Shown here: positions 1 through 64,000 of the stretch, piece by piece
Layout: every line of letters starts with the position of its first letter
How positions within the stretch are numbered: position 1 is the first letter of the stretch
NCBI RefSeq assembly: GCF_020510565.1
Contig: NZ_CP075189.1
Coordinates: 2,402,501 to 2,466,500, forward strand
Source of the DNA: Ferribacterium limneticum
GTDB taxonomy: Bacteria; Pseudomonadota; Gammaproteobacteria; Burkholderiales; Rhodocyclaceae
Direction: 5' to 3'
Length of the DNA: 64,000 bases
The notes under the pieces: model-generated
The model's input: the letters and a program-made list of their open reading frames with translations, nothing else
What the model was told of the DNA's origin: nothing
Databases searched by the model: none
Program-made: the position numbers and the translations under genes

Positions 1-353
1 TAGGTGGTCAGGGCAGCGCCCTTGTTGCCACGTTCGTCCTTGTCGACCTGGACGATCAGCTCCTGGCCTTCCTTCAGCGCATCCTGAATTCTGGCTCGGC
101 CGGCTTCTGCGCCTGGCAGAAAGAAGGCGCGGGAGACTTCCTTAAAGGGGAGAAATCCGTGGCGGTCGGCACCGTAGTCGACGAAGCAGGCCTCGAGCGA
201 CGGTTCGATGCGGGTAATTACACCCTTGTAGATGTTGCTTTTACGTTGTTCCTTGGCGGCGGATTCAATGTCGAGATCAATCAGTTTCTGACCATCGACA
301 ATGGCGACACGGAGTTCTTCCGCCTGTGTCGCATTGAATAGCATGCGTTTCAT
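1..353 (-). CDS. rne: Ribonuclease E, N-terminal part (gene runs off the window)
   Basis: Endoribonuclease that starts mRNA decay and processes rRNA and tRNA precursors; scaffold of the degradosome at the inner membrane. The minus strand from 353 reads [20 protein letters not shown] and continues through the S1 domain ([20 protein letters not shown], then [18 protein letters not shown]), which is the standard RNase E/G start. About 117 residues are present, with no stop before position 1, so the catalytic DNase I-like core and C-terminal scaffold lie outside the window. MKRMLFNAT fits RNase E rather than RNase G. It is divergent from rluC, the same arrangement as in many proteobacteria. The roughly 400-base gap upstream is compatible with the long rne leader used for autoregulation, but I did not identify its hairpins. 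Confidence 0.9.
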
Positions 354-753
354 TATTTTCGGGCTCCAGCGCACGGCAGCACGCTGCAACGAAACGCCCG
401 GGCAGGCAGCGACAGTTTCAGTTTTCGGGTTGCGTCATAAATGGTTGGCAAAGGCGATGGTGAATGTGCTGATCAACAGACGGCCGCGTGCTTTTTATTG
501 AAATGCGCGACCTGAAAATTCCTGCAACGGGCAATCCGTGCGTGCTTACAGTGGGCTTATCCATTAACATCACTACTTTTGGTGAGTGAACTTAACCAGT
601 CGTTTTACGTTGGTCTGGCCTGGGCAGTTGGCACAGGTGAGACTTTCGAGCCTGCCGCTTGGCGGTCGCGCATTTAGCGCAAGGTCACAAACGGTCTGAC
701 GGTTCGGCATCTCTTGCAAACCGAGACGTAGAACGCAGGCAGTATATTAGAAA
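354..753. other. Intergenic region between divergent rne and rluC
   Basis: About 400 bases without a convincing gene. Short open frames here have no recognisable product. The region should hold the rne leader on the minus strand and the rluC promoter on the plus strand. On the minus strand TTCACT followed after 17 bases by TTAATG (about 560-590) is a weak promoter candidate. A TATATT hexamer lies only a few bases before the rluC start and is too close to be its promoter. Nothing else stood out. Confidence 0.5.
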
Positions 754-1758
754 ATGACCGGGGTAGGTAACAATTCAGTCACGCACGCAGTCATCGGCGA
801 AGAAGAAGAGGGGCAGCGCCTCGACAACTTTTTGATTCGCCGTTGCAAGGGGGTTCCGAAGAGCCATATCTACCGGATTTTGCGGAGCGGAGAAGTACGG
901 GTGAATAGCGGCCGGGTTGATGCAACTTATCGTCTTTGCGCTGGCGATAATGTGCGAATTCCGCCGATTCGCATTGCTGAGCGGCCGCAAAACGAGGTCG
1001 ACGAAGTCGCCAAGGAGCGCGTCGATCTGCCGATTATTTACGAAGACGAGGCAATGCTCGTCATCGACAAGCCGGAAGGTATTGCCGTCCATGGTGGCAG
1101 CGGCGTCAGTTTTGGCGTGATCGAGGCTTTGCGCCGACAGCGACCGCAAGCCAAGTTTCTTGAGCTGGCGCACCGACTTGATCGCGAGACCTCCGGTGTG
1201 CTGCTCGTTGGCAAGAAGCGACTGGCGCTGACTGCGTTGCACGACATGTTTCGCGAACACGGGGCAGGGGCTGACAAGCGCTATCTGGTTCTGGTCAAAG
1301 GGCGTTGGATGAACGTCACCCAGCACGTGAAGTTGCCCCTGCACAAATATCTGACTGAGGGCGGTGAGCGGCGTGTTTCGGTAAATCCCGAGGGCAAGGC
1401 TTCACATACGATCTTCCGTTTGCTGGCTCGCTGGTCGGATATGAGCCTACTTGAAGCGCAACTGAAAACCGGGCGCACGCACCAGATTCGAGTTCATCTG
1501 GCGCATCTTGGCTTTCCTATCCTTGGTGACGAGAAGTACGGTGATTTCGCGTTGAACAAGAATCTGAAACGCGATGGCCTGAAACGCATGGCGCTCCATG
1601 CCTGGCGGATGGCTTTTCGCCACCCGCTGATGGCAACTCCGCTTGAGTGTATTGCGCCACTGCCGGATAGCTTCGGTAGCTACATTGCCACGGTCAACCG
1701 GAAAAAAGACCCGGAATTCAAATCCGACAATCTGGACGAGATATTGAACAAACGATGA
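754..1758 (+). CDS. rluC: 23S rRNA pseudouridine synthase RluC
   Basis: Converts U955, U2504 and U2580 of 23S rRNA to pseudouridine in E. coli. The 334-residue protein has an N-terminal S4 RNA-binding domain (RLDNFLIRRCKGVPKSHIYR) and the RluA-family catalytic motif HRLDRETSG, with the expected nucleophile at Asp143, followed by GRTHQIRVHLAHLGFPILGD. Length is normal for RluC. The last ~25 residues include ATVNRKKDPEFKS, which is encoded by a copy of the dispersed repeat at 1688-1726, so the C-terminal tail is repeat-derived. The stop codon overlaps the next start (ATGA at 1755), suggesting translational coupling. The pairing with divergent rne is conserved in proteobacteria and supports RluC over the paralogue RluD. 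Confidence 0.93.
   Translation: MTGVGNNSVTHAVIGEEEEGQRLDNFLIRRCKGVPKSHIYRILRSGEVRVNSGRVDATYRLCAGDNVRIPPIRIAERPQNEVDEVAKERVDLPIIYEDEAMLVIDKPEGIAVHGGSGVSFGVIEALRRQRPQAKFLELAHRLDRETSGVLLVGKKRLALTALHDMFREHGAGADKRYLVLVKGRWMNVTQHVKLPLHKYLTEGGERRVSVNPEGKASHTIFRLLARWSDMSLLEAQLKTGRTHQIRVHLAHLGFPILGDEKYGDFALNKNLKRDGLKRMALHAWRMAFRHPLMATPLECIAPLPDSFGSYIATVNRKKDPEFKSDNLDEILNKR
1688..1726 (+). repeat. Dispersed ~40-bp repeat, copy 1 (inside rluC)
   Basis: Contains CCACGGTCAACCGGAAAA and ends in TTCAAATCCG. It is read in frame by rluC as ATVNRKK plus a lysine-rich tail. The second half is more diverged from the family than the first. Confidence 0.8.
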
Positions 1759-2405
1759 AATACGAACTGGTAGTCTTTGACTGGGATGGCACGCTGCTCG
1801 ACTCGGCTGGCGCCATCGTTCATGCCATCCAGGCGTCTTGCCGCGATCTGGGCTTATCAGTCCCGGATGATGCCCGTGCTCGCCATGTTATTGGACTTGG
1901 GCTGGCTGACGCTTTGCGCCATGCCGTACCGGATTTGCCTCCCGAAAGTACGCAGGCGATGGTCGAGCGCTATCGTTTTCACTATCTGTCTGGCGATAAG
2001 ACTCTCACCTTGTTCGACGGCGTGCCCGAGATGCTGCAACGCCTGAAGGAAGCCGGGCACATATTGACCGTGGCGACCGGGAAAAGCCGGCTTGGACTTG
2101 AACGGGCGCTCGATCATTCGGGGTTGCGTCCGCTATTTCAGGCCTCTCGTTGCGCCGACGAGTGTCATTCAAAACCGCATCCGCAGATGCTGCAGGAGCT
2201 GATGGCCGAGTTTGGCATTTCCGCCGAGTCGACGATCATGATCGGCGACACCTCGCATGATCTGCTGATGGCGACCAATGCCGGCGTCGACAGCCTGGCG
2301 GTAACCTATGGTGCCCATCCGCACGACCACCTGTTGGAACATAAGCCGGTGACCTGTCTGCATAGCGTGAAAGAGCTTGATCAGTGGTTACAGGATTACG
2401 CCTGA
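1755..2405 (+). CDS. HAD-superfamily hydrolase, phosphoglycolate phosphatase-like
   Basis: Cytoplasmic haloacid-dehalogenase-type phosphatase of 216 residues. Motif I is at the N terminus (VVFDWDGTLLDS; nucleophile Asp9 and Asp11), motif II is TVATGKS, the motif III lysine is in SKPHPQML, and motif IV is MIGDTSHDLLMATNAG. The cap domain between motifs I and II is helical, as in the Gph/PGP subfamily. The start overlaps the rluC stop and the 3' end overlaps the Rieske gene, so it is part of an rluC-HAD-Rieske-sppA transcription unit. This gene order is frequent in betaproteobacteria. The natural substrate cannot be read from sequence, and phosphoglycolate is only the family's best-known one. 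Confidence 0.85.
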   Translation: MKYELVVFDWDGTLLDSAGAIVHAIQASCRDLGLSVPDDARARHVIGLGLADALRHAVPDLPPESTQAMVERYRFHYLSGDKTLTLFDGVPEMLQRLKEAGHILTVATGKSRLGLERALDHSGLRPLFQASRCADECHSKPHPQMLQELMAEFGISAESTIMIGDTSHDLLMATNAGVDSLAVTYGAHPHDHLLEHKPVTCLHSVKELDQWLQDYA

Positions 2406-2743
2406 TCTGCACCAGCGGTGAGGTTGCGAATGCCGGGCCGGGGTTTCGTTTTACTGTGGAGCGCTACGGTCGTACGACGCCGGCATTTGTCATACGCTTT
2501 CATGGGCAGGTGCATGCCTATTTGAATGAATGCGGCCACGTTCCAGCTGAACTCGACTGGCTACCAGGCCAATTCTTCGACGATTCCAAGCTATACTTGA
2601 TTTGCTCGATTCATGGCGCACTTTATGCTCCAGAGTCTGGCAGATGTCTCGGCGGCCGGTGTCAGGGTAAAGGTTTGAAATCCTTGAAGGTGCAAGAGAT
2701 CGATGGACAGATATTTTTAGAGCAAGAAAACAATCATGGATAG
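2384..2743 (+). CDS. Small Rieske [2Fe-2S] protein
   Basis: A stand-alone Rieske ferredoxin-like protein of 119 residues. Cluster ligands are visible as Cys50-x-His52 and Cys74-x-x-His77 (NECGHV and CSIHGALY), the standard CxH...CxxH pattern. The start is GTG at 2384, overlapping the end of the HAD gene by 22 bases. No better in-frame ATG is available before the conserved region. It has no signal peptide or membrane segment, so it is probably a soluble electron carrier or an oxygenase-type ferredoxin. No oxygenase lies nearby, so the redox partner is unknown. Confidence 0.8.
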   Translation: MVTGLRLICTSGEVANAGPGFRFTVERYGRTTPAFVIRFHGQVHAYLNECGHVPAELDWLPGQFFDDSKLYLICSIHGALYAPESGRCLGGRCQGKGLKSLKVQEIDGQIFLEQENNHG

Positions 2744-3698
2744 CCCCCAACCGCCCAACAACGACTCCGCCTGGGAGCGGAAAACCCTTGAGAAACTGGT
2801 ATTCGCCGCCCTTGACGAGCAGCGGGCCCGCCGACGCTGGGGTATCGCCTTTAAGGCACTTGGCTTTGTCTACCTCTTGGTTGTGTTAATAGCGGTCGTT
2901 GACTGGGGGGCTGGCGCTGAGCATCAGGAGCGCCATACCGCTTTGGTAACCCTCAATGGCGTCATTGAGGCCAAGGGGGAGAGCAACGCGGAGAACCTCG
3001 TTGCCGCACTGAACAGCGCCTTCGAGGAAAAAAATGTTGCTGGCATCATCCTGCGCATCAACAGCCCGGGCGGCAGCCCGGTTCAGGCAGGAATCATCAA
3101 CGATGAAATTCGCCGCCTGCGTGGCAAATATCCGGACAAGCTCCTGTATGCTGTGGTCGAGGATATGTGTGCTTCGGGTGGTTATTACGTTGCTGCGGCA
3201 GCCGACAGTATCTACGTCAACAAGGCCAGCATTGTTGGCTCTATTGGCGTGCTGATGGACAGCTTCGGCTTCACTGGCACGATGGACAAGGCGGGTGTTG
3301 AGCGTCGCCTGCTGACTGCCGGCGAAAACAAGGGTTTCCTTGACCCGTTCTCACCACAGGCGCCGCAGCACAAGGCCCATGCCCAGACGCTGCTCAATGA
3401 TATTCACCAGCAGTTCATTGATGTTGTCAAAACCGGGCGTGGCAAGCGGCTCAAGGAAACGCCGGAAATGTTTTCCGGCCTGATGTGGACCGGCGCCCAG
3501 AGTGTTCAATTGGGGCTGGCTGACGATTTTGGCAGCGTCGAGTCGGTGGCCCGCGATGTCATCAAGGCCGAAAAGGTTCTCGATTATTCGGTCAAGGACA
3601 ATATCGCCGAACGCTTCGCCAAGCGCCTAGGTGCCAGCACCTTTGCCGGTTTCTGGAAGGGCTTCTCGGAAAGTGCTGCCGGCGTCAGCCTTCGCTAA
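2736..3698 (+). CDS. sppA: Signal peptide peptidase SppA (S49 family, short form)
   Basis: Membrane-anchored serine protease that degrades cleaved signal peptides. One transmembrane helix lies near residues 45-65 (FKALGFVYLLVVLIAVVDW), followed by a single S49 protease domain. The nucleophile is Ser147 in MCASGGYYVA and the likely general base is Lys199 in GENKGFLDPF; these match the Ser/Lys dyad of the short Bacillus-type SppA. At 320 residues it is half the size of the duplicated E. coli enzyme. The start overlaps the Rieske gene by 8 bases. A rho-independent terminator follows inside the convergent methyltransferase gene. Confidence 0.9.
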   Translation: MDSPQPPNNDSAWERKTLEKLVFAALDEQRARRRWGIAFKALGFVYLLVVLIAVVDWGAGAEHQERHTALVTLNGVIEAKGESNAENLVAALNSAFEEKNVAGIILRINSPGGSPVQAGIINDEIRRLRGKYPDKLLYAVVEDMCASGGYYVAAAADSIYVNKASIVGSIGVLMDSFGFTGTMDKAGVERRLLTAGENKGFLDPFSPQAPQHKAHAQTLLNDIHQQFIDVVKTGRGKRLKETPEMFSGLMWTGAQSVQLGLADDFGSVESVARDVIKAEKVLDYSVKDNIAERFAKRLGASTFAGFWKGFSESAAGVSLR

Positions 3699-3701
3699 AG
3701 C

Positions 3702-4409
3702 TCAGGCCAGCAGCAGAAAAACTGTCGGACGCCGCTCGATTTCGGGCGGCGTTTGTTTTTTCCAGGCCTGGATTGTTCGCGTCAGCACTGATTCACCCGG
3801 CAAGGTTAGATCAGTAGCCACGGTCAGTCTGGTCATCGGCTGACAGGCCTGAAGAATGGCGTCGAACATTGCCCGGTTGCGATACGGTGTTTCTATGAAA
3901 ATCTGGGTCTGCTGGCGTTTTTTCGATTCGCTTTCCAAGTCGCGCAGCATTTTCGTGCGCTCAACTTCCTTGGCGGGCAGGTAGCCCTGAAAAGCGAAAC
4001 GTTGCCCGTTCAGTCCCGAGGCCATCAGGGCCAGCAAAAGCGAGGAGGGCCCAATGAGCGGCGCGACGCGAATGCTTTCCTTTTGGGCCAGTGCAACCAA
4101 ATTGGCGCCAGGGTCGGCAACCGCCGGGCAGCCGGCTTCTGAAAGCAAGCCAACATCGTGACCGGCGCGTAACGGTTCCAGCAAGCGGTCAAGTTCGTTC
4201 GCCTTGGTATGCTCGTTCAGCTCCTGAAGCTGTAATTCCTGCAGCGGCAAATCGGTGCCTGCCGCCTTCAGGAAGGCGCGTGCCGTCTTGGCCTGTTCGA
4301 CGACAAAATGAGTCAATGGCCGGATGGCGGCAAGTACGTTGGCGGGCAGGGATTCTTGCGGCGCAGTCGGACCGAGGGGGACGGGAATGAGATAGAGGAT
4401 ACCGGCCAT
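3702..4409 (-). CDS. SAM-dependent methyltransferase, RsmI-like (tetrapyrrole methylase fold)
   Basis: A 235-residue member of the tetrapyrrole (corrin/porphyrin) methylase superfamily. It has the RsmI-type N terminus LYLIPVPLG, a glycine-rich SAM-binding stretch LLSEAGCPAVADPG, and PLIGPSSLLLALMASGL. Canonical RsmI (2'-O-methylation of C1402 of 16S rRNA) is about 280 residues; this shorter form lacks the usual C-terminal extension and is probably the paralogue commonly seen beside maf in betaproteobacteria. The start ATG overlaps the maf stop at 4409, so the two are co-translated. Substrate is not certain. Confidence 0.78.
   Translation of the reverse strand: MAGILYLIPVPLGPTAPQESLPANVLAAIRPLTHFVVEQAKTARAFLKAAGTDLPLQELQLQELNEHTKANELDRLLEPLRAGHDVGLLSEAGCPAVADPGANLVALAQKESIRVAPLIGPSSLLLALMASGLNGQRFAFQGYLPAKEVERTKMLRDLESESKKRQQTQIFIETPYRNRAMFDAILQACQPMTRLTVATDLTLPGESVLTRTIQAWKKQTPPEIERRPTVFLLLA
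3729..3761 (+). terminator. Rho-independent terminator of the sppA unit
   Basis: GACGCCGC stem, ~10-base loop, GCGGCGT, then TTGTTTTTT. It lies within the 3' end of the convergent methyltransferase gene. Confidence 0.6.
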
Positions 4410-4990
4410 CAGAGAACCGCCACACCCTGATTACGCAACATGTCGCACAGTGCAATCAACGGCAAGCCAACCAGCGCATTCGGATCGTCGCCACGCATGC
4501 TGCTCAACAACGCAATCCCCAAACCTTCCGACTTGGCAGAGCCTGCGCAGTTATACGCCGGCTCCCGGCAAAGATAATTTTCGATTTCCTGATTGCTCAA
4601 TTGCCGGAACGTGACCAGCGTTGGCACCCCGCGAACCTGCATCTCACCCGTTCTGGCATTCAGCAGACAGAGGCCAGTGAAGAAATTGACAGTCTTTCCA
4701 GACAGGGCTCGTAACTGCTCGATAGCGCGCTCGTGCGTTCCCGGTTTTCCGTAAATTTTGCCGTCGACCGTAGCAACCTGGTCGCTACCGATAATCAGGG
4801 CATCGGGATATGTCTCTGCGACCGCTCTGGCCTTGGCTTCGGAAAGCCTCAAGGCAATCTGTTCCGGCATTTCGCCAGGAAATGGGCTTTCATCGGTTTG
4901 TGGATTGGCAACATCAAAGGGGATGCCAAGATGACCAAGGAGCTCCCGGCGAAATGGTGAGGTTGAGGCGAGAATCAGATTCTGCGGCAT
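4409..4990 (-). CDS. maf: Maf-family nucleotide pyrophosphatase (YceF-like)
   Basis: House-cleaning enzyme that hydrolyses modified nucleoside triphosphates. YceF of E. coli prefers 7-methyl-GTP, and this assignment rests on the neighbouring yceD-rpmF. The 193 residues carry the Maf signatures: [14 protein letters not shown] at the N terminus, the TDES segment, the catalytic [10 protein letters not shown] region and [14 protein letters not shown]. It is divergent from yceD, with the two promoters sharing a gap of about 110 bases. Confidence 0.88.
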
Positions 4991-5043
4991 AAAAATCCGT
5001 TACAACAAAGCCTTGCGTTGAACACTTCAAGCAGCACTTTGTT

Positions 5044-5072
5044 TTGACTTGGAAAGCCAAAAATAATATCAT
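5044..5072 (+). promoter_or_regulatory. Putative sigma-70 promoter for yceD-rpmF
   Basis: TTGACT at 5044-5049, 17 bases, then TATCAT at 5067-5072. Transcription would begin near 5079, inside the longest possible yceD frame. This argues that translation starts later than the first in-frame TTG at 5044. Confidence 0.5.
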
Positions 5073-5100
5073 TCAATGTTTAAGTCGCAACAGCTCAAGA

Positions 5101-5589
5101 TTGAAAAGGATTTCGGACGCTTTCGCATTTGCCAGAGATGGTCGTGTTCTCGAGGGAACATTCGCCGTCGTGGACCTTGATCGCCTGCATGATTTGCTGG
5201 CAGAGATCGATGGAGAGGTAACTTTCCGTCTGCAAGGATACAAGGGCGATAGCGGAGAATCCATGCTGCATCTGGAGGTTTCGGGAACACTCTCGCTTGC
5301 CTGTCAGCGCTGCCTGGAAGCCGTACCTTGCGATCTTGATGTCGATAGTCTGCTGGAACTTGTTCCAGAGGGTACCGAGTTATCGCAAGATGAACTGGAA
5401 GACGACACCCGGGATTTCTTGCCGGTGGTACGCGAACTGGATGTGGTCGAGTTGGTTGAGGATGAAATCCTCCTCGCCCTGCCGGTGGCGCCGCGGCACG
5501 AAAAATGTGGTTTGCCTGGCGCGGCCGATGCTGGCGAGCGGATCAATCCGTTCGCGAAATTGTCCGGGCTAAAAGGCAAGCCGAACTGA
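5101..5589 (+). CDS. yceD: YceD (DUF177) protein, 23S rRNA accumulation protein
   Basis: DUF177 family. In plants and E. coli the family is linked to 23S rRNA accumulation, and it almost always precedes rpmF. Conserved features are FARDGRVLEG at the N terminus, the paired cysteines in CQRCLEAV, an acidic middle, and KCGLPGAAD near the C terminus. The frame stays open back to TTG 5044 (181 residues), but a good promoter overlaps that extension and family similarity begins around ISDAFAFARDG. I therefore favour TTG at 5101 (162 residues). Neither start has a strong ribosome-binding site, so the start remains uncertain. Confidence 0.82.
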   Translation: MKRISDAFAFARDGRVLEGTFAVVDLDRLHDLLAEIDGEVTFRLQGYKGDSGESMLHLEVSGTLSLACQRCLEAVPCDLDVDSLLELVPEGTELSQDELEDDTRDFLPVVRELDVVELVEDEILLALPVAPRHEKCGLPGAADAGERINPFAKLSGLKGKPN

Positions 5590-5607
5590 TTTTTTTGGAG
5601 TAAGAAA

Positions 5608-5787
5608 ATGGCCGTTCAACAGAACAAAAAGTCCCCGTCCAAGCGTGGCATGCACCGTGCCCATGACTTCCTGACCGCCCCCCCGCTGGCCGTCGAGTCG
5701 ACCACCGGCGAAGCACACCTGCGTCACCACATTTCCCCGGCCGGCTTCTATCGCGGCAAAAAAGTCGTCAAGGGCAAGGGCGAGTAA
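5608..5787 (+). CDS. rpmF: 50S ribosomal protein L32
   Basis: A 59-residue basic protein beginning [20 protein letters not shown] and ending KKVVKGKGE, typical of the zinc-free L32 of betaproteobacteria (the four zinc cysteines of other L32 types are absent). A GGAG element lies 7 bases before ATG 5608. It follows yceD by 18 bases and precedes plsX, the conserved yceD-rpmF-plsX order that links ribosome and lipid synthesis. Confidence 0.96.
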
Positions 5788-5798
5788 TCGTTCAATGA

Positions 5799-5838
5799 AG
5801 GGCAGGCGGTTCGTAATGAGCCGCCTGCCTTTTATTTT
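5799..5838 (+). terminator. Terminator or attenuator between rpmF and plsX
   Basis: Perfect 9-bp stem GGCAGGCGG / CCGCCTGCC with an 11-base loop, followed by TTTTATTTT. It ends only 3 bases before the plsX start, so partial read-through probably feeds plsX. Confidence 0.7.
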
Positions 5839-5841
5839 GCC

Positions 5842-6870
5842 ATGACAACCCGCATTGCTATTGATTGCATGGGGGGTGACCACGGTCCGTCGGTGACGGT
5901 ACCCGCGGCCATTCAATTTCTTGCGGAGCATCCGTCAGCCAATCTCGTCCTGGTCGGTCAGGAAGATGTGTTGCGCCCGTTGCTCGGCAACCATGTCAAC
6001 GATTCACGCATTCGCCTTGTTCACGCCTCGGAAATAATTGGCATGGACGAGTCGCCGGCGCTTGCCCTGCGCAACAAAAAAGATTCGTCGATGCGGGTTG
6101 CCATCAACCAGGTCAAGTCCGGGGATGCTGATGCTTGCGTTTCCGCCGGCAATACCGGTGCGCTGATGGCCATCTCCCGCTTTGTCCTGAAGATGCTGCC
6201 GGGTATCGATCGGCCGGCGATCTGTGCGCCGCTGCCAACGGTCAATGGCCATACGCACATGCTGGATCTTGGTGCCAATGTCGATTGCGGACCGGAGCAT
6301 CTGCTTCAGTTCGGTATCATGGGTGCCATGCTGATTTCAGCAATGGAGCACAAGGATCAGCCGACGGTCGGCATTCTCAATATCGGCGAAGAGGATATAA
6401 AGGGGAACGAAGTGGTCAAGGCCGCGGCCGGATTGCTCCGTACCTCGGGCCTCAATTTCATCGGCAATGTTGAGGGAGACGGCATCTACAAAGGCGAAGC
6501 CGATGTTATCGTTTGCGATGGCTTTGTCGGCAACGTTGCATTGAAGACCTCGGAAGGCCTTGCCCAGATGCTGGCGTCGTCATTGCGCACCGAATTCAAG
6601 CGTAACTGGCTGACCAGGATTGCCGCGCTGATTGCAATTTCAGTACTCAACAACTTTAAAAAGCGCTTTGATCATCGCCGCTACAACGGTGCGATCCTGC
6701 TTGGTCTCAGGGGTATTTCGGTCAAGAGCCACGGCTCGGCTGATGTGCTGGCCTTTGGCAATGCCATTTCACGGGCCTACGATGCAGCTGAAAATCGTGT
6801 TGTGGAGCGCATTACCAGCCGCTTGGCACAAATGACGCCAATCCCGGCTGTCGTCGAGGAGAATGTCTGA
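5842..6870 (+). CDS. plsX: Phosphate acyltransferase PlsX
   Basis: Makes acyl-phosphate from acyl-ACP for phosphatidate synthesis, working with PlsY at the membrane. The 342 residues include [18 protein letters not shown] at the N terminus, [10 protein letters not shown], and [17 protein letters not shown], all family hallmarks. It begins right after the rpmF terminator without an obvious ribosome-binding site, because the UUUUAUUUU tract occupies that position; this may make its translation weak or coupled. It abuts fabH directly (stop 6870, start 6871) and heads the fatty-acid cluster. Confidence 0.95.
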
Positions 6871-7830
6871 ATGTACGCACGCTTGATCGGTACCGGCAGT
6901 TACCTTCCGGGAAGTCCTGTCAGCAATGACGATCTGGCTGCACGAGGAATCGACACCAACGACGAGTGGATCGTTACCCGCACAGGCATTCGCAGTCGCC
7001 ATCTCGCGAGTCCCGGCACGACATCCAGCGAACTTGGCCTGATTGCCGCGCAACGCGCGCTGGAAATGGCTGGCATTTCGGCTGCCGATCTCGATCTGAT
7101 CATTGTTGCGACATCGACCCCCGATTTTATTTTCCCGAGCACTGCCTGCCTGATTCAGTCCAAACTGGGCAACAAAGGTGCTGCCGCTTTCGACGTGCAG
7201 GCAGTTTGTGCCGGGTTTACCTACGCACTGGGCATCGCGGAAAAATTTATCCGTTCCGGCAGCCACAAAAGAGCGCTGGTGATTGGTGCCGAAGTTTTCT
7301 CGCGCATCCTTGACTGGAACGATCGCGGCACCTGCGTGTTATTCGGCGATGGCGCCGGTGCGGTTGTGCTGGAAGCGTCAGACAGGCCAGGGATTTTGGC
7401 CACGGCAATGCATGCCGATGGTAGCCAGAATGGCATCCTGAATGTTCCTGGGCAGATATGTGGCGGACAGGTCACCGGTGATCCGTTCCTGCGTATGGAT
7501 GGTCAGGCCGTCTTCAAGTTTGCCGTACGAGTTCTGGCCGACATTGCTGCGGAGGTCTGCGAGATCGCTGGTATCCAAACGAGCGATGTCGATTGGCTGA
7601 TTCCGCATCAGGCCAATATTCGCATCATTGACGCCACTGGCAAAAAACTGGGTATTGACCGCAACAAAGTGATCGTAACCGTTGATCGCCATGGCAATAC
7701 ATCTGCCGCATCCGTGCCGCTTGCATTGGACGAAGCTGTGCGAGATGGACGCATCCAGCGTGGCCAGAAAGTACTGGTTGAAGGCGTTGGTGGTGGCTTT
7801 ACGTGGGGCGCAGCCCTTCTCGAATTCTGA
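6871..7830 (+). CDS. fabH: Beta-ketoacyl-ACP synthase III
   Basis: Condenses acetyl-CoA with malonyl-ACP to start fatty-acid synthesis. The 319-residue protein has the complete FabH triad: Cys113 in [12 protein letters not shown], His246 in IPHQANIR and Asn276 in [18 protein letters not shown] and the C-terminal GGGFTWGA motif are also present. It starts one base after the plsX stop and is followed after 16 bases by fabD. Confidence 0.96.
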
Positions 7831-7846
7831 ACCAGGAGACGAAACG

Positions 7847-8773
7847 ATGTCTTTTGCATTCGTATTTCCCGGCCAAGGCTCGCAGAGCGTTGGCATGATG
7901 GCAGCCTACGGCGACTCAGCCGTGGTTCGTACAGCTTTTGATGAAGCCTCTGCAGCGTTGGGTGATGATCTGTGGGCGATGGTTGCCGAAGGGCCGGCTG
8001 AAACGCTGACCCAAACGGTCAATACCCAGCCCGTGATGTTGACTGCAGGTATCGCTGCTTGGCGCTTGTGGCTCGACAAGGGAGGCAAGAAGCCTGCTGT
8101 CGTTGCCGGCCATAGCCTCGGCGAATATTCCGCACTGGTTGCTGCTGGCGTGATTGAACTCAAGGATGCCGTACCGCTGGTTCGCCTGCGTGCTGCTGCC
8201 ATGCAGGAGGCCGTGCCGGTTGGTACCGGCGCCATGGCTGCCATCCTTGGACTGGACAATGCAGGGATCACCGCTGCCTGTGCTGAAGCGGCGCAGGGTG
8301 AAGTGGTTGAACCTGTCAATTTCAACGCCAATGGTCAGACCGTGATTGCCGGTCACAAGGCGGCTGTCGAACGTGCCATGGAAGCCTGCAAGGCTCGGGG
8401 CGCCAAGATGGCCAAGGCACTTCCGGTGTCTGCACCATTCCACTCTTCGCTGATTCGTCCGGCAGCTGACAAGCTTGCTGCACGCCTTGCCGAATTGACG
8501 CTGCAAGCACCGCAGATTCCGGTGATCAACAACGTCGATGTCGCCATCGAAAACGAACCGGCACGTATCAAGGATGCCCTGATTCGCCAAGCTTATAATC
8601 CGGTGCGCTGGGTTGAGACCATCCAGTCGATGGCTGCGCTGGGCGTTACCACCGTAGCCGAATGTGGCCCGGGCAAGGTACTGGCCGGCCTGACCAAGCG
8701 TTGCGCCGATGGTATTGTTGGTGTCGCCTTGGCTGATGCAACAGCCATCGACGCCAACCTGGGCCTGGAGTAA
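7847..8773 (+). CDS. fabD: Malonyl-CoA:ACP transacylase
   Basis: Loads malonyl groups onto ACP. ATG at 7847, preceded by CAGGAGACGAAACG, gives MSFAFVFPGQGSQSVGMM, the canonical FabD start; the frame stays open further upstream but that part overlaps fabH. The catalytic residues are Ser90 in GHSLGEYSAL and His199 in VSAPFHSSL. Length is 308 residues, normal for the family. It is followed by fabG after 3 bases. Confidence 0.96.
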   Translation: MSFAFVFPGQGSQSVGMMAAYGDSAVVRTAFDEASAALGDDLWAMVAEGPAETLTQTVNTQPVMLTAGIAAWRLWLDKGGKKPAVVAGHSLGEYSALVAAGVIELKDAVPLVRLRAAAMQEAVPVGTGAMAAILGLDNAGITAACAEAAQGEVVEPVNFNANGQTVIAGHKAAVERAMEACKARGAKMAKALPVSAPFHSSLIRPAADKLAARLAELTLQAPQIPVINNVDVAIENEPARIKDALIRQAYNPVRWVETIQSMAALGVTTVAECGPGKVLAGLTKRCADGIVGVALADATAIDANLGLE

Positions 8774-8776
8774 TAG

Positions 8777-9517
8777 ATGCTGAACGCTAAAATCGCGCTG
8801 GTCACTGGTGCCACACGCGGCATCGGCCGAGCCATTGCGCTAGAACTGGGCAAGCAGGGTGCCACCGTAATTGGCACGGCAACTAGCGATGACGGTGCTG
8901 CCAAAATTTCGGCCTATTTGGCCGAGGCTGGTATCAAGGGGAAGGGCATTGCGCTTAACGTGTGTGATGTTGCGCAGACCGATTCGGCGCTTGCCGATAT
9001 CGCCAAGGAACTTGGTGCCATCACCATTCTGGTCAATAACGCCGGCATCACCCGCGACAACCTGACCATGCGCATGGGCGACGATGAGTGGGATGCGGTT
9101 ATCGACACCAATCTGAAAGCAGTTTTTCGATTGTCGCGGGGCGTCATGCGCGGCATGATGAAAGCGCGCTTCGGGCGCATCGTTAACATTACGTCCGTGG
9201 TCGGCTATTCGGGCAATCCCGGCCAGGCCAATTACTGCGCAGCCAAGGCTGGCGTCGCAGGGATGAGCCGTTCGCTGGCGCGGGAACTTGGTAGTCGCAA
9301 CATCACGGTCAACTGTGTTGCACCGGGCTTTATAGCAACCGACATGACGCATGCGTTGACCGAAGAACAGAAGCAGGCCATGCTGGCGACCATTCCACTG
9401 GGTCGCGCTGGTACGCCAGAAGATATTGCCGGCACTGTCGGCTTTCTCGTATCCCCGGCTGCCGCCTATGTCACAGGCACAACAGTGCATGTGAATGGCG
9501 GTATGTTCATGGATTGA
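8777..9517 (+). CDS. fabG: 3-oxoacyl-ACP reductase
   Basis: NADPH-dependent short-chain dehydrogenase for the first reduction of fatty-acid elongation. 246 residues with the cofactor motif TGATRGIG, NNAGITRDN, the catalytic Ser in NITSVVGYSG, and Tyr153/Lys157 in NYCAAKAG. It ends with the usual GGMFMD. It lies between fabD and acpP. Confidence 0.96.
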   Translation: MLNAKIALVTGATRGIGRAIALELGKQGATVIGTATSDDGAAKISAYLAEAGIKGKGIALNVCDVAQTDSALADIAKELGAITILVNNAGITRDNLTMRMGDDEWDAVIDTNLKAVFRLSRGVMRGMMKARFGRIVNITSVVGYSGNPGQANYCAAKAGVAGMSRSLARELGSRNITVNCVAPGFIATDMTHALTEEQKQAMLATIPLGRAGTPEDIAGTVGFLVSPAAAYVTGTTVHVNGGMFMD

Positions 9518-9590
9518 TTTCCCGAAGCCCCGGCTTTTGGTAAACTAGTAACGTTTTTTTTCGTACCCCTGAGGGGAAGGAGTTTTTCTA

Positions 9591-9827
9591 ATGGATAACA
9601 TCGTAGAGCGCGTCAAAAAGATCGTCGCCGAACAACTGGGCGTGAACGAAGCGGACATCAAGAACGAGTCCTCCTTTGTGGACGATCTGGGCGCGGATTC
9701 CCTGGACACCGTTGAACTGGTCATGGCACTCGAAGAAGAGTTCGAGTGCGAAATCCCTGACGACCAGGCTGAAAAGATCACCACGGTCCAGCAGGCTGTC
9801 GATTTCATCCTCGCCAACAAGAAGTAA
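9591..9827 (+). CDS. acpP: Acyl carrier protein
   Basis: Carrier of growing acyl chains. 78 acidic residues with the 4'-phosphopantetheine site at Ser37 in [11 protein letters not shown] strong AAGGAG lies 7 bases before the start, consistent with high expression. The 73-base gap after fabG is larger than elsewhere in the cluster and contains TAAACT near 9540, so an internal acpP promoter is possible. The small hairpin CCCCTGAGGGG just before the ribosome-binding site may modulate translation. Confidence 0.96.
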
Positions 9828-9846
9828 TTCATTCTCGTTGACTTAG

Positions 9847-9875
9847 GCAAGGCCGGCCCCCATGGCCGGCCTTGC
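9847..9875 (+). terminator. Strong 12-bp hairpin between acpP and fabF
   Basis: Perfect inverted repeat GCAAGGCCGGCC / GGCCGGCCTTGC with a 5-base loop. No long T tract follows, so it is more likely an attenuator or mRNA-stabilising stem that sets acpP above fabF than a full terminator. Confidence 0.6.
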
Positions 9876-9898
9876 TACATTTGCTTTCGGAGTGCACC

Positions 9899-11134
9899 TT
9901 GGCACGTCGCAGAGTCGTAATTACCGGTCTGGGCATTGTTAGCCCGGTCGGAAACACCGTCGAAGAAGCCTGGCAGAATATTCTTGCTGGCAAATCCGGT
10001 ATTGCCGCTGTCACCAAGTTCGATACCACAACCTTCCCGGTGCAATTCGCCGGCGAGGTCAAGAACTTTGACATTACTCAATATATTTCCGCCAAAGACG
10101 CACGCCGGATGGATCACTTTATCCATTTTGGCCTGGCTGCTGGCATTCAGGCCGTTCGAGACGCCGGCCTGGACAAAGAAAACGTCGTGGATCTCGAACG
10201 CGTTGGCGTTGCCATCGGTTCCGGTATCGGTGGCCTGCCACTGATCGAAGCGACCAAGGAAGAATATACCGCCGGCGGCGTACGTAAAGTGTCGCCATTC
10301 TTCGTGCCGGGTTCGATCATCAACATGATCTCTGGCAACTTGTCGATCGAGTTTGGCTTCAAGGGACCGAATATCGCCTTGGTTTCAGCCTGCACGACCG
10401 GTACGCACTCCATTGGCGACGCGGCACGTATCATCGAATACGGCGACGCGGATGTCATGGTTGCCGGCGGTGCCGAATCAACCGTATCGCCGCTGGGTAT
10501 GGGTGGCTTCTGCGCCGCTCGTGCGCTATCGACCCGCAATGACGATCCGACCACGGCCAGCCGGCCATGGGACAAGGATCGCGACGGTTTCGTGCTGGGC
10601 GAGGGTGCTGGCGTCATGGTGCTTGAAGAGTACGAGCACGCCAAGGCTCGTGGCGCCAAGATCTATGCCGAACTGGTCGGTTACGGTATGAGTGCCGATG
10701 CTTATCACATCACCGCGCCGAATATGGATGGCCCGCGCCGTTCCATGGTCAATGCGTTGAAGAATGCCGGCATCTCTCCATCTGATGTCCAGTACCTGAA
10801 TGCCCATGGGACTTCGACGCCGCTTGGCGACAAGAACGAATCGGACGCCGTCAAGGCAGCTTTCGGTGATCACGCCTACAAGCTGGTGGTTAACTCAACC
10901 AAGTCGATGACTGGTCATCTGCTGGGTGGTGCCGGTGGTATCGAGTCCTTGTTTACGGTCTTGGCCATTCATAATCAGATCTCGCCGCCGACGATCAATA
11001 TCTTCAATCAGGATCCGGAATGTGATCTTGATTACTGTGCCAATACGGCACGGCCGATGAATATTGAGTATGGCCTGAAGAACAACTTCGGCTTCGGCGG
11101 AACCAACGGATCGCTGGTCTTCAAGCGCATCTAA
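9899..11134 (+). CDS. fabF: Beta-ketoacyl-ACP synthase II
   Basis: Elongating condensing enzyme. I use the TTG start at 9899, with GGAG 8 bases upstream, giving [20 protein letters not shown]. The frame opens earlier (9872), but that part overlaps the hairpin. The catalytic Cys is in [12 protein letters not shown], and the His residues are in [11 protein letters not shown] and [12 protein letters not shown], the complete KAS II triad. Length is 411 residues. It closes the fatty-acid cluster; fabI is elsewhere (38.9 kb). Confidence 0.95.
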
Positions 11135-11158
11135 GCCAGTTCTGCAGGAAAACGAACG

Positions 11159-11596
11159 GTGCAGTTTCCGATCACCATCGGACTGCACCGTTCGCGCATT
11201 CTGGATGTGATGCTTCTGATTATCACCATGCTGACAAGTGCAACGATCCTGGGCTTTCAGTGTTCGGACTCAATGCGTGCGGGTCTGTTGATTGCCGTCC
11301 TGGTTTTGGGAATACAGGCTTGGTATGCCCTGAAGCCAAGCATCAAGGCAATCCGACTCGAACGCAACGGAGACATTTTGATCGCACGGGTCGGCGAAGG
11401 TGATTTTGTACAGGCGATACCCAAACCAGGGGCAACCATTCACCCTTGGCTGAGCATCATCCGTCTGACGACAGAGGACGGTCGAACCTCAACGCTGATT
11501 GCTACGGTCAACCGGAAAAATAGCGAAAATTTAAGACGCTTGCGGATGTTTATACGCTGGCAAGCGAATTTCAGCGGGCCGAACGACGACGCCTGA
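11159..11596 (+). CDS. YgfX-like small inner-membrane protein
   Basis: 145 residues starting at GTG 11159. Two hydrophobic helices lie near residues 14-34 and 41-56, followed by a soluble C-terminal domain with an aromatic end [10 protein letters not shown]. This matches the layout of YgfX/CptA proteins (two helices, small beta domain, basic C-terminal helix), and the position beside nadB and rpoE is where ygfX often sits. E. coli YgfX partners with SdhE and affects cell division proteins. The stretch [10 protein letters not shown] between the last strand and the C-terminal helix is encoded by a dispersed repeat copy, replacing the loop normally found there. The 3' end overlaps convergent nadB by 26 bases. 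Family call is from pattern, not a search. Confidence 0.6.
11502..11538 (+). repeat. Dispersed ~40-bp repeat, copy 2 (inside the YgfX-like gene)
   Basis: CTACGGTCAACCGGAAAAA followed by a diverged AT-rich half. It is read in frame as ATVNRKN, the same frame as copies 1 and 3. Confidence 0.8.
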
Positions 11597-13151
11597 GCAC
11601 CGTATTTTTTGCCTTGCTAGCCATTTCCGGAAAGTCCCGGGAAAAATGCAACCCGCGGCTTTCTTTGCGCTGCATAGCGCAACGAACAATCAAATCCGCG
11701 GTAACGACCAGATTACGCAATTCGATCAGGTCATGGCTGACCCGGAAGTTGGCGTAGAACTCTTCGATTTCGCGCATCAACAGGCCAATGCGGTGCTTGG
11801 CGCGTTTCAGGCGCTTGGTTGTACGGACAATTCCGACGTAGTCCCACATAAAGCGGCGAAGTTCATCCCAATTGTGGGAAATAACCACTTCTTCGTCGGC
11901 ATCGGTAACCCGACTTTCGTCCCACAGTGGCAATGAAGGGACGGTCGTAGTTTTTTTCTCCAGAATATCCTGGACGACCGCTTCCGCGAACACAAGGCAT
12001 TCGAGCAGGGAGTTCGAGGCGAGACGATTGGCGCCGTGCAGCCCGGTGCACGATGCCTCTCCAGCGACATAGAGCCCGGCAACATCGGTTCGACCGCGCA
12101 AATCACTGACAATGCCGCCGCACGTATAGTGCGCCGCTGGAACGACCGGGATCGGTTCCTGCGCGATATCGATCCCCAGCTCCAGGCAGCGCGCATGAAT
12201 ATTGGGGAAGTGATTGCGGATGAAGTCCTCACCCTTATGGGAAATATCGAGGAACACACAATCAAGGCCGCGCTTCTTCATCTCGAAGTCGATAGCCCGG
12301 GCGACGATGTCGCGTGGTGCCAATTCGGCGCGATCATCATGTTCGGGCATGAAACGGGTGCCGTCGGGCAGGCGGAGGAGGCCACCTTCACCACGCACCG
12401 CCTCTGAAATCAGGAAGGACTTGGCCTGCGGGTGATACAGGCAGGTTGGATGGAATTGAATGAACTCCATGTTGGACACTCGGCAACCCGCACGGTAGGC
12501 CATCGCGATGCCATCGCCAGTCGAGGTATCCGGGTTGGTCGTATAAAGATAAACCTTTCCTGCGCCACCGGTCGCCAGCAGGGTGTTGGCTGCGCCGATG
12601 GTGACGACCTCGCCGTCGCGGTTGTTCAGGATATACGCACCAAAACAGCGTTTTTCACCGGTCCCCAATTTGTCGCCAGTAATCAGGTCGATGGCGATGT
12701 GGTCTTCCAGCACCGTAATGTTCGGGTTGGCGCGGACTTTTTTGGTCAGGGTGTCCTGGACTGCCATTCCGGTGGCATCGGCTACGTGAATGACGCGACG
12801 GGCACTATGTCCGCCTTCGCGCGTCAGGTGATAGCCTGCATCGTCTTTGGTAAAGGGAACACCTTGCTCGATCAGCCATTCGATGGCATGTCGGCCGTTT
12901 TCGACGACGAAACGCGTTGCCTTTTCATCGTTCAGCCATGCGCCCGCGATCAGCGTGTCCTGAATATGCGCTTCTATTGAATCACGGCTGTCGAGAACCG
13001 CAGCAATTCCACCCTGAGCCCAGCCGGAGGCAGAGTCTTCAAGGCTGCGTTTGCTGACCAGAACGACACTGCAATGGGATGAAGCCAGTCGCAAGGCAGC
13101 GGATTGGCCCGCCAGCCCGCTACCAATAATAAGGACATCGAATTTCTGCAC
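11571..13151 (-). CDS. nadB: L-aspartate oxidase
   Basis: FAD enzyme that oxidises L-aspartate to iminoaspartate, the first step of NAD biosynthesis. 526 residues: FAD-binding [20 protein letters not shown], the substrate-loop region [43 protein letters not shown], and the helical C-terminal domain. Length matches E. coli NadB (540). It is convergent with the YgfX-like gene and divergent from rpoE, as in many gamma- and betaproteobacteria. No quinolinate synthase gene lies in the window. Confidence 0.95.
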
Positions 13152-13321
13152 GCTGTTCTCTATAAGAGTTATTTTGCGCCAAATATAGCACGCAGAAAAC
13201 GATTCATCCGGTTACAGATAGTCACAAATAGGGATAAATACCTATCGGCTTCGTGAAAATGGCTGCGCTATACTTGTGCCATAAAGAAAGCAACGACCAA
13301 ACCCCAGGGAAAACGAGAGCC

Positions 13322-13921
13322 ATGAGTGAGCGCGAGATCGATCAAATACTGGTCGAGCGGGCGCAAGGCGGAGATAAGCACGCCTTCGACCTGTTGGTGA
13401 GCAAATACCAGCGCAAGCTGGGGCGTTTGCTGTCGCGTTTCATTCGCGATCCGGCAGAAGTTGAGGACGTTTCCCAGGAGGCATTCATCAAGGCCTATCG
13501 AGCCCTGCCGTCATTTAGAGGCGATAGTGCCTTTTATACCTGGCTGTATCGCATTGGCATAAACACCGCCAAAAATTACCTTGTTTCACAGGGCCGCAGG
13601 GCACCGACAACAACCGAATTTGACAACGACGAGGCTGAGACTTTCGATGATGCGTCGCAGTTGCGCGATATCAACACGCCGGAAAGCCTGCTTCTGACCA
13701 AGCAGATTGGCCAAACAATCAACGCAGCCATGGATGCGCTTCCTGAAGAGTTGAGAACGGCCATTGTGCTTCGTGAAATTGACGGCATGTCCTACGAGGA
13801 AATTGCCGGCATCATGGATTGCCCGATTGGCACGGTGCGCTCCCGGATTTTTCGCGCTCGTGAGGCGGTAGCAGGGAAACTGCGTCCATTGCTCGACACC
13901 GCTTCAGACAAGCGCTGGTAA
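13322..13921 (+). CDS. rpoE: RNA polymerase sigma factor RpoE (AlgU/ECF group)
   Basis: Envelope-stress sigma factor. ATG 13322 gives MSEREIDQILVERAQGGDKH, the usual RpoE start, although the frame is open from 13253. Region 2 is FDLLVSKYQRKLGRLLSRF with DVSQEAFIKAYRALPSF; region 4 is LPEELRTAIVLREIDGMSYE through IGTVRSRIFRAREA. 199 residues. A TATACT hexamer at 13269-13274 may be the -10 of its promoter, but no good -35 is visible. Unusually, no rseA (anti-sigma) or rseB follows: the next gene, 3 bases away, is rseC-like and then mucD. Confidence 0.94.
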   Translation: MSEREIDQILVERAQGGDKHAFDLLVSKYQRKLGRLLSRFIRDPAEVEDVSQEAFIKAYRALPSFRGDSAFYTWLYRIGINTAKNYLVSQGRRAPTTTEFDNDEAETFDDASQLRDINTPESLLLTKQIGQTINAAMDALPEELRTAIVLREIDGMSYEEIAGIMDCPIGTVRSRIFRAREAVAGKLRPLLDTASDKRW

Positions 13922-13923
13922 GC

Positions 13924-14358
13924 ATGGTTTCCGAACAAACTACTATCAAAGCCATTGTCCGCACTCTGGATGGCAAGTTTGCCAACGTCGAGGTCGAGCA
14001 TGGGGGCTGCGGACGCTGCCATGAAGAAGGGGGCTGCGGTGGCCAGCAGCTTACTCAGATGTTCTGTGGTGGACAGAAAACCTACCGGGTCGAAAATACT
14101 ATCGGTGCCGATATCGGTGAGCGGGTAACGATCGGAATCGCAGCAGGTAGTGTGAGCCGCACTGCGAATTTTGCCTATATTTTGCCGTTGACCGTAACAA
14201 TCGTCGGCGCAGCGCTGGGCGCATTATTCGGTAGCGACTTGAGCGCCATTATCGGAGCCGGCATTGGACTGAGCATTGCATTCTTGTATGTCATAGCTCA
14301 TTCGCACGGCAAGACTGGAAATCTTACTGAACGCCCTCATATCATTTCCCGTTCCTGA
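13924..14358 (+). CDS. rseC: RseC/MucC-family integral membrane protein
   Basis: 144 residues with the family layout: an N-terminal cytoplasmic cysteine cluster (GGCGRCHEEGGCGG with a further Cys in MFCGG), then two transmembrane helices (about 80-102 and 105-122), then a short polar tail. In E. coli RseC takes part in the SoxR reducing system and weakly modulates sigma-E. It starts 3 bases after rpoE, taking the place where rseA is expected. It is not an anti-sigma: there is no N-terminal RseA-type helical domain. Confidence 0.85.
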   Translation: MVSEQTTIKAIVRTLDGKFANVEVEHGGCGRCHEEGGCGGQQLTQMFCGGQKTYRVENTIGADIGERVTIGIAAGSVSRTANFAYILPLTVTIVGAALGALFGSDLSAIIGAGIGLSIAFLYVIAHSHGKTGNLTERPHIISRS

Positions 14359-14373
14359 TCGAATTCGGAGGTT

Positions 14374-15807
14374 ATGTCGTCCATGAAGCGCCTGATTACT
14401 TTTTTTCTCATTGGGTTCCTCAGTTCGTTTGCCTTTGCTCAGATGCGAGGATTGCCAGACTTTTCCGAACTAGCTGAAAAACAAGGTCCGGCTGTCGTCA
14501 ATATCAGTACGACACACGTCGTGCGCGGACAGTCCCAGGTAATGCCGTTTCCGTTCGATGAGAACGATCCGGCCTTTGAGTTTTTCAAGCGGTTTGTTCC
14601 CCGTCACCCTGGCGGTGGCATGCCGCGTGATTTTGAGAACAAGTCGCTTGGGTCTGGCTTCATCGTCAGCGGTGATGGCTATATTTTGACCAACGCCCAC
14701 GTTGTCGATGGTGCCGACGAAGTAACGGTGCGCCTGACCGACAAACGCGAATTCAAGGCCAAGACCATTGGGGCCGACAAGCGGACGGATGTCGCGTTGC
14801 TCAAGATCAGTGCAACCGGTCTCCCGGTTGTCAAGCTAGGTGATCCGGCGCAACTGAGGGTTGGTGAGTGGGTTGTGGCGATTGGCTCCCCCTTCGGTTT
14901 CGATAACTCGGTAACCGCTGGCATAGTCTCGGCCAAAGGCCGCTCGTTGCCGCAGGAAAACTATGTGCCTTTCATTCAGACCGATGTTGCGATCAACCCC
15001 GGCAACTCCGGTGGGCCGCTATTCAACATGCGCGGTGAAGTAGTCGGTATTAATTCTCAAATTTACAGTCGTAGCGGCGGTTACATGGGCGTTTCCTTTG
15101 CCATTCCGATCGATGTGGCCATGGAAATCCAGAACCAGTTGCGCGCCTCTGGCAAGGTCAGCCGAGGTCGACTGGGGGTCGTCATTCAGGAAGTCAGCAA
15201 GGAACTCGCCGAGTCATTGGGCTTGGGAAAGCCAATGGGCGCCGTGGTTAACTCAGTAGAGAACAATGGCCCGGCCGAAAAAGCGGGCATCGAGGCTGGT
15301 GACGTCATCCTCAAATTCGACGGAAAGACCATCAACAATTCGGCGGATCTACCCCGCATGGTGGGCATCACCAAACCCGGAACACGCTCGACTGTTCAGG
15401 TCTGGCGGAAGGGGACAACTCGCGAAATCGGTGTCGTCATTGGCGAGGTGCCCGATGACAAATTGGCTAGTGCAAAACCACAACGTAGCACCAAGTCAGC
15501 TGAGCAGACAGCAAATCGTCTCGGCTTGGTAGTTAGCGAATTGACTGCAGAACAGAAACGCGAATTGAAGATGAATTCCGGTTTGCTGATCGAGGATGTC
15601 CGTGGCACAGGCGCCCGAGCCGACTTGCGGCCGGGCGATATCATCATTGCCGTCATCAGCAAAGGTGCGACAACCGAGGTCAAGGCGACCGATCAGTTCA
15701 ACAAGCTTCTCGCCCAGTTCGAGAAAGGAAGCAATGTCACGCTGCTGATCCGGCGCGGCGAACTGCAGACCTTCATTACGATCAAAGGTTTGAATGGCGC
15801 CAATTGA
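14374..15807 (+). CDS. mucD: DegP/MucD-family periplasmic serine endoprotease
   Basis: Periplasmic quality-control protease. The signal peptide is visible (MKRLITFFLIGFLSSFAFA) and GGAGG lies 4-8 bases before ATG 14374. The trypsin-like domain has His in TNAHVVDGADEV, Asp in DKRTDVALLKI and Ser in NPGNSGGPLFN. Two PDZ domains follow (GRLGVVIQEV through DVILKFDGKTI; RLGLVVSELT through GDIIIAVIS). 477 residues, normal for MucD/DegQ. The position after rpoE-rseC supports sigma-E control. The 3' end overlaps the next gene by 14 bases. Confidence 0.93.
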   Translation: MSSMKRLITFFLIGFLSSFAFAQMRGLPDFSELAEKQGPAVVNISTTHVVRGQSQVMPFPFDENDPAFEFFKRFVPRHPGGGMPRDFENKSLGSGFIVSGDGYILTNAHVVDGADEVTVRLTDKREFKAKTIGADKRTDVALLKISATGLPVVKLGDPAQLRVGEWVVAIGSPFGFDNSVTAGIVSAKGRSLPQENYVPFIQTDVAINPGNSGGPLFNMRGEVVGINSQIYSRSGGYMGVSFAIPIDVAMEIQNQLRASGKVSRGRLGVVIQEVSKELAESLGLGKPMGAVVNSVENNGPAEKAGIEAGDVILKFDGKTINNSADLPRMVGITKPGTRSTVQVWRKGTTREIGVVIGEVPDDKLASAKPQRSTKSAEQTANRLGLVVSELTAEQKRELKMNSGLLIEDVRGTGARADLRPGDIIIAVISKGATTEVKATDQFNKLLAQFEKGSNVTLLIRRGELQTFITIKGLNGAN

Positions 15808-16042
15808 GCTAACCCTCATGAGTCGCGGCTACTGTCACCTCTGTCACGACATGGAGTTGGCGCTGAAGCCGCTAGCGGAAGAGTTTGGTGCTTCAATCAC
15901 CGTGCTTGATGTCGATGCAGACCCCGTCCTTGAGGCCAGGTACGACGAGTTGGTACCGGTGCTGCTACATGGCGAGATCGAGCTTTGCCATTACTTTCTG
16001 GATGAAGCCAAAACCCGTGAATATTTGGCTGGAATCCGCTAA
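15794..16042 (+). CDS. Glutaredoxin-like (DUF836) thioredoxin-fold protein
   Basis: 82 residues with an N-terminal redox motif RGYCHLCHDME (CxxC), beta-alpha-beta thioredoxin fold spacing, and the cis-Pro loop in ELVPVLLHGE. The family is found between mucD and lepA in many betaproteobacteria. It overlaps mucD by 14 bases. Cytoplasmic, with no signal peptide. The partner is unknown. Confidence 0.8.
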   Translation: MAPIELTLMSRGYCHLCHDMELALKPLAEEFGASITVLDVDADPVLEARYDELVPVLLHGEIELCHYFLDEAKTREYLAGIR

Positions 16043-16065
16043 AATTCAGGGTCTTCTGAAAAGGG

Positions 16066-16091
16066 AAGGGCGCCGGACAGCGCCCTTTTTT
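16066..16091 (+). terminator. Terminator upstream of lepA
   Basis: AAGGGCGC / GCGCCCTT stem with a 6-base loop, followed by six T residues. It ends the rpoE-mucD unit; lepA begins 11 bases later, so lepA relies on read-through or on a promoter that I could not define. Confidence 0.75.
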
Positions 16092-16101
16092 ACTGGCACC
16101 A

Positions 16102-17892
16102 ATGGATCATATTAGAAACTTCTCGATCATTGCGCATATCGACCACGGCAAATCAACGCTGGCCGATCGTATCATTCACCTCTGCGGCGGACTTTCCGAT
16201 CGCGAGATGGAAGCGCAGGTGCTCGACTCCATGGATATCGAGCGCGAGCGCGGTATTACTATCAAAGCCCAGACAGCAGCCCTGAGTTACAAGGCGCGTG
16301 ATGGCAAGATTTACAATCTGAACCTGATTGACACACCGGGACACGTCGACTTTTCCTACGAAGTCTCCCGTTCCCTGTCGGCCTGCGAAGGCGCCTTGCT
16401 GGTCGTTGATGCATCTCAGGGTGTCGAAGCACAGACTGTGGCCAACTGCTACACGGCGCTCGAGCTTGATGTAGAGGTTGTGCCGGTATTGAACAAGATC
16501 GACCTTCCTTCGGCCGATCCGGAAAATGCCCGCCAGGAAATTGAAGATGTCATCGGGATTGACGCCTCCGAAGCTGTGCTTGCTTCCGCCAAGACCGGTC
16601 TGGGTGTCGAAGATATCCTGGAGGCCGTTGTCGCCCGCATCCCGCCGCCCAAGGGTGATCCTGAAGCACCACTCAAGGCATTGATCATCGATTCGTGGTT
16701 CGACAATTACGTCGGCGTTGTCATGCTGGTACGCGTTGTTGATGGTGTCTTGCGGCCCAAAGACAAAATACTCTTCATGGCGACGGGGGCTCAGCAATTG
16801 TGCGAGCTGGTTGGCGTTTTCGCCCCGAAGTCCGAGTCACGTGAAGCACTGCGAGCAGGTGAAGTCGGTTTCGTGATTTCCGGCATCAAGGAACTGCAGG
16901 CCGCCAAGGTGGGCGATACGATTACCAGAATGGACCGCAAGGCCACCGAAGCGCTGCCTGGTTTCAAGGAAATCAAGCCGCAAGTCTTTGCCGGGTTGTA
17001 CCCCATCGAATCCAACCAGTACGACTCGCTGCGCGAATCGCTCGAGAAGCTGAAGCTCAACGATGCTTCGCTGCACTACGAACCAGAAGTCTCCCAGGCG
17101 CTTGGTTTTGGTTTCCGCTGCGGCTTCCTTGGCTTGCTTCATATGGAGATCGTCCAGGAACGTCTGGAGCGTGAGTTCGATCAGGATTTGATCACCACTG
17201 CGCCAACGGTGGTCTATCAGGTCGTCATGCGTGATGGTTCGATCGTCGAGGTCGAGAACCCGGCCAAACTGCCGGATATCACCAAAACGGAAGAAGTTCG
17301 CGAACCGATCATCACGGCCACCATCTTCGTGCCGCAGGACTATCTGGGTAATGTCATCACGCTATGTAACCAGAAACGTGGCAATCAGGTCGACATGCAC
17401 TATCACGGCCGCCAAGTAAAGCTGGTCTATGAGATGCCGATGGCCGAAGTCGTGATGGACTTCTTCGACAAGCTGAAATCCTGCTCGAAGGGCTATGCCT
17501 CGCTTGACTACGATTTCAAGGAGTACCGCGCGGCCGATGTTGTGAAACTGGACATCCTGATCAACAGTGAAAAGGTCGATGCCCTGTCGCTGATTGTGCA
17601 CCGTGCCAATGCGCAGTATCGCGGTCGCGAGTTGGCGAGCAAAATGCGTGAGCTTATTCCCCGTCAGATGTACGACGTAGCCATTCAGGCAGCTATCGGC
17701 TCACACATTATTTCGCGCGAGAACGTCAAGGCAATGCGTAAGGACGTGCTGGCCAAGTGCTACGGCGGCGATATCTCTCGCAAGAAGAAGCTGCTGGAAA
17801 AACAAAAAGCCGGCAAAAAACGAATGAAGCAAGTCGGTAGCGTCGAAATTCCGCAGGAAGCCTTTCTGGCCGTGCTGCGTGTCGATAACTGA
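16102..17892 (+). CDS. lepA: Elongation factor 4 (LepA)
   Basis: Ribosome-associated GTPase that back-translocates or assists initiation. 596 residues: G1 [10 protein letters not shown]2 RGITIKAQ, G3 DTPGHVDF, G4 NKIDLPSA, and the LepA-specific C-terminal domain ending in [20 protein letters not shown]. It is followed after 8 bases by lepB, the canonical pair. Confidence 0.97.
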
Positions 17893-17900
17893 GAATAGCG

Positions 17901-18689
17901 ATGAACTTTGCCCTGATTCTGTTTGTGCTGCTGGTCGTCACCGGTGTGCTGTATGCGGTGGATGTCCTCAAATTTCGAAAGTTGCGGGCAAGAGATGCGA
18001 AGGAGCCTCTCTGGGTGGAGTGGGGGGCTGGTTTCTTTCCCGTCATCCTGATCGTTTTCGTTCTGCGCTCCTTTCTGTTCGAGCCGTTCAAGATTCCCTC
18101 GGGCTCGATGATTCCGACTTTGCTGGTTGGTGACTTTATTCTGGTTAACAAGTTCACCTACGGTATTCGTCTGCCGGTGATAAACAAAAAAATTATCGAC
18201 ATAAACACTCCGCAGCGGGGCGATGTCATGGTTTTCCGTTATCCGGAAGATCCATCGCTCGATTACATCAAGCGTGTTGTTGGCTTGCCCGGTGACACCG
18301 TGACCTATCAGAACAAGCGACTGACCATCAATGGTCAGGCTGTCCCGACGCAAAAGACAGGGGACTATCTGCATCCGGAGCGACTTTATTACTCAGAGCA
18401 GTTTATCGAAAAGTTTGGAGATGCCGAGCATCTTGCTCTGAACGATGCTGATGCTCCTGCCTTTATTCCGGATGCTGCCCGCTTTCCGTACCGTGAAAAT
18501 TGCACTTACAATGCAGCAGGCGTGAGTTGCAAGGTGCCAGCCGGTCACTACTTCATGATGGGTGACAATCGTGACAACAGCCGTGACAGCAGGGCCTGGG
18601 GGTTCGTACCCGAGGCGAACATCGTCGGCAAGGCGTTCTTTATCTGGTTAAATTTCAGCGATTTCAGCCGGATCGGTTCATTCAGGTAA
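17901..18689 (+). CDS. lepB: Signal peptidase I
   Basis: Cleaves signal peptides of exported proteins at the periplasmic face of the inner membrane. Two N-terminal transmembrane helices (about 2-22 and 48-66) precede the catalytic domain. Ser nucleophile in IPSGSMIPTLL, Lys general base in DYIKRVVGLPGD, and the C-terminal box GDNRDNSRDSR. 262 residues. Confidence 0.96.
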   Translation: MNFALILFVLLVVTGVLYAVDVLKFRKLRARDAKEPLWVEWGAGFFPVILIVFVLRSFLFEPFKIPSGSMIPTLLVGDFILVNKFTYGIRLPVINKKIIDINTPQRGDVMVFRYPEDPSLDYIKRVVGLPGDTVTYQNKRLTINGQAVPTQKTGDYLHPERLYYSEQFIEKFGDAEHLALNDADAPAFIPDAARFPYRENCTYNAAGVSCKVPAGHYFMMGDNRDNSRDSRAWGFVPEANIVGKAFFIWLNFSDFSRIGSFR

Positions 18690-18695
18690 GAGGAT

Positions 18696-19049
18696 ATGAT
18701 GAAAAATCAACGTGGCGTTGCCCTGTCCGGGCTGATGTTCTGGAGCATCGTTCTCATTCTGGTTGCCGTGTTGGGCATGAAAGTAACCCCGACTTTTATT
18801 GAATACCAGAAAATTCTCAAGGATATCAAGGCGACTGCGGCGAAAGCCGGGCCTGATTCGACTGTATCTGACGTCCGTAATTCGTTTGACAAGTTTGCCG
18901 ATATTGATGCTCTGGACTTCAAAGCCAATCAACTCGATATTTCGAAGGATAATGGCAAGATCGTCATTTCATTTGACTATGAAAAACGCATCCCGCTTTT
19001 CTGGAACGTCAGCTTGTTGATTAACTACAAGGGGTCGACCGCTGGATAA
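18696..19049 (+). CDS. DUF4845 single-pass membrane protein
   Basis: 117 residues. It begins with a pilin-like stretch MKNQRGVALSGLMFWSIV and one N-terminal transmembrane helix, then a ~85-residue periplasmic domain with FIEYQKILKDIK and alternating polar strands. The family is conserved between lepB and rnc in beta- and gammaproteobacteria, with no known function. Two adjacent ATG codons (18696, 18699) follow the AGAGGAT ribosome-binding site. Confidence 0.85.
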   Translation: MMKNQRGVALSGLMFWSIVLILVAVLGMKVTPTFIEYQKILKDIKATAAKAGPDSTVSDVRNSFDKFADIDALDFKANQLDISKDNGKIVISFDYEKRIPLFWNVSLLINYKGSTAG

Positions 19050-19052
19050 GGC

Positions 19053-19721
19053 ATGACCGCATCCTCTGTTGCCCGTCAACTCGGCCACTCGTTTTCCGAC
19101 CCGCTTCTTCTTCGGACCGCGCTGACCCATCGTAGCTTCGGGATACCAAACAACGAGCGCCTTGAGTTTCTCGGTGACGGTATTCTCGACTGCGCCATCG
19201 CTGCAGCCTTGTTCCATCGCTTCCCGGACCTGCCGGAAGGTGATCTTTCCCGATTACGCGCCAACCTGGTCAATCAGGATGCCTTACACCAACTGGCTGT
19301 TGGTCTGAATATCGGCGATGCCCTGCGTCTTGGCGAGGGCGAGCTGAAAAGTGGTGGGGCGCTACGTCCATCCATTCTGGCCGATGCGCTGGAAGCCCTG
19401 TTCGGCGCCATTTATCTCGATGCCGGTTTTTTGGCGGCGCAGGCCGTCATCGATAAACTCTATGCGCCATTACTTGCCAAGCTGAAGCCCGGTGAGTTTC
19501 AAAAAGATGCAAAAACCCGTTTGCAGGAATGGTTGCAGGGGCGTAAGAAGCCATTGCCACGCTATCAACTGCTCGAAGCTACCGGGGCAGCCCACGAGCA
19601 ACGCTTCGAGGTAGCCTGCGAAATCGAATCCCCTTTATTGCGAACTGTCGGCCATGGTTCAAGCCGGCGCATTGCCGAACAGGTTGCTGCCGACAAGGCG
19701 CTGAAAGAACTCACTGCATGA
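19053..19721 (+). CDS. rnc: Ribonuclease III
   Basis: Double-strand-specific endoribonuclease for rRNA and mRNA processing. 222 residues: RNase III signature [13 protein letters not shown] near residues 32-44, a second acidic site in [16 protein letters not shown], and a C-terminal dsRNA-binding domain ([19 protein letters not shown] through [17 protein letters not shown]). It overlaps era (ATGA), the universal rnc-era coupling. Confidence 0.96.
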
Positions 19722-20602
19722 AAAAATTCCGTTCCGGATATATCGCCATCGTCGGTCGTCCCAATGTTGGTAAATCGACACTGCTCAACAAGCTAATCGG
19801 CGAAAAGATCAGCATCGTCTCGCGCAAGGCGCAGACTACGCGGCACCGCATCACCGGCATTCTGACCAAGGATGATGCACAGTTCGTCTTTGTCGACACG
19901 CCTGGTTTTCAGACTAAATACTCCAATGCGCTGAATCGGGCGATGAATCGCGGCGTGACGCAAACGCTGAGCGATGTCGACGTCGTGATTTTTGTCGTCG
20001 AGGCAGGCCGTTATGATGCCAAGGACAAGGCTGTCGTTCGCCTGCTGCCAAAAGACCGACCGGTCATCCTGGTCGTCAACAAGACCGATTTACAGAAGGA
20101 TCGGGCAGCCTTGCTGCCATTCCTGGCCGAGGTTGCAGCCGATCACGATTACGCGGCCATCATCCCGGTCAGCGCCGCCAAGGGCCGGCAAACCGAGGAT
20201 CTGCTGAATGAGGCCAAGAAGCATCTGCCCAACGATGGCCTGATGTTCCCGGAAGATGACCTGACTGACAAAAGCGAACGTTTCCTTGCTTCCGAATACA
20301 TCCGCGAAAAGGTCTTTCGCCTGCTTGGCGACGAACTGCCGTATGCCACAGCAGTCGAAATTGAGCGGTTTGAAACCGAAGGCGATTTGCGCCGGATTTT
20401 TGCCGCTATCGTTGTCGACCGTGAGGGTCACAAGGCCATCGTGATCGGCAAGGGCGGCGAGCAGCTCAAACGTATTGCCTCTGAGGCGCGACAGGATATG
20501 GAACGCCTGTTCGGCGGCAAGGTTTATCTTGAAATCTGGGTCAAGGTAAAGTCGGGCTGGAACGATGACGAGCGCCTGCTGAAGAGCCTCGGCTACGAAT
20601 GA
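19718..20602 (+). CDS. era: GTPase Era
   Basis: Ribosome-assembly GTPase binding the 3' end of 16S rRNA. 294 residues: G1 [10 protein letters not shown]3 DTPGFQTK, G4 NKTDLQKD, and a C-terminal KH domain with [17 protein letters not shown]. It overlaps both rnc and recO by 4 bases. Confidence 0.97.
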
Positions 20603-21327
20603 ACCTGCGCAGCAAAGTCGACGGCCAGCCGGCTTATGTTCTGCACAGCTATCCCTTTCGGGAAACCAGCCTCATTGTTGAAGTATTTTCCCGCGATTTC
20701 GGGCGGATGGCTTTGCTGGCACGCGGTGCGCGCCGTCCTCGTTCGGCGATCCGTGGGCTGCTCATGGCCTTTCAGCCGATCGAAATCGGCTGGGCCGGCA
20801 AGGGCGAAGTGCTGACCCTGATGAAAGCCGAATGGCAGGGCGGGCAGCCCTTGCTCTCCGGCGAGGCACTGTTCTGTGGCTATTACCTCAACGAACTGCT
20901 GATGCACCTGTTGCCGCGCGAAGATGCGCATGAGCAGCTATTCGCCCACTACACCAAAATGCTGGCGCGACTGGCGGCAGATCCATCGGGTAAAGTCCGC
21001 GAGGCTGACTTGCGCAGCTTCGAAAAAGCCCTCCTGCAGGAACTGGGCTATGGCCTAACGCTGAATCACGACAGCGCCGGCAGCCCGATCCAGCCCGAAG
21101 CGTTTTACACTTACCGCATGGAACAAGGGCCGGTGCGCCTTGAACACGAAGAGGCAGCGGCCCAGGTCGTTATTGGCAAGACCTTGCTCGATCTCGAGGC
21201 TGAGGACTTTTCCGACCCGCGTTCGCGCTATGAAAGCAAGGCCTTGATGCGCACGCTGATGGCCTATTATCTAGCTGGAAAAGAACTGGAAACACGCAAG
21301 ATATTCAAGGAGTTACAGGAGTTATGA
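20599..21327 (+). CDS. recO: DNA repair protein RecO
   Basis: Loads RecA onto SSB-coated gaps in the RecFOR pathway. 242 residues: N-terminal OB fold ([20 protein letters not shown]), a helical core with [20 protein letters not shown], and a C-terminal domain. The zinc-finger cysteines found in some RecO proteins are absent. Translationally coupled to era and pdxJ. Confidence 0.94.
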
Positions 21328-22079
21328 TCGAACTTGGCGTCAATATCGACCACGTGGCGACCATCCGCCAGGCCCGCCGGACTTACGAGCCAGACCCGGT
21401 CTGGGGCGCTGTTGAAGCTCACTTGGGCGGGGCCGATGGCATTACCGTGCATCTGCGCGAAGATCGCCGTCATATTCAGGATGCAGATGTTCGTCGCCTG
21501 CGTGAAACTACCCAGATCAAGCTCAATCTCGAAATGGCGGCGACCGACGAAATGGTCGGCATTGCCTGCGCTCTCAAGCCGGAAATGGCCATGCTGGTTC
21601 CCGAGGGACGCCACGAGGTCACGACCGAAGGGGGCCTCGATATTCTGGCGCAGGAGGCTCGACTAAAGGATGTCATCTCGCGCCTGGCCGATGCCGGCAT
21701 CGTGACCAGCGTATTCATCGATGCCGAAGTGGCGCAAATCGAAGCCGCCGCCCGGATTGGCGCTAGCGTCTGCGAAATCCACACTGGCCCCTATGCACAC
21801 GCCTTTTACGACAAAGGCCGCGATGCCGAAGCGCCGGCTGTGCTCACCGAACTCGACAAGGTACGGGTGGCCGGGCAAGCTGTACGCCAACTCGGCATGC
21901 GTTTCAATGCCGGGCATGCGCTCAATTACTACAACGTCCAGCCAATTGCACGATTGGCCGGAATACGCGAGCTCCACATCGGCCACGCCATCATCAGCCG
22001 CGCCATTTTCGTTGGTCTGCGCGAGGCGGTCCGCGAAATGGAAGTCCTGATGCGCGAAGCAGCGAATTCCCCCGAATGA
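21324..22079 (+). CDS. pdxJ: Pyridoxine 5'-phosphate synthase
   Basis: Closes the ring in vitamin B6 synthesis from 1-deoxyxylulose 5-phosphate and 3-amino-2-oxopropyl phosphate. 251 residues: [44 protein letters not shown], and [15 protein letters not shown]. It overlaps recO and acpS by 4 bases each. Confidence 0.96.
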
Positions 22080-22453
22080 TTTACGGCATCGGCACCGACA
22101 TCGTCGCCGTTGCCCGCCTGCGCGGCATGTGGGAGCGGCATGGCGACAAGGCGCTGGAGAAACTATTGGCGCCGCAGGAAATGGAAGAATTTGCCAAGGC
22201 GGCCGACAAAGGTCGCTTTCTCGCCAAACGTTTTGCCGCCAAGGAAGCCTTCAGCAAGGCGCTGGGCACCGGCGTGCGCCCACCGGCCACGCTGACGGCG
22301 ATTGCGGTCGGTCATAACGATCTGGGCAAGCCGGAACTGATCTTCCACGGTCAACTGGAAAAAATGCTCAAAAACAAAAACCTCAACGCCCATCTTTCGA
22401 TCAGCGACGAAGCGGAATACGCCGTCGCCTACGTCATTCTGGAGCACGCATGA
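22076..22453 (+). CDS. acpS: Holo-[acyl-carrier-protein] synthase
   Basis: Transfers 4'-phosphopantetheine from CoA to ACP Ser37 (acpP at 9.6 kb is its substrate). 125 residues with [12 protein letters not shown] (Mg-binding Asp) and [15 protein letters not shown]. It overlaps pdxJ and nagZ by 4 bases, the conserved pdxJ-acpS pair. Confidence 0.95.
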
Positions 22454-23469
22454 CGCATTTGCCGCTCGGCCCGCTGATGATTGACATCGCCGGCACCGAA
22501 CTGACTGACCTCGACCGCGAACGGCTCTGCCACCCGCTGGTTGGCGGGATCATCCTCTTCTCCCGGAACTATGCCGATCCCGAGCAACTGTCGGTCTTGA
22601 CCGCGGCAATCCACGCCCTGCGCACACCCGCGCTGCTGATTGCCGTCGATCACGAAGGGGGCAGGGTGCAACGCTTCCGTGACGGTTTCACCCGTTTGCC
22701 GGCGATGGCTACGCTGGGGAAAATGTGGGACGAAAATATTCAAGATGCACTCGCCGCCGCCCGCCAGGTAGGCTATGTCCTGGCCGCCGAACTGCGTGCC
22801 CGCGGCGTCGATTACTCCTTCACGCCGGTCCTCGACCTAGACTACGGCCCGTCGCGCGTCATCGGCGACCGGGCCTTCCATCGCGAGCCGGCAGCCGTCA
22901 TCACCTTGGCCGCCGCTCTTGGCGAAGGCCTGGGATTGGCCGGGATGGGCAGCTGCGGCAAGCATTTTCCGGGGCACGGCTACGTCATTCCTGATTCGCA
23001 CGTCGAATTGCCGGTCGATGATCGGGCACTGGAAGCCATGCAGGAAGACATCCTTCCCTACCGGAAACTACCACTCGATGGCGTCATGGCGGCACACGTC
23101 ATTTACAACTGCGTAGATTGTAATACTGCCGTATTTTCAAATAAATGGATAAGTTATTTGAGAAATGACATCAAGTTTGATGGGGTGGTTTTTACAGACG
23201 ATTTGTCGATGGCCGGCGCCGGTGTGGTCGGTGGCATGCTCAACCGCGTCGAGACAGCCTACAACGCAGGCTGTGACATGCTGCTGGTATGTAACGCGCC
23301 GGATGTCGTCGGCGAAGTACTCGAAAACTGGAAACCGGAAATCGATCCGGTGCGCGGCAAGCGAGTCGAGGCACTGATTCCCGATGTGCCCGCCAAGGAC
23401 TGGCAGGCATTGCAATCTGATAGCGGGTATACCGCCGCCCAGCAGACCATCGCAAAACTGATGGCCTGA
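22450..23469 (+). CDS. nagZ: Beta-N-acetylhexosaminidase NagZ
   Basis: Cytoplasmic GH3 enzyme that removes GlcNAc from recycled muropeptides. 339 residues: VDHEGGRVQRF, the catalytic-loop motif GKHFPGHGYVIPDSHVELP, and the nucleophile Asp in VVFTDDLSMAG. Between about 23118 and 23193 the gene switches to strongly AT-rich codons, unlike the GC-rich rest, while the protein stays in register. It ends the long rpoE-nagZ plus-strand run. Confidence 0.94.
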   Translation: MTHLPLGPLMIDIAGTELTDLDRERLCHPLVGGIILFSRNYADPEQLSVLTAAIHALRTPALLIAVDHEGGRVQRFRDGFTRLPAMATLGKMWDENIQDALAAARQVGYVLAAELRARGVDYSFTPVLDLDYGPSRVIGDRAFHREPAAVITLAAALGEGLGLAGMGSCGKHFPGHGYVIPDSHVELPVDDRALEAMQEDILPYRKLPLDGVMAAHVIYNCVDCNTAVFSNKWISYLRNDIKFDGVVFTDDLSMAGAGVVGGMLNRVETAYNAGCDMLLVCNAPDVVGEVLENWKPEIDPVRGKRVEALIPDVPAKDWQALQSDSGYTAAQQTIAKLMA

Positions 23470-23474
23470 AATGC

Positions 23475-23500
23475 ATTCGGGCAGCCGAAGCTGCCCGAAT
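23475..23500. terminator. Stem-loop between convergent nagZ and efp
   Basis: Perfect 10-bp stem ATTCGGGCAG / CTGCCCGAAT with a 6-base loop. There is no clear T tract on either strand, but its position between two convergent genes suggests a bidirectional terminator. Confidence 0.6.
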
Positions 23501-23522
23501 AAAACACTGAAGAAGCCGCGGA

Positions 23523-24080
23523 TTACTTGACGCGGTTCTTGTATTCGTCGGTACGGGTGTCGATTTCGATCTTGTCGCCAATGCTGACGAAAGCCGGAAC
23601 CGGCAGTTCAAAGCCGGTAGCCAGCTTGGCCGGCTTCATGACCTTGCCGGAAGTGTCGCCCTTGACGGCCGGCTCGGTGTAGATCACCTCGCGCACAACG
23701 CTGTTCGGCAGTTCGACGGAAATAGCCTTGCCGTTGTAGAAAACGACTTCGCAAGCTAGGCCATCTTCCAGATATTTCAGCGCGTCAGTCATGTTCTCGG
23801 CTTCGACTTCGAACTGCTCGTAGTCGGCATCCATGAACACATACATCGGATCAGCGAAGTAGGAATAGGTGACTTCCTTTTTGTCGAGAATGACCTGTTC
23901 GAACTTGTCATCGGCCTTGTAAACCGCTTCGGAAGCGGCACCGGTCAACAGGTTCTTGAGTTTCATTTTGACAACAGCGGCGTTGCGGCCGGACTTGTTG
24001 TATTCGCTCTTCTGAACGACGAGCGGGTCGGCACCGACCATAATGACGTTGCCGGAGCGGAGTTCCATTGCGGTTTTCAT
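23523..24080 (-). CDS. efp: Elongation factor P
   Basis: Relieves ribosome stalling at polyproline. 185 residues, with the KOW-like N domain and two OB folds. The modified position is Arg32 in [10 protein letters not shown], the EarP-type arginine rather than the lysine of E. coli. This agrees with the adjacent earP, which would rhamnosylate it. It lies 39 bases downstream of earP on the same strand. Confidence 0.97.
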
Positions 24081-24119
24081 TCGGGATTCTCTAAGATCAG
24101 AAAAGGGAAAAACGTTAAA

Positions 24120-25211
24120 TTATACATTGGCCGCACAGAATTTGACGAGTGCCGTGGCCAAATCGGGGTTCGCGGCCAGCCTTTCGGCCCAATGCCGGTT
24201 GTGGCGGGCAATGGCAACCCTGCTGTCAACGAAGCCCTGCCAGGCTGAAGCGATATTGCGGCCCAGATTCCATGCGACAAACATCCTGCGGACGACTGTT
24301 TTCATTTGCTCATCCAGTCCTTCGCCATAGCACCCGAGAAACGCCTCCAGCTTGGTCAGATGCGCCCCGTCGTCCTGCGGGTAAACGTGCCAGACAAACG
24401 GCTTGCCGGCCCACTGGGCACGCACAAATGAATCCTCGCCGCGCACGAAATTGATGTCGCAGCGCCAAAGCAAGCGATCGAAATCGTCAATCGGCATGAA
24501 AGGGATCGGCTGAATCAGCGCGTTGCCAAGTTGCCACGGCCCGCTTCCGCCCAAATGAGCCTGCACTGCCGCCAATGGCTTACCCGGTGGCACATGACAA
24601 ACAAGGGGGGTAGCCGAATCCCGGAATGCGTCCAGCAAGGCGCCCACAGGTGCCTTGTCATAGCAAAACAGGCTGACCTCAAGCGAGTCGCTTGCCGGAG
24701 TGGCCGCAATACAGCGATCACGCTCGGCAAACAAGCCGTTTTCCCGCAGCAATCCACCGGTCTTTGCAGAAAACCCCGGGAAAAAGAAATATTTAATCAG
24801 GGGAAGGGTGGGGTGGGGCGACGCCATGCCGTGACACTCTTCAGCCCAGGATTCTGCGCTCAGGTATTCAAGATTGATCCAGCACGGTTTTGGCGAAGAC
24901 TGGCTCATTGCCGCCAGATACTCTGTTGGTAAGTCGCAGGCGAAAGCTTCGATAACGACATCCGCCGAGCAGTCGACCGCAGCATCCTCAGCCCAGAGAC
25001 AAATTTCAACGCCCTGATACGACTGCCTTGCTTTCGACGGATCCACCGACGGACACAAGGGTTGCAGGCTGGCCAGATCGTCAACCCACAAACGTACCTC
25101 ACGGCCGTGCTCGGCCACCAGTTGCCTGGCAAGACGCCAACAAACGCCGATGTCGCCGAAGTTGTCGATAACCCGGCAAAAAATGTCCCAATGAAGCTGC
25201 ATGGCCGCCAT
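24120..25211 (-). CDS. earP: EF-P arginine rhamnosyltransferase EarP
   Basis: Transfers rhamnose from dTDP-rhamnose to Arg32 of EF-P. 363 residues with the family N terminus WDIFCRVIDNFGDIGVCWRLA, two Rossmann-like (GT-B) halves and the conserved FVRGEDSFVRAQWAGKPFVWHVYPQ near residue 270. The frame starts at ATG 25211, but a second ATG at 25202 (MQLHWDIF) fits homologues better. Divergent from udg, with a gap of only about 15 bases. Confidence 0.93.
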   Translation of the reverse strand: MAAMQLHWDIFCRVIDNFGDIGVCWRLARQLVAEHGREVRLWVDDLASLQPLCPSVDPSKARQSYQGVEICLWAEDAAVDCSADVVIEAFACDLPTEYLAAMSQSSPKPCWINLEYLSAESWAEECHGMASPHPTLPLIKYFFFPGFSAKTGGLLRENGLFAERDRCIAATPASDSLEVSLFCYDKAPVGALLDAFRDSATPLVCHVPPGKPLAAVQAHLGGSGPWQLGNALIQPIPFMPIDDFDRLLWRCDINFVRGEDSFVRAQWAGKPFVWHVYPQDDGAHLTKLEAFLGCYGEGLDEQMKTVVRRMFVAWNLGRNIASAWQGFVDSRVAIARHNRHWAERLAANPDLATALVKFCAANV

Positions 25212-25226
25212 GCTAACATCTCTGCC

Positions 25227-25874
25227 ATGTCAAGATTTCAAGATCCCACCGGCTGTACAGCCTGCCCACGACTGGCCGAGCACCTTTCCAACATTCGTCA
25301 GCGCGATCCCGACTGGCACGCCCTGCCGGTTCCAGCCTTTGGCTCCCTTGATGCAGAACTTCTTGTCGTCGGCCTCGGCCCTGGCGAAAAAGGGGCCAAC
25401 CGGACCGGTCGCCCCTTTACCGGTGACGTCGCCGGCGAACTGCTGTACCCCGCTTTGCATCGCTTCGGTTTTGCCAGCCAACCTGAACCGCTGGGGGCCG
25501 ACCATTGGGCCAATCCAGCCATGCAACTGAGCAATTGCCGCATCACCAATGCGGTGCGTTGCCTGCCCCCAGCGAACAAGCCGACAACGGCTGAAATCCG
25601 CCAGTGCAACAGACATTTGAAGGACGAACTGGCCGCGATGCCCCGACTCAAAGTCATCGTCGCCCTTGGCGCAATCGCCCACCAGGCGCTGCTCTGGGCA
25701 TACGGCCTCAAACTCAAGGAATTCACCTTCGGCCACAATGTCAGCCACGCCTTGCCGGACGGGCGAATACTTGTCGACAGCTATCATTGCAGTGGCTATA
25801 ACTGGCGCACCGGCAGGCTTTCCCGTGAAAGCTTCGAAGCGGTGTTTGCCGGGGTCAAAACCCACCTCGCCTGA
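25227..25874 (+). CDS. Type-5 uracil-DNA glycosylase
   Basis: Removes uracil (and other deaminated bases) from DNA. 215 residues from ATG 25227 (MSRFQDPTGC). Motif A is GLGPGEKGANRTGRPFTGD, and motif B is replaced by YHCSGYNWRTG, as in family 5 (UDGb) rather than family 4. Four cysteines (CTACPRL, NAVRCLPP, RQCNRH) can hold the Fe-S cluster. The longer frame upstream overlaps divergent earP and is not needed. It is followed by uvrC after 9 bases. Confidence 0.85.
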   Translation: MSRFQDPTGCTACPRLAEHLSNIRQRDPDWHALPVPAFGSLDAELLVVGLGPGEKGANRTGRPFTGDVAGELLYPALHRFGFASQPEPLGADHWANPAMQLSNCRITNAVRCLPPANKPTTAEIRQCNRHLKDELAAMPRLKVIVALGAIAHQALLWAYGLKLKEFTFGHNVSHALPDGRILVDSYHCSGYNWRTGRLSRESFEAVFAGVKTHLA

Positions 25875-25883
25875 ACCCGCTCG

Positions 25884-27695
25884 ATGAGTTTCGATGCCAA
25901 AGCCTTTCTGGCTACGCTGACTGAATTACCCGGCGTCTATCGCATGCTGGACGCCAACGCCGCCGTTCTTTACGTCGGCAAGGCCAAAAACCTCAAGAAG
26001 CGGGTTTCGTCGTATTTCCGGGAAAATGTGTCCAGCCCGCGCATAGCGCACATGGTCAGCCAGATCGCTACCGTGGAAACCACGGCAACGCGCACCGAGG
26101 CCGAGGCGCTGTTGCTTGAAAACAACCTGATCAAGTCGCTTTCGCCGCGCTACAACATCCTTTTCCGCGACGACAAGTCCTACCCCTACATCGTTCTGAC
26201 CAAAGGAAAATTCCCCCGGCTCGGCTTCTTTCGCGGCAACCCCGATCGCAAGGCCGACTACTTTGGCCCCTATCCATCAAGTTGGGCGGTGCGCGACAGC
26301 ATCCACCTGATGCAGAAAATGTTCCGCCTGCGCACCTGCGAAGAGTCCGTGTTCGCAAACCGTTCGCGGCCATGCCTGCTGTATCAGATCAAACGCTGTA
26401 GCGGACCATGTGTCGGATTGATCACGCCGGAAGATTATGCGACGGATGTTCAACTGGCCTCGATGTTCCTGCTCGGCAAACAGCAGGAAGTCTCAAAGCG
26501 CCTGAATCAAGCAATGGAAGCGGCTTCCGCACGCCTCGCCTTTGAACAGGCCGCGGTCTATCGGGATTTGATTCAGTCACTGCGCCACGTACAAGAAAAA
26601 CAGTTTGTCTCTAGCAACAAGGGCGAGGACATGGATATCCTGGTCGTCCACAAGGAAGCAGGGCAGTTGTGCGTCAACCTGGCCATGGTCCGGGGCGGCC
26701 GACATCTCGGCGACCGCCCGTTCTTTCCGATCAATGCTGGCGAATCCGATCCGGCCGACGCCTGCGCCGCTTTCATCCGTCAGCACTACGCTATTCACCC
26801 GGCCCCTTCACGCTTGCTGGTTAACTCATGGCCGGCCGAAGATGAGCCAGGAGAGAGCGAAGCGGTGCTGGCAGAACTGGCCGGGCGCCTGGTTCCTGTC
26901 ATGCAGGCGCGCAGCCTTTCGCACAAAGCCTGGGTCGAGATGGCATTGCAGAACGCCAAATTGGCAATTCTGGCGCGCAGTCAGGCAACCGAGCAGCAGG
27001 AAAAACGTCTGGCAGCACTGCAGGAAGCCTTGCAGCTACCTGAACCCGTCGTACGTATCGAATGCTTTGACATCAGTCACACGATGGGCGAAGCAACCGT
27101 AGCCTCATGTGTGGTCTACCAGGAAAACCGCATGAAAAACGCTGATTACCGGCGTTTCAATATTCGCGACATCACGCCCGGCGACGACTATGCAGCCATG
27201 CGCCAAGCCGTCAGTCGTCGCTACGATGGCATTGCTGCCGGTGAGGGTACGGCACCTGACCTTATCCTGATCGACGGTGGAAAAGGGCAGGTCGCTTCCG
27301 CCTTTTCCGCCCTTGCCGATCTTGGCCTGGCTCATTTGCCGATGATCGGTGTCGCCAAAGGCGAAGGACGCAAACCAGGCTTGGAATCACTCATTTTCCC
27401 GGATGGTCGCGAGCCATTACAATTGCCGGCGGAACACCCCGCGTTGCACCTGATCCAGGAAATACGCGACGAAGCTCATCGCTTCGCCATCACAGGCCAT
27501 CGTGCCCAACGTGGCAAGGCGCGAAAAACCTCAACACTGGAAAGCCTGCCGGGCGTTGGTCCGGCCCGCCGAAAAGCACTCGTTGCCCGATTTGGCGGCC
27601 TGCCTGGCGTACTCGCCGCCAGCCCGGAACAGTTGTCCGAAGTGCCGGGCATCAGCCGGGATATGGCTGAAAAGATACATTCCGCATTACACTGA
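25884..27695 (+). CDS. uvrC: Excinuclease ABC subunit C
   Basis: Makes both incisions in nucleotide excision repair. 603 residues: GIY-YIG domain at the N terminus (LPGVYRMLDANAAVLYVGKAKN), UVR motif (ARLAFEQAAVYRDLIQSL), the RNase H-like endonuclease (ECFDISHTMGEATVASCVVY, LILIDGGKGQ) and a C-terminal double helix-hairpin-helix (LESLPGVGPARRKALV). No LexA box was seen upstream. Confidence 0.97.
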   Translation: MSFDAKAFLATLTELPGVYRMLDANAAVLYVGKAKNLKKRVSSYFRENVSSPRIAHMVSQIATVETTATRTEAEALLLENNLIKSLSPRYNILFRDDKSYPYIVLTKGKFPRLGFFRGNPDRKADYFGPYPSSWAVRDSIHLMQKMFRLRTCEESVFANRSRPCLLYQIKRCSGPCVGLITPEDYATDVQLASMFLLGKQQEVSKRLNQAMEAASARLAFEQAAVYRDLIQSLRHVQEKQFVSSNKGEDMDILVVHKEAGQLCVNLAMVRGGRHLGDRPFFPINAGESDPADACAAFIRQHYAIHPAPSRLLVNSWPAEDEPGESEAVLAELAGRLVPVMQARSLSHKAWVEMALQNAKLAILARSQATEQQEKRLAALQEALQLPEPVVRIECFDISHTMGEATVASCVVYQENRMKNADYRRFNIRDITPGDDYAAMRQAVSRRYDGIAAGEGTAPDLILIDGGKGQVASAFSALADLGLAHLPMIGVAKGEGRKPGLESLIFPDGREPLQLPAEHPALHLIQEIRDEAHRFAITGHRAQRGKARKTSTLESLPGVGPARRKALVARFGGLPGVLAASPEQLSEVPGISRDMAEKIHSALH

Positions 27696-27698
27696 ACC

Positions 27699-28277
27699 AT
27701 GCCCTTCAATCTGCCCATCCTGCTGACCTGGCTTCGTATCGTGGCGATACCGCTGCTGATTACTGTTTACTACCTGCCGGCAGACTGGGCGACGTCGCAT
27801 GAACGCGATCTCGCTGCAACCTCCATTTTCGTCGCTGCCGCCCTGACCGATTGGGCCGACGGCTATCTGGCGCGAAAGCTCGACCAGACATCGGCCTTTG
27901 GTGCTTTTCTCGACCCGGTAGCCGACAAACTGATGGTCGCTGCAGCGCTGATCGTGCTCGTCGAACTAGGCAGAACCGATGCCATCGTCGCCACGATCAT
28001 CATCGGCCGAGAAATCACCATTTCAGCACTGCGTGAATGGATGGCCAAGATTGGCGCAGCAAGAAGTGTCGCTGTGTCGATGCTCGGCAAGATCAAGACA
28101 GCCGCACAAATGCTCGCCATTCCCATCCTCCTTTATTACCAGCCGCTGTTTGGCGCTGATACGCAAAGACTCGGTAACTGGTTGATCTGGATAGCCGCCT
28201 TGCTGACGCTCTGGTCAATGGGCTACTACCTGCGCATGGCCTGGCCAGAAATTGCAAAAAGAACCGCAGAAAAGTAG
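27699..28277 (+). CDS. pgsA: CDP-diacylglycerol-glycerol-3-phosphate 3-phosphatidyltransferase
   Basis: Makes phosphatidylglycerophosphate in the inner membrane. 192 residues, several transmembrane helices, with the CDP-alcohol phosphatidyltransferase motif TDWADGYLARKLDQTSAFGAF followed by DPVADK (the D-x2-DG-x2-AR-x8-G-x3-D-x3-D signature). Four bases after uvrC and just before the tRNA cluster, the widely conserved uvrC-pgsA-tRNA order. Confidence 0.95.
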   Translation: MPFNLPILLTWLRIVAIPLLITVYYLPADWATSHERDLAATSIFVAAALTDWADGYLARKLDQTSAFGAFLDPVADKLMVAAALIVLVELGRTDAIVATIIIGREITISALREWMAKIGAARSVAVSMLGKIKTAAQMLAIPILLYYQPLFGADTQRLGNWLIWIAALLTLWSMGYYLRMAWPEIAKRTAEK

Positions 28278-28287
28278 GGGGCCAATG

Positions 28288-28315
28288 TTGACAATTCCCT
28301 TGTGTCGCCTATAAT
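28288..28315 (+). promoter_or_regulatory. Sigma-70 promoter of the tRNA cluster
   Basis: TTGACA, 16-base spacer, TATAAT: both hexamers are consensus. A GCGCGCTC discriminator follows, typical of stringently controlled stable-RNA promoters. It ends 18 bases before the first tRNA. Confidence 0.85.
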
Positions 28316-28332
28316 GCGCGCTCTGTTTCAGC

Positions 28333-28408
28333 GCGGCAGTAGCTCAGTTGGTAGAGCGATACCTTGCCAAGGTATAGGTCGAGAGTTCGAGACTCTTCTG
28401 CCGCTCCA
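28333..28408 (+). tRNA. tRNA-Gly (GCC), copy 1
   Basis: 76 bases including encoded CCA. Acceptor stem GCGGCAG / CTGCCGC, D-loop AGCTCAGTTGGTAGAGC, anticodon loop with GCC, T-loop GTTCGAG. Identical to the copy at 28544. Confidence 0.97.
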
Positions 28409-28462
28409 GATTTTCTGAAATTGGATTTTGGTTAGTCCGGTTTTTAGTAGTAAAAGAGGCAC

Positions 28463-28536
28463 GGCGCGATAGCAAAGCGGTTATGCACCGGATTGCAAAT
28501 CCGTGTAGGTCGGTTCGACTCCGGCTCGCGCCTCCA
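28463..28536 (+). tRNA. tRNA-Cys (GCA)
   Basis: 74 bases including encoded CCA. Acceptor stem GGCGCGA / TCGCGCC, anticodon loop ATTGCAAAT, T-loop GGTTCGACT. Confidence 0.97.
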
Positions 28537-28543
28537 AGGTTTT

Positions 28544-28619
28544 GCGGCAGTAGCTCAGTTGGTAGAGCGATACCTTGCCAAGGTATAGGTCGAGAGTTCG
28601 AGACTCTTCTGCCGCTCCA
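28544..28619 (+). tRNA. tRNA-Gly (GCC), copy 2
   Basis: Base-for-base identical to the first tRNA-Gly over all 76 positions. The pair flanks tRNA-Cys as direct repeats. Confidence 0.97.
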
Positions 28620-28624
28620 AATAG

Positions 28625-28658
28625 AAAAGGGAAAGCGCTGGTCGCTTTCCCTTTTTTC
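28625..28658 (+). terminator. Terminator of the Gly-Cys-Gly tRNA transcript
   Basis: AAAAGGGAAAGCG / CGCTTTCCCTTTT stem (13 bp), 5-base loop, T-rich end. Confidence 0.85.
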
Positions 28659-28672
28659 ATATCGGGCGCCGA

Positions 28673-28678
28673 TATAAT
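28673..28678 (+). promoter_or_regulatory. Possible -10 element for tRNA-Leu
   Basis: TATAAT 12 bases before tRNA-Leu and after the terminator. No good -35 is visible, because the T-rich terminator tail occupies that position. Confidence 0.4.
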
Positions 28679-28689
28679 GATTGCACCCA

Positions 28690-28775
28690 GCCCGGGTGGT
28701 GAAATTGGTAGACACAAGAGACTTAAAATCTCTCGCTCTTTGAGTGTACGGGTTCGATTCCCGTCCCGGGCACCA
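28690..28775 (+). tRNA. tRNA-Leu (TAA)
   Basis: 86 bases with the long variable arm of a class II tRNA. Acceptor stem GCCCGGG / CCCGGGC plus encoded ACCA; anticodon loop ACTTAAAAT gives UAA. Confidence 0.96.
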
Positions 28776-28786
28776 CGAATGAACAC

Positions 28787-29248
28787 ATGATCATCTACGA
28801 CCTTAACTGCGAGAACAATCACCGGTTTGAAGGGTGGTTCCAGAATGCCGGCGCTTTTGAATCCCAGTTGGAGGATAAGCTTGTTTGCTGTCCGCAATGC
28901 GATAGCCACAACGTCCTTCGCGTGCCGTCGGCGGTCGCCATTTCCGGGCATCATGCCGAGCCGGTTGGGGTGACGTCGGTCAGTGCCGCAAAAGCACCGA
29001 CAAGTACCGCTTTGATGCCGGTCGGGACGCAAGCCATGGCGCTTTATCGCCAGCTCATCCAGACCATCGTCAGTCACAGTGAGGATGTTGGTCACTCGTT
29101 TGCCGATGAGGCACGCAAGATTCATTACAACGAAGCGCCTCAGCGCCCGATTCGCGGCCACGCCAGCGAGGATGAATGCGAAGAGCTGAGGGACGAGGGC
29201 ATCCAGATTCTTAATTTGCCGCTGCCCAAGGATGAGGATCTGAACTGA
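28787..29248 (+). CDS. DUF1178 protein
   Basis: 153 residues beginning MIIYDLNCENNHRFEGWFQN, with a zinc-ribbon-like CPQCDSHNV following an earlier Cys pair (LNCENNH) and a helical, acidic C terminus (HYNEAPQRPIRGHASEDE, IQILNLPLPK). The family is common in alpha- and betaproteobacteria and has no established function. It starts 11 bases after tRNA-Leu, so it may be co-transcribed with it. Confidence 0.85.
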   Translation: MIIYDLNCENNHRFEGWFQNAGAFESQLEDKLVCCPQCDSHNVLRVPSAVAISGHHAEPVGVTSVSAAKAPTSTALMPVGTQAMALYRQLIQTIVSHSEDVGHSFADEARKIHYNEAPQRPIRGHASEDECEELRDEGIQILNLPLPKDEDLN

Positions 29249-29323
29249 TCCTCTTTTTCTTCTCGCTACATTATTTAACATAATACAAATTATGCGCTAA
29301 TTTGATGGGTCGAATCGACTAGA

Positions 29324-32300
29324 TCAATGAAAATCCCGGCTCGACGTTTCGAGCCGGCCCAGCCAGGCGGAAAGGTCAACCAGTCGCTTGGCGACGAGAT
29401 GAACGACTTCGCCTTCAATCTGCAATTGTCCATAGACACCGAGCAGTGTCGCGCCGAGCAATTCGCGGCGTTGCTTTTCGACCTGTTGCGGATGGACGAC
29501 GACATTGACCAGTCCACTTTCATCTTCGAGCGTGACGAACACGATGCCGGTTGCGGTGCCCGGTCGCTGGCGACCGACGACGATGCCGGCGGCACGGATC
29601 AGGGCGCGGTGGCCGGCGTTTTTGAGATCGGCTGCCGTGACGAATCGACGCTCAAACAGATGCTGGCGGAGCAGCGCCAGAGGGTGACGACGCAGGGTCA
29701 GGCCGAGGCTGCGGTAATCGGCGACGAGGTTTTCGGCTTCGCTGGGCATAGTCAGTTCGGCATCCGGCTCGCTGATTGTTGTGCCGGCGAAGAGATCGCC
29801 CTGCACCGCCGCCGCTGGTTTTTCCACGCCAGCCGCCCAAGCCGCTTGCCGACGGTGGCCGGCCAGACTCTGCAAGGCATCGGCGGCGGCCAGTTGATCG
29901 AGGTCGCGGCGTTGCAGACCGGCCCGTGCGCTGAGATCGGCAATATTCAAAAATGGGTGATTTTTCCGGTTGACCGTGGCAATGCGCTCGGCGACCGCTT
30001 TCGAGAAGCCGGATATCTCGCGCAGGCCAAGACGGACGGCGCCGCGCTCATCGATGATGCTGTCCCAGTCGCTGACCGTAACGTCGGGCGGCAAAACGGT
30101 CACGCCGTGGCGCCGGGCGTCCTGGATCAGCATCGACGGCGAGTAAAAACCCATAGGCTGGCTGTTGAGCAGGCCGCACAGGAAGATGGCCGGATGGTGG
30201 CGCTTGAGCCAGGCCGAGATGTAAACAAGCAGCGCGAAGCTGGCGGCGTGCGATTCGGGAAAGCCGTATTCGCCGAAGCCCTGAATTTGCTGGATGATGC
30301 GCCGGGCAAAGCTTTCCGGCAGATCGTTGGCGGCCATGCCGGCAAGCAGTTTCTGTTCGAAGGGTTCGAGGCCGCCCTTTCGCTTCCAGGCGGCCATCGC
30401 CCGGCGCAACTGGTCGGCCTCGCCGGGCGTGAAATTGGCGGCGACGACGGCCAGTTGCATGACCTGCTCCTGGAAAATCGGCACGCCGCAGGTGCGTTTG
30501 AGCACCTCATCGACGGCCGGCGTGATTTTCTCGATACGTTCCCTGCCCTGCCGCCGCTTGAGGTAGGGATGCACCATGTCTCCCTGGATCGGCCCGGGGC
30601 GGACGAGCGATACCTCGATGACCAGATCGTAGAAATTTCTTGGCCGCAGGCGGGGCAGCATGGCCATCTGGGCGCGCGATTCGACCTGGAAGACGCCCAT
30701 GCTGTCGGCGTGGCAGAGCATTTCATAGGTTTTCGGGTCTTCGGCCGGGATGTCGGCCATCTTCCACGGTCGACCGGAAATTTGGCTCAAAATCGAAAGC
30801 ATGCGGCGGATGGCCGAGAGCATTCCCAAGGCCAGCACATCGACTTTCATGAGGCCGACGGCGTCGAGATCATCCTTGTCCCACTGGATCACCGTGCGCT
30901 CGGGCATCGCCGTGTTTTCGACCGGGACCAGCCGGGCCAGCGGGCCGCGTGACATGACGAAGCCACCAACGTGCTGGGTCAGGTGGCGCGGAAAACCGCG
31001 CAACTGGCCGGCAATCCACAGCCATTTCTCGACGCGTGGCGAGGTTGGGTCGAGACCCTGCTCGGCGAAGCGCTCGGGCAGTTGCTCACGTTTGTCCCAC
31101 CAGGCCAGCGAGGCGGTCAGGGCGTCGATGCGCGCCGTCTCGAAACCGAGCACTCTGCCCGCATCGCGCAGCGCGCCCTTGGTCCGGTAGGTGATCAGCG
31201 CCGCGGCCAGCGCCGTCCGCTCGCGGGTGTATTTTTTGTAAATATAGGCGATGACCTCGGGGCGGCGTTCGTGCTCGAAATCGACGTCGATGTCCGGCGG
31301 CTCGCCGCGCTCCTTGGAAATGAAGCGCTCGAACAGCATGCCGGAACGATCCGGACTGACTTCGGTGATGCCCAGCGCAAAGCAGACAATCGAATTGGCC
31401 GCCGAGCCGCGCCCCTGGCACAGGATATCGACGCTGCGGGCGAAGCAGACGATGTCGTACACCGTCAGGAAATAGGCCTCGTATTTGAGCTCGGCGATCA
31501 AGGCCAGTTCATGCTCGACGATCTTTCGAACCTGATCCGGAACGCCTTGCGGATAACGATTCAGCAAGCCGCGCTCGGTTTCATGGCGCAGCCAGGAGGT
31601 TGGCGTATGGTCGGTTTCGACGATTTCCTCCGGATATTCGTAGCGCAGTTCATCGAGCGAGAAGCTGCACAGATCGGCGATTTTCAGCGTTTCCGCCAGC
31701 AGTTCTGGCGGATAGAGGCGCGACAGGCGCAGGCGTGTCCGCACATGCCGCTCGGCGTTGGGAAACAGCGCGTAACCAGCCTCGAAAACCGTCGTTTTGA
31801 GGCGCAGAGCGGTCAGCACATCCTGCACCGGCCGCCGGGCCTTGACGTGCATATGGACATCGCCTGCCGCCACCAGCGGCAGACCGCAAGCCGCGCCGAG
31901 CGATTGCAGATCGGCCAGCTTGGCCGCATCATCCGGCCCGGCGTGGAGTTCGACGGCGATCCACGCCCGGCCAGGAAAACGCTCGGCCAGCCAGCGACCA
32001 TCGTCGACCGAGGCAGCCTCGCCCGGCACCCACAGGACCAGGCAGTCGGGCACCGCGCCATTCGGCGACACGACATTGAGGTCGTGCCGTTGCAATGCGT
32101 AAGCGCCCTTTTCCGCCCGCCGCCGAGCCAGCGTAATCAGCGCAGAGAGGTTTCCGTAGCCCTCACGGTTTTTGGCCAGGAAAGCCAGTTTGAGGCCATC
32201 GACAGTCGTCATTTCGCTGCCGACGATCAGTTTCAACCCGGCTTGCTTGGCCGCCTGATGCGCCCGCACGATGCCGGCCAGCGAACATTCGTCGGTCAGC

Positions 32301-32419
32301 GCCAAGGCTGTATAGCCTTGTGCCGCAGCCTGCTCGATCAGTTCAGCCGGATGCGAAGCGCCGCGCAGAAAACTGAAATTGGAGAGGCAATGCAGCTCGG
32401 CATAGTCGGGCAAGGACAT
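29324..32419 (-). CDS. dnaE2: Error-prone DNA polymerase DnaE2 (ImuC)
   Basis: Alpha-type C-family polymerase used for damage-induced mutagenesis together with ImuA and ImuB. 1031 residues: N-terminal PHP domain (YAELHCLSNFSFLRGASHP), palm with the catalytic aspartates in PPDIDVDFEHERR, the finger region with GVFQVESRAQMAMLPRL, then the helix-hairpin-helix and OB fold. Two copies of the dispersed repeat lie in the coding sequence: one encodes ATVNRKNHPFLNI near residue 820, and the other, read antisense, encodes SQISGRPWKMADIP near residue 545. Both keep the frame and approximate family length. Last gene of the lexA-imuA-imuB-dnaE2 operon. Confidence 0.95.
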   Translation of the reverse strand: MSLPDYAELHCLSNFSFLRGASHPAELIEQAAAQGYTALALTDECSLAGIVRAHQAAKQAGLKLIVGSEMTTVDGLKLAFLAKNREGYGNLSALITLARRRAEKGAYALQRHDLNVVSPNGAVPDCLVLWVPGEAASVDDGRWLAERFPGRAWIAVELHAGPDDAAKLADLQSLGAACGLPLVAAGDVHMHVKARRPVQDVLTALRLKTTVFEAGYALFPNAERHVRTRLRLSRLYPPELLAETLKIADLCSFSLDELRYEYPEEIVETDHTPTSWLRHETERGLLNRYPQGVPDQVRKIVEHELALIAELKYEAYFLTVYDIVCFARSVDILCQGRGSAANSIVCFALGITEVSPDRSGMLFERFISKERGEPPDIDVDFEHERRPEVIAYIYKKYTRERTALAAALITYRTKGALRDAGRVLGFETARIDALTASLAWWDKREQLPERFAEQGLDPTSPRVEKWLWIAGQLRGFPRHLTQHVGGFVMSRGPLARLVPVENTAMPERTVIQWDKDDLDAVGLMKVDVLALGMLSAIRRMLSILSQISGRPWKMADIPAEDPKTYEMLCHADSMGVFQVESRAQMAMLPRLRPRNFYDLVIEVSLVRPGPIQGDMVHPYLKRRQGRERIEKITPAVDEVLKRTCGVPIFQEQVMQLAVVAANFTPGEADQLRRAMAAWKRKGGLEPFEQKLLAGMAANDLPESFARRIIQQIQGFGEYGFPESHAASFALLVYISAWLKRHHPAIFLCGLLNSQPMGFYSPSMLIQDARRHGVTVLPPDVTVSDWDSIIDERGAVRLGLREISGFSKAVAERIATVNRKNHPFLNIADLSARAGLQRRDLDQLAAADALQSLAGHRRQAAWAAGVEKPAAAVQGDLFAGTTISEPDAELTMPSEAENLVADYRSLGLTLRRHPLALLRQHLFERRFVTAADLKNAGHRALIRAAGIVVGRQRPGTATGIVFVTLEDESGLVNVVVHPQQVEKQRRELLGATLLGVYGQLQIEGEVVHLVAKRLVDLSAWLGRLETSSRDFH
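29941..29979 (-). repeat. Dispersed ~40-bp repeat, copy 3 (inside dnaE2)
   Basis: On the minus strand CCACGGTCAACCGGAAAAAT, then a diverged half. It is read in the gene's sense direction as ATVNRKN. Confidence 0.8.
30763..30799 (+). repeat. Dispersed ~40-bp repeat, copy 4 (inside dnaE2, antisense)
   Basis: TCCACGGTCGACCGGAAATTT then CTCAAAATCGAAAG. Opposite orientation to the gene; the polymerase reads it as SQISGRPWK. Confidence 0.8.
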
Positions 32420-32437
32420 GATGTCACCGGCGTTCGA

Positions 32438-33907
32438 TCAGGCGAACAGGCCGTGCAAAAACCAGCCGTCGGCGTTCCTGAACACCCAGGCCCATTGGCC
32501 GAGCGGATTGCGCGCGACGAAATAGTCGCGCCGCACATCGCCCGTCGCCCCGCCCTCGCCTTCATCCCACCAGCCGCTTTCCAGCCGCTCGGCGCGCGAC
32601 AGCAGCTTGAGCGGGCCGTGCCATTGCGGGCTGCCGGCCCGTTCGGCCAGCGCTTGCGGGGTCGGCAGCAGCCACAGCGGGCGGGATTGCTTGCTCTCGG
32701 CTGCCGCCTTGCCGGCTTTTTGCATTCCTACGGTCGACCGGAAAAAACGGCCAAAATTGAAATCGACTTCATGCGCTTGCGTCGCACACTCGGGCCGATG
32801 ATCGGCCATCTCGCCGAGCGCCTGCACCGCCCCTTCGCCGAGCCGCGCGCGCAGACGTTCCAGGCAGGCCAGCGTCCCCTCACCGGCCGTTGCCTGCTCG
32901 AACAGATGGGCGCTGGCGCCGGGCTTGGCTACCAGTTCATCGGCCTGCAAGCGCAAGGCTTCGACCGGCGCTGAGAGGTGCAGCCGGGAAAGATGCTCGC
33001 GCAGCAGGCGGACGAAACGCCCTTCGTCAGCGGCCGGCTCGGCGAAATTGAGGGCCAGCGACGTTGGCGGTCCGTCGTCGTGCGTCAGTTGCAGGGAGCA
33101 ACGGCGGACCAGCAACTGCCGGCCATGCAGCCAGCCGGCCAAGGCCGCGAACAGGCGCTGGCCAGCGAAAACCAGCGCCTCGGCGTGCTCGACACGCGAC
33201 GGCAGCGCGATATCGATGGCGAAGCTTTCCGGGAAAATGAAGGATTTTTGTGGATCGGGCAGATCGCCCCAGGCGCGCAGCAGATCGTCGACCGGCCCGT
33301 TGCCGATGCGCCGCCGCAAGCCGGCACCGGGCAGCTTGCGCAGATCGCCCAGTTGCCGCAGGCCGAATGATTCGAGCCGGTTCGTGACGTCATCAGGCCA
33401 GCCGGGAACGGCACACGGCAAGGCGGCCAAGGCCGAGTGCATGGTTGTCGGTTCCACATGAATCTGGCTGGCGCCCATCCGTGCCAGCCAACCAGCCCCG
33501 AGCGGCGTTGGCGCCACCGCCCAGCGGGTCGAGTAAGACTGTTCGACGCAACCAGCGAGCACCGCCGTAATGATCGCCTCGGCGCCGCCGAACAAACGCA
33601 GGCAGCCGCCGATTTCAAGCAGCAGCGCATCCGGTGGCACCAAACTGATCGTCGGCGTAAAGCGACCGGCCCAGCAGGCCAGGCTGTCGAGCGCCTGTTT
33701 TTCGCGCGCCTCGACACGTTCGAAAACACTCAGGCCAGGCAGCAGGCCCAGCGCCGTCGACAGCTTCTGCCCGGCACAAACGCCCGCTGCCACCGCCTCG
33801 GCATCGCCCACCTGCACCCGCCCGCGCGCGACGACCGCGCTAGGCGACTGGCGCAGCGGCAGCGCCTCGATCGGCAACAAGGGAAAGTGCAGGGCCAGCC
33901 ACAGCAC
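32438..33907 (-). CDS. imuB: ImuB, Y-family-like mutagenesis protein
   Basis: Catalytically inactive Y-family relative that bridges DnaE2, ImuA and the beta clamp. I start it at GTG 33907 (GGGAG about 8 bases upstream), giving the typical N terminus [16 protein letters not shown]; the frame opens further upstream to 33973. About 489 residues. The palm-like and little-finger-like regions are recognisable by family, and the usual Y-family catalytic carboxylates are not evident. The segment FNFGRFFRSTVGMQKAG is encoded antisense by a dispersed repeat copy. It overlaps imuA by 68 bases. Confidence 0.88.
   Translation of the reverse strand: MLWLALHFPLLPIEALPLRQSPSAVVARGRVQVGDAEAVAAGVCAGQKLSTALGLLPGLSVFERVEAREKQALDSLACWAGRFTPTISLVPPDALLLEIGGCLRLFGGAEAIITAVLAGCVEQSYSTRWAVAPTPLGAGWLARMGASQIHVEPTTMHSALAALPCAVPGWPDDVTNRLESFGLRQLGDLRKLPGAGLRRRIGNGPVDDLLRAWGDLPDPQKSFIFPESFAIDIALPSRVEHAEALVFAGQRLFAALAGWLHGRQLLVRRCSLQLTHDDGPPTSLALNFAEPAADEGRFVRLLREHLSRLHLSAPVEALRLQADELVAKPGASAHLFEQATAGEGTLACLERLRARLGEGAVQALGEMADHRPECATQAHEVDFNFGRFFRSTVGMQKAGKAAAESKQSRPLWLLPTPQALAERAGSPQWHGPLKLLSRAERLESGWWDEGEGGATGDVRRDYFVARNPLGQWAWVFRNADGWFLHGLFA
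32727..32766 (+). repeat. Dispersed ~40-bp repeat, copy 5 (inside imuB, antisense)
   Basis: CTACGGTCGACCGGAAAAAA then GGCCAAAATTGAAATCG. Very close to the intergenic copies at 47454 and 52290. Confidence 0.85.
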
Positions 33908-34565
33908 GCGAAGGTCTCCCGGCAACAGGACGAGGAATGGACAAGGCGAGCGGCCGGGAAACCGGCCGGCCACGCCGCTTGATGATGCGCACCGACAACG
34001 CGCTATCGCCGTCTGCCGCGTTCAACATGACACGCAGCGGCGCCGGCGACGGCACCCCGGCTGCTGCGGTCGACCGCCATAAACAGGCAAAAACCGAACG
34101 CCCCTCGGCGGCGACCTGCAGGCGGCGCAAGGCCCGGGCATCGATGTTTGCTTCCGGCCAGGCCAGCACGCCAGCAAAGCCGCCGCTGGACAGCAGTTGT
34201 TCAACGCACCAGCCAACACTCTTGCCTGCCTTGACGACGACCAGCCGTTCCAGCGTCACGCCGGCCGCCGCCCAGGCCGGGGCATGCGGCAACCACGGCG
34301 GCGCCACCAGTGCCAGCCAGCCGCCATCGGCCGACAAGTGGGCCAGTGCCGGCAGCAGAAGGCTCATTTCACCGACACTGCCACGGTCAACGAGAATTTC
34401 GGTCAAATTTCCCCGTGGCCAGCCGCCACCGGGCAATTCGGCATCAAGTTCGGCATGGCCGCTCGGGATGGCGCTTTCCGGCAGCGAGGCCAGCGTGTCG
34501 CCGCGCCAGACATCGCCTCGGGCCAGCACATCCGCCAAGGCAACCGGCAACGGCTGGGTGTTCAT
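33840..34565 (-). CDS. imuA: ImuA, RecA-like SOS mutagenesis accessory protein
   Basis: 241-residue RecA/SulA-like protein of the ImuABC mutasome. Family features are [28 protein letters not shown] near residues 33-60 and [30 protein letters not shown]. The Walker A lysine is not preserved in this stretch, as is usual for ImuA. ATG 34565 overlaps the lexA stop (ATGA), so it is co-translated with the repressor that controls it. Confidence 0.88.
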
Positions 34566-35167
34566 GACAGTTTTGAAACGGCTCCACGAATGAGGCCGAC
34601 GGCGATGCCTTCGATGGCAAACTCGACCTCTTCGGGATTGACGATGATGGGCTGGAAATCGGGATTTTCGGCGATCAATTTGATCTGACCGCCGCTGCGT
34701 TCCAGACGCTTGACGGTGACTTCCTCGTCGATGCGGGCGACGACGATCTGCCCGTCACGTGCCTGGTTGGTCTTGTGCACGGCGAGCAGGTCACCGTCGT
34801 ACATGCCGATATCGATCATCGAAGTGCCGCGCACCTTGAGCAGGAAATCGGCCTTGGGCGAGAACATGCTGGCATCGAAGGCGTAGCGCCCCTGGACGTT
34901 TTCGACGGCGAGAATCGGTGAACCGGCGGCGACGCTGCCAATCAGCGGCAGGCCAAGCTGCTCGACCAGCCGGATGCCGCGCGCCGAACCCGGTTCGAGC
35001 GTGATGGCACCCTTTTTGGCCAGGGCCTTGAGGTGATCTTCGGCCGCATTCGGCGAGGCGAAGCCGAAGGCGCTGGCGATTTCCATGCGCGTCGGTGGGG
35101 CGCCGAGCACTTCCAGCGTATTTTTGATGAAGTCGAGAATTTCCTGCTGACGTGGCGTGAGTTTCAT
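34562..35167 (-). CDS. lexA: LexA repressor
   Basis: SOS repressor that cleaves itself on RecA filaments. 201 residues: winged HTH ([19 protein letters not shown] through [19 protein letters not shown]), autocleavage Ala-Gly in [10 protein letters not shown], catalytic Ser in [10 protein letters not shown] and Lys in EEVTVKRLE. It heads the lexA-imuA-imuB-dnaE2 operon and has its own LexA box upstream, so the cassette is autoregulated. The window does not show whether a second lexA exists. Confidence 0.96.
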
Positions 35168-35193
35168 GGCCGGCCTCCGCTAAAAACCAATGA

Positions 35194-35209
35194 CTGTATT
35201 TTTGTACAG
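35194..35209 (-). promoter_or_regulatory. LexA box (SOS box) of lexA-imuAB-dnaE2
   Basis: CTGTATTTTTGTACAG: a CTG-N10-CAG palindrome with CTGT/ACAG arms, 27 bases upstream of the lexA start. The same arms occur in two boxes at 47.1 kb. Confidence 0.9.
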
Positions 35210-35234
35210 TAATCTGTTTTTGGCAAGCGAAAAT

Positions 35235-36581
35235 TCAGGTCGGCAGATCGAAACCCTTCAATTTACGGAACATGTCGACGGCGTAGGAGTCGGTCATCCC
35301 GGCGACAAAATCGGCCACCTGGAGCAGGCGAATGTACGGGTCGGCATCCGGCTCGCCGCCGTGGCCGAGGAACTGCGTCGGCAGCAGCTTGAGCAGCATG
35401 CGCTCGCGGGTCGTGTAGCGGGCGTGCCCTGCCCTCGCCTCGACTGCATTGGTGAACAGGCCGAGCAAGGCGCCGAGGACCTCGAAGCCGGCCGTTTCGA
35501 TCTCCAGCGCCGGGCGGGCGGTGTAGATCGTTTCCTTGGCCAATTTGAGAATGGCCTGCAACGGGTGGGCGATGGGTGAGCTTTCGAGCAGTTCGTCGTC
35601 AAACTTGCCGCTCAGGATGGCGTCCTCGTTTTCGAGGAAGACGGCGGCGGCGCTTTCAAGCAGGCAGCCGATGGCCTTGGCGCGCAGGTATTCGAGGCGT
35701 TCCTTCGGGTCGTGCAGATGGTGTAGCCGAGCACCATTGATGGTGTTGCCGGCCAGGTCGGCAAGCAGGCATTCGGCATCCTTGTAGGGCACAAAGCCGA
35801 GCCGGGCGGCGTCTTCGAGGTCGACGATCAAATAGCAGGTGTCGTCCGCCACTTCAACGAGAAAAGCCAGCGGATGACGGTGCCAGGCGGTATTTGGAAT
35901 TCGCTCGATTAATCCGGTTGACCGTGCGACTCGCCGGAAATTATCGGCATCCTGCTGGAAGAAGCCGAATTTCTTGCCGCTCTTGCCATCCAGCTCGGTC
36001 TCGATATGCGACGGGCGCGGATATTTGGTGAAAGTCGCCAGCACCGCGCTGCTCAGTTGCAGGCCGCCGGGATTGGCCGGGCTTTGCAGCCGGCTGACAA
36101 TGCGAAAGCCCTGCGCATTGCCTTCGTAGCGCTCGAAGTCGGCTTTCTGTGCTGATGTGAATTGGTGGCGATCAAGCAAGCCGGAATGGCGGAACCACTC
36201 GCGGATAGCGTCCTCGCCAGCGTGGCCGAAAGGCGGATTGCCGATATCGTGGGCCAGGCAGGCAGCGGCAACGATGGCGCCAAAATCGCCCGACTCAACG
36301 TGCTGCAGGCCGTGCCGGGCGATGATCTCGCGGCCGACCACGGCACCCAGCGAGCGGCCGACGCAACTGACTTCAAGGCTGTGCGTCAGGCGGGTGCGAA
36401 CGTAATCGCTCTTGGAGAGCGGGAAAACCTGCGTCTTGTCCTTCATGCGCCGGAAGGCGGAGGTGAAGACGATGCGGTCGTAATCCTGCTGGAAGGCTGT
36501 GCGTTCCGCCGTACCGGGCGCCTTGCCGGCCCCCAGGCGTTCGCTCGACAGCAGTTTTTCCCAGACTTTGCGTTTGCCCAT
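35235..36581 (-). CDS. dgt: Deoxyguanosinetriphosphate triphosphohydrolase-like protein
   Basis: HD-domain dNTPase. 448 residues: RRMKDKTQVFPL, RTRLTHSLEV, the HD motif in AACLAHDIGNPPFGHAGEDA, and HPLAFLVEVADDTCY. Around 35908-35935 the minus strand holds CACGGTCAACCGGA, a 14-base match to the dispersed repeat core, encoding ARSTGLIE; the rest is too diverged for a firm call. It lies upstream of lexA on the same strand, with the LexA box between them. Confidence 0.92.
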   Translation of the reverse strand: MGKRKVWEKLLSSERLGAGKAPGTAERTAFQQDYDRIVFTSAFRRMKDKTQVFPLSKSDYVRTRLTHSLEVSCVGRSLGAVVGREIIARHGLQHVESGDFGAIVAAACLAHDIGNPPFGHAGEDAIREWFRHSGLLDRHQFTSAQKADFERYEGNAQGFRIVSRLQSPANPGGLQLSSAVLATFTKYPRPSHIETELDGKSGKKFGFFQQDADNFRRVARSTGLIERIPNTAWHRHPLAFLVEVADDTCYLIVDLEDAARLGFVPYKDAECLLADLAGNTINGARLHHLHDPKERLEYLRAKAIGCLLESAAAVFLENEDAILSGKFDDELLESSPIAHPLQAILKLAKETIYTARPALEIETAGFEVLGALLGLFTNAVEARAGHARYTTRERMLLKLLPTQFLGHGGEPDADPYIRLLQVADFVAGMTDSYAVDMFRKLKGFDLPT

Positions 36582-36616
36582 ACTCTTTTGTTTCGACGAT
36601 GCGATGGGCTGCGAGT

Positions 36617-37039
36617 CTACTCCCCTTCGTACTCCGCTTCGAGCAAAGCCCGCACGTGATCGGGCAAAGGCACCGATTTTCCGGTCTGCGTGTCCATCCA
36701 GACAACCTTGGCGGCCCCCTCGGCATAAATGCGCTCATCGCCTTCGATGCGCATTTCAACGTAGGTCTCGCAACTGGAACGGCCGATGGCACCGACAAAG
36801 GTGCGCACCTCGACGGTTCCCGGATAATTCATCGGAATCAGGAAGGTACAGCTGGCGTTGATGATCACCGGCCCGGCGCCGCCCGAACGGACGGGGATAT
36901 TCATTTCCTCCACCCACTCGACCCGCGCCTGCTCCATGTAACGGAAATAAACCGTATTGTTAACATGCCCGTAGGCATCCATGTCGCCCCAGCGGATGGG
37001 CATCTTCGTGACGTGAATGAGCTTTTTCTTGTGTTCCAT
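36617..37039 (-). CDS. Acyl-CoA thioesterase, hot-dog fold (4HBT)
   Basis: 140 residues from ATG 37039 (MEHKKKLIHVTKMPIRW); the frame opens 30 bases earlier. The YbgC/4HBT active-site motif RWGDMDAYGHVNNTVYFRYM has the catalytic Asp, followed by the family strand pattern. Probably hydrolyses a short- or medium-chain acyl-CoA; the substrate is not determined. It lies divergently beside ETF-ubiquinone oxidoreductase, a fatty-acid oxidation component. Confidence 0.85.
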   Translation of the reverse strand: MEHKKKLIHVTKMPIRWGDMDAYGHVNNTVYFRYMEQARVEWVEEMNIPVRSGGAGPVIINASCTFLIPMNYPGTVEVRTFVGAIGRSSCETYVEMRIEGDERIYAEGAAKVVWMDTQTGKSVPLPDHVRALLEAEYEGE

Positions 37040-37126
37040 AATCCCAAATACTAGAGTGGTGTTGATCAAAATATTTCCATACTGTACCGTATTGAAATCA
37101 AGTCAACAATAAAATCAGGAGACAGC

Positions 37127-38773
37127 ATGCAGCGCGAATCCATGGAATTCGACGTCGTTATCGTTGGTGGCGGCCCGGCCGGTCTGGCTGCGGCGATCCG
37201 CCTGAAACAACTGGCGGCAGAAAAAGGAAGCGATCTGGGCGTCTGCCTGATCGAAAAAGGCGCCGAAATCGGCGCCCATATTCTTTCCGGCGCCGTCATG
37301 GACCCGCGCGCCCTGAGCGAGTTGCTGCCCAACTGGCAGACAGACGGCGCGCCGCTCAACGCCCCGGTATCCGAAGACCGTTTCTTCATCCTTTCCGAAA
37401 ACGGTGCCACCAAGGTGCCGAACAGCCTGCTGCCGAATTGCTTCCACAATGAAGGCAATTACGTCATTTCGCTCGGCAACGTCTGTCGCTGGCTCGGCGA
37501 ACAGGCCGAGGCGCTGGGCGTCGAGATTTACCCCGGCTTTGCCGGCGCCGAAGTGCTGTTTGACGAGAATGGGGCCGTCAAGGGCGTCGCCACCGGCGAC
37601 ATGGGACGTTTGCATGACGGTTCGGAAGGGCCGAATTTCCAGATGGGCATGGAACTGCACGGCAAATACACCTTTTTCGCCGAAGGTTGTCGCGGCCATC
37701 TCGGCAAGCAACTCGAAACCAAATTCAACTTGCGCGATGGCGTCGATCCGCAAACCTACGGCATCGGCCTCAAGGAACTCTGGGAAATCGAGCCGGACAA
37801 GCACCAGCTCGGTCTCGTCATCCACAGTGGCGGCTGGCCGATGCAGCCGGATACCTACGGCGGCGGCTTTCTCTATCACCTGGAAAACAACCAGATCGCC
37901 GTCGGCTTCGTCGTCGGCCTTGGCTACAGCAACCCGCATCTATCGCCCTACGAGGAATTCCAGCGCTTCAAAACGCATCCGGAAATCCGCAAGTTCCTCG
38001 AAGGCGGCAAACGCATCGCCTACGGCGCCCGCGCGCTGACCGCCGGTGGCCTGCAATCGCTGCCCAAACTGACTTTCCCGGGCGGTGTGCTGATCGGTGA
38101 CGACGCCGGTTTTCTCAACGCGGCACGCATCAAGGGCTCGCACTGCGCCATCAAGACCGGCTCGCTGGCGGCCGAAGCCTGCTTCGAAGCACTGGCCAGC
38201 GAACGCCAGCGCGACGAACTAACATCCTATCCTGAATCATTTAAAAACAGCTGGTTATACGATGAACTTCATAAAACACGTAACTTCAAACCGTGGATGA
38301 ACAAGGGGCTGGCACTCGGCTCCATCATGTTCGGCATTGACCAGGTGGTGCTACGCGGCAAGGCACCGTGGACGCTGCACAATCGCACGCCGGATCACGT
38401 CAAACTCAAACCGGCTTCCGAATGCCAACCGATTACGTATCCGAAGCCGGATGGGGTCATCACCTTCGACCGCCTGTCCTCGGTCTTCCTGTCCAGCACC
38501 AACCACGAGGAAGACCAGCCCTGCCACCTGCAATTGAAGGATGCCAGCGTGCCGATTGCCGTCAACCTGGCGCAATATGACGCGCCGGAACAGCGTTTCT
38601 GTCCGGCTGGCGTCTATGAAATCCTGCGCGACGAGAGCGGTGCCAACCCACGCCTGCAGATCAACGCGCAAAACTGCGTGCATTGCAAGACCTGCGACAT
38701 CAAGGACCCGACCCAGAACATCAATTGGGTGGTGCCGCAAGGCGGCGAAGGCCCGACTTACCCGAATATGTAA
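37127..38773 (+). CDS. Electron transfer flavoprotein-ubiquinone oxidoreductase
   Basis: Passes electrons from ETF (acyl-CoA and amino-acid oxidation) to ubiquinone at the inner membrane. 548 residues: FAD-binding DVVIVGGGPAGLAAAIRLKQ, IEKGAEIGAHILSGAV, GDDAGFLNAARIKGSHCAIK, and a C-terminal 4Fe-4S site with CVHCKTCDIKDPTQNINW plus an upstream Cys in RFCPAGVYE. CAGGAGA lies 7 bases before ATG 37127. Around 38219-38285 the codons become AT-rich while the protein sequence stays typical. etfAB are not in the window. Confidence 0.95.
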   Translation: MQRESMEFDVVIVGGGPAGLAAAIRLKQLAAEKGSDLGVCLIEKGAEIGAHILSGAVMDPRALSELLPNWQTDGAPLNAPVSEDRFFILSENGATKVPNSLLPNCFHNEGNYVISLGNVCRWLGEQAEALGVEIYPGFAGAEVLFDENGAVKGVATGDMGRLHDGSEGPNFQMGMELHGKYTFFAEGCRGHLGKQLETKFNLRDGVDPQTYGIGLKELWEIEPDKHQLGLVIHSGGWPMQPDTYGGGFLYHLENNQIAVGFVVGLGYSNPHLSPYEEFQRFKTHPEIRKFLEGGKRIAYGARALTAGGLQSLPKLTFPGGVLIGDDAGFLNAARIKGSHCAIKTGSLAAEACFEALASERQRDELTSYPESFKNSWLYDELHKTRNFKPWMNKGLALGSIMFGIDQVVLRGKAPWTLHNRTPDHVKLKPASECQPITYPKPDGVITFDRLSSVFLSSTNHEEDQPCHLQLKDASVPIAVNLAQYDAPEQRFCPAGVYEILRDESGANPRLQINAQNCVHCKTCDIKDPTQNINWVVPQGGEGPTYPNM

Positions 38774-38780
38774 GCCCAGA

Positions 38781-38828
38781 CCGGGAAACGGTGTTCGCAT
38801 AACGCGAATCACGGTTTCCCGGTTTATA
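38781..38828 (+). terminator. Long imperfect hairpin after ETF-QO, overlapping a fabI -10 candidate
   Basis: CCGGGAAAC / GTTTCCCGG outer stem with a further imperfect inner stem, then TTTATAAT. TATAAT at 38825-38830 is a good -10 for fabI, although no clear -35 is present. Confidence 0.55.
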
Positions 38829-38862
38829 ATCCTGCGGCTAAACCCCTTAGGGAGAACAACAC

Positions 38863-39660
38863 ATGGGCTTTCTCGCCGACAAAAAAATTCTGATCACCGG
38901 GCTGCTGTCCAAGCATTCCATTGCCTATGGCATTGCCAAGGCCTGCCACCGTGAGGGCGCTCAACTCGCTTTCACCTACCAGACTGAGCGTTTCGAAGAC
39001 CGTATCAAGAAGTTCGCCGCTGAGTTCGGCAGCGACATCACCATTCCCGTCGACGTCGCCAGCGACGAGCAAATCGACAACCTGTTTGTCGAACTGGCCA
39101 AGCACTGGGACGGTCTCGATGGCCTGGTTCATTCCATCGCCTACGCGCCGACCGAAGCCATCGAAGGTGATTTCCTGAACGGTATCTCGCGTGACGCCTT
39201 CCGCATCGCCCACGAAATCTCGTCGTACAGCTACCCGGCGCTGGTCAAGGCTGCCCGTCCGATGATGCAGGGCCGCAAGAGCGCCGCGCTCGCCCTCTCC
39301 TACCTCGGCGCCGAGCGCACCATGCCGAACTACAACACCATGGGCCTGGCCAAGGCCAGCCTCGAAGCGGCTACGCGCTACCTGGCTTTCTGCCTCGGCC
39401 CTGAAGGCATTCGTGCCAACGCCATTTCGGCCGGTCCGATCAAGACCCTGGCGGCTTCCGGCATCGGCAACTTCGGCAAGCTGCTCGCCTACAACTCGCA
39501 CAACGCCCCGCTGCGTCGCAACGTGACCATCGATGAAGTCGGCAACGCCGCTGCCTTCATGTTGTCCGATCTGGCCAGCGGCATCACCGGCGAAATCATG
39601 TACGTCGATGGTGGCATGAACACCGTCGCACTGGGCAACGCCGACCCGCTGCCGGCCTGA
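38863..39660 (+). CDS. fabI: Enoyl-[acyl-carrier-protein] reductase [NADH]
   Basis: Last reduction of each fatty-acid elongation cycle, and the triclosan target. 265 residues: [19 protein letters not shown] (variant GxxxxxSxA cofactor motif), [20 protein letters not shown] with the Tyr-x6-Lys catalytic pair, and [16 protein letters not shown] lies 10 bases before ATG 38863. It stands apart from the main fab cluster, as is common. Confidence 0.96.
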
Positions 39661-39678
39661 TCGATCGCGCCTGACGCT

Positions 39679-39718
39679 TCTACGGTCAACCGGAAAAAAC
39701 GTCAAAAATCAAAAACGC
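39679..39718 (+). repeat. Dispersed ~40-bp repeat, copy 6 (intergenic, after fabI)
   Basis: CTACGGTCAACCGGAAAAAA then GTCAAAAATCAAAAACGCC. The A-rich end runs directly into the fabI terminator stem. Confidence 0.85.
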
Positions 39719-39751
39719 CGACCCGGTTAATTCCGGTCGGCGTTTTTATTT
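39711..39751. terminator. Bidirectional terminator between fabI and the histidine kinase
   Basis: AAAAACGCCGACCCGG, short loop, CCGGTCGGCGTTTTTATTT. T-rich on the plus strand; on the minus strand the repeat's A-rich tail supplies TTTTTGATTTTT. Confidence 0.85.
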
Positions 39752-42700
39752 GGGCTGTTTGCTTGCCAGATGCTGCCGGACGACTCTGGCCAAAGTATCA
39801 ATATCCACCGGTTTGGCGACATGGTCGACCATGCCGGCGGCAAGACACTTTTCGCGCTCTTCGCTGAAGGCATGAGCGGTCTGGGCGATCACGGGAAGCC
39901 CGGGATAGGCCGCCAGTATGCGGCTCGCCGCTTCGTAACCATCCATCTCCGGCATTTGCAGATCCATCAGCACGACATCGTAAGCGTCCCTGCCATCACG
40001 CAGCACGCGTTCGACTGCCGCCTGGCCGTTATCGACCATCACGACCAGAGCGCCGCATTCCTTGAGCGCCTCTTGCAGGACCAGCTGATTGATCTTTTCG
40101 TCCTCGGCGACGAGGATGGAAACTCCAGCCAGTGATTTCCGGGCAAACTGCGCCACGCCCTCCGGCCCAGTGCTGTTTGCCTCGTCTTTCACTTCCGGCT
40201 TGATGTACGGAAAACGAAACTCAACGCTGGTCCCCGTGCCGGGCTGGCTGGTAACCTGAATATCGCCATTCATCAATTCGAGGATACGTTTGCTGATGGC
40301 CAGGCCCAGCCCCGTTCCGCCAAATTTTCGGCTGGCCGAAGCATCGGCCTGCTGGAAGGGGTTAAACAGCGCCGCGAGCTGCGCCGAGTCCATGCCGATA
40401 CCCGTATCGCCAACTCTGAACACCAGCCAGTCATTCTCGAGTGACAGCGACAATCTGACATGGCCCGCGGCGGTAAATTTGACCGCGTTGGAAAGAACAT
40501 TGAGCAGCACCTGGCCCATGCGCAATGGGTCGCTGATAGAAGTGCGTGGAAGATCAGGCGCCAATTCGACCTGAAGATCAAGTTGCTTGGCCTCGGCCCG
40601 GTCACGCAGCAGATCGAGCGAATGCTCGACAAGTTCGGCAAGCACGACCTCCGTCTGTTCGATGCGCAGCTTGCCGGCCTCTATCTTCGAAAAGTCGAGG
40701 ATGTCGTTGATCACGCCAAGCAGACGATTGCCGGAAAGCTGGATCTTGGCAAAGGCGTCCCGGGCCTTCTCGGCATTCTGGAAATTACGGTGACCAATCT
40801 GGGCGAAACCCAGCACGCCATTGAGCGGCGTGCGAATCTCATGACTCATGTTGGCGAGGAATTCGCTCCGCACCCGGGCCAGATTCTCAGCTGCCACCAG
40901 GGCTTGCTCCCTGGCATGTGCAGCCGCGCGCTGAATGCTGACATCAACAAAACTGGTCACAGCACCAACGATCACCCCATTCTCAAGCATGGGGTGAGTC
41001 GCGTACATGACCGGGATAGGATGGCCATCGGCATGCCAATACACCTCGTCGTCAACGCGGACATTCTGGCCAACCCGCAAAGCGTTGTAGCTCGGGCAAT
41101 CGGCGGCCGGGTACGGCGAACCGTCCGGCCGGCTATGATGTAAAAGCGCATGCGCCTTGCGGCCAATCACCTGCTCGGTGGAATAGCCAAGGATCGCACA
41201 GGCCGCGGGGTTGATGAACGTGATGACGCCATTGCAATCAATCCCGTAGAGGCCATCGGCGCTGGAATGCAGGATGTGGCTGGCGCGTGCCTCGGTCTGC
41301 ATGAGTTCGGAAGTGCGCTGCTGAACAAGCCCCTCAAGGTGACGCTGATGCTGTTCCAGTTCAGCCTCGATTTGCTTGCGCTCCGAGATGTCCCTGAAGA
41401 CATTGACCGCCCCGGTGATTTTTCCATCACGCTCAACGGGTGAAACCGTAAATTCGACCGGAAAAGAGGTGCCATCCATGCGCCAATACAGGCTGTCGCT
41501 GACATGTCGGCGCTGACCATCGTGCAGCGTCTTGAAAACGGCACAATCTGCAATGGCCGCCGGATTGCCATCGGCATCGTGGTGATGCGTCAAGGCATGC
41601 AGATCGAGGCCAACGCCCTCCCCCGCGCTCCAGCCGAACATTTTTTGTGCTGCCGGATTGACGAAAACCACCATGCCATCGAGATCGACGCCGCAGATAC
41701 CTTCCGCTGCCGATGAAAGAATCAGTTCGCTCTGCCGCCACGCTGCCTCCGTGGCGAGATTAGACGCTTCCAGCTTGGCCGTGTATTCGGCATCCTGACG
41801 AATGAGCGCTTCCTGGTCGGACTCACTGCGTTTCCAGCCGCGACTGATCAAGATCGTTGAAATCAGGGTCACCAGCAAAAACAGTCCGCTCAGTGCGCTG
41901 ATACCCAGTGAATCATTGCGCCAATCCTCGAGATAATCGTCATCGGCCAGACCGACCACCAAATAGAGCGGGTACTGACCTACCTGGCGAAAATGGAAGG
42001 TTCTGGAAATCCCGTCAACCCCTGAACGGGTATGGTACTGGGCGGCAGGCTTATCCGAATTGAGCAGGGCCCGCAACTCTGCAGACGGCGTGCTGCGACC
42101 GACAGTAGCGCCCCGGGAATCCGCTTTCGTGTAGCGGGCGATCAGATTGCTTTTATCCCACAGCCCGACATTTCCACGTTCCCCAAGATCAACCTTGGAA
42201 AACATGGCAATAAAATTATCGACAGAAACCGCCACATGAACATCACCGGCAAATGAACCATCAGGGTTGTTGATGCGCCGCCCGAGGGTGATCATCCATT
42301 TTTCGGCAGCCCGTCCCATGATCGGCGCCGAAAAGACCAGGCCGGCATCCGGGTCGTCGCGCAGACGAATGAATTGGGGACGATCGGCAATGCTGGCATT
42401 GCGCACCTTCACATCATTGACCGCATAGCGAATGATGCCATCGGCGTCGACAACACGCAGACCCAGTGCTTCCGGAATCAGGGCATCCTGATGCGCCATG
42501 AAAGACTCGAGAGCCTCCCGCTTGATTCCCCCGCTGGCTATTTGCCGGGATATCTCGTCACCGAGCATGTGCAGCGAGAAGTCGATCTTGCTGATAAAGC
42601 CGGACAGGCTTTCTTCGAGAATTCTTGAGTAATTTTCGGTCAGGGTAACCGCCTGGGCGACTTTTTCGGCACGGTTCCGCTCGATCACCAGGACAGTCAT

Positions 42701-42802
42701 GCCGATCACGAACAGGTTAATCAAGCAGACGCCCAGCCACAGCAGCCGAATGTAGCCATGCCGCCTCTTTGTGGACGCGATCAAGCCTGGATCACCTGTC
42801 AT
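39746..42802 (-). CDS. Hybrid sensor histidine kinase with two PAS domains and a receiver
   Basis: Membrane sensor of about 1018 residues. ATG 42802 (MTGDPGLIASTKRRHGY, AGGA upstream) is preferred; the frame opens at ATG 42874 with a cysteine-containing 24-residue extension. Layout: transmembrane helix, ~270-residue periplasmic dCache-like domain, second helix (SALSGLFLLVTLISTILI), two PAS domains (GVDLDGMVVFVNPAAQKMFG; GIDCNGVITFINPAACAILG), HisKA with the phospho-His in NMSHEIRTPLNGV, HATPase (NVLSNAVKFT, DTGIGM, GGTGLGL), and a C-terminal receiver with Asp in LMDLQMPEMDG. No HPt domain or separate response regulator is adjacent, so the output path and ligand are unknown. Confidence 0.92.
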   Translation of the reverse strand: MTGDPGLIASTKRRHGYIRLLWLGVCLINLFVIGMTVLVIERNRAEKVAQAVTLTENYSRILEESLSGFISKIDFSLHMLGDEISRQIASGGIKREALESFMAHQDALIPEALGLRVVDADGIIRYAVNDVKVRNASIADRPQFIRLRDDPDAGLVFSAPIMGRAAEKWMITLGRRINNPDGSFAGDVHVAVSVDNFIAMFSKVDLGERGNVGLWDKSNLIARYTKADSRGATVGRSTPSAELRALLNSDKPAAQYHTRSGVDGISRTFHFRQVGQYPLYLVVGLADDDYLEDWRNDSLGISALSGLFLLVTLISTILISRGWKRSESDQEALIRQDAEYTAKLEASNLATEAAWRQSELILSSAAEGICGVDLDGMVVFVNPAAQKMFGWSAGEGVGLDLHALTHHHDADGNPAAIADCAVFKTLHDGQRRHVSDSLYWRMDGTSFPVEFTVSPVERDGKITGAVNVFRDISERKQIEAELEQHQRHLEGLVQQRTSELMQTEARASHILHSSADGLYGIDCNGVITFINPAACAILGYSTEQVIGRKAHALLHHSRPDGSPYPAADCPSYNALRVGQNVRVDDEVYWHADGHPIPVMYATHPMLENGVIVGAVTSFVDVSIQRAAAHAREQALVAAENLARVRSEFLANMSHEIRTPLNGVLGFAQIGHRNFQNAEKARDAFAKIQLSGNRLLGVINDILDFSKIEAGKLRIEQTEVVLAELVEHSLDLLRDRAEAKQLDLQVELAPDLPRTSISDPLRMGQVLLNVLSNAVKFTAAGHVRLSLSLENDWLVFRVGDTGIGMDSAQLAALFNPFQQADASASRKFGGTGLGLAISKRILELMNGDIQVTSQPGTGTSVEFRFPYIKPEVKDEANSTGPEGVAQFARKSLAGVSILVAEDEKINQLVLQEALKECGALVVMVDNGQAAVERVLRDGRDAYDVVLMDLQMPEMDGYEAASRILAAYPGLPVIAQTAHAFSEEREKCLAAGMVDHVAKPVDIDTLARVVRQHLASKQPK

Positions 42803-42948
42803 ACCCGTTCCTGAGCAGTTGCATTCCTGAGTGCGCGCTCCATGAAGCCGGCAAAACCCGCTTCCATTGAGCATCTACCTACTTCAAGGAGGATAGCATT
42901 CCCCTTATGGGGTGCCTACAGAGATTGCAGTCAAACGGCATCTGGAAA

Positions 42949-42978
42949 TGAAAAAGCGGGCCGCAGCCCGCTTTTTAT
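42949..42978 (-). terminator. Terminator of the ppiD transcript
   Basis: AAAAAGCGGGC / GCCCGCTTTTT, symmetrical, T-rich on both strands. It lies just after the ppiD stop (minus strand). Confidence 0.8.
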
Positions 42979-42993
42979 TGACCAATCCACTAT

Positions 42994-44880
42994 TTATTTG
43001 TCTTTCGACTCCAGTGCGGCCTGATTGATTTCCACCTTGTAACGGCTGCGCAGGGCAGCCAGATAGAGCTGAACTTCCTCCTGGGCGGCCAGATTGTCCA
43101 GTTGCTTGAGCATCGCCTGCTTGCGGGCATCGTCGAGCTTTTCGCCGGCGTCGACCCTGGTCAGCTTGTACAGTGCGTAGCCGGAACCCGGCAGGTCGCC
43201 CCCCGTGTAGGAAGGCAGCTTGCCGGTTTCCATGCGGAAAACCGATTGGGCGGCCGGCGGCGGAAGCTGGCGGGCGTCCATGCGCGATACGCTCCTGGCA
43301 GCGCCCCAGGTCAGCTTGTCATCGCCCTTCTTGAGGGCATCCAGCCGTGCTTCGCCATCCTTGCTGGCCAGAACCTGGGCTTCCTTGTTCTTGAGCAGGG
43401 TTTCGATGCTGGCCTTGACGCCGTCGAACGGCTGCAATTCCTTCGCCTTGTAATCGACCAGACGCGCCGCAACCAGCGTATTGGTAGCGATTTCGACGGC
43501 TTCGGTGTTGCGGCGGTTCTTGACGGAATCTTCCGAGAACAGCGCAGCCATGAGTTTTTCATTACCGAGCGCGCCGTTGGCCGGATTGGCCTGGCGGGCT
43601 AGCCAGTCCGAGGACTTGATGGCCAGCTTGAACTTGTCGGCCACTGGCTTGAGGCTGTCCGACTGTTCATAAACCATATTGCTGAAGGTTTCAGCGGCTT
43701 CGGCAAATTTGCGGGCACCGGCAGCCTTCTTGAGCTCAGCCTCGATTTCGCCACGCACTTCGGCCAGCGGCTTTTCCTTGGCGGCGTGGATGCCCGTCAG
43801 CTTGATGATGTGGAAGCCGAAGTCCGACTCGACCACGCCGGAAATTTCGCCTTCCTTGAGGCTCATCGTCGCGTCATCGAAGGACTTGACCATCATGCCG
43901 CGCCCGAAGAAGCCGAGATCGCCACCCTTGGAGGCCGAACCCGGATCGTCGGAGTTCTTTTTGGCGAGGTCGGCAAACGCTGCCGGATTCTTGCGGATAT
44001 CAGCCAGCAGCGCTTCGGCCTTGGCTTTGGCCTTGTCCTTGCCGAGCTTTTCCGAGGCGATCAGGACGTGGCTGGCGCGGCGCTCTTCCGGCACCAGGAA
44101 ACGATCCTTGTGACCATCGTACCAAGCCTTGATCTCGGCATCGGTAACGGCCAGCTGGCCGGCGATGGATTCCATCGAGAGTACGACGTATTCGGCCTTG
44201 GCCTGCTCCGGAACTTCGAACTCCTTGGCGTTCTCGTCGTAAAACTTCTTGGCCGCATCGTCGGCCAGCTTGACCTTGCCGAGGTAGGCGTCGCGGCTCA
44301 GGCGAACTTCCATGACCTCGCGCTTCTCGGTCTGCAGGGCGAGCACGCGGTCGGCGACGGAGCGCGATACCACGCCGGACTGGCCGATGGCGCCGGCAAG
44401 CTGCTGCAGGGTCAGGTCCTGACGCAGTTGCGCCTCGAAACCGGCCGGCGACATGCCCTGGGCACGCAACGCGGCTTCGTAGCGTTCGACGGAGAACTTG
44501 CCGTCAACCTTGAAGGCTTCGATTGCGCCAATGGCCTGGCGGATGGCGTTGTCGCCAGCCACCATGTTCTTCTTGCCAGCCTCGATAACGAGCAGGCGCT
44601 GGTTGATCAGGTCGTCAAGAATCGCCTTGCGGGCTTCTGGGTTTTCCAGCATCTTCGGGTCGAACTGAGCGCCCATCTGGGTGCGCAGGCGCTCCTGTTG
44701 TTCGCGCAGGGTCTGCTGGAACTGTTGCTGGGTAATCTTGACGTCGCCAATCGTGGCGACATCGCCGCCGGAGCCGTCGCTGCGCATGTAGGAATCAACG
44801 CCGAAAAAGGCGAACGGCAGCGTGATCAGCGCGAGAAATACCTGGACGATTCTTTTGTTGTTGCGGACTGCGTCGAACAT
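42994..44880 (-). CDS. ppiD: Peptidyl-prolyl isomerase / SurA-N family periplasmic chaperone (PpiD-like)
   Basis: Inner-membrane-anchored periplasmic chaperone near the Sec translocon. 628 residues: short cytoplasmic start MFDAVRNNKRIVQVFLALI leading into one transmembrane helix (about 12-30), a SurA-like N domain (VNGxxI-type segment TIGDVKITQQQFQQTL), a parvulin domain near residues 265-365 (RRASHVLIASEKLGKD, DLGFFGRGMMVKSFDDA, SDFGFHIIKLTGI), then a helical C domain. Size and layout match PpiD. Confidence 0.92.
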   Translation of the reverse strand: MFDAVRNNKRIVQVFLALITLPFAFFGVDSYMRSDGSGGDVATIGDVKITQQQFQQTLREQQERLRTQMGAQFDPKMLENPEARKAILDDLINQRLLVIEAGKKNMVAGDNAIRQAIGAIEAFKVDGKFSVERYEAALRAQGMSPAGFEAQLRQDLTLQQLAGAIGQSGVVSRSVADRVLALQTEKREVMEVRLSRDAYLGKVKLADDAAKKFYDENAKEFEVPEQAKAEYVVLSMESIAGQLAVTDAEIKAWYDGHKDRFLVPEERRASHVLIASEKLGKDKAKAKAEALLADIRKNPAAFADLAKKNSDDPGSASKGGDLGFFGRGMMVKSFDDATMSLKEGEISGVVESDFGFHIIKLTGIHAAKEKPLAEVRGEIEAELKKAAGARKFAEAAETFSNMVYEQSDSLKPVADKFKLAIKSSDWLARQANPANGALGNEKLMAALFSEDSVKNRRNTEAVEIATNTLVAARLVDYKAKELQPFDGVKASIETLLKNKEAQVLASKDGEARLDALKKGDDKLTWGAARSVSRMDARQLPPPAAQSVFRMETGKLPSYTGGDLPGSGYALYKLTRVDAGEKLDDARKQAMLKQLDNLAAQEEVQLYLAALRSRYKVEINQAALESKDK

Positions 44881-44973
44881 GAGGAGAAAAATCCTTCGAA
44901 TGCGTTCAAAAAGGCAAAGGCAGCTTGCCCAAAAGGCCGAATGATACCGTAATTTCCCTGGCCTCCCGTTGAT

Positions 44974-46395
44974 TTAGGCGCTGGAAAAGATCGCTCCCAG
45001 GCGACGCACGGCGTCTTCGATTGCCGGCGTGTGCGGGTTGCCGCAATTGAGGCGCAGGCAATTGCGATACATGCCGCTGGGCGAGAACAGATCGCCCGGC
45101 ACGTAGGCCAGGTTTTCGCCGATAGCCCGTTGGTAGAGGCGCGTGGTGTCGATGTTTTCGGGCAACTCGACCCACAGGACGTAGCCGCCCTGCGGCTGGG
45201 TGATGCGCGTCGCCGCCGGAAAATAACGGCTGACCGCCAGCCGCATCGCTTCGACTTGCTGCGAGTAGGCCCGGCGCAGGGTGCGCAGATGACGCTCATA
45301 GGCGCCGGATTCGAGGTATTCAGCGAGCACGTGCTGGGTGATCGGATTGGTGCCGCCGCTGGTGATGGTTTTCTGCAAGGCAATCGCCGAGTGGTAGCGA
45401 CCGGCGGCGACAAAGCCGATGCGCAAGGCGGGCGACAGGCTTTTCGAGAACGACGAACAGAGCATGACGTTGCCCACCTTGTCGAAGGCCTTGATCGGCC
45501 ACGGCCGTTCGTTGCCGAGGTGAAGGTCGCCGTAGATGTCGTCTTCGATCACCGCGACGCCTCTTGCTGCGGTCAACGCCGAAAACAACCGTTTTCTGTC
45601 GTCCGGCATGACGCAGCCGAGCGGGTTGCTGCCATTCGAGACGATCAGGCAGGCGGCGATGCCACCATTGCGCGTTGCCAGGTCGAGCGCTTCGACCGAC
45701 ATGCCGGTGCGCGGATCGGTCGGGATTTCCAGCGCCTTGAGGCCGAGCGTTTCGAGCAACTGCAGCATCAAATAATAGGCCGGAGACTCGACCGCCACGG
45801 TGTCGCCGGGTTTGGTTACCGCCCGCAAACACAAGCCGAGCGCTTCGGTGCAGGAATTGGTGATGACGAATTCCTCGGCCGGCAGCGGCCCGCCCCAGGC
45901 CAGCGAGCGGCGCACCAGCTGACGAACCAGCGCCGGCTCGTCGGTATTGATGTGACTGCCGCCTTCGAGCAACTTGGGATGGCGTCTTGCTATGCCAGCA
46001 TAGAGGCGCTGCAGCGCGGCGACCGGCAACAATTCAGGCGCCGGCAAGGCAGCGGCGAGCGGCGCGATGCCATTTCTCGCCCCGGCGCGCAAGACGCTGA
46101 CCAGCCGTTGCGAAATATCGACCGGGCTCGGCTCTTCCGGCGTTGAGCGCACCACCGGCTCGGCGCGCGCGGCCTTGGCACGCTGGACGAAAAACCCGGA
46201 CTGCGGCCGTGCTTCGACCAGGCCGCGATCCTCGAGCAGACGCAGCGCCTGAACCACCGTCGACACCGAAAGGCGGCGCTGGCTCGACAAACGCCGCACC
46301 GATGGCAGGCGGTCGCCGTGATTCAACACGCCGCTGGCGATCATGCCGCTTAATTCCGCCGCCAGTTGCTCGTAGCGCAACAGTTCTTCAGCCAT
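44974..46395 (-). CDS. MocR/PdxR-type GntR regulator with aminotransferase domain
   Basis: About 473 residues. N-terminal GntR winged helix (LAAELSGMIASGVLNHGDRLPSVRRLS), a linker, then a fold-type I aminotransferase domain. The PLP lysine is in CSSFSKSLSPALRIGF, and NGSNPLG and EDDIYGDLH match the cofactor pocket. ATG 46395 is chosen; GTG 46401 is also possible. It is divergent from a DUF2917 gene, and copies of CAACTGTA lie between the two. The aminotransferase domain normally acts as a ligand sensor in such regulators. Confidence 0.92.
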   Translation of the reverse strand: MAEELLRYEQLAAELSGMIASGVLNHGDRLPSVRRLSSQRRLSVSTVVQALRLLEDRGLVEARPQSGFFVQRAKAARAEPVVRSTPEEPSPVDISQRLVSVLRAGARNGIAPLAAALPAPELLPVAALQRLYAGIARRHPKLLEGGSHINTDEPALVRQLVRRSLAWGGPLPAEEFVITNSCTEALGLCLRAVTKPGDTVAVESPAYYLMLQLLETLGLKALEIPTDPRTGMSVEALDLATRNGGIAACLIVSNGSNPLGCVMPDDRKRLFSALTAARGVAVIEDDIYGDLHLGNERPWPIKAFDKVGNVMLCSSFSKSLSPALRIGFVAAGRYHSAIALQKTITSGGTNPITQHVLAEYLESGAYERHLRTLRRAYSQQVEAMRLAVSRYFPAATRITQPQGGYVLWVELPENIDTTRLYQRAIGENLAYVPGDLFSPSGMYRNCLRLNCGNPHTPAIEDAVRRLGAIFSSA

Positions 46396-46399
46396 GGGC

Positions 46400-46493
46400 A
46401 CCCATACAGTTGGTGTTGGTGATGACCAGCACAGTTTGCATTCGCGGCAACTGTATTGGTCACAATTTTAATTCATTGCAACTGTACCACCCG
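46400..46493. promoter_or_regulatory. Putative MocR operator region (three CAACTGTA-type sites)
   Basis: GCAACTGTATTGGT at 46447 and GCAACTGTACCACC at 46478 are direct repeats 31 bases (about three helical turns) apart. An inverted copy (CACCAACTGTATGGG on the minus strand) lies at 46402-46416, overlapping the regulator start. Direct-repeat operators suit MocR-type proteins. Confidence 0.55.
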
Positions 46494-46538
46494 CTATCCC
46501 GAACCTAAAATTTCTCGACAATCAAAGCGGAGAGCGCC

Positions 46539-46829
46539 ATGAACAGCCATCGGGTTTCGGAGGAAATATGCCTGCAACCGGGCCACCCCGTCCGCCTCAA
46601 TGACGCCGCCGGCACCCGAGTCCGCTGCCTGCACGGCACCATCTGGATTACCGTCGCCAACGAGCCCGACGACGTATTTCTCGCGAGCGGGCAAAGCTAT
46701 CTGATTTCGCGCAATGGCCTGAGCCTTGTTGAACGGATAGACAACAGCAGCATTCAACTGGAGAGGCGACAAGCAGGCGGATGGCTCAGTGGCCTAATCC
46801 GGCACCTCAAGTTCGGGCCGGGTCGGTGA
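46539..46829 (+). CDS. DUF2917 protein
   Basis: 96 residues with the DUF2917 core: RVRCLHGTIWITVANEPDDVFLASGQSY, a small cupin-like beta domain. Often found divergent from a MocR-type regulator in betaproteobacteria, so it is probably the regulator's target. Function unknown. It has no signal peptide. Confidence 0.82.
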   Translation: MNSHRVSEEICLQPGHPVRLNDAAGTRVRCLHGTIWITVANEPDDVFLASGQSYLISRNGLSLVERIDNSSIQLERRQAGGWLSGLIRHLKFGPGR

Positions 46830-46835
46830 CGGAAA

Positions 46836-47048
46836 TCAGTCGAACAAATCCGGTTCCATCGGCAACAGGTTTTCCCGCTTGACGGTCAGGCGAACGGGCA
46901 CGCCCTGCTTGCCGATCGCTTCGACCACCATGCGCCCGGCTGAGGCCTCGGCCACCACGCGAACATTGCGCGTCGCCTTGCGTGTGCGGCCGCGGTAGGT
47001 CGCCAGCGTTCCGGCGGGAGGCAACCAGGCAGGCTTGGGGCGCGACAT
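46836..47048 (-). CDS. Small basic protein of unknown function, probably SOS-regulated
   Basis: 70 residues from ATG 47048 (AAAGG 6 bases upstream); the frame extends to TTG 47078. Sequence MSRPKPAWLPPAGTLATYRG then alternating basic and hydrophobic strands ending VPVRLTVKRENLLPMEPDLFD. The pattern resembles a small SH3/KOW-like beta barrel, but I do not recognise the family. A LexA-type box lies 61 bases upstream, and a second divergent small gene shares the regulatory region. The 3' end converges on DUF2917, six bases away. Confidence 0.7.
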   Translation of the reverse strand: MSRPKPAWLPPAGTLATYRGRTRKATRNVRVVAEASAGRMVVEAIGKQGVPVRLTVKRENLLPMEPDLFD

Positions 47049-47109
47049 TGGGGGCCTTTCATGCTTTCGGGTGGCCAAAGCCTACCGCGGAAAAAAGATT
47101 TCTCGAATA

Positions 47110-47125
47110 CTGTACATCCATACAG
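47110..47125. promoter_or_regulatory. LexA-type box A
   Basis: CTGTACATCCATACAG: CTG-N10-CAG with CTGT/ACAG arms, as in the lexA box at 35194. Confidence 0.75.
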
Positions 47126-47157
47126 CTTTCGGCTATTCTGCACCCGAACGCACACTA

Positions 47158-47173
47158 CTGTGTATTCATACAG
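47158..47173. promoter_or_regulatory. LexA-type box B
   Basis: CTGTGTATTCATACAG: second CTG-N10-CAG site, 48 bases from box A and 22 bases before the start of the small plus-strand gene. Confidence 0.75.
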
Positions 47174-47195
47174 TCACTAACAAGGAGTCGCCATC

Positions 47196-47360
47196 ATGAA
47201 ACGTCTTCAACAATGGTTCGATCTGATCGCCGGCATTTCCCACGATGAACATGCACGCCTGGAACGGGCCAAGGCCATCTTCAGCGCCACCGGCCCGGAC
47301 GTCGAGCAATTGCAGATGCCGGCCTGCTGGCGACGCAGTCCGCGCGTTGTCATCCACTGA
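47196..47360 (+). CDS. 54-residue protein of unknown function, probably SOS-regulated
   Basis: ATG 47196 has an ideal AAGGAG 8 bases upstream. The product begins MKRLQQWFDLIAGISHDEHA, has a charged helical middle (RLERAKAIFSATG) and ends CWRRSPRVVIH. No signal peptide or membrane segment; I do not recognise a family. LexA-type box B overlaps its presumed promoter. Together with the divergent 70-residue gene it forms a tiny divergon with two LexA boxes. Confidence 0.7.
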   Translation: MKRLQQWFDLIAGISHDEHARLERAKAIFSATGPDVEQLQMPACWRRSPRVVIH

Positions 47361-47376
47361 CAGCGGACGCGCCCCT

Positions 47377-47413
47377 GTTTCAAATTTGGGCAAAATTTCC
47401 GGTTGACCGTGGA
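47377..47413 (-). repeat. Dispersed ~40-bp repeat, copy 7 (intergenic, inverted)
   Basis: Minus strand: TCCACGGTCAACCGGAAATT then GCCCAAATTTGAAACA. It faces copy 8, with a 40-base gap. Confidence 0.85.
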
Positions 47414-47453
47414 AGTCGGTTGCGAGAACCCCTGCAGGCTCAAAGCAGGCAAT

Positions 47454-47492
47454 CCCACGGTCAACCGGAAAAAATGGCCAAAAATGAAAACG
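47454..47492 (+). repeat. Dispersed ~40-bp repeat, copy 8 (intergenic)
   Basis: CCCACGGTCAACCGGAAAAA then GGCCAAAAATGAAAACGG. It forms an inverted pair with copy 7, and its A-rich end supplies the T tract of the rhodanese-gene terminator on the minus strand. Confidence 0.88.
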
Positions 47493-47516
47493 GAACTCCG
47501 TGGAGTTCCGTTCGGG
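47480..47516 (-). terminator. Terminator of the rhodanese gene
   Basis: ACGGAACTCC / GGAGTTCCGT stem, followed on the minus strand by TTTTCATTTTT taken from repeat copy 8. Confidence 0.75.
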
Positions 47517-47545
47517 TAGCAAGCGAGCCAAGAAGCTGGATGTGC

Positions 47546-48112
47546 TTAGAAATCGTCCTTGACGATGGGGAAGCCCAGCGCATCCCAGTCGAGCATGCCG
47601 CCGCGGTAGTAATAAATCTTGTCGGCCGGGAAACCATCGCGAACCATAGCGTTGATGGCTGACGGACTTTGTGGGCAGACCGGGCCATTGCAGAAGGCAT
47701 AGACCTTCTTGGCCTTGCTGCAGTCCCACTTGCCGGCCGTCTTGGCGCAACCCAGTTCATCCATGCGACCGGAAACCAGAGTGTAGGGGATGTGATACGA
47801 GTTGGGGATGGTGCCCTTGATCCGGTCGTCCGGCTCACGCATGTCGACGATCAGCGAATCCTTGTCATTCATCGCGTGCAGCATTTCGATCTCGGTGACC
47901 GGATGCACGCCCGGAACCGGAATCAGCGGCTGCAGCCAGCCCTTGTTCTTGGCGCACGGCGTCATCGTACGGGTAATGACGAACGGCCCGTTCTTGGTCT
48001 GAACGACGAACTGCTTATCCTCGCCGATGATGCGCAGCAGTTCCTTCTCCTGCGCCATGGCCCCCATCGACACGGCGAGAATCGCCGCACCCAGCAAAGC
48101 TTTTTTGATCAT
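47546..48112 (-). CDS. Exported rhodanese-like protein
   Basis: 188 residues with a signal peptide (MIKKALLGAAILAVSMGAMA) and a C-terminal rhodanese domain: LIVDMREPDDRIKGTIPNS, active-site Cys in FCNGPVCPQSPSAI, and YYRGGMLDWDALGFP. Probably a periplasmic sulfurtransferase or sulfur-carrier protein. A perfect 10-bp dyad lies about 55 bases upstream and could be an operator. Confidence 0.88.
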   Translation of the reverse strand: MIKKALLGAAILAVSMGAMAQEKELLRIIGEDKQFVVQTKNGPFVITRTMTPCAKNKGWLQPLIPVPGVHPVTEIEMLHAMNDKDSLIVDMREPDDRIKGTIPNSYHIPYTLVSGRMDELGCAKTAGKWDCSKAKKVYAFCNGPVCPQSPSAINAMVRDGFPADKIYYYRGGMLDWDALGFPIVKDDF

Positions 48113-48165
48113 TTATTTGCTCCTCCATTGGAATTCAATTGGCAACCACTATTTATAAGTGATTG

Positions 48166-48191
48166 CGTATATTGTAATTTAACAATATACG
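48166..48191. promoter_or_regulatory. Perfect inverted repeat upstream of the rhodanese gene (operator candidate)
   Basis: CGTATATTGT, 6 bases, ACAATATACG: 10-bp arms without mismatch in an AT-rich gap. TATAAA lies between it and the gene on the minus strand. Confidence 0.6.
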
Positions 48192-48194
48192 TTT

Positions 48195-48232
48195 GTGAAA
48201 AAAAGAAAGGCGACCCGCAGGCCGCCTTTTCT
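48195..48232 (-). terminator. Terminator of purL
   Basis: AAAGGCG / CGCCTTT stem; on the minus strand it is followed by TTTCTTTTTTTC. Confidence 0.75.
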
Positions 48233-48247
48233 GATTTTCCCGGTCGC

Positions 48248-52177
<3,930 letters not shown>

Positions 52178-52478
52178 GGGATGAATTCGGCGGTAGCGGA
52201 AAGGGCGAAATTATACCCGAGCCCGGCCCTGCTCTCGGCGGCTAATCAGCAATGCAACGCGACTGCGGGGGCTGTTAAAACCCCGGAATTCCACGGTCAA
52301 CCGGAAAAAATGGCCAAAATTGAAATTCGCCATGCCACCCAAATCGCGCGCCTCGTGCGGATGCTCGACACCTTCCGCCGGCATCGCCGCTCGCACAAGG
52401 ACAAACGCGGACCGCTGACCGCGTCGCAAAGTTGTAGTAGCCTTGCGACCCCTTTCGACGTCGAACCAGGTCATGATC
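52178..52478. other. Intergenic region between purL and the DUF3348 operon
   Basis: Holds a TATAAT -10 candidate for purL (minus strand, 52210-52215, without a good -35), repeat copy 9, and about 150 bases before the DUF3348 start. A short frame starting inside the repeat (MAKIEIRHATQIARLV...) runs to 52489, but it has no ribosome-binding site and I do not call it a gene. Confidence 0.5.
52290..52331 (+). repeat. Dispersed ~40-bp repeat, copy 9 (intergenic)
   Basis: TCCACGGTCAACCGGAAAAA then GGCCAAAATTGAAATTCGCC. One of the least diverged copies. Confidence 0.9.
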
Positions 52479-53243
52479 ATGACGCGTGAATTGCAACGCG
52501 CCACCTTCAATCGCTCTGCCCTCGTCCGCGTCCTGTCCGACACCCTCCCGGAAGTCCCTGATCCGAAATACGATTTCGGCGAACGGCTCGGGCAGTGGCT
52601 GGACTTTTCGGATGCGCTGACGCTGTTTTCGGTCCTCAATACCGAGGCCGGCAGCGGCACGCCCATCGCTTCGGCCAACAGCGACCTGCCGGCCCAACTG
52701 GCCCGCGTTCGCCGCAATCTGAACGATTCGATCCACAACGACGGCGTTTTCAGCACCGAGCCGGCGCGCATTCCGTTCCCGACGCCGCTGCCCAACGCTA
52801 CGCCGGAAAGCGCTGCCGATTTCTCGCCTTACCACCGCTACTACCTCGCCCACCAGCGCGACATGAACGCTGCCATCACGGCCCTGCGCGCCAACGCCCG
52901 GAAGGCGCTGGCCGGCCACTCGACGGCGGGCAAGCAACTGGCCGACCTCGACGCCTCTTTCGAGAAATTTCTGTTCACCCGCGAACGCAATCTGCTGTCG
53001 AACATCCCGATCATGCTCGGCAAGCGCTTTGACCAGCGCTACGCCGAACATCGCGCCGCCCTGGCCGACAACACCGCCGACGATCCGACCACCTGGACGC
53101 AGCCGGGCAGCTGGCTCGAAGCCTTCTGCCACGACGCCCAGACCGCGCTGCTCGCCGAACTGGAACTGCGCCTCAAGCCGGTCGCCGGCCTGATCGCCGC
53201 GCTTGGCGGCGCTGCAGAACACAAGGAAACAAAGCCCCAATGA
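52479..53243 (+). CDS. DUF3348 protein, first gene of a MotA/MotB-like operon
   Basis: 254 residues from ATG 52479 (AGG 9 bases upstream; ATG 52473 also possible). MTRELQRATFNRSALVRVLS, then WLDFSDALTLFSVLN and a long helical, charged middle (SPYHRYYLAHQRDMNAAITALR), ending in ELELRLKPVAGLIAAL. No signal peptide or membrane helix, so probably cytoplasmic. DUF3348 proteins are known from betaproteobacteria in this same gene order, and no function is known to me. The stop overlaps the next start (ATGA at 53240). Confidence 0.82.
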   Translation: MTRELQRATFNRSALVRVLSDTLPEVPDPKYDFGERLGQWLDFSDALTLFSVLNTEAGSGTPIASANSDLPAQLARVRRNLNDSIHNDGVFSTEPARIPFPTPLPNATPESAADFSPYHRYYLAHQRDMNAAITALRANARKALAGHSTAGKQLADLDASFEKFLFTRERNLLSNIPIMLGKRFDQRYAEHRAALADNTADDPTTWTQPGSWLEAFCHDAQTALLAELELRLKPVAGLIAALGGAAEHKETKPQ

Positions 53244-55597
53244 ACCGCAACCTCAGTCTCTTCGCCTTCATCCTCGGCCTGTTCGCCGTCGTCTGGGTCG
53301 CCATCGGCTACATCGGCGGCCACACGCTGGCCTTTACGGTGTCCTGCATCATCGCCATCGTCTATGTCGCCGGCGCCCTTGAAATGCGGCGTTTCCACGA
53401 CAACACCACGGCGCTGGCCAAGGCGCTGCGCAATATCCCGGACGACATCGGCCACCTCGGCGAATGGCTGCAACAGGTGCCAGCCGCCCTGCAAAACGCC
53501 GTCCGCCTGCGTATCGAAGGCGAACGTGTCGCCCTCCCCGGCCCGGGCATCACGCCCTACCTCGTCGGCCTGCTGGTCCTGCTCGGCATGCTCGGCACCT
53601 TCCTCGGCATGGTCGTCACGCTGAACGGCGCCGTGCTGGCGCTGGAAAGCACCACCGACCTGCAAACCATCCGTTCGGCGCTGGCCGCGCCGGTCAAGGG
53701 CTTGGGCGTCGCCTTCGGCACCTCGGTGGCCGGCGTCGCCACCTCGGCCATGCTCGGCCTGATCTCGGCGCTGTGCCGGCGCGACCGCCTGCAGGTCGGC
53801 CAACTCCTCGACAGCAAGATCGCCAGCGTGCTGCGCGATTTCTCGCTGACCTACCAGCGCCAGGAAACCTTCAAGGCCCTGCAGGCCCAGTCCCAGGCGC
53901 TGCCCGAATTGGTCAGCAAGCTTGACGCCATGATGAGCCAGATGGCCGAACAGAGCCGCCTGCTTGGCGAGCAGTTGGCAGCCGGTCAGCAACGCTTCCA
54001 CGAAGAAGCCAAGGGCCTGTACACCGGTCTCGCCCAATCCGTCGACCAGTCGCTCAAGGCTAGCCTGAAGGACAGCGCGACGGTCGCTGCCGAAACCATC
54101 CAGCCGGTCGTCACCGCCACCATGGCCGGTATCGCCAACGAAACGCGCGGCCTGCACGACAAGCTGTTCGGCACCGTCGAAACGCAGCTCGCCGGCATTG
54201 CCGGCCAGTTTGCGCAGACCGTGACTACCGTCAGCGACACCTGGACACAGGCCCTGAGCCACCACGAACAGGCCACCGGCACCCAGCACCAGCAACTACA
54301 AACAGCCCTCACCGCCTACGCCGACACTTTCGAGCAACGCTCGGCCGCCTTGCTCGCCTCGGTCGAAAACACCCAAACCAAACTTCAGGCCGACGCCGCG
54401 CAGCATCACGCCGCATTGGCCGAAACCACCGCCGCCAGCCAGCAACAACTAGCCGCCACGCTGGCCAGCCAGTTTGATGGCGTCACCGCCCGCCTCGATC
54501 AGGCCGTCAGCCAGGTCGCCGACACCTTCGGCGAACGCACGCAGGCGCTGCTCTGCTCAATCGATGCCAGCCATGCTGCTTTCGCGCAGACCACGCAAGC
54601 CCAGCAGTCGGCGATAAGCGACCAGGTCGCCAGCCAGCTCGACGGCATCGCCCAGCGTTTCGACGGCACCGTGCAGACTGTCTCCGCCACCTGGACCGGC
54701 GCCCTCGCCATGCACGAACAGGCCAGCGACCGCCTCACCCAGGCGCTGGAACAAACGCAAACCAGCCTCGCCGAGACCTTCGCCCAGCGCACCGCCGCCC
54801 TGCTCGCTGACATGCGCGCAACACAGGCTAGCTGGCAAACCGAATGGGCGACCGGCGAACAGACCCGCCAGACCAGCTTCACCGACGCCCTCACCGCCAT
54901 GGCCGGCAAGCTCGAAACGCAATGGCAACAGGCTGGTGACGCCACACTGGCGCAGCAGGAAAAGATCACGCAAACGCTCGGCGACACCGCTCGCGACCTC
55001 GTCGCCGCCCACCAGCGCCAGGCCGAAGCGACCATTGCCGAAGTCACCCGCCTGATGCAGACCGCCGCCGAGGCGCCCAAGGCGGCGGCCGAAGTCATCG
55101 GCCAATTGCGCCACGAACTGTCGGCCAGCATGGCGCGCGACAACAGCCTGCTCGAAGAACGCAGCCGCATCATGGAAACCCTGGGCGCGTTGCTCGATGC
55201 CATCAACCACGCTTCGACCGAACAGCGCAGCGCCATCGACGCGCTGGTCGCCTCGTCGGCCGACCTGCTTGAACGTGCTGGCAGCCAGTTCGCCGCCAAG
55301 GTCGAGAGCGAAGCGGGCAAGTTGGTCGACATCGGCACCAGCATCACCGGCGGCGCCCTCGAAGTGGCCAGCCTGGGCGAGGCTTTCGGTGTCGCGGTCA
55401 AGCTCTTCACCGAATCGAACGACAAGATGATGGCTGCCCTGCAACGCATCGAAGGCGGGCTGACCAAGTCGCTGACGCGCAGCGACGAACAGCTCGCCTA
55501 CTACGTCGCCCAGGCGCGCGAAATCATCGACCTCAGCATCATGTCGCAGAAAAAGATGGTCGACGACCTGCAGCGCGTCGCCGCTAGCGAGGCATAA
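53240..55597 (+). CDS. DUF802 protein: MotA/ExbB/ZorA-like channel with long coiled tail
   Basis: 785 residues. Four hydrophobic helices near 7-24, 28-46, 106-126 and 156-180 follow the MotA/ZorA layout (two outer, two core). The core pair reads LLGMLGTFLGMVVTL and GLGVAFGTSVAGVATS, matching the conserved TM3-TM4 of proton-driven stators. The remaining ~600 residues (190-785) are Gln/Ala/Thr-rich and helical, with two similar ~60-residue segments starting near 328 and 478 (TVxTVSxTWTxAL, HEQA, then QRxAALLA). The tail recalls the long cytoplasmic tail of ZorA but has no recognised domain. It overlaps DUF3348 and is 2 bases before the MotB-like gene. Role in a motor is inferred. Confidence 0.8.
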   Translation: MNRNLSLFAFILGLFAVVWVAIGYIGGHTLAFTVSCIIAIVYVAGALEMRRFHDNTTALAKALRNIPDDIGHLGEWLQQVPAALQNAVRLRIEGERVALPGPGITPYLVGLLVLLGMLGTFLGMVVTLNGAVLALESTTDLQTIRSALAAPVKGLGVAFGTSVAGVATSAMLGLISALCRRDRLQVGQLLDSKIASVLRDFSLTYQRQETFKALQAQSQALPELVSKLDAMMSQMAEQSRLLGEQLAAGQQRFHEEAKGLYTGLAQSVDQSLKASLKDSATVAAETIQPVVTATMAGIANETRGLHDKLFGTVETQLAGIAGQFAQTVTTVSDTWTQALSHHEQATGTQHQQLQTALTAYADTFEQRSAALLASVENTQTKLQADAAQHHAALAETTAASQQQLAATLASQFDGVTARLDQAVSQVADTFGERTQALLCSIDASHAAFAQTTQAQQSAISDQVASQLDGIAQRFDGTVQTVSATWTGALAMHEQASDRLTQALEQTQTSLAETFAQRTAALLADMRATQASWQTEWATGEQTRQTSFTDALTAMAGKLETQWQQAGDATLAQQEKITQTLGDTARDLVAAHQRQAEATIAEVTRLMQTAAEAPKAAAEVIGQLRHELSASMARDNSLLEERSRIMETLGALLDAINHASTEQRSAIDALVASSADLLERAGSQFAAKVESEAGKLVDIGTSITGGALEVASLGEAFGVAVKLFTESNDKMMAALQRIEGGLTKSLTRSDEQLAYYVAQAREIIDLSIMSQKKMVDDLQRVAASEA

Positions 55598-55599
55598 CG

Positions 55600-56244
55600 A
55601 TGGAAGACATCGACGCCAGCGTCGACCACAGCACGCCCGTCTGGGCCGTCTTCGGCGACCTCATGGCCGGCCTGCTCGGCGCCTTCGTGCTCATTCTGGT
55701 CGGCGTGCTCGGCGTGCAGCTCGAACTGGTCACTAGCCTCGAAGCCGAAATCCAGAAACGCCAGCAGGAAGAACAACGCCGCGAAGCACTCGAAAAAGCG
55801 CTCGCCGGCCCGCTCGCCTCCGGCCGCGTGACGCTCAACAACGGCAAGATCGGCATCAGCGGCAATGTGCTCTTCGCGCTCAACTCCGACCAGTTGCAAC
55901 CGGAAGGCAAACAGCTCCTCAAGAGCCTGTCGCAACCCATCGCCGCCTACCTCGGCGCCAGCGAACAGATGCTCATGGTCAGCGGCTTCACCGACGACAT
56001 GCCGGTGCGCGGCAGCAACAGCCGTTTCGCCGACAACTGGGAACTCTCCGCCCAGCGCGCCCTGACTGTCACAAGAACGCTGATCGAGGACGGCGTGCCC
56101 TCGTCATCCATCTTCGCCGCCGCCTTCGGTTCGCAGCAGCCAGTCGCCGACAACGCCGACGCCGACGGCCGCGCCCGGAATCGCCGCGTCGAAATGGCGC
56201 CGGTGCCGAAGTCCAGAACCAACGGCAAGGAAGCCAATGGCTGA
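55600..56244 (+). CDS. MotB/ZorB-like protein with OmpA C-terminal domain
   Basis: 214 residues. A short cytoplasmic start, one transmembrane helix (about 20-45) beginning FGDLMAGLLGAFVLILVG with an Asp at the position expected for the proton-binding aspartate of MotB/ZorB, a charged helical linker (EAEIQKRQQEEQRREALEKA), then an OmpA-like peptidoglycan-binding domain (VSGFTDDMPV, NWELSAQRALTVTRTLIEDG, AFGSQQPVADNADADGRARN). This is the standard partner for the MotA-like protein encoded 2 bases upstream. It overlaps DUF2894 by 8 bases. Confidence 0.85.
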   Translation: MEDIDASVDHSTPVWAVFGDLMAGLLGAFVLILVGVLGVQLELVTSLEAEIQKRQQEEQRREALEKALAGPLASGRVTLNNGKIGISGNVLFALNSDQLQPEGKQLLKSLSQPIAAYLGASEQMLMVSGFTDDMPVRGSNSRFADNWELSAQRALTVTRTLIEDGVPSSSIFAAAFGSQQPVADNADADGRARNRRVEMAPVPKSRTNGKEANG

Positions 56245-56920
56245 AACGGGTGATCTGCAAGCCCAACTCGACGCCCTGCGTGCCAGCGGCGCCGCCGACC
56301 GCGACCCCATCCGCTTCACCTACCTCGAAGCACTCAGCCGCCGCGCCGCCACGCAGCCGGAAGCCATCCGCCAGTCGCTCAACGCCAAAATCAGCGCCGC
56401 CGCCAACGAACTCGCCAGCCGCCCGGCTCCGATACCCGCCGAGATTGTGGAGACAAGCCCTGCCAGCCCGCTCGCCGACCTCCTCGCCTACATCAGCGGA
56501 CAAGCCCACGGCCAACCGGGCACCATCGAACCCGCCCACGACAATCCCACGGTCAACCGGAAAATTAGCCCAAAATCAAAATCCGCCTCGGCAACCCCTC
56601 GCCAGCAAGGCCCCGAACTCAAGTCCGTCGCCATCTTCCGCAACGAGTGGTCAAAACTCAGCACCGAACAACAACTCACCCAAACGCTCGCCCAGGCCCC
56701 CGAAAACGCCGGCCCCATGAATTCCCAGCACCTCGTCCTGCGCAGCCTGGAACGCATGCGCGACATCGCCCCGGACTACCTGCAGGGTTTCATGAGCTAC
56801 ATCGACACGCTGATCTGGCTCGACCATGCCGACCCGACGAAACCTACTGCCGGGCGAACCGCAAACACCGAGGGCGAGAAGAAGCCGCGAACTGCCAAAC
56901 GGGTTTCGACAAAACACTAA
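56237..56920 (+). CDS. DUF2894 protein, last gene of the MotA/MotB-like operon
   Basis: 227 residues, soluble. An N-terminal helical part (LQAQLDALRASGAADRDPIRFTYL), a variable Pro-rich linker, then the conserved core KSVAIFRNEWSKLSTEQQL, APENAGPMNSQHLVLRSLER, GFMSYIDTLIWLDHAD, and a Lys-rich end. The linker contains PTVNRKISPKSKSASA, encoded by a dispersed repeat copy. Always next to the DUF802 and OmpA genes in the cases I recall; function unknown. Confidence 0.82.
   Translation: MAETGDLQAQLDALRASGAADRDPIRFTYLEALSRRAATQPEAIRQSLNAKISAAANELASRPAPIPAEIVETSPASPLADLLAYISGQAHGQPGTIEPAHDNPTVNRKISPKSKSASATPRQQGPELKSVAIFRNEWSKLSTEQQLTQTLAQAPENAGPMNSQHLVLRSLERMRDIAPDYLQGFMSYIDTLIWLDHADPTKPTAGRTANTEGEKKPRTAKRVSTKH
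56545..56587 (+). repeat. Dispersed ~40-bp repeat, copy 10 (inside the DUF2894 gene)
   Basis: CCCACGGTCAACCGGAAAAT then GCCCAAAATCAAAATCCGCC. Read in frame as PTVNRK. Confidence 0.88.
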
Positions 56921-57138
56921 GAAATTAGGCGTTTTGGCCCGATATCGGCTCAAAAAGAAAGGCGACCTTTCCTTTGTTCGTGCGATTGTTGATTGATAGG
57001 CAGAGAGTCCTCGGATAATCTCCATGTCATTCGAAAACGTTGCGGCAATGCCGTTTGGGATAAAGCTCAGCTAAGCGGCACGCTTTGGGCCGCGACCAGC
57101 GGAATACCTCCGGCTCCGGAACATAACAAGGTGGGGAA

Positions 57139-58728
57139 ATGAAAACCAGGTTCGTGGTGCGTTGCGCCCTGACGTTTGCAACCATGCTCTACGTCACGAC
57201 CTTGCTCGCAGAGGCGAATGACACGAGCCCACCGCCGCCCGCCAACGCCTGGGCGCCCTCGCCCAAGGTCGATGCTCGAGGCTACATCGACGTTTGGGCA
57301 TTGCGTGCCGACGTCGCTCATGTCGAACCGCTTTATGTCCGGGAAGATATCGATCCGTGCAGCCGTGGAGGCGATCCTGACGAGTCATTAAGCCCGCAAC
57401 AGCTCATTCGCCGGCAACTCGCCGAAGCGGCATGTCAGCGGCAGCACGAGGCGGCTTACCAAAGCTATCTCGGCGAATATCGGAAGCTCAACCAGGCCTG
57501 GGGGCCGGTATTGCTGGCGGCCGTCCGCAAGGGCGATAGCGTTGCCGAAGTGATCCTGCGCCAATGCGAAACGACCATCGTGCTCGACCGCAGCGCCATT
57601 GAGTCAACGTGCGACGTAAATCCCGAGCGGCGCCGCGTCGCCATCCGGCGCCTGGACAGCATTGGCTTCCTGCCGGCAACCGACAATTCAGAGCAGGTCG
57701 CCAGGGATCAATCCAACCCGAACGCCAAGCCGAATCAAAAGGAAATCAGCCAGTTGGCCATCCTGCAGAAGGTGCGCGGCGGCGCGCTCGGCTACGACCG
57801 AAGTATCGCGCGCGGTCCGGGAAGCCAACCTTCCGAGCCACATCCGATTGAAAACATGCGGCGCTCGGTCCTGCTCGAAGCGGTTCAGCAGGATGTCCAG
57901 CGGGCATTTACCTTCTCAAACCCGGCGACCTATTTGGGTGAATTGCGATTGGTGCGCAAACCATCGACGCCGGGTCAACTCACTGAGGGGCCACGCTTTC
58001 ACGATGGTAGCAATGGTGTTTACTCCGGTTTCGACTATTGGCGAAAAGGCATCATCCGGGAAAGCATCGGAGGGTACCGTGATGTGACCGTCGGCGGCCT
58101 GGGTGATGCGCGATTCATCAAGGAACGGGCAGCGTTGTTGGCTGACATTGACGCGAACATCGATCGCTACCTGCAACAGGATCCGCGCTGGCGGGTTTTC
58201 TTGCTGCATCGGGTTGGTCACCATGAATGGGTGCCGGAAGGGACACAAAGCAACACGCACAAACTCGATGCCGCCTGGCTGGGTAAATGGGCGCTGGTCA
58301 AGGAAACGACGGACTGGAAGTCATCGATGAGCCGCCGCGCAGGTAAAGCCGATATCTACCGTGACGGCGACTTCGTCCGCATCAACACCGCATCCGGGAG
58401 CGAAGCGGGCCCATTCATCGACGTTTCCGGATGCACGCTTCGCTACAGCGGCGGATCGACGTACTTGCCCAAGCTCAAAGCCAATGGCGAAATCGAGGAG
58501 ATGAGCAGCCTGCTCGGCCCGACACATGCCCCGCATCCCGAGGTCATCGCGCCATTCGATGTGAGGAAACGCTATAAACAGGTGCTGATGCAATGCGTCG
58601 GCGCGGAAGAGCCGGACTCGCTCCGGGCTAGGTTTCTGGTTCTGGCGGGCGACACGCTCGTCGAATTTGAATACACGCCTTGGGACATGCTACCCGCCAG
58701 GCACTATCGGCGGGTCATCGATGAATAG
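57139..58728 (+). CDS. Exported protein of unknown function
   Basis: 529 residues. Signal peptide likely (MKTRFVVRCALTFATMLYVTTLLA) and AAGGTGGGG lies before ATG 57139. The mature protein has cysteines in DPCSRGGDP, EAACQRQH, RQCETTIV, ESTCDVNP, SGCTLRYS and MQCVGAEE, suggesting periplasmic disulphides. I recognise no domain. The C-terminal ~150 residues (WLGKWALVKETTDWKSS, KADIYRDGDFVRI, FLVLAGDTLVEFEYTP) look like a lipocalin-style beta domain, a weak impression only. It stands 218 bases after the DUF2894 gene and may be independent of it. Confidence 0.65.
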   Translation: MKTRFVVRCALTFATMLYVTTLLAEANDTSPPPPANAWAPSPKVDARGYIDVWALRADVAHVEPLYVREDIDPCSRGGDPDESLSPQQLIRRQLAEAACQRQHEAAYQSYLGEYRKLNQAWGPVLLAAVRKGDSVAEVILRQCETTIVLDRSAIESTCDVNPERRRVAIRRLDSIGFLPATDNSEQVARDQSNPNAKPNQKEISQLAILQKVRGGALGYDRSIARGPGSQPSEPHPIENMRRSVLLEAVQQDVQRAFTFSNPATYLGELRLVRKPSTPGQLTEGPRFHDGSNGVYSGFDYWRKGIIRESIGGYRDVTVGGLGDARFIKERAALLADIDANIDRYLQQDPRWRVFLLHRVGHHEWVPEGTQSNTHKLDAAWLGKWALVKETTDWKSSMSRRAGKADIYRDGDFVRINTASGSEAGPFIDVSGCTLRYSGGSTYLPKLKANGEIEEMSSLLGPTHAPHPEVIAPFDVRKRYKQVLMQCVGAEEPDSLRARFLVLAGDTLVEFEYTPWDMLPARHYRRVIDE

Positions 58729-58821
58729 ACGGTAAGACGCTCCAGATCGCGCATCCCCACCTCCGTTCGAGACCGTCCTCCTCCCTCTGCCGGTGGCACA
58801 AACAAACCTTTCCAGCCTATC

Positions 58822-58863
58822 CGACGGTCAACCGAAAAAAATACCTTAAATTGAAATCCGCAT
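58822..58863 (+). repeat. Dispersed ~40-bp repeat, copy 11 (intergenic)
   Basis: CCGACGGTCAACCGAAAAAA then CTTAAATTGAAATCCGC. It carries one base change in the core (CCGAA for CCGGAA). Confidence 0.82.
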
Positions 58864-58960
58864 CGCCCGGCCTGCGCTCGAATGTGACGTAGCGCCAGTC
58901 CATCGCCTACTTCTGCAACGAGTACGCCAGGCTCCGCGCCGGGCTACAGGACGGCAAAGC
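58852..58960 (+). pseudogene. Relic of a DUF2894-type gene
   Basis: Downstream of repeat copy 11 the plus strand reads, through one stop, KSAS, then QSIAYFCNEYARLRAGLQ. The intact DUF2894 gene reads KSAS, then KSVAIFRNEWSKLSTEQQ at the same distance from its own repeat copy. Nucleotide identity is also visible (GTCC-TCGCC, CTTC-GCAACGAGT). This looks like a decayed duplicate of the 3' part of that gene, repeat included. Confidence 0.45.
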
Positions 58961-58990
58961 AGCATCTGCTGTCCGCTGCTTTGCCGTTCG
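58952..58990. terminator. 13-bp inverted repeat upstream of the S51-like gene's 3' end
   Basis: ACGGCAAAGCAGC / GCTGCTTTGCCGT, perfect stem with an 11-base loop. It lies 19 bases past the stop of the minus-strand gene; no T tract follows. Confidence 0.55.
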
Positions 58991-59008
58991 CCGCAATGGC
59001 ACACAAAC

Positions 59009-59596
59009 TCAATAGACGCTACCGTTGGCATTCGTTGAAGTCATCACGCCGTTGTTAACGTTGATCTTGTAAGTCGTTGGTGCGCTGTTCGCCTGGAACT
59101 TTTTCACCTCGACGTTGGTAAACGTCAGCGGCGTTGCCGGTTCCACGGTGAGGCTGCTATTTGCCGAAGGCTTGAGAATGTAGGCCGCACCAAAGCTTTT
59201 GGGGTTGCTTACAGCCTTGATTGCTGGCGGTGTCGAGCAGGACATGTCTTCACACTCCAGCAGCAAAGCTGTTTCCTGATCGACGCCGATGGCCTGTGCC
59301 ACGCTGCTGTCTGCTTTGTTTTCGACGATCGTGCGCCCCAGGAAACTGATCAGCACCGCCGTACGCGAAAACAGCGGGTTGCTACGCGGCAAGGAACCAG
59401 GATTCGACTCGCAGGGCAGCGTACCGACGGGCTTTCCATGCTGGTAGACGCTGACTTTCGACTTGTTGGCAGCCTCAACCGGCCCGAAGGCGGCAGCAAG
59501 AAAGACCCCGCTGAGCGTTGCGGCCAACAACTTGAGCTTTGCCCCGGTGCTTCTACGTTGTTGTGAGGCGGCAAACATCTGTACTGGCGATTTCAA
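59009..59596 (-). CDS. Truncated cyanophycinase-like (S51) exported protein
   Basis: 195 residues with a signal-peptide-like N terminus (LLAATLSGVFLAAAFGPVEA). The body matches only the C-terminal part of secreted cyanophycinase-type peptidases: LFSRTAVLISFLGRT, AIGVDQETALLLE, GAAYILKPS, PLTFTNVEVKKF. The catalytic half with the Gly-x-Ser-Ala-Gly-type nucleophile is missing, so it should have no peptidase activity. It appears to be an internal deletion that joined the export signal to the C domain. The family call is mine from pattern. Confidence 0.6.
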   Translation of the reverse strand: MKSPVQMFAASQQRRSTGAKLKLLAATLSGVFLAAAFGPVEAANKSKVSVYQHGKPVGTLPCESNPGSLPRSNPLFSRTAVLISFLGRTIVENKADSSVAQAIGVDQETALLLECEDMSCSTPPAIKAVSNPKSFGAAYILKPSANSSLTVEPATPLTFTNVEVKKFQANSAPTTYKINVNNGVMTSTNANGSVY

Positions 59597-59932
59597 TTTA
59601 CGGTCCTTTCAAATGCGTGGTGGGAGGCTCAGGGCTTGGGCGAGAGGTCGATGTTCTGCTGGCTGCCTCGACGGCAGGATGACGATGCAATATTAGACCA
59701 CGGTTTCCTTTTCGGAGCCCTTCCTGTCCAGGGCACTAACAAGCCCCGGCCACCACTCCCACGGTCAACCGGAAAATTCGCCCAAAATTGAAATTTCCGT
59801 ATGGACGCCTTGCGCCTCTCCCAAGGGAACCAAAGCCGTCGCTTAGCATCGAAATTGCTTCAACCACGGCCAGTGCCGCGATTTACGACAAAATCGCCGG
59901 TGGCCGATGGAAAACCGACAAAGCCCATTTCG
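59597..59932. other. Intergenic region between the S51-like gene and selO
   Basis: About 336 bases holding repeat copy 12 and presumably the two divergent promoters, which I could not define. The selO frame stays open back to 59801, immediately after the repeat. Confidence 0.5.
59757..59799 (+). repeat. Dispersed ~40-bp repeat, copy 12 (intergenic, upstream of selO)
   Basis: CCCACGGTCAACCGGAAAAT then GCCCAAAATTGAAATTTCC. Confidence 0.88.
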
Positions 59933-61417
59933 ATGAACGCACCAGCTCCCCAATTTTTTGCCTTTGACAACACCTATGTCCGCGATCTGGAGGAGTTCTA
60001 CGTTCTCTGGAAGCCGACGCCGGCCAGCAAGCCGGTCCTGATCCGCCTCAACGATGAACTGGCTCGCGAATTGGGGGCCGATCCGGAAGCGCTGGCATCG
60101 CCGGCGGGGATCGATATTTTGGCGGGGAGCCTGGTGCCAGAAGGTGCCGAGCCGATTGCCCAGGCATACGCCGGCCACCAGTTCGGCCAGTTTTCGCCGC
60201 AGCTGGGCGATGGGCGGGCCTTGTTGCTCGGCGAGGTGATCGACCGCCACGGCGAGCGCCGCGACATTGCTTTCAAGGGTTCCGGCCGCACCCCGTTTTC
60301 GCGCAATGGCGACGGCAAATGCGCGCTCGGGCCGGCTCTGCGCGAATACATCATCAGCGAGGCGATGCACGCCCTGGGCATTCCGACCACCCGTTCGCTG
60401 GCCGTGGTGGCAACCGGCGACATGGTGCGCCGCGACCGCGCCCAGCCCGGCGCCGTGCTCACCCGTGTCGCCGCCAGCCATGTGCGCGTCGGCACCTTCC
60501 AGTACTTCGCCGCCCACCAAGGGCCGGAACAGGTCAGGCGCCTGGCCGATTACGTCATCGCCCGCCATTACCCGGCGCTGGCCGCCAGCCCGCAGCCCTA
60601 CCTCGACCTGCTGGCCGCCGTCGGCGAGCGGCAGGCCAACCTGGTCGCGCGCTGGCTCGGCGTCGGCTTCATCCACGGCGTCATGAACACCGACAACATG
60701 ACGCTGTCCGGCGAAACCATCGACTACGGCCCGTGTGCCTTCATGGAAACCTACAGCCCGGGCACCGTCTTTAGTTCCATCGACAGCGCCGGGCGCTACG
60801 CCTACGGCAAGCAGGCCGGCATCGCCCGCTGGAATCTGGCAAGGCTGGCCGAAACCCTGCTGCCGCTCATCGACGCCGACACGCAACGCGCGGTTGAAGC
60901 CGCCACCTCCGTCATCGACGCCCTGCCCGAGCGCCAGGCCGTGCACTGGCTGCGCGTTTTCCGCGCCAAGCTCGGCCTCGACGAAACCGGCGACGCCGAA
61001 GCCGACCGCGCCCTGATCGACGATTTCCTGCGCATCCTCAAGCAAAACCGACTCGACTTCACCGTCGCCTTCCGCGCCCTGTTCCACGCGGCGGCCGGCG
61101 ATGCCACGCGCCTCAACGCGCTAATGGCCGAAGCCACCGACTTCGCCGACTGGCAAACCCGCTGGCAGTCCCGCCAACAGACCCGTTCGCCCGAACTGCT
61201 CACCGCCATGCAACACGCCAACCCGTGCTACATCCCGCGCAACCATCGCGTCGAAGCCGCCCTCGATGCCGCCGTCGATCACAACGACCTGGCCCCCTTC
61301 GAACGCCTGCTCGCCGTCATCCGCGCCCCGTTCGACGAGCGCCTGGAAGACGCTGAATATGCCGAGCCGGCGCCGACCGAATTCACCACCGGCTACATGA
61401 CCTTCTGCGGCACCTGA
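59933..61417 (+). CDS. selO: Protein adenylyltransferase SelO (YdiU)
   Basis: Pseudokinase that transfers AMP to Ser/Thr/Tyr residues of proteins. 494 residues from ATG 59933 (MNAPAPQFFAFDNTYVRDLE); the frame is open from 59801 but the extension is not conserved in appearance. Family motifs: AYAGHQFGQFSPQLGDGRA, FKGSGRTPFSRNGDGKCALG, GVMNTDNMTLSGETIDYGPCAF and the C-terminal FTTGYMTFCGT; the last Cys is the residue that is selenocysteine in some eukaryotic SelO. It is flanked by direct repeat copies 12 and 13. Confidence 0.93.
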   Translation: MNAPAPQFFAFDNTYVRDLEEFYVLWKPTPASKPVLIRLNDELARELGADPEALASPAGIDILAGSLVPEGAEPIAQAYAGHQFGQFSPQLGDGRALLLGEVIDRHGERRDIAFKGSGRTPFSRNGDGKCALGPALREYIISEAMHALGIPTTRSLAVVATGDMVRRDRAQPGAVLTRVAASHVRVGTFQYFAAHQGPEQVRRLADYVIARHYPALAASPQPYLDLLAAVGERQANLVARWLGVGFIHGVMNTDNMTLSGETIDYGPCAFMETYSPGTVFSSIDSAGRYAYGKQAGIARWNLARLAETLLPLIDADTQRAVEAATSVIDALPERQAVHWLRVFRAKLGLDETGDAEADRALIDDFLRILKQNRLDFTVAFRALFHAAAGDATRLNALMAEATDFADWQTRWQSRQQTRSPELLTAMQHANPCYIPRNHRVEAALDAAVDHNDLAPFERLLAVIRAPFDERLEDAEYAEPAPTEFTTGYMTFCGT

Positions 61418-61425
61418 ACCCGCAT

Positions 61426-61470
61426 TCCCACGGTCAACCGGAAATTTTGCCCAAAATCGAAATCCCCGAA
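61426..61470 (+). repeat. Dispersed ~40-bp repeat, copy 13 (intergenic, selO-arsC)
   Basis: CCCACGGTCAACCGGAAATT then GCCCAAAATCGAAATCCCC. It ends 11 bases before the arsC-like start. Confidence 0.88.
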
Positions 61471-61481
61471 CCGCCCAAAAC

Positions 61482-61832
61482 ATGACCATCACCATCTACC
61501 ACAACAACCGCTGCGGCAAATCCCGCGACACCCTCGCCCTGCTCAAGGAAAAAGGCATCGAACCCGAGATCGTCGCCTACCTCGACACCCCGCCCGACGC
61601 CGCCACGCTGCGCAGCCTGCTCAAGAAACTCGGCTTCGCCGATGCCCGCGCCTTGATGCGCAAGGGCGAGGCCGAATACAAGGAACTCAATCTGGCCGAC
61701 CCGTCGCTTTCGCAAGATGCGCTGATTGACGCCATGGTCGCTAACCCCAAGCTGATCGAGCGGCCCATCGTCGTCAATGGCGACCACGCCGCCCTCGGCC
61801 GCCCGCCGGAAAACGTGCTGGCCATTCTGTAA
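61482..61832 (+). CDS. ArsC-family reductase (YfgD-like)
   Basis: 116 residues, thioredoxin-fold ArsC/Spx superfamily. Active-site Cys in [13 protein letters not shown], then [21 protein letters not shown] and the [17 protein letters not shown] motif with the conserved arginines. Close to glutaredoxin-dependent arsenate reductases and YfgD. No arsR, arsB or other arsenic gene lies nearby, so a resistance role is unproven. Confidence 0.85.
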
Positions 61833-61857
61833 GCCGCGCTTCGCAGATAGGCCGTTC

Positions 61858-61956
61858 AAACCCCTCCCCAGCCCTCCCCTTGTCAGGGGAGGGAGCCCGT
61901 CCGCACGCAGTTTGTGTTGTACTCCTCCCCTGACAAGGGGAGGCCGGGAGGGGTTT
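61858..61956. repeat. Nested palindromic repeat (REP-like pair)
   Basis: AAACCCCTCCC at 61858 pairs with GGGAGGGGTTT at 61946. Inside are two palindromic units, CTCCCCTTGTCAGGGGAG and CTCCCCTGACAAGGGGAG, in opposite orientation and separated by about 30 bases. The whole can fold into one large cruciform. It is unrelated to the 40-bp family. Confidence 0.75.
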
Positions 61957-62076
61957 CGGTCTTTTCAATTGAAATGGCTTCTCGGTTTTCAAAAGATCGT
62001 GGACAGCCTCTTAGAAGCCCGCCAACCAATCTCCCAGCCAGCTATACTGGCCGTATCCCGCTTGCCGGAGTTCTTC

Positions 62077-63576
62077 ATGCCTGCACCGTCCGAGCAGTTC
62101 GTCCTCGCGCTGGACCAGGGCACGACCAGTGCGCGCGCCATCCTGTTGGACCGTCAGGGCAACCTCCACGGCCTCGCCCAGCAGGAAATCACCCAGCATT
62201 ACCCGCAACCCGGCTGGGTCGAGCACGACGCCGATGAAATCTGGCAGGCGCAGCTTGCCGTCGCCCGCACCGTGCTGCGCGACAAAGGCATCTTGGCGAC
62301 GCAGATCGCCGCCGTCGGCATCACCAACCAGCGCGAAACCACCGTCCTCTGGGATCGCGCCACCGGCCAGCCGGTGCACCGCGCCATTGTCTGGCAGGAC
62401 CGGCGCACCGCCGGCATTTGCGACGACTTGACCGCCGCCGGCCACGCCGACCTTTTCCAGCAGCGCACCGGCCTCGTCCTCGATGCCTATTTCTCCGGCA
62501 CCAAGCTCAAGTGGCTGCTCGACCACATCCCCGGCGCCCGCATCCGGGCCGAGCGCGGCGAGCTGGCCTTCGGCACCATCGACAGCTGGCTGGCCTGGAA
62601 GCTGACCGGCGAGCACGTCTCCGACCCGTCGAACGCCTCGCGCACCCTGCTTTTCGATATCCACCGCCAATGCTGGGATGACGAGTTGCTGGCGCTGCTC
62701 GACATTCCCGCCGCCCTGCTGCCGCGCCTCGTCGCCAGCAGCGGCGAAATTGCGACGCTCAACGCCGAATGGCTGGGCGCCGCGATTCCGCTGGCTGGCA
62801 TGGCCGGCGACCAACAGGCCGCCACCTTCGGCCAAGCCTGCCTCGACATCGGCATGGCCAAGAACACCTACGGCACCGGCTGTTTCCTGCTCATGAATAC
62901 CGGCCAGCAGCCCATGGCCTCGCGGCATCGCCTGCTCACGACAGTCGGCTGGCAGCGCAACGGCAAAACCACCTACCTGCTCGAAGGCAGCGTCTTCATG
63001 GGCGGCGCCACCGTGCAATGGCTGCGCGACGGCCTCGGGCTGATCGCCAGCGCCGGCGAGGTCGAAACGCTGGCCGCGAGTGTGCCCGACAACGGCGGCG
63101 TCTACCTCGTGCCGGCCCACACCGGCCTCGGCGCGCCCTACTGGGATCCGACCGCGCGCGGCGCGCTGTTCGGCCTGACACGCGGCACCACCCGCGCCCA
63201 CATTGCCCGCGCCGCCCTCGAAGCCATCGCCTTCCAGAGCGCCGAGGTGCTGCAGGCCATGGAGAACGACGCCGGCCAGCCGATCCGGGAAGTCCGTGTC
63301 GACGGCGGCGCCGCCCGCAACGACCTGCTCATGCAGTTCCAGGCCGACCTGCTCGGCGTGCCCGTCGTGCGCCCGAAAGTCACCGAAACCACAGCCCTCG
63401 GTGCCGCTTATCTGGCCGGGCTGGCCGTCGGCTTCTGGCAGGATGAAGCCGAACTCAGCGCCCTGTGGCAGGCCGAACGCCGCTTCGAGCCGTCGATGGC
63501 CGATGACCAACGCGAAGCCCTGTTCGCCGACTGGCGCCGCGCCATCCAGCGCACCCTCGGCTGGGCAAAATCATGA
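62077..63576 (+). CDS. glpK: Glycerol kinase
   Basis: ATP-dependent phosphorylation of glycerol. ATG 62077 (CGGAG upstream) gives [20 protein letters not shown]; the frame stays open upstream through the palindromic repeat, but that part is not coding. 499 residues, family length. FGGY motifs: DQGTTS near residue 13, [25 protein letters not shown], and [23 protein letters not shown] at 62043 may be a -10 element without a good -35. It overlaps glpD (ATGA at 63573). Confidence 0.95.
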
Positions 63577-64000
63577 CCCGCGAAGACAAGCTCGCCACCC
63601 TGCGCGACCAACATCCTTGGGACGTCCTGATAATCGGCGGCGGCGCCAGCGGCCTTGGCGCGGCGGTCGATTCCGCAGCGCGCGGCTATCGCACGCTCCT
63701 CGTCGAAGCCCGTGATTTCGCCTCCGGCACCTCGATGTGCAGCACCAAGCTCATCCATGGCGGCGTGCGTTATCTGCGTCAGGGCGATATCGGCATGGTG
63801 CGCAACGCGCTGCGCGAACGCTCCTTCCTGCTCCGCAACGCGCCGCACCTCGTCCATCCGCTCGCCTTCATCATCCCGGCCTGGAATCAGATCGACCGCC
63901 TGATGTTCGCCGGTGGCCTCAAGCTCTACGACCTGCTCTCCGGCTGGCACAACCTGGCTTCCTCGCAGAGCCTGAACCGGCAGGAAGTCATCGCCGCCCT
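63573..64000 (+). CDS. glpD: Glycerol-3-phosphate dehydrogenase, N-terminal part (runs off the window)
   Basis: FAD enzyme oxidising glycerol 3-phosphate and reducing quinone at the membrane. 142 residues are visible: [20 protein letters not shown], the FAD motif [19 protein letters not shown], and [20 protein letters not shown], all typical of GlpD. Translationally coupled to glpK, together forming the glycerol catabolic route to dihydroxyacetone phosphate. Confidence 0.93.

What the first reader, a model, noticed from the sequence alone, without database searches (positions are those of the whole stretch)
1688..61470. Dispersed ~40-bp repeat family, 13 clear copies in 64 kb, in and between genes
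The core ACGGTCAACCGGAAAA followed by an A-rich half (consensus near GGCCAAAATTGAAATCC) recurs at 1688, 11502, 29941(-), 30763, 32727, 39679, 47377(-), 47454, 52290, 56545, 58822, 59757 and 61426, plus a likely decayed copy in dgt (35908-35935, minus). Seven are intergenic and six lie in coding sequence. The density (about one per 5 kb), both orientations and tolerance inside genes suggest a small mobile or protein-bound element. CGGTCAACCG is itself a short palindrome, so a DNA-binding protein could be the reason for its conservation. I know of no description of it.
Basis: partly seen in the sequence, partly recalled or inferred. Interest (0 to 1): 0.82.

Follow-up and report, generated by a model that had tools for sequence, protein, structure and literature searches.

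The report
Likely DNA-uptake tags in Azonexus
A roughly 40-letter DNA signature scattered hundreds of times through this water bacterium's chromosome looks like a self-recognition tag for taking up DNA of its own kind, a trick so far described in two other bacterial families, but uptake itself still has to be tested.

Summary
The core ACGGTCAACCGGAAAA occurs 534 times (up to 1 mismatch) in the 4.15-Mb chromosome, against 0 for the reversed pattern. A profile of 165 sampled copies gives a sharp-edged 40-bp element: a core followed by phased A-tracts. It does not behave like an inserted element: of 14 genome-site pairs lacking it, 8 have exactly equal length and none is short by 40. This test covers mainly coding copies (13 of 14). 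Related species carry other cores, once at the same orthologous site: GTCAACC, GTCGACC, GTAAGCC. Copies avoid coding DNA and divergent gaps, show no replichore bias, and are missing from a stretch with conjugation genes. Within the order sampled, only the GTDB genus that includes Dechloromonas agitata and records labelled Azonexus has more than two per genome. These are hallmarks of DNA-uptake sequences (Neisseria DUS, Pasteurellaceae USS), with a different core in a third lineage and a USS-like layout. Uptake specificity and receptor are inferred, not shown; ComEC and a ComP-family pilin are present, but also in genomes with few or no copies.

The parts
1684..1723 (+). repeat copy, core exact, in the 3' end of an rluC-like gene (952-1758, +; gene names here and below by eye)
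11498..11537 (+). repeat copy, core exact, convergent intergenic gap (fabF-like / nadB-like)
29944..29983 (-). repeat copy, core exact, inside a dnaE2-like gene (29324-32419, -)
30760..30799 (+). repeat copy, core 2 mismatches (GTCGACC type), inside the same dnaE2-like gene
32724..32763 (+). repeat copy, core 1 mismatch (GTCGACC type), inside an imuB-like gene (32438-33907, -)
35892..35931 (-). decayed copy in a dgt-like gene (35235-36581, -), core 2 mismatches
39676..39715 (+). repeat copy, core exact, convergent intergenic gap after a fabI-like gene
47377..47416 (-). repeat copy, core 1 mismatch, intergenic; half of a pair with 47451-47490; aligned in relatives L142, L145, L147
47451..47490 (+). 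repeat copy, core exact, intergenic; relative L142 has a 16-bp insert here between core and A-rich half
52287..52326 (+). repeat copy, core exact, intergenic; present in L154, L141 (1 core mismatch) and L147
56543..56582 (+). repeat copy, core exact, inside a coding sequence (56237-56920, +); the orthologous site has GTCAACC here, GTAAGCC in L146, GTCGACC in G307 (L176), an 18-bp insert in L144, and no element at equal length in L157
58818..58857 (+). repeat copy, core 1 mismatch, intergenic; no bridging match in relatives
59755..59794 (+). repeat copy, core exact, intergenic; present in L142
61424..61463 (+). repeat copy, core 1 mismatch, intergenic; present in L145

Best explanation
The repeats are DNA-uptake-sequence-like tags. 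A surface receptor of the type IV pilus DNA-uptake machine is inferred to bind the core (ACGGTCAACCGG) and to use the phased A-tracts on its 3' side for bending or docking. DNA fragments carrying a tag are then taken up and recombined more often than others. Over time this molecular drive fixes near-matches wherever a gene or promoter does not suffer, so tags accumulate by change in place, mostly between genes and towards 3' ends. When the receptor's specificity shifts, the set of tags drifts to a new dialect, which gives the different cores seen within the genus. Shown here: abundance, architecture, in-place origin (coding copies), dialects, distribution, restriction to the genus within the order sampled, and presence of ComEC and a ComP_DUS-family minor pilin. 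Inferred: receptor binding, uptake bias, and that the organism is naturally competent.
For: Abundance: 534 copies against 0 control. Architecture: one conserved core plus A-tracts at core-relative positions about 12-17, 23-27 and 30-33 with sharp edges; [quoted passage not shown] Orientation and spacing: 90 vs 75 by strand of replication (p 0.28, taking origin at the contig start and terminus at 2.40 Mb from GC skew); per-20-kb counts mean 2.53, variance 2.42. Change in place: of 14 genome-site pairs without the element, 8 have length difference 0, 2 are longer by 3-6, 4 shorter by 9, 20, 24, 37; 18 rows of a second comparison give differences from -27 to +15, 9 of them 0 (rows not independent). 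The motif-coded stretch of AcpS aligns without a gap to three AcpS chains. This is the kind of gap test Redfield et al. used for USS. Dialects: CGGTCGACCGNNNAA 343 times in G307 and 322 in G448; GTAAGCC core 25 and 28 times in G444 and G462; different cores at the orthologues of window site 56549. Distribution: 0.83/kb in intergenic gaps vs 0.042/kb in coding sequence; convergent gaps 40 observed vs 14.9 expected, divergent 11 vs 23.7. Depletion: five consecutive sampled stretches (2.69-2.99 Mb) without a copy at up to 1 mismatch, about 2e-4 by chance; one holds F-type conjugation genes. Known uptake sequences evolve by point mutation and are under-represented in newly acquired and coding DNA (PMC7811141 section 8).
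Against: No uptake or transformation data for the genus in the papers I could search (2 papers hold all three terms, each with one mention of Dechloromonas; listing only). Density, about 1 per 7.8 kb, is well below the roughly 1 per kb of Haemophilus and Neisseria. ComEC (71 of 76) and the ComP_DUS pilin (70 of 76; all 51 good genomes for both) also occur in genomes with few or no copies such as D. agitata, so gene presence does not discriminate; 10 of 14 control genomes, E. coli among them, carry the ComEC domain. The own-genome pilin sits behind a PilY1-like frame (by eye) and may be an ordinary minor pilin. The in-place test rests on coding sites: 13 of 14 pairs are coding, where a 40-bp insertion would be selected against anyway; 3 of the 8 equal-length pairs have cores with 2 mismatches. 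Intergenic evidence is one pair (-20) and two sites (-14/-15 and -21). The -37 pair is poorly aligned and could be read as an empty site. The recurrent 16-18-bp insert is not explained by point mutation.
Confidence: 0.73

Rival explanations
1. Binding site of an intracellular chromosome-organising or nucleoid-associated protein (a dispersed, near-palindromic operator used for domain structure, nucleoid occlusion or segregation).
For: Near-palindromic core, perfectly palindromic in the GTCGACC dialect; hundreds of sites spread over the chromosome; missing from a stretch with conjugation genes.
Against: No strand bias; the window lies where GC skew changes sign and still holds many copies. Core specificity differs among close relatives, and some have few or no copies, which would be odd for a housekeeping chromosome protein. 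The A-tracts lie on one side only. None of this excludes it.
Confidence: 0.17
2. A small mobile element (MITE- or REP-like) that copied itself around the genome.
For: Very strong consensus with sharp edges; a recurrent 16-18-bp insert and two tandem double cores suggest some copying of sequence between sites; the gap test is thin for intergenic copies, which are the majority.
Against: Element-free orthologous sites are mostly of equal length and none is short by 40; the nearest is one poorly aligned -37. No gap in the motif-coded stretch of AcpS. Different cores at one orthologous site.
Confidence: 0.06
3. An RNA-level element such as a transcription terminator or 3'-UTR signal.
For: Enriched in convergent gaps and, in tandem gaps, nearer the upstream stop; the core could form a 4-bp hairpin (by eye, not folded).
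Against: No T-run follows the hairpin in the consensus on either strand (by eye); in tandem gaps orientation is 22 same vs 19 opposite; 41 of 165 copies lie wholly inside coding sequence; no Rfam match at the window's copies.
Confidence: 0.04

Closest known systems
Uptake signal sequence (USS) of Pasteurellaceae
   Same: [quoted passage not shown] many copies, no orientation bias; origin by substitution, not insertion; two dialects (AAGTGCGGT, ACAAGCGGT); under-represented in coding and newly acquired DNA (PMC1626085 passages; PMC7811141 passages and section 8; PMC2346458 passages).
   Different: Different core (ACGGTCAACCGG, near-palindromic); betaproteobacterial host; lower density (about 1 per 7.8 kb against about 1 per kb); longer motif with a third A-tract; uptake untested.
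DNA uptake sequence (DUS) of Neisseriaceae
   Same: Betaproteobacterial host; dialects among related species (PMC3630211, passages); [quoted passage not shown] a ComP_DUS-family pilin and ComEC present here.
   Different: Core differs from GCCGTCTGAA, and DUS has no flanking motifs (PMC1626085, passage). A ComP-type receptor is not shown here.
Highly iterated palindrome HIP1 of cyanobacteria (recalled, not looked up)
   Same: Abundant dispersed palindromic motif.
   Different: The present element is long and asymmetric, with A-tracts and species dialects.

Membership tests
DNA uptake sequences (DUS/USS) as a kind | Hundreds or more copies of one strong consensus, far above chance | tested here: met
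   534 vs 0 reversed control; profile of 165 copies
DNA uptake sequences (DUS/USS) as a kind | Both orientations, no replication-strand bias | tested here: met
   273/261; 90/75, p 0.28, origin and terminus assumed from GC skew
DNA uptake sequences (DUS/USS) as a kind | Arises by change in place, not by insertion: coding copies | tested here: met
   13 coding pairs: 8 of equal length, the rest -37, -24, -9, +3, +6; AcpS gap test
DNA uptake sequences (DUS/USS) as a kind | Arises by change in place, not by insertion: intergenic copies | tested here: inconclusive
   one pair (-20) and two sites (-14/-15, -21); no difference of 40, but too few
DNA uptake sequences (DUS/USS) as a kind | Dialects in related species | tested here: met
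DNA uptake sequences (DUS/USS) as a kind | Under-represented in coding and newly acquired DNA | tested here: met
   crude gene caller; one region only
DNA uptake sequences (DUS/USS) as a kind | Host has the DNA-uptake machinery | tested here: inconclusive
   ComEC and a ComP_DUS-family pilin present but also in genomes without the repeat; other competence genes not searched
DNA uptake sequences (DUS/USS) as a kind | DNA carrying it is taken up preferentially | not testable with these tools
   needs an uptake or transformation assay
Pasteurellaceae USS (the named family) | Core AAGTGCGGT or ACAAGCGGT | tested here: not met
   core is ACGGTCAACCGG or dialects
[quoted passage not shown]
   definition from PMC1626085
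Neisseriaceae DUS (the named family) | Core GCCGTCTGAA (or a dialect), without flanking motifs | tested here: not met
   definition from PMC1626085
Transposable repeats (MITE/REP) | Present/absent as an insertion at orthologous sites | tested here: not met
   one doubtful -37 pair; mainly coding sites
Oriented chromosome motifs (Chi, KOPS) | Strong leading-strand orientation bias | tested here: not met

The most novel reading that the evidence does not exclude
A third, independently evolved DNA-uptake-sequence system, in environmental Betaproteobacteria (the GTDB genus that includes Azonexus/Dechloromonas), with USS-like architecture, a near-palindromic core, and at least three dialects. The dialects do not follow a single-gene tree cleanly, so receptor specificity may have switched or been exchanged within the genus.
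Probability: 0.68. Interest if true: 0.87.

Novelty: new variant of a known kind. Interest (0 to 1): 0.8.

Why it matters
Sequence-specific self-DNA uptake is described in species of two families that mainly live in mucosal and respiratory-tract environments (PMC7811141). A third origin in a genus with wastewater and sediment members would challenge the idea that the trait is tied to life amid host DNA. It would give a third data point for how uptake motifs and receptors co-evolve, and the dialects among 76 related genomes offer a natural experiment for finding the receptor. It would also mean that genetic exchange within this genus, which includes polyphosphate accumulators and a denitrifier (abstracts listed), is partly controlled by a readable tag.

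Tried and rejected
Rejected or set low: a mobile element (thin for intergenic copies); Chi/KOPS-like orientation; an intrinsic terminator (by eye); a known RNA family (only four tRNAs in the window). Phages and plasmids: an exact 19-mer hits 2 stretches in the viral collection (not followed up); one 45-base copy has no match among the plasmid records (short query, low-complexity filter on). ComP_DUS pilin as a discriminating marker: failed, present in 70 of 76 genomes and strongest in low-copy G218 (0 of 14 control genomes there, E. coli below the cut-off). ComEC as a marker: likewise. A 12-mer search in 80 kb each of G218 and D. agitata G399 showed no alternative tag that I recognised; the architecture pattern found 3 and 0 copies in 153 kb each. 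A first LepA tree was wrong because minus-strand loci had not been turned; replaced. No gene-calling program was available; mine is crude (77.5% coding, low for a bacterium), so intergenic fractions are upper bounds. Rows dropped: from the 90 rows I left out 28 rows of four copies with a shared larger repeat in their flanks (15 with element, 10 without, 3 other core) and two duplicate D. agitata rows. 194 of 203 sampled copies (up to 2 mismatches) were used there, the rest lying too near a stretch's end. G444 was dropped from the tree for lack of a full LepA match, leaving 29 of 30.
Full report
WHAT WAS CHECKED. One good copy was missed, in acpS at 22347. In the whole genome (one contig, 4,150,051 bases; the window is 2,402,501-2,466,500) the 16-mer core with up to one mismatch occurs 534 times, 273 forward and 261 reverse, against 0 for the reversed pattern; with up to two mismatches 675 against 2. 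Gene names for the window are mine, by eye from translations, except AcpS.

ANATOMY. I took 60 stretches of 20 kb spread over the genome plus the window, 1.264 Mb. 165 copies with up to one core mismatch give the profile GATTGCCACGGTCAACCGGAAAAAnGGCCAAAATTGAAAT, 40 bp, with little conservation outside. The core is followed on one side by A-tracts at about 12-17, 23-27 and 30-33, the first two roughly a helical turn apart. CGGTCAACCG is an imperfect palindrome. Taking the origin at the contig start and the terminus at 2.40 Mb from GC skew, copies divide 90/75 by replication strand (p 0.28); counts per stretch are Poisson-like (mean 2.53, variance 2.42).

WHERE COPIES LIE. With a crude codon-based gene caller (77.5% coding; probably an underestimate) 104 of 165 copies are intergenic, 20 at gene edges and 41 wholly inside genes. 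Density is 0.83 per kb in intergenic gaps against 0.042 per kb in coding sequence. Of the 104 intergenic copies 92 fell in a classified gap: 40 convergent (14.9 expected), 11 divergent (23.7 expected), 41 tandem (53.4 expected; 28 of 41 in the two fifths nearest the upstream stop). Inside genes the motif runs with the gene in 28 of 41 cases, and the commonest frame (18 of 41) encodes peptides like TVNRK. For known uptake sequences one orientation is also favoured in reading frames, with a bias to gene ends in Pasteurellaceae (PMC2346458, passages). Five consecutive sampled stretches between 2.69 and 2.99 Mb have no copy at up to one mismatch (chance about 2e-4; one has a single two-mismatch hit). 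One of them encodes TraE, TraK, a TrbI-like protein, TraC, TraU and TraN, two have GC near 0.52 with genes that look catabolic by eye; I take this as acquired DNA, though I did not map its ends.

NOT AN INSERTED ELEMENT, AS FAR AS TESTED. The flanks of 194 sampled copies were matched to 86 loci of relatives: 90 bridged rows, 59 with the element, 5 with another or doubtful core, 26 without. After leaving out the rows of four copies with a shared larger repeat, and duplicates, 14 genome-site pairs at 11 sites lack the element: 8 of exactly equal length, 2 longer by 3 and 6, 4 shorter by 9, 20, 24 and 37. The -37 pair is poorly aligned and could be read either way. Thirteen of the 14 pairs are coding sites, and 3 of the 8 equal-length ones have a core with two mismatches. 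A second comparison among the window and relatives gave 18 element-free rows with differences from -27 to +15, 9 of them 0; these rows repeat a few sites, two of them apparently intergenic (-14/-15 and -21). The motif-coded stretch of AcpS aligns without a gap to the three AcpS chains shown, with a one-residue gap just after it. So coding copies arise by change in place; for intergenic copies nothing points to a 40-bp insertion, but the data are few. Redfield et al. applied a gap test to USS in coding sequences of Haemophilus and concluded that USS are not insertions (PMC1626085, passages). For Neisseria, Treangen et al. argue that many recent DUS came by recombination rather than point mutation (PMC2397512, passages).

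DIALECTS. Within the genus (76 genomes) ten have 534-683 hits of the GTCAACC-type 16-mer at up to two mismatches, G431 (76% complete) has 283, and the rest 0-206. Sampling other species showed different cores with a similar A-tract tail: GTCGACC in G307, G401 and G402. Genome-wide, CGGTCGACCGNNNAA occurs 343 times in G307, 322 in G448, 222 in G458 and 219 in G405, and 0 times in D. agitata G399; reversed controls sum to 0-7 per genome. A third core, GTAAGCC (16-mer, up to one mismatch), is found 25 times in G444, 28 in G462 and 0-3 times in the others. A pattern that leaves the three middle bases open and asks for the A-tracts occurs in 58 of 76 genomes, up to 121 times in the own genome, with controls of 0-2. 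At one orthologous coding site (window 56549) the window has GTCAACC, L146 has GTAAGCC, G307 has GTCGACC (at the same offset in a gap whose length differs by 3) and L157 has none at equal length. In a LepA tree of 29 genomes the high-copy GTCAACC genomes fall in at least two well-separated, supported places: G000, G442, G454, G428 and G419 (98/98), and G413, G414 and G443 (100/100), next to GTAAGCC-type G462 (98/90). One gene, in possibly recombining species, so a lead only.

TAXONOMIC RANGE. In an order-wide sample of 399 genomes five of the six genus members had 6-534 copies and the sixth 2; the other 393 had at most 2. In a family sample of 150, the four genus members had 8-236 architecture matches and the 146 others 0-2. 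Outside the order I did not search cellular genomes. The genus includes D. agitata is5 (G399 has the contig length of NZ_KI912532.1) and related loci are labelled Azonexus, Azonexaceae and Dechloromonas.

MACHINERY. The own genome has ComEC and one ComP_DUS-family pilin (E 1e-24) behind a PilY1-like frame. Both families occur in all 51 good genus genomes, including those with few or no tags, so they are compatible with uptake but do not prove it. I did not search for other competence genes. The receptor is unknown.

INTERPRETATION. Strong consensus, both strands, change in place, avoidance of constrained and acquired DNA, and dialects among close relatives are together what is known of uptake sequences (PMC7811141 section 8; PMC3630211 passages) and are hard to explain by transposition. 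A chromosome-structuring protein is the main rival; rapid dialect change and near-absence in some relatives speak against it but do not exclude it. I put the uptake-sequence reading at 0.73. By sequence it is not a member of the Neisseria or Pasteurellaceae families; it would work like them, with the layout of USS. In the held library I found no paper on uptake sequences in Rhodocyclales, Dechloromonas or Azonexus (listings and starts of abstracts of the papers shown, plus a passage check of PMC7593972, where Azonexus is only in the reference list). Subscription papers and preprints were not searched.

UNEXPLAINED. A long form with an 18-bp insert near GTTTACTACGTGAAACGT between core and tail occurs at six sampled sites (up to 2 mismatches) and, where the window has the short form, with 16 and 18 bp in relatives L142 and L144; two tandem double cores exist. 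Simple point mutation does not make these.

Noticed in passing
G000 sampled stretches, e.g. 414001+11026(-), 483001+6126(+), 1725001+15376(-), 3519001+12825(+); L144:6369; L142:1732: Long form of the repeat: an 18-bp insert near GTTTACTACGTGAAACGT between core and A-rich half, recurring at unrelated sites and at orthologous sites in relatives; two tandem double cores at 3105001+10542 and 3519001+11454.
   Followed up: partly
G428:C33:109525-144033 and G449:C1:2218607-2251879: The ComEC domain is split at the same profile position (about 26-29) by roughly 33 kb in two species, which may mean an integrative element using comEC as its site (the short piece in G428 is below the family cut-off).
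   Followed up: no
G000:C1 about 2.69-2.99 Mb (L069-L073): Repeat-free region with F-type conjugation genes (L072) and low-GC clusters that look catabolic by eye, in two similar sets (L070 and L071).
   Followed up: partly
G000:C1 484312(-), 1802366(+), 3045971(+), 3250117(-): Four copies have flanks that match the same G218 stretches L133, L162 and L163, suggesting a bigger dispersed repeat beside the tag.
   Followed up: no
window 29944-29983 (-) and 30760-30799 (+): Two copies in opposite orientation inside one dnaE2-like gene.
   Followed up: no
window near 1 (G000 about 2.37-2.40 Mb): GC skew changes sign between the sampled stretches 2346001 and 2402501, so the replication terminus may lie at or just before the window; tag density stays high there.
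   Followed up: partly
L237:9694, L238:827: Two viral contigs carry an exact 19-mer of the tag; not examined.
   Followed up: no
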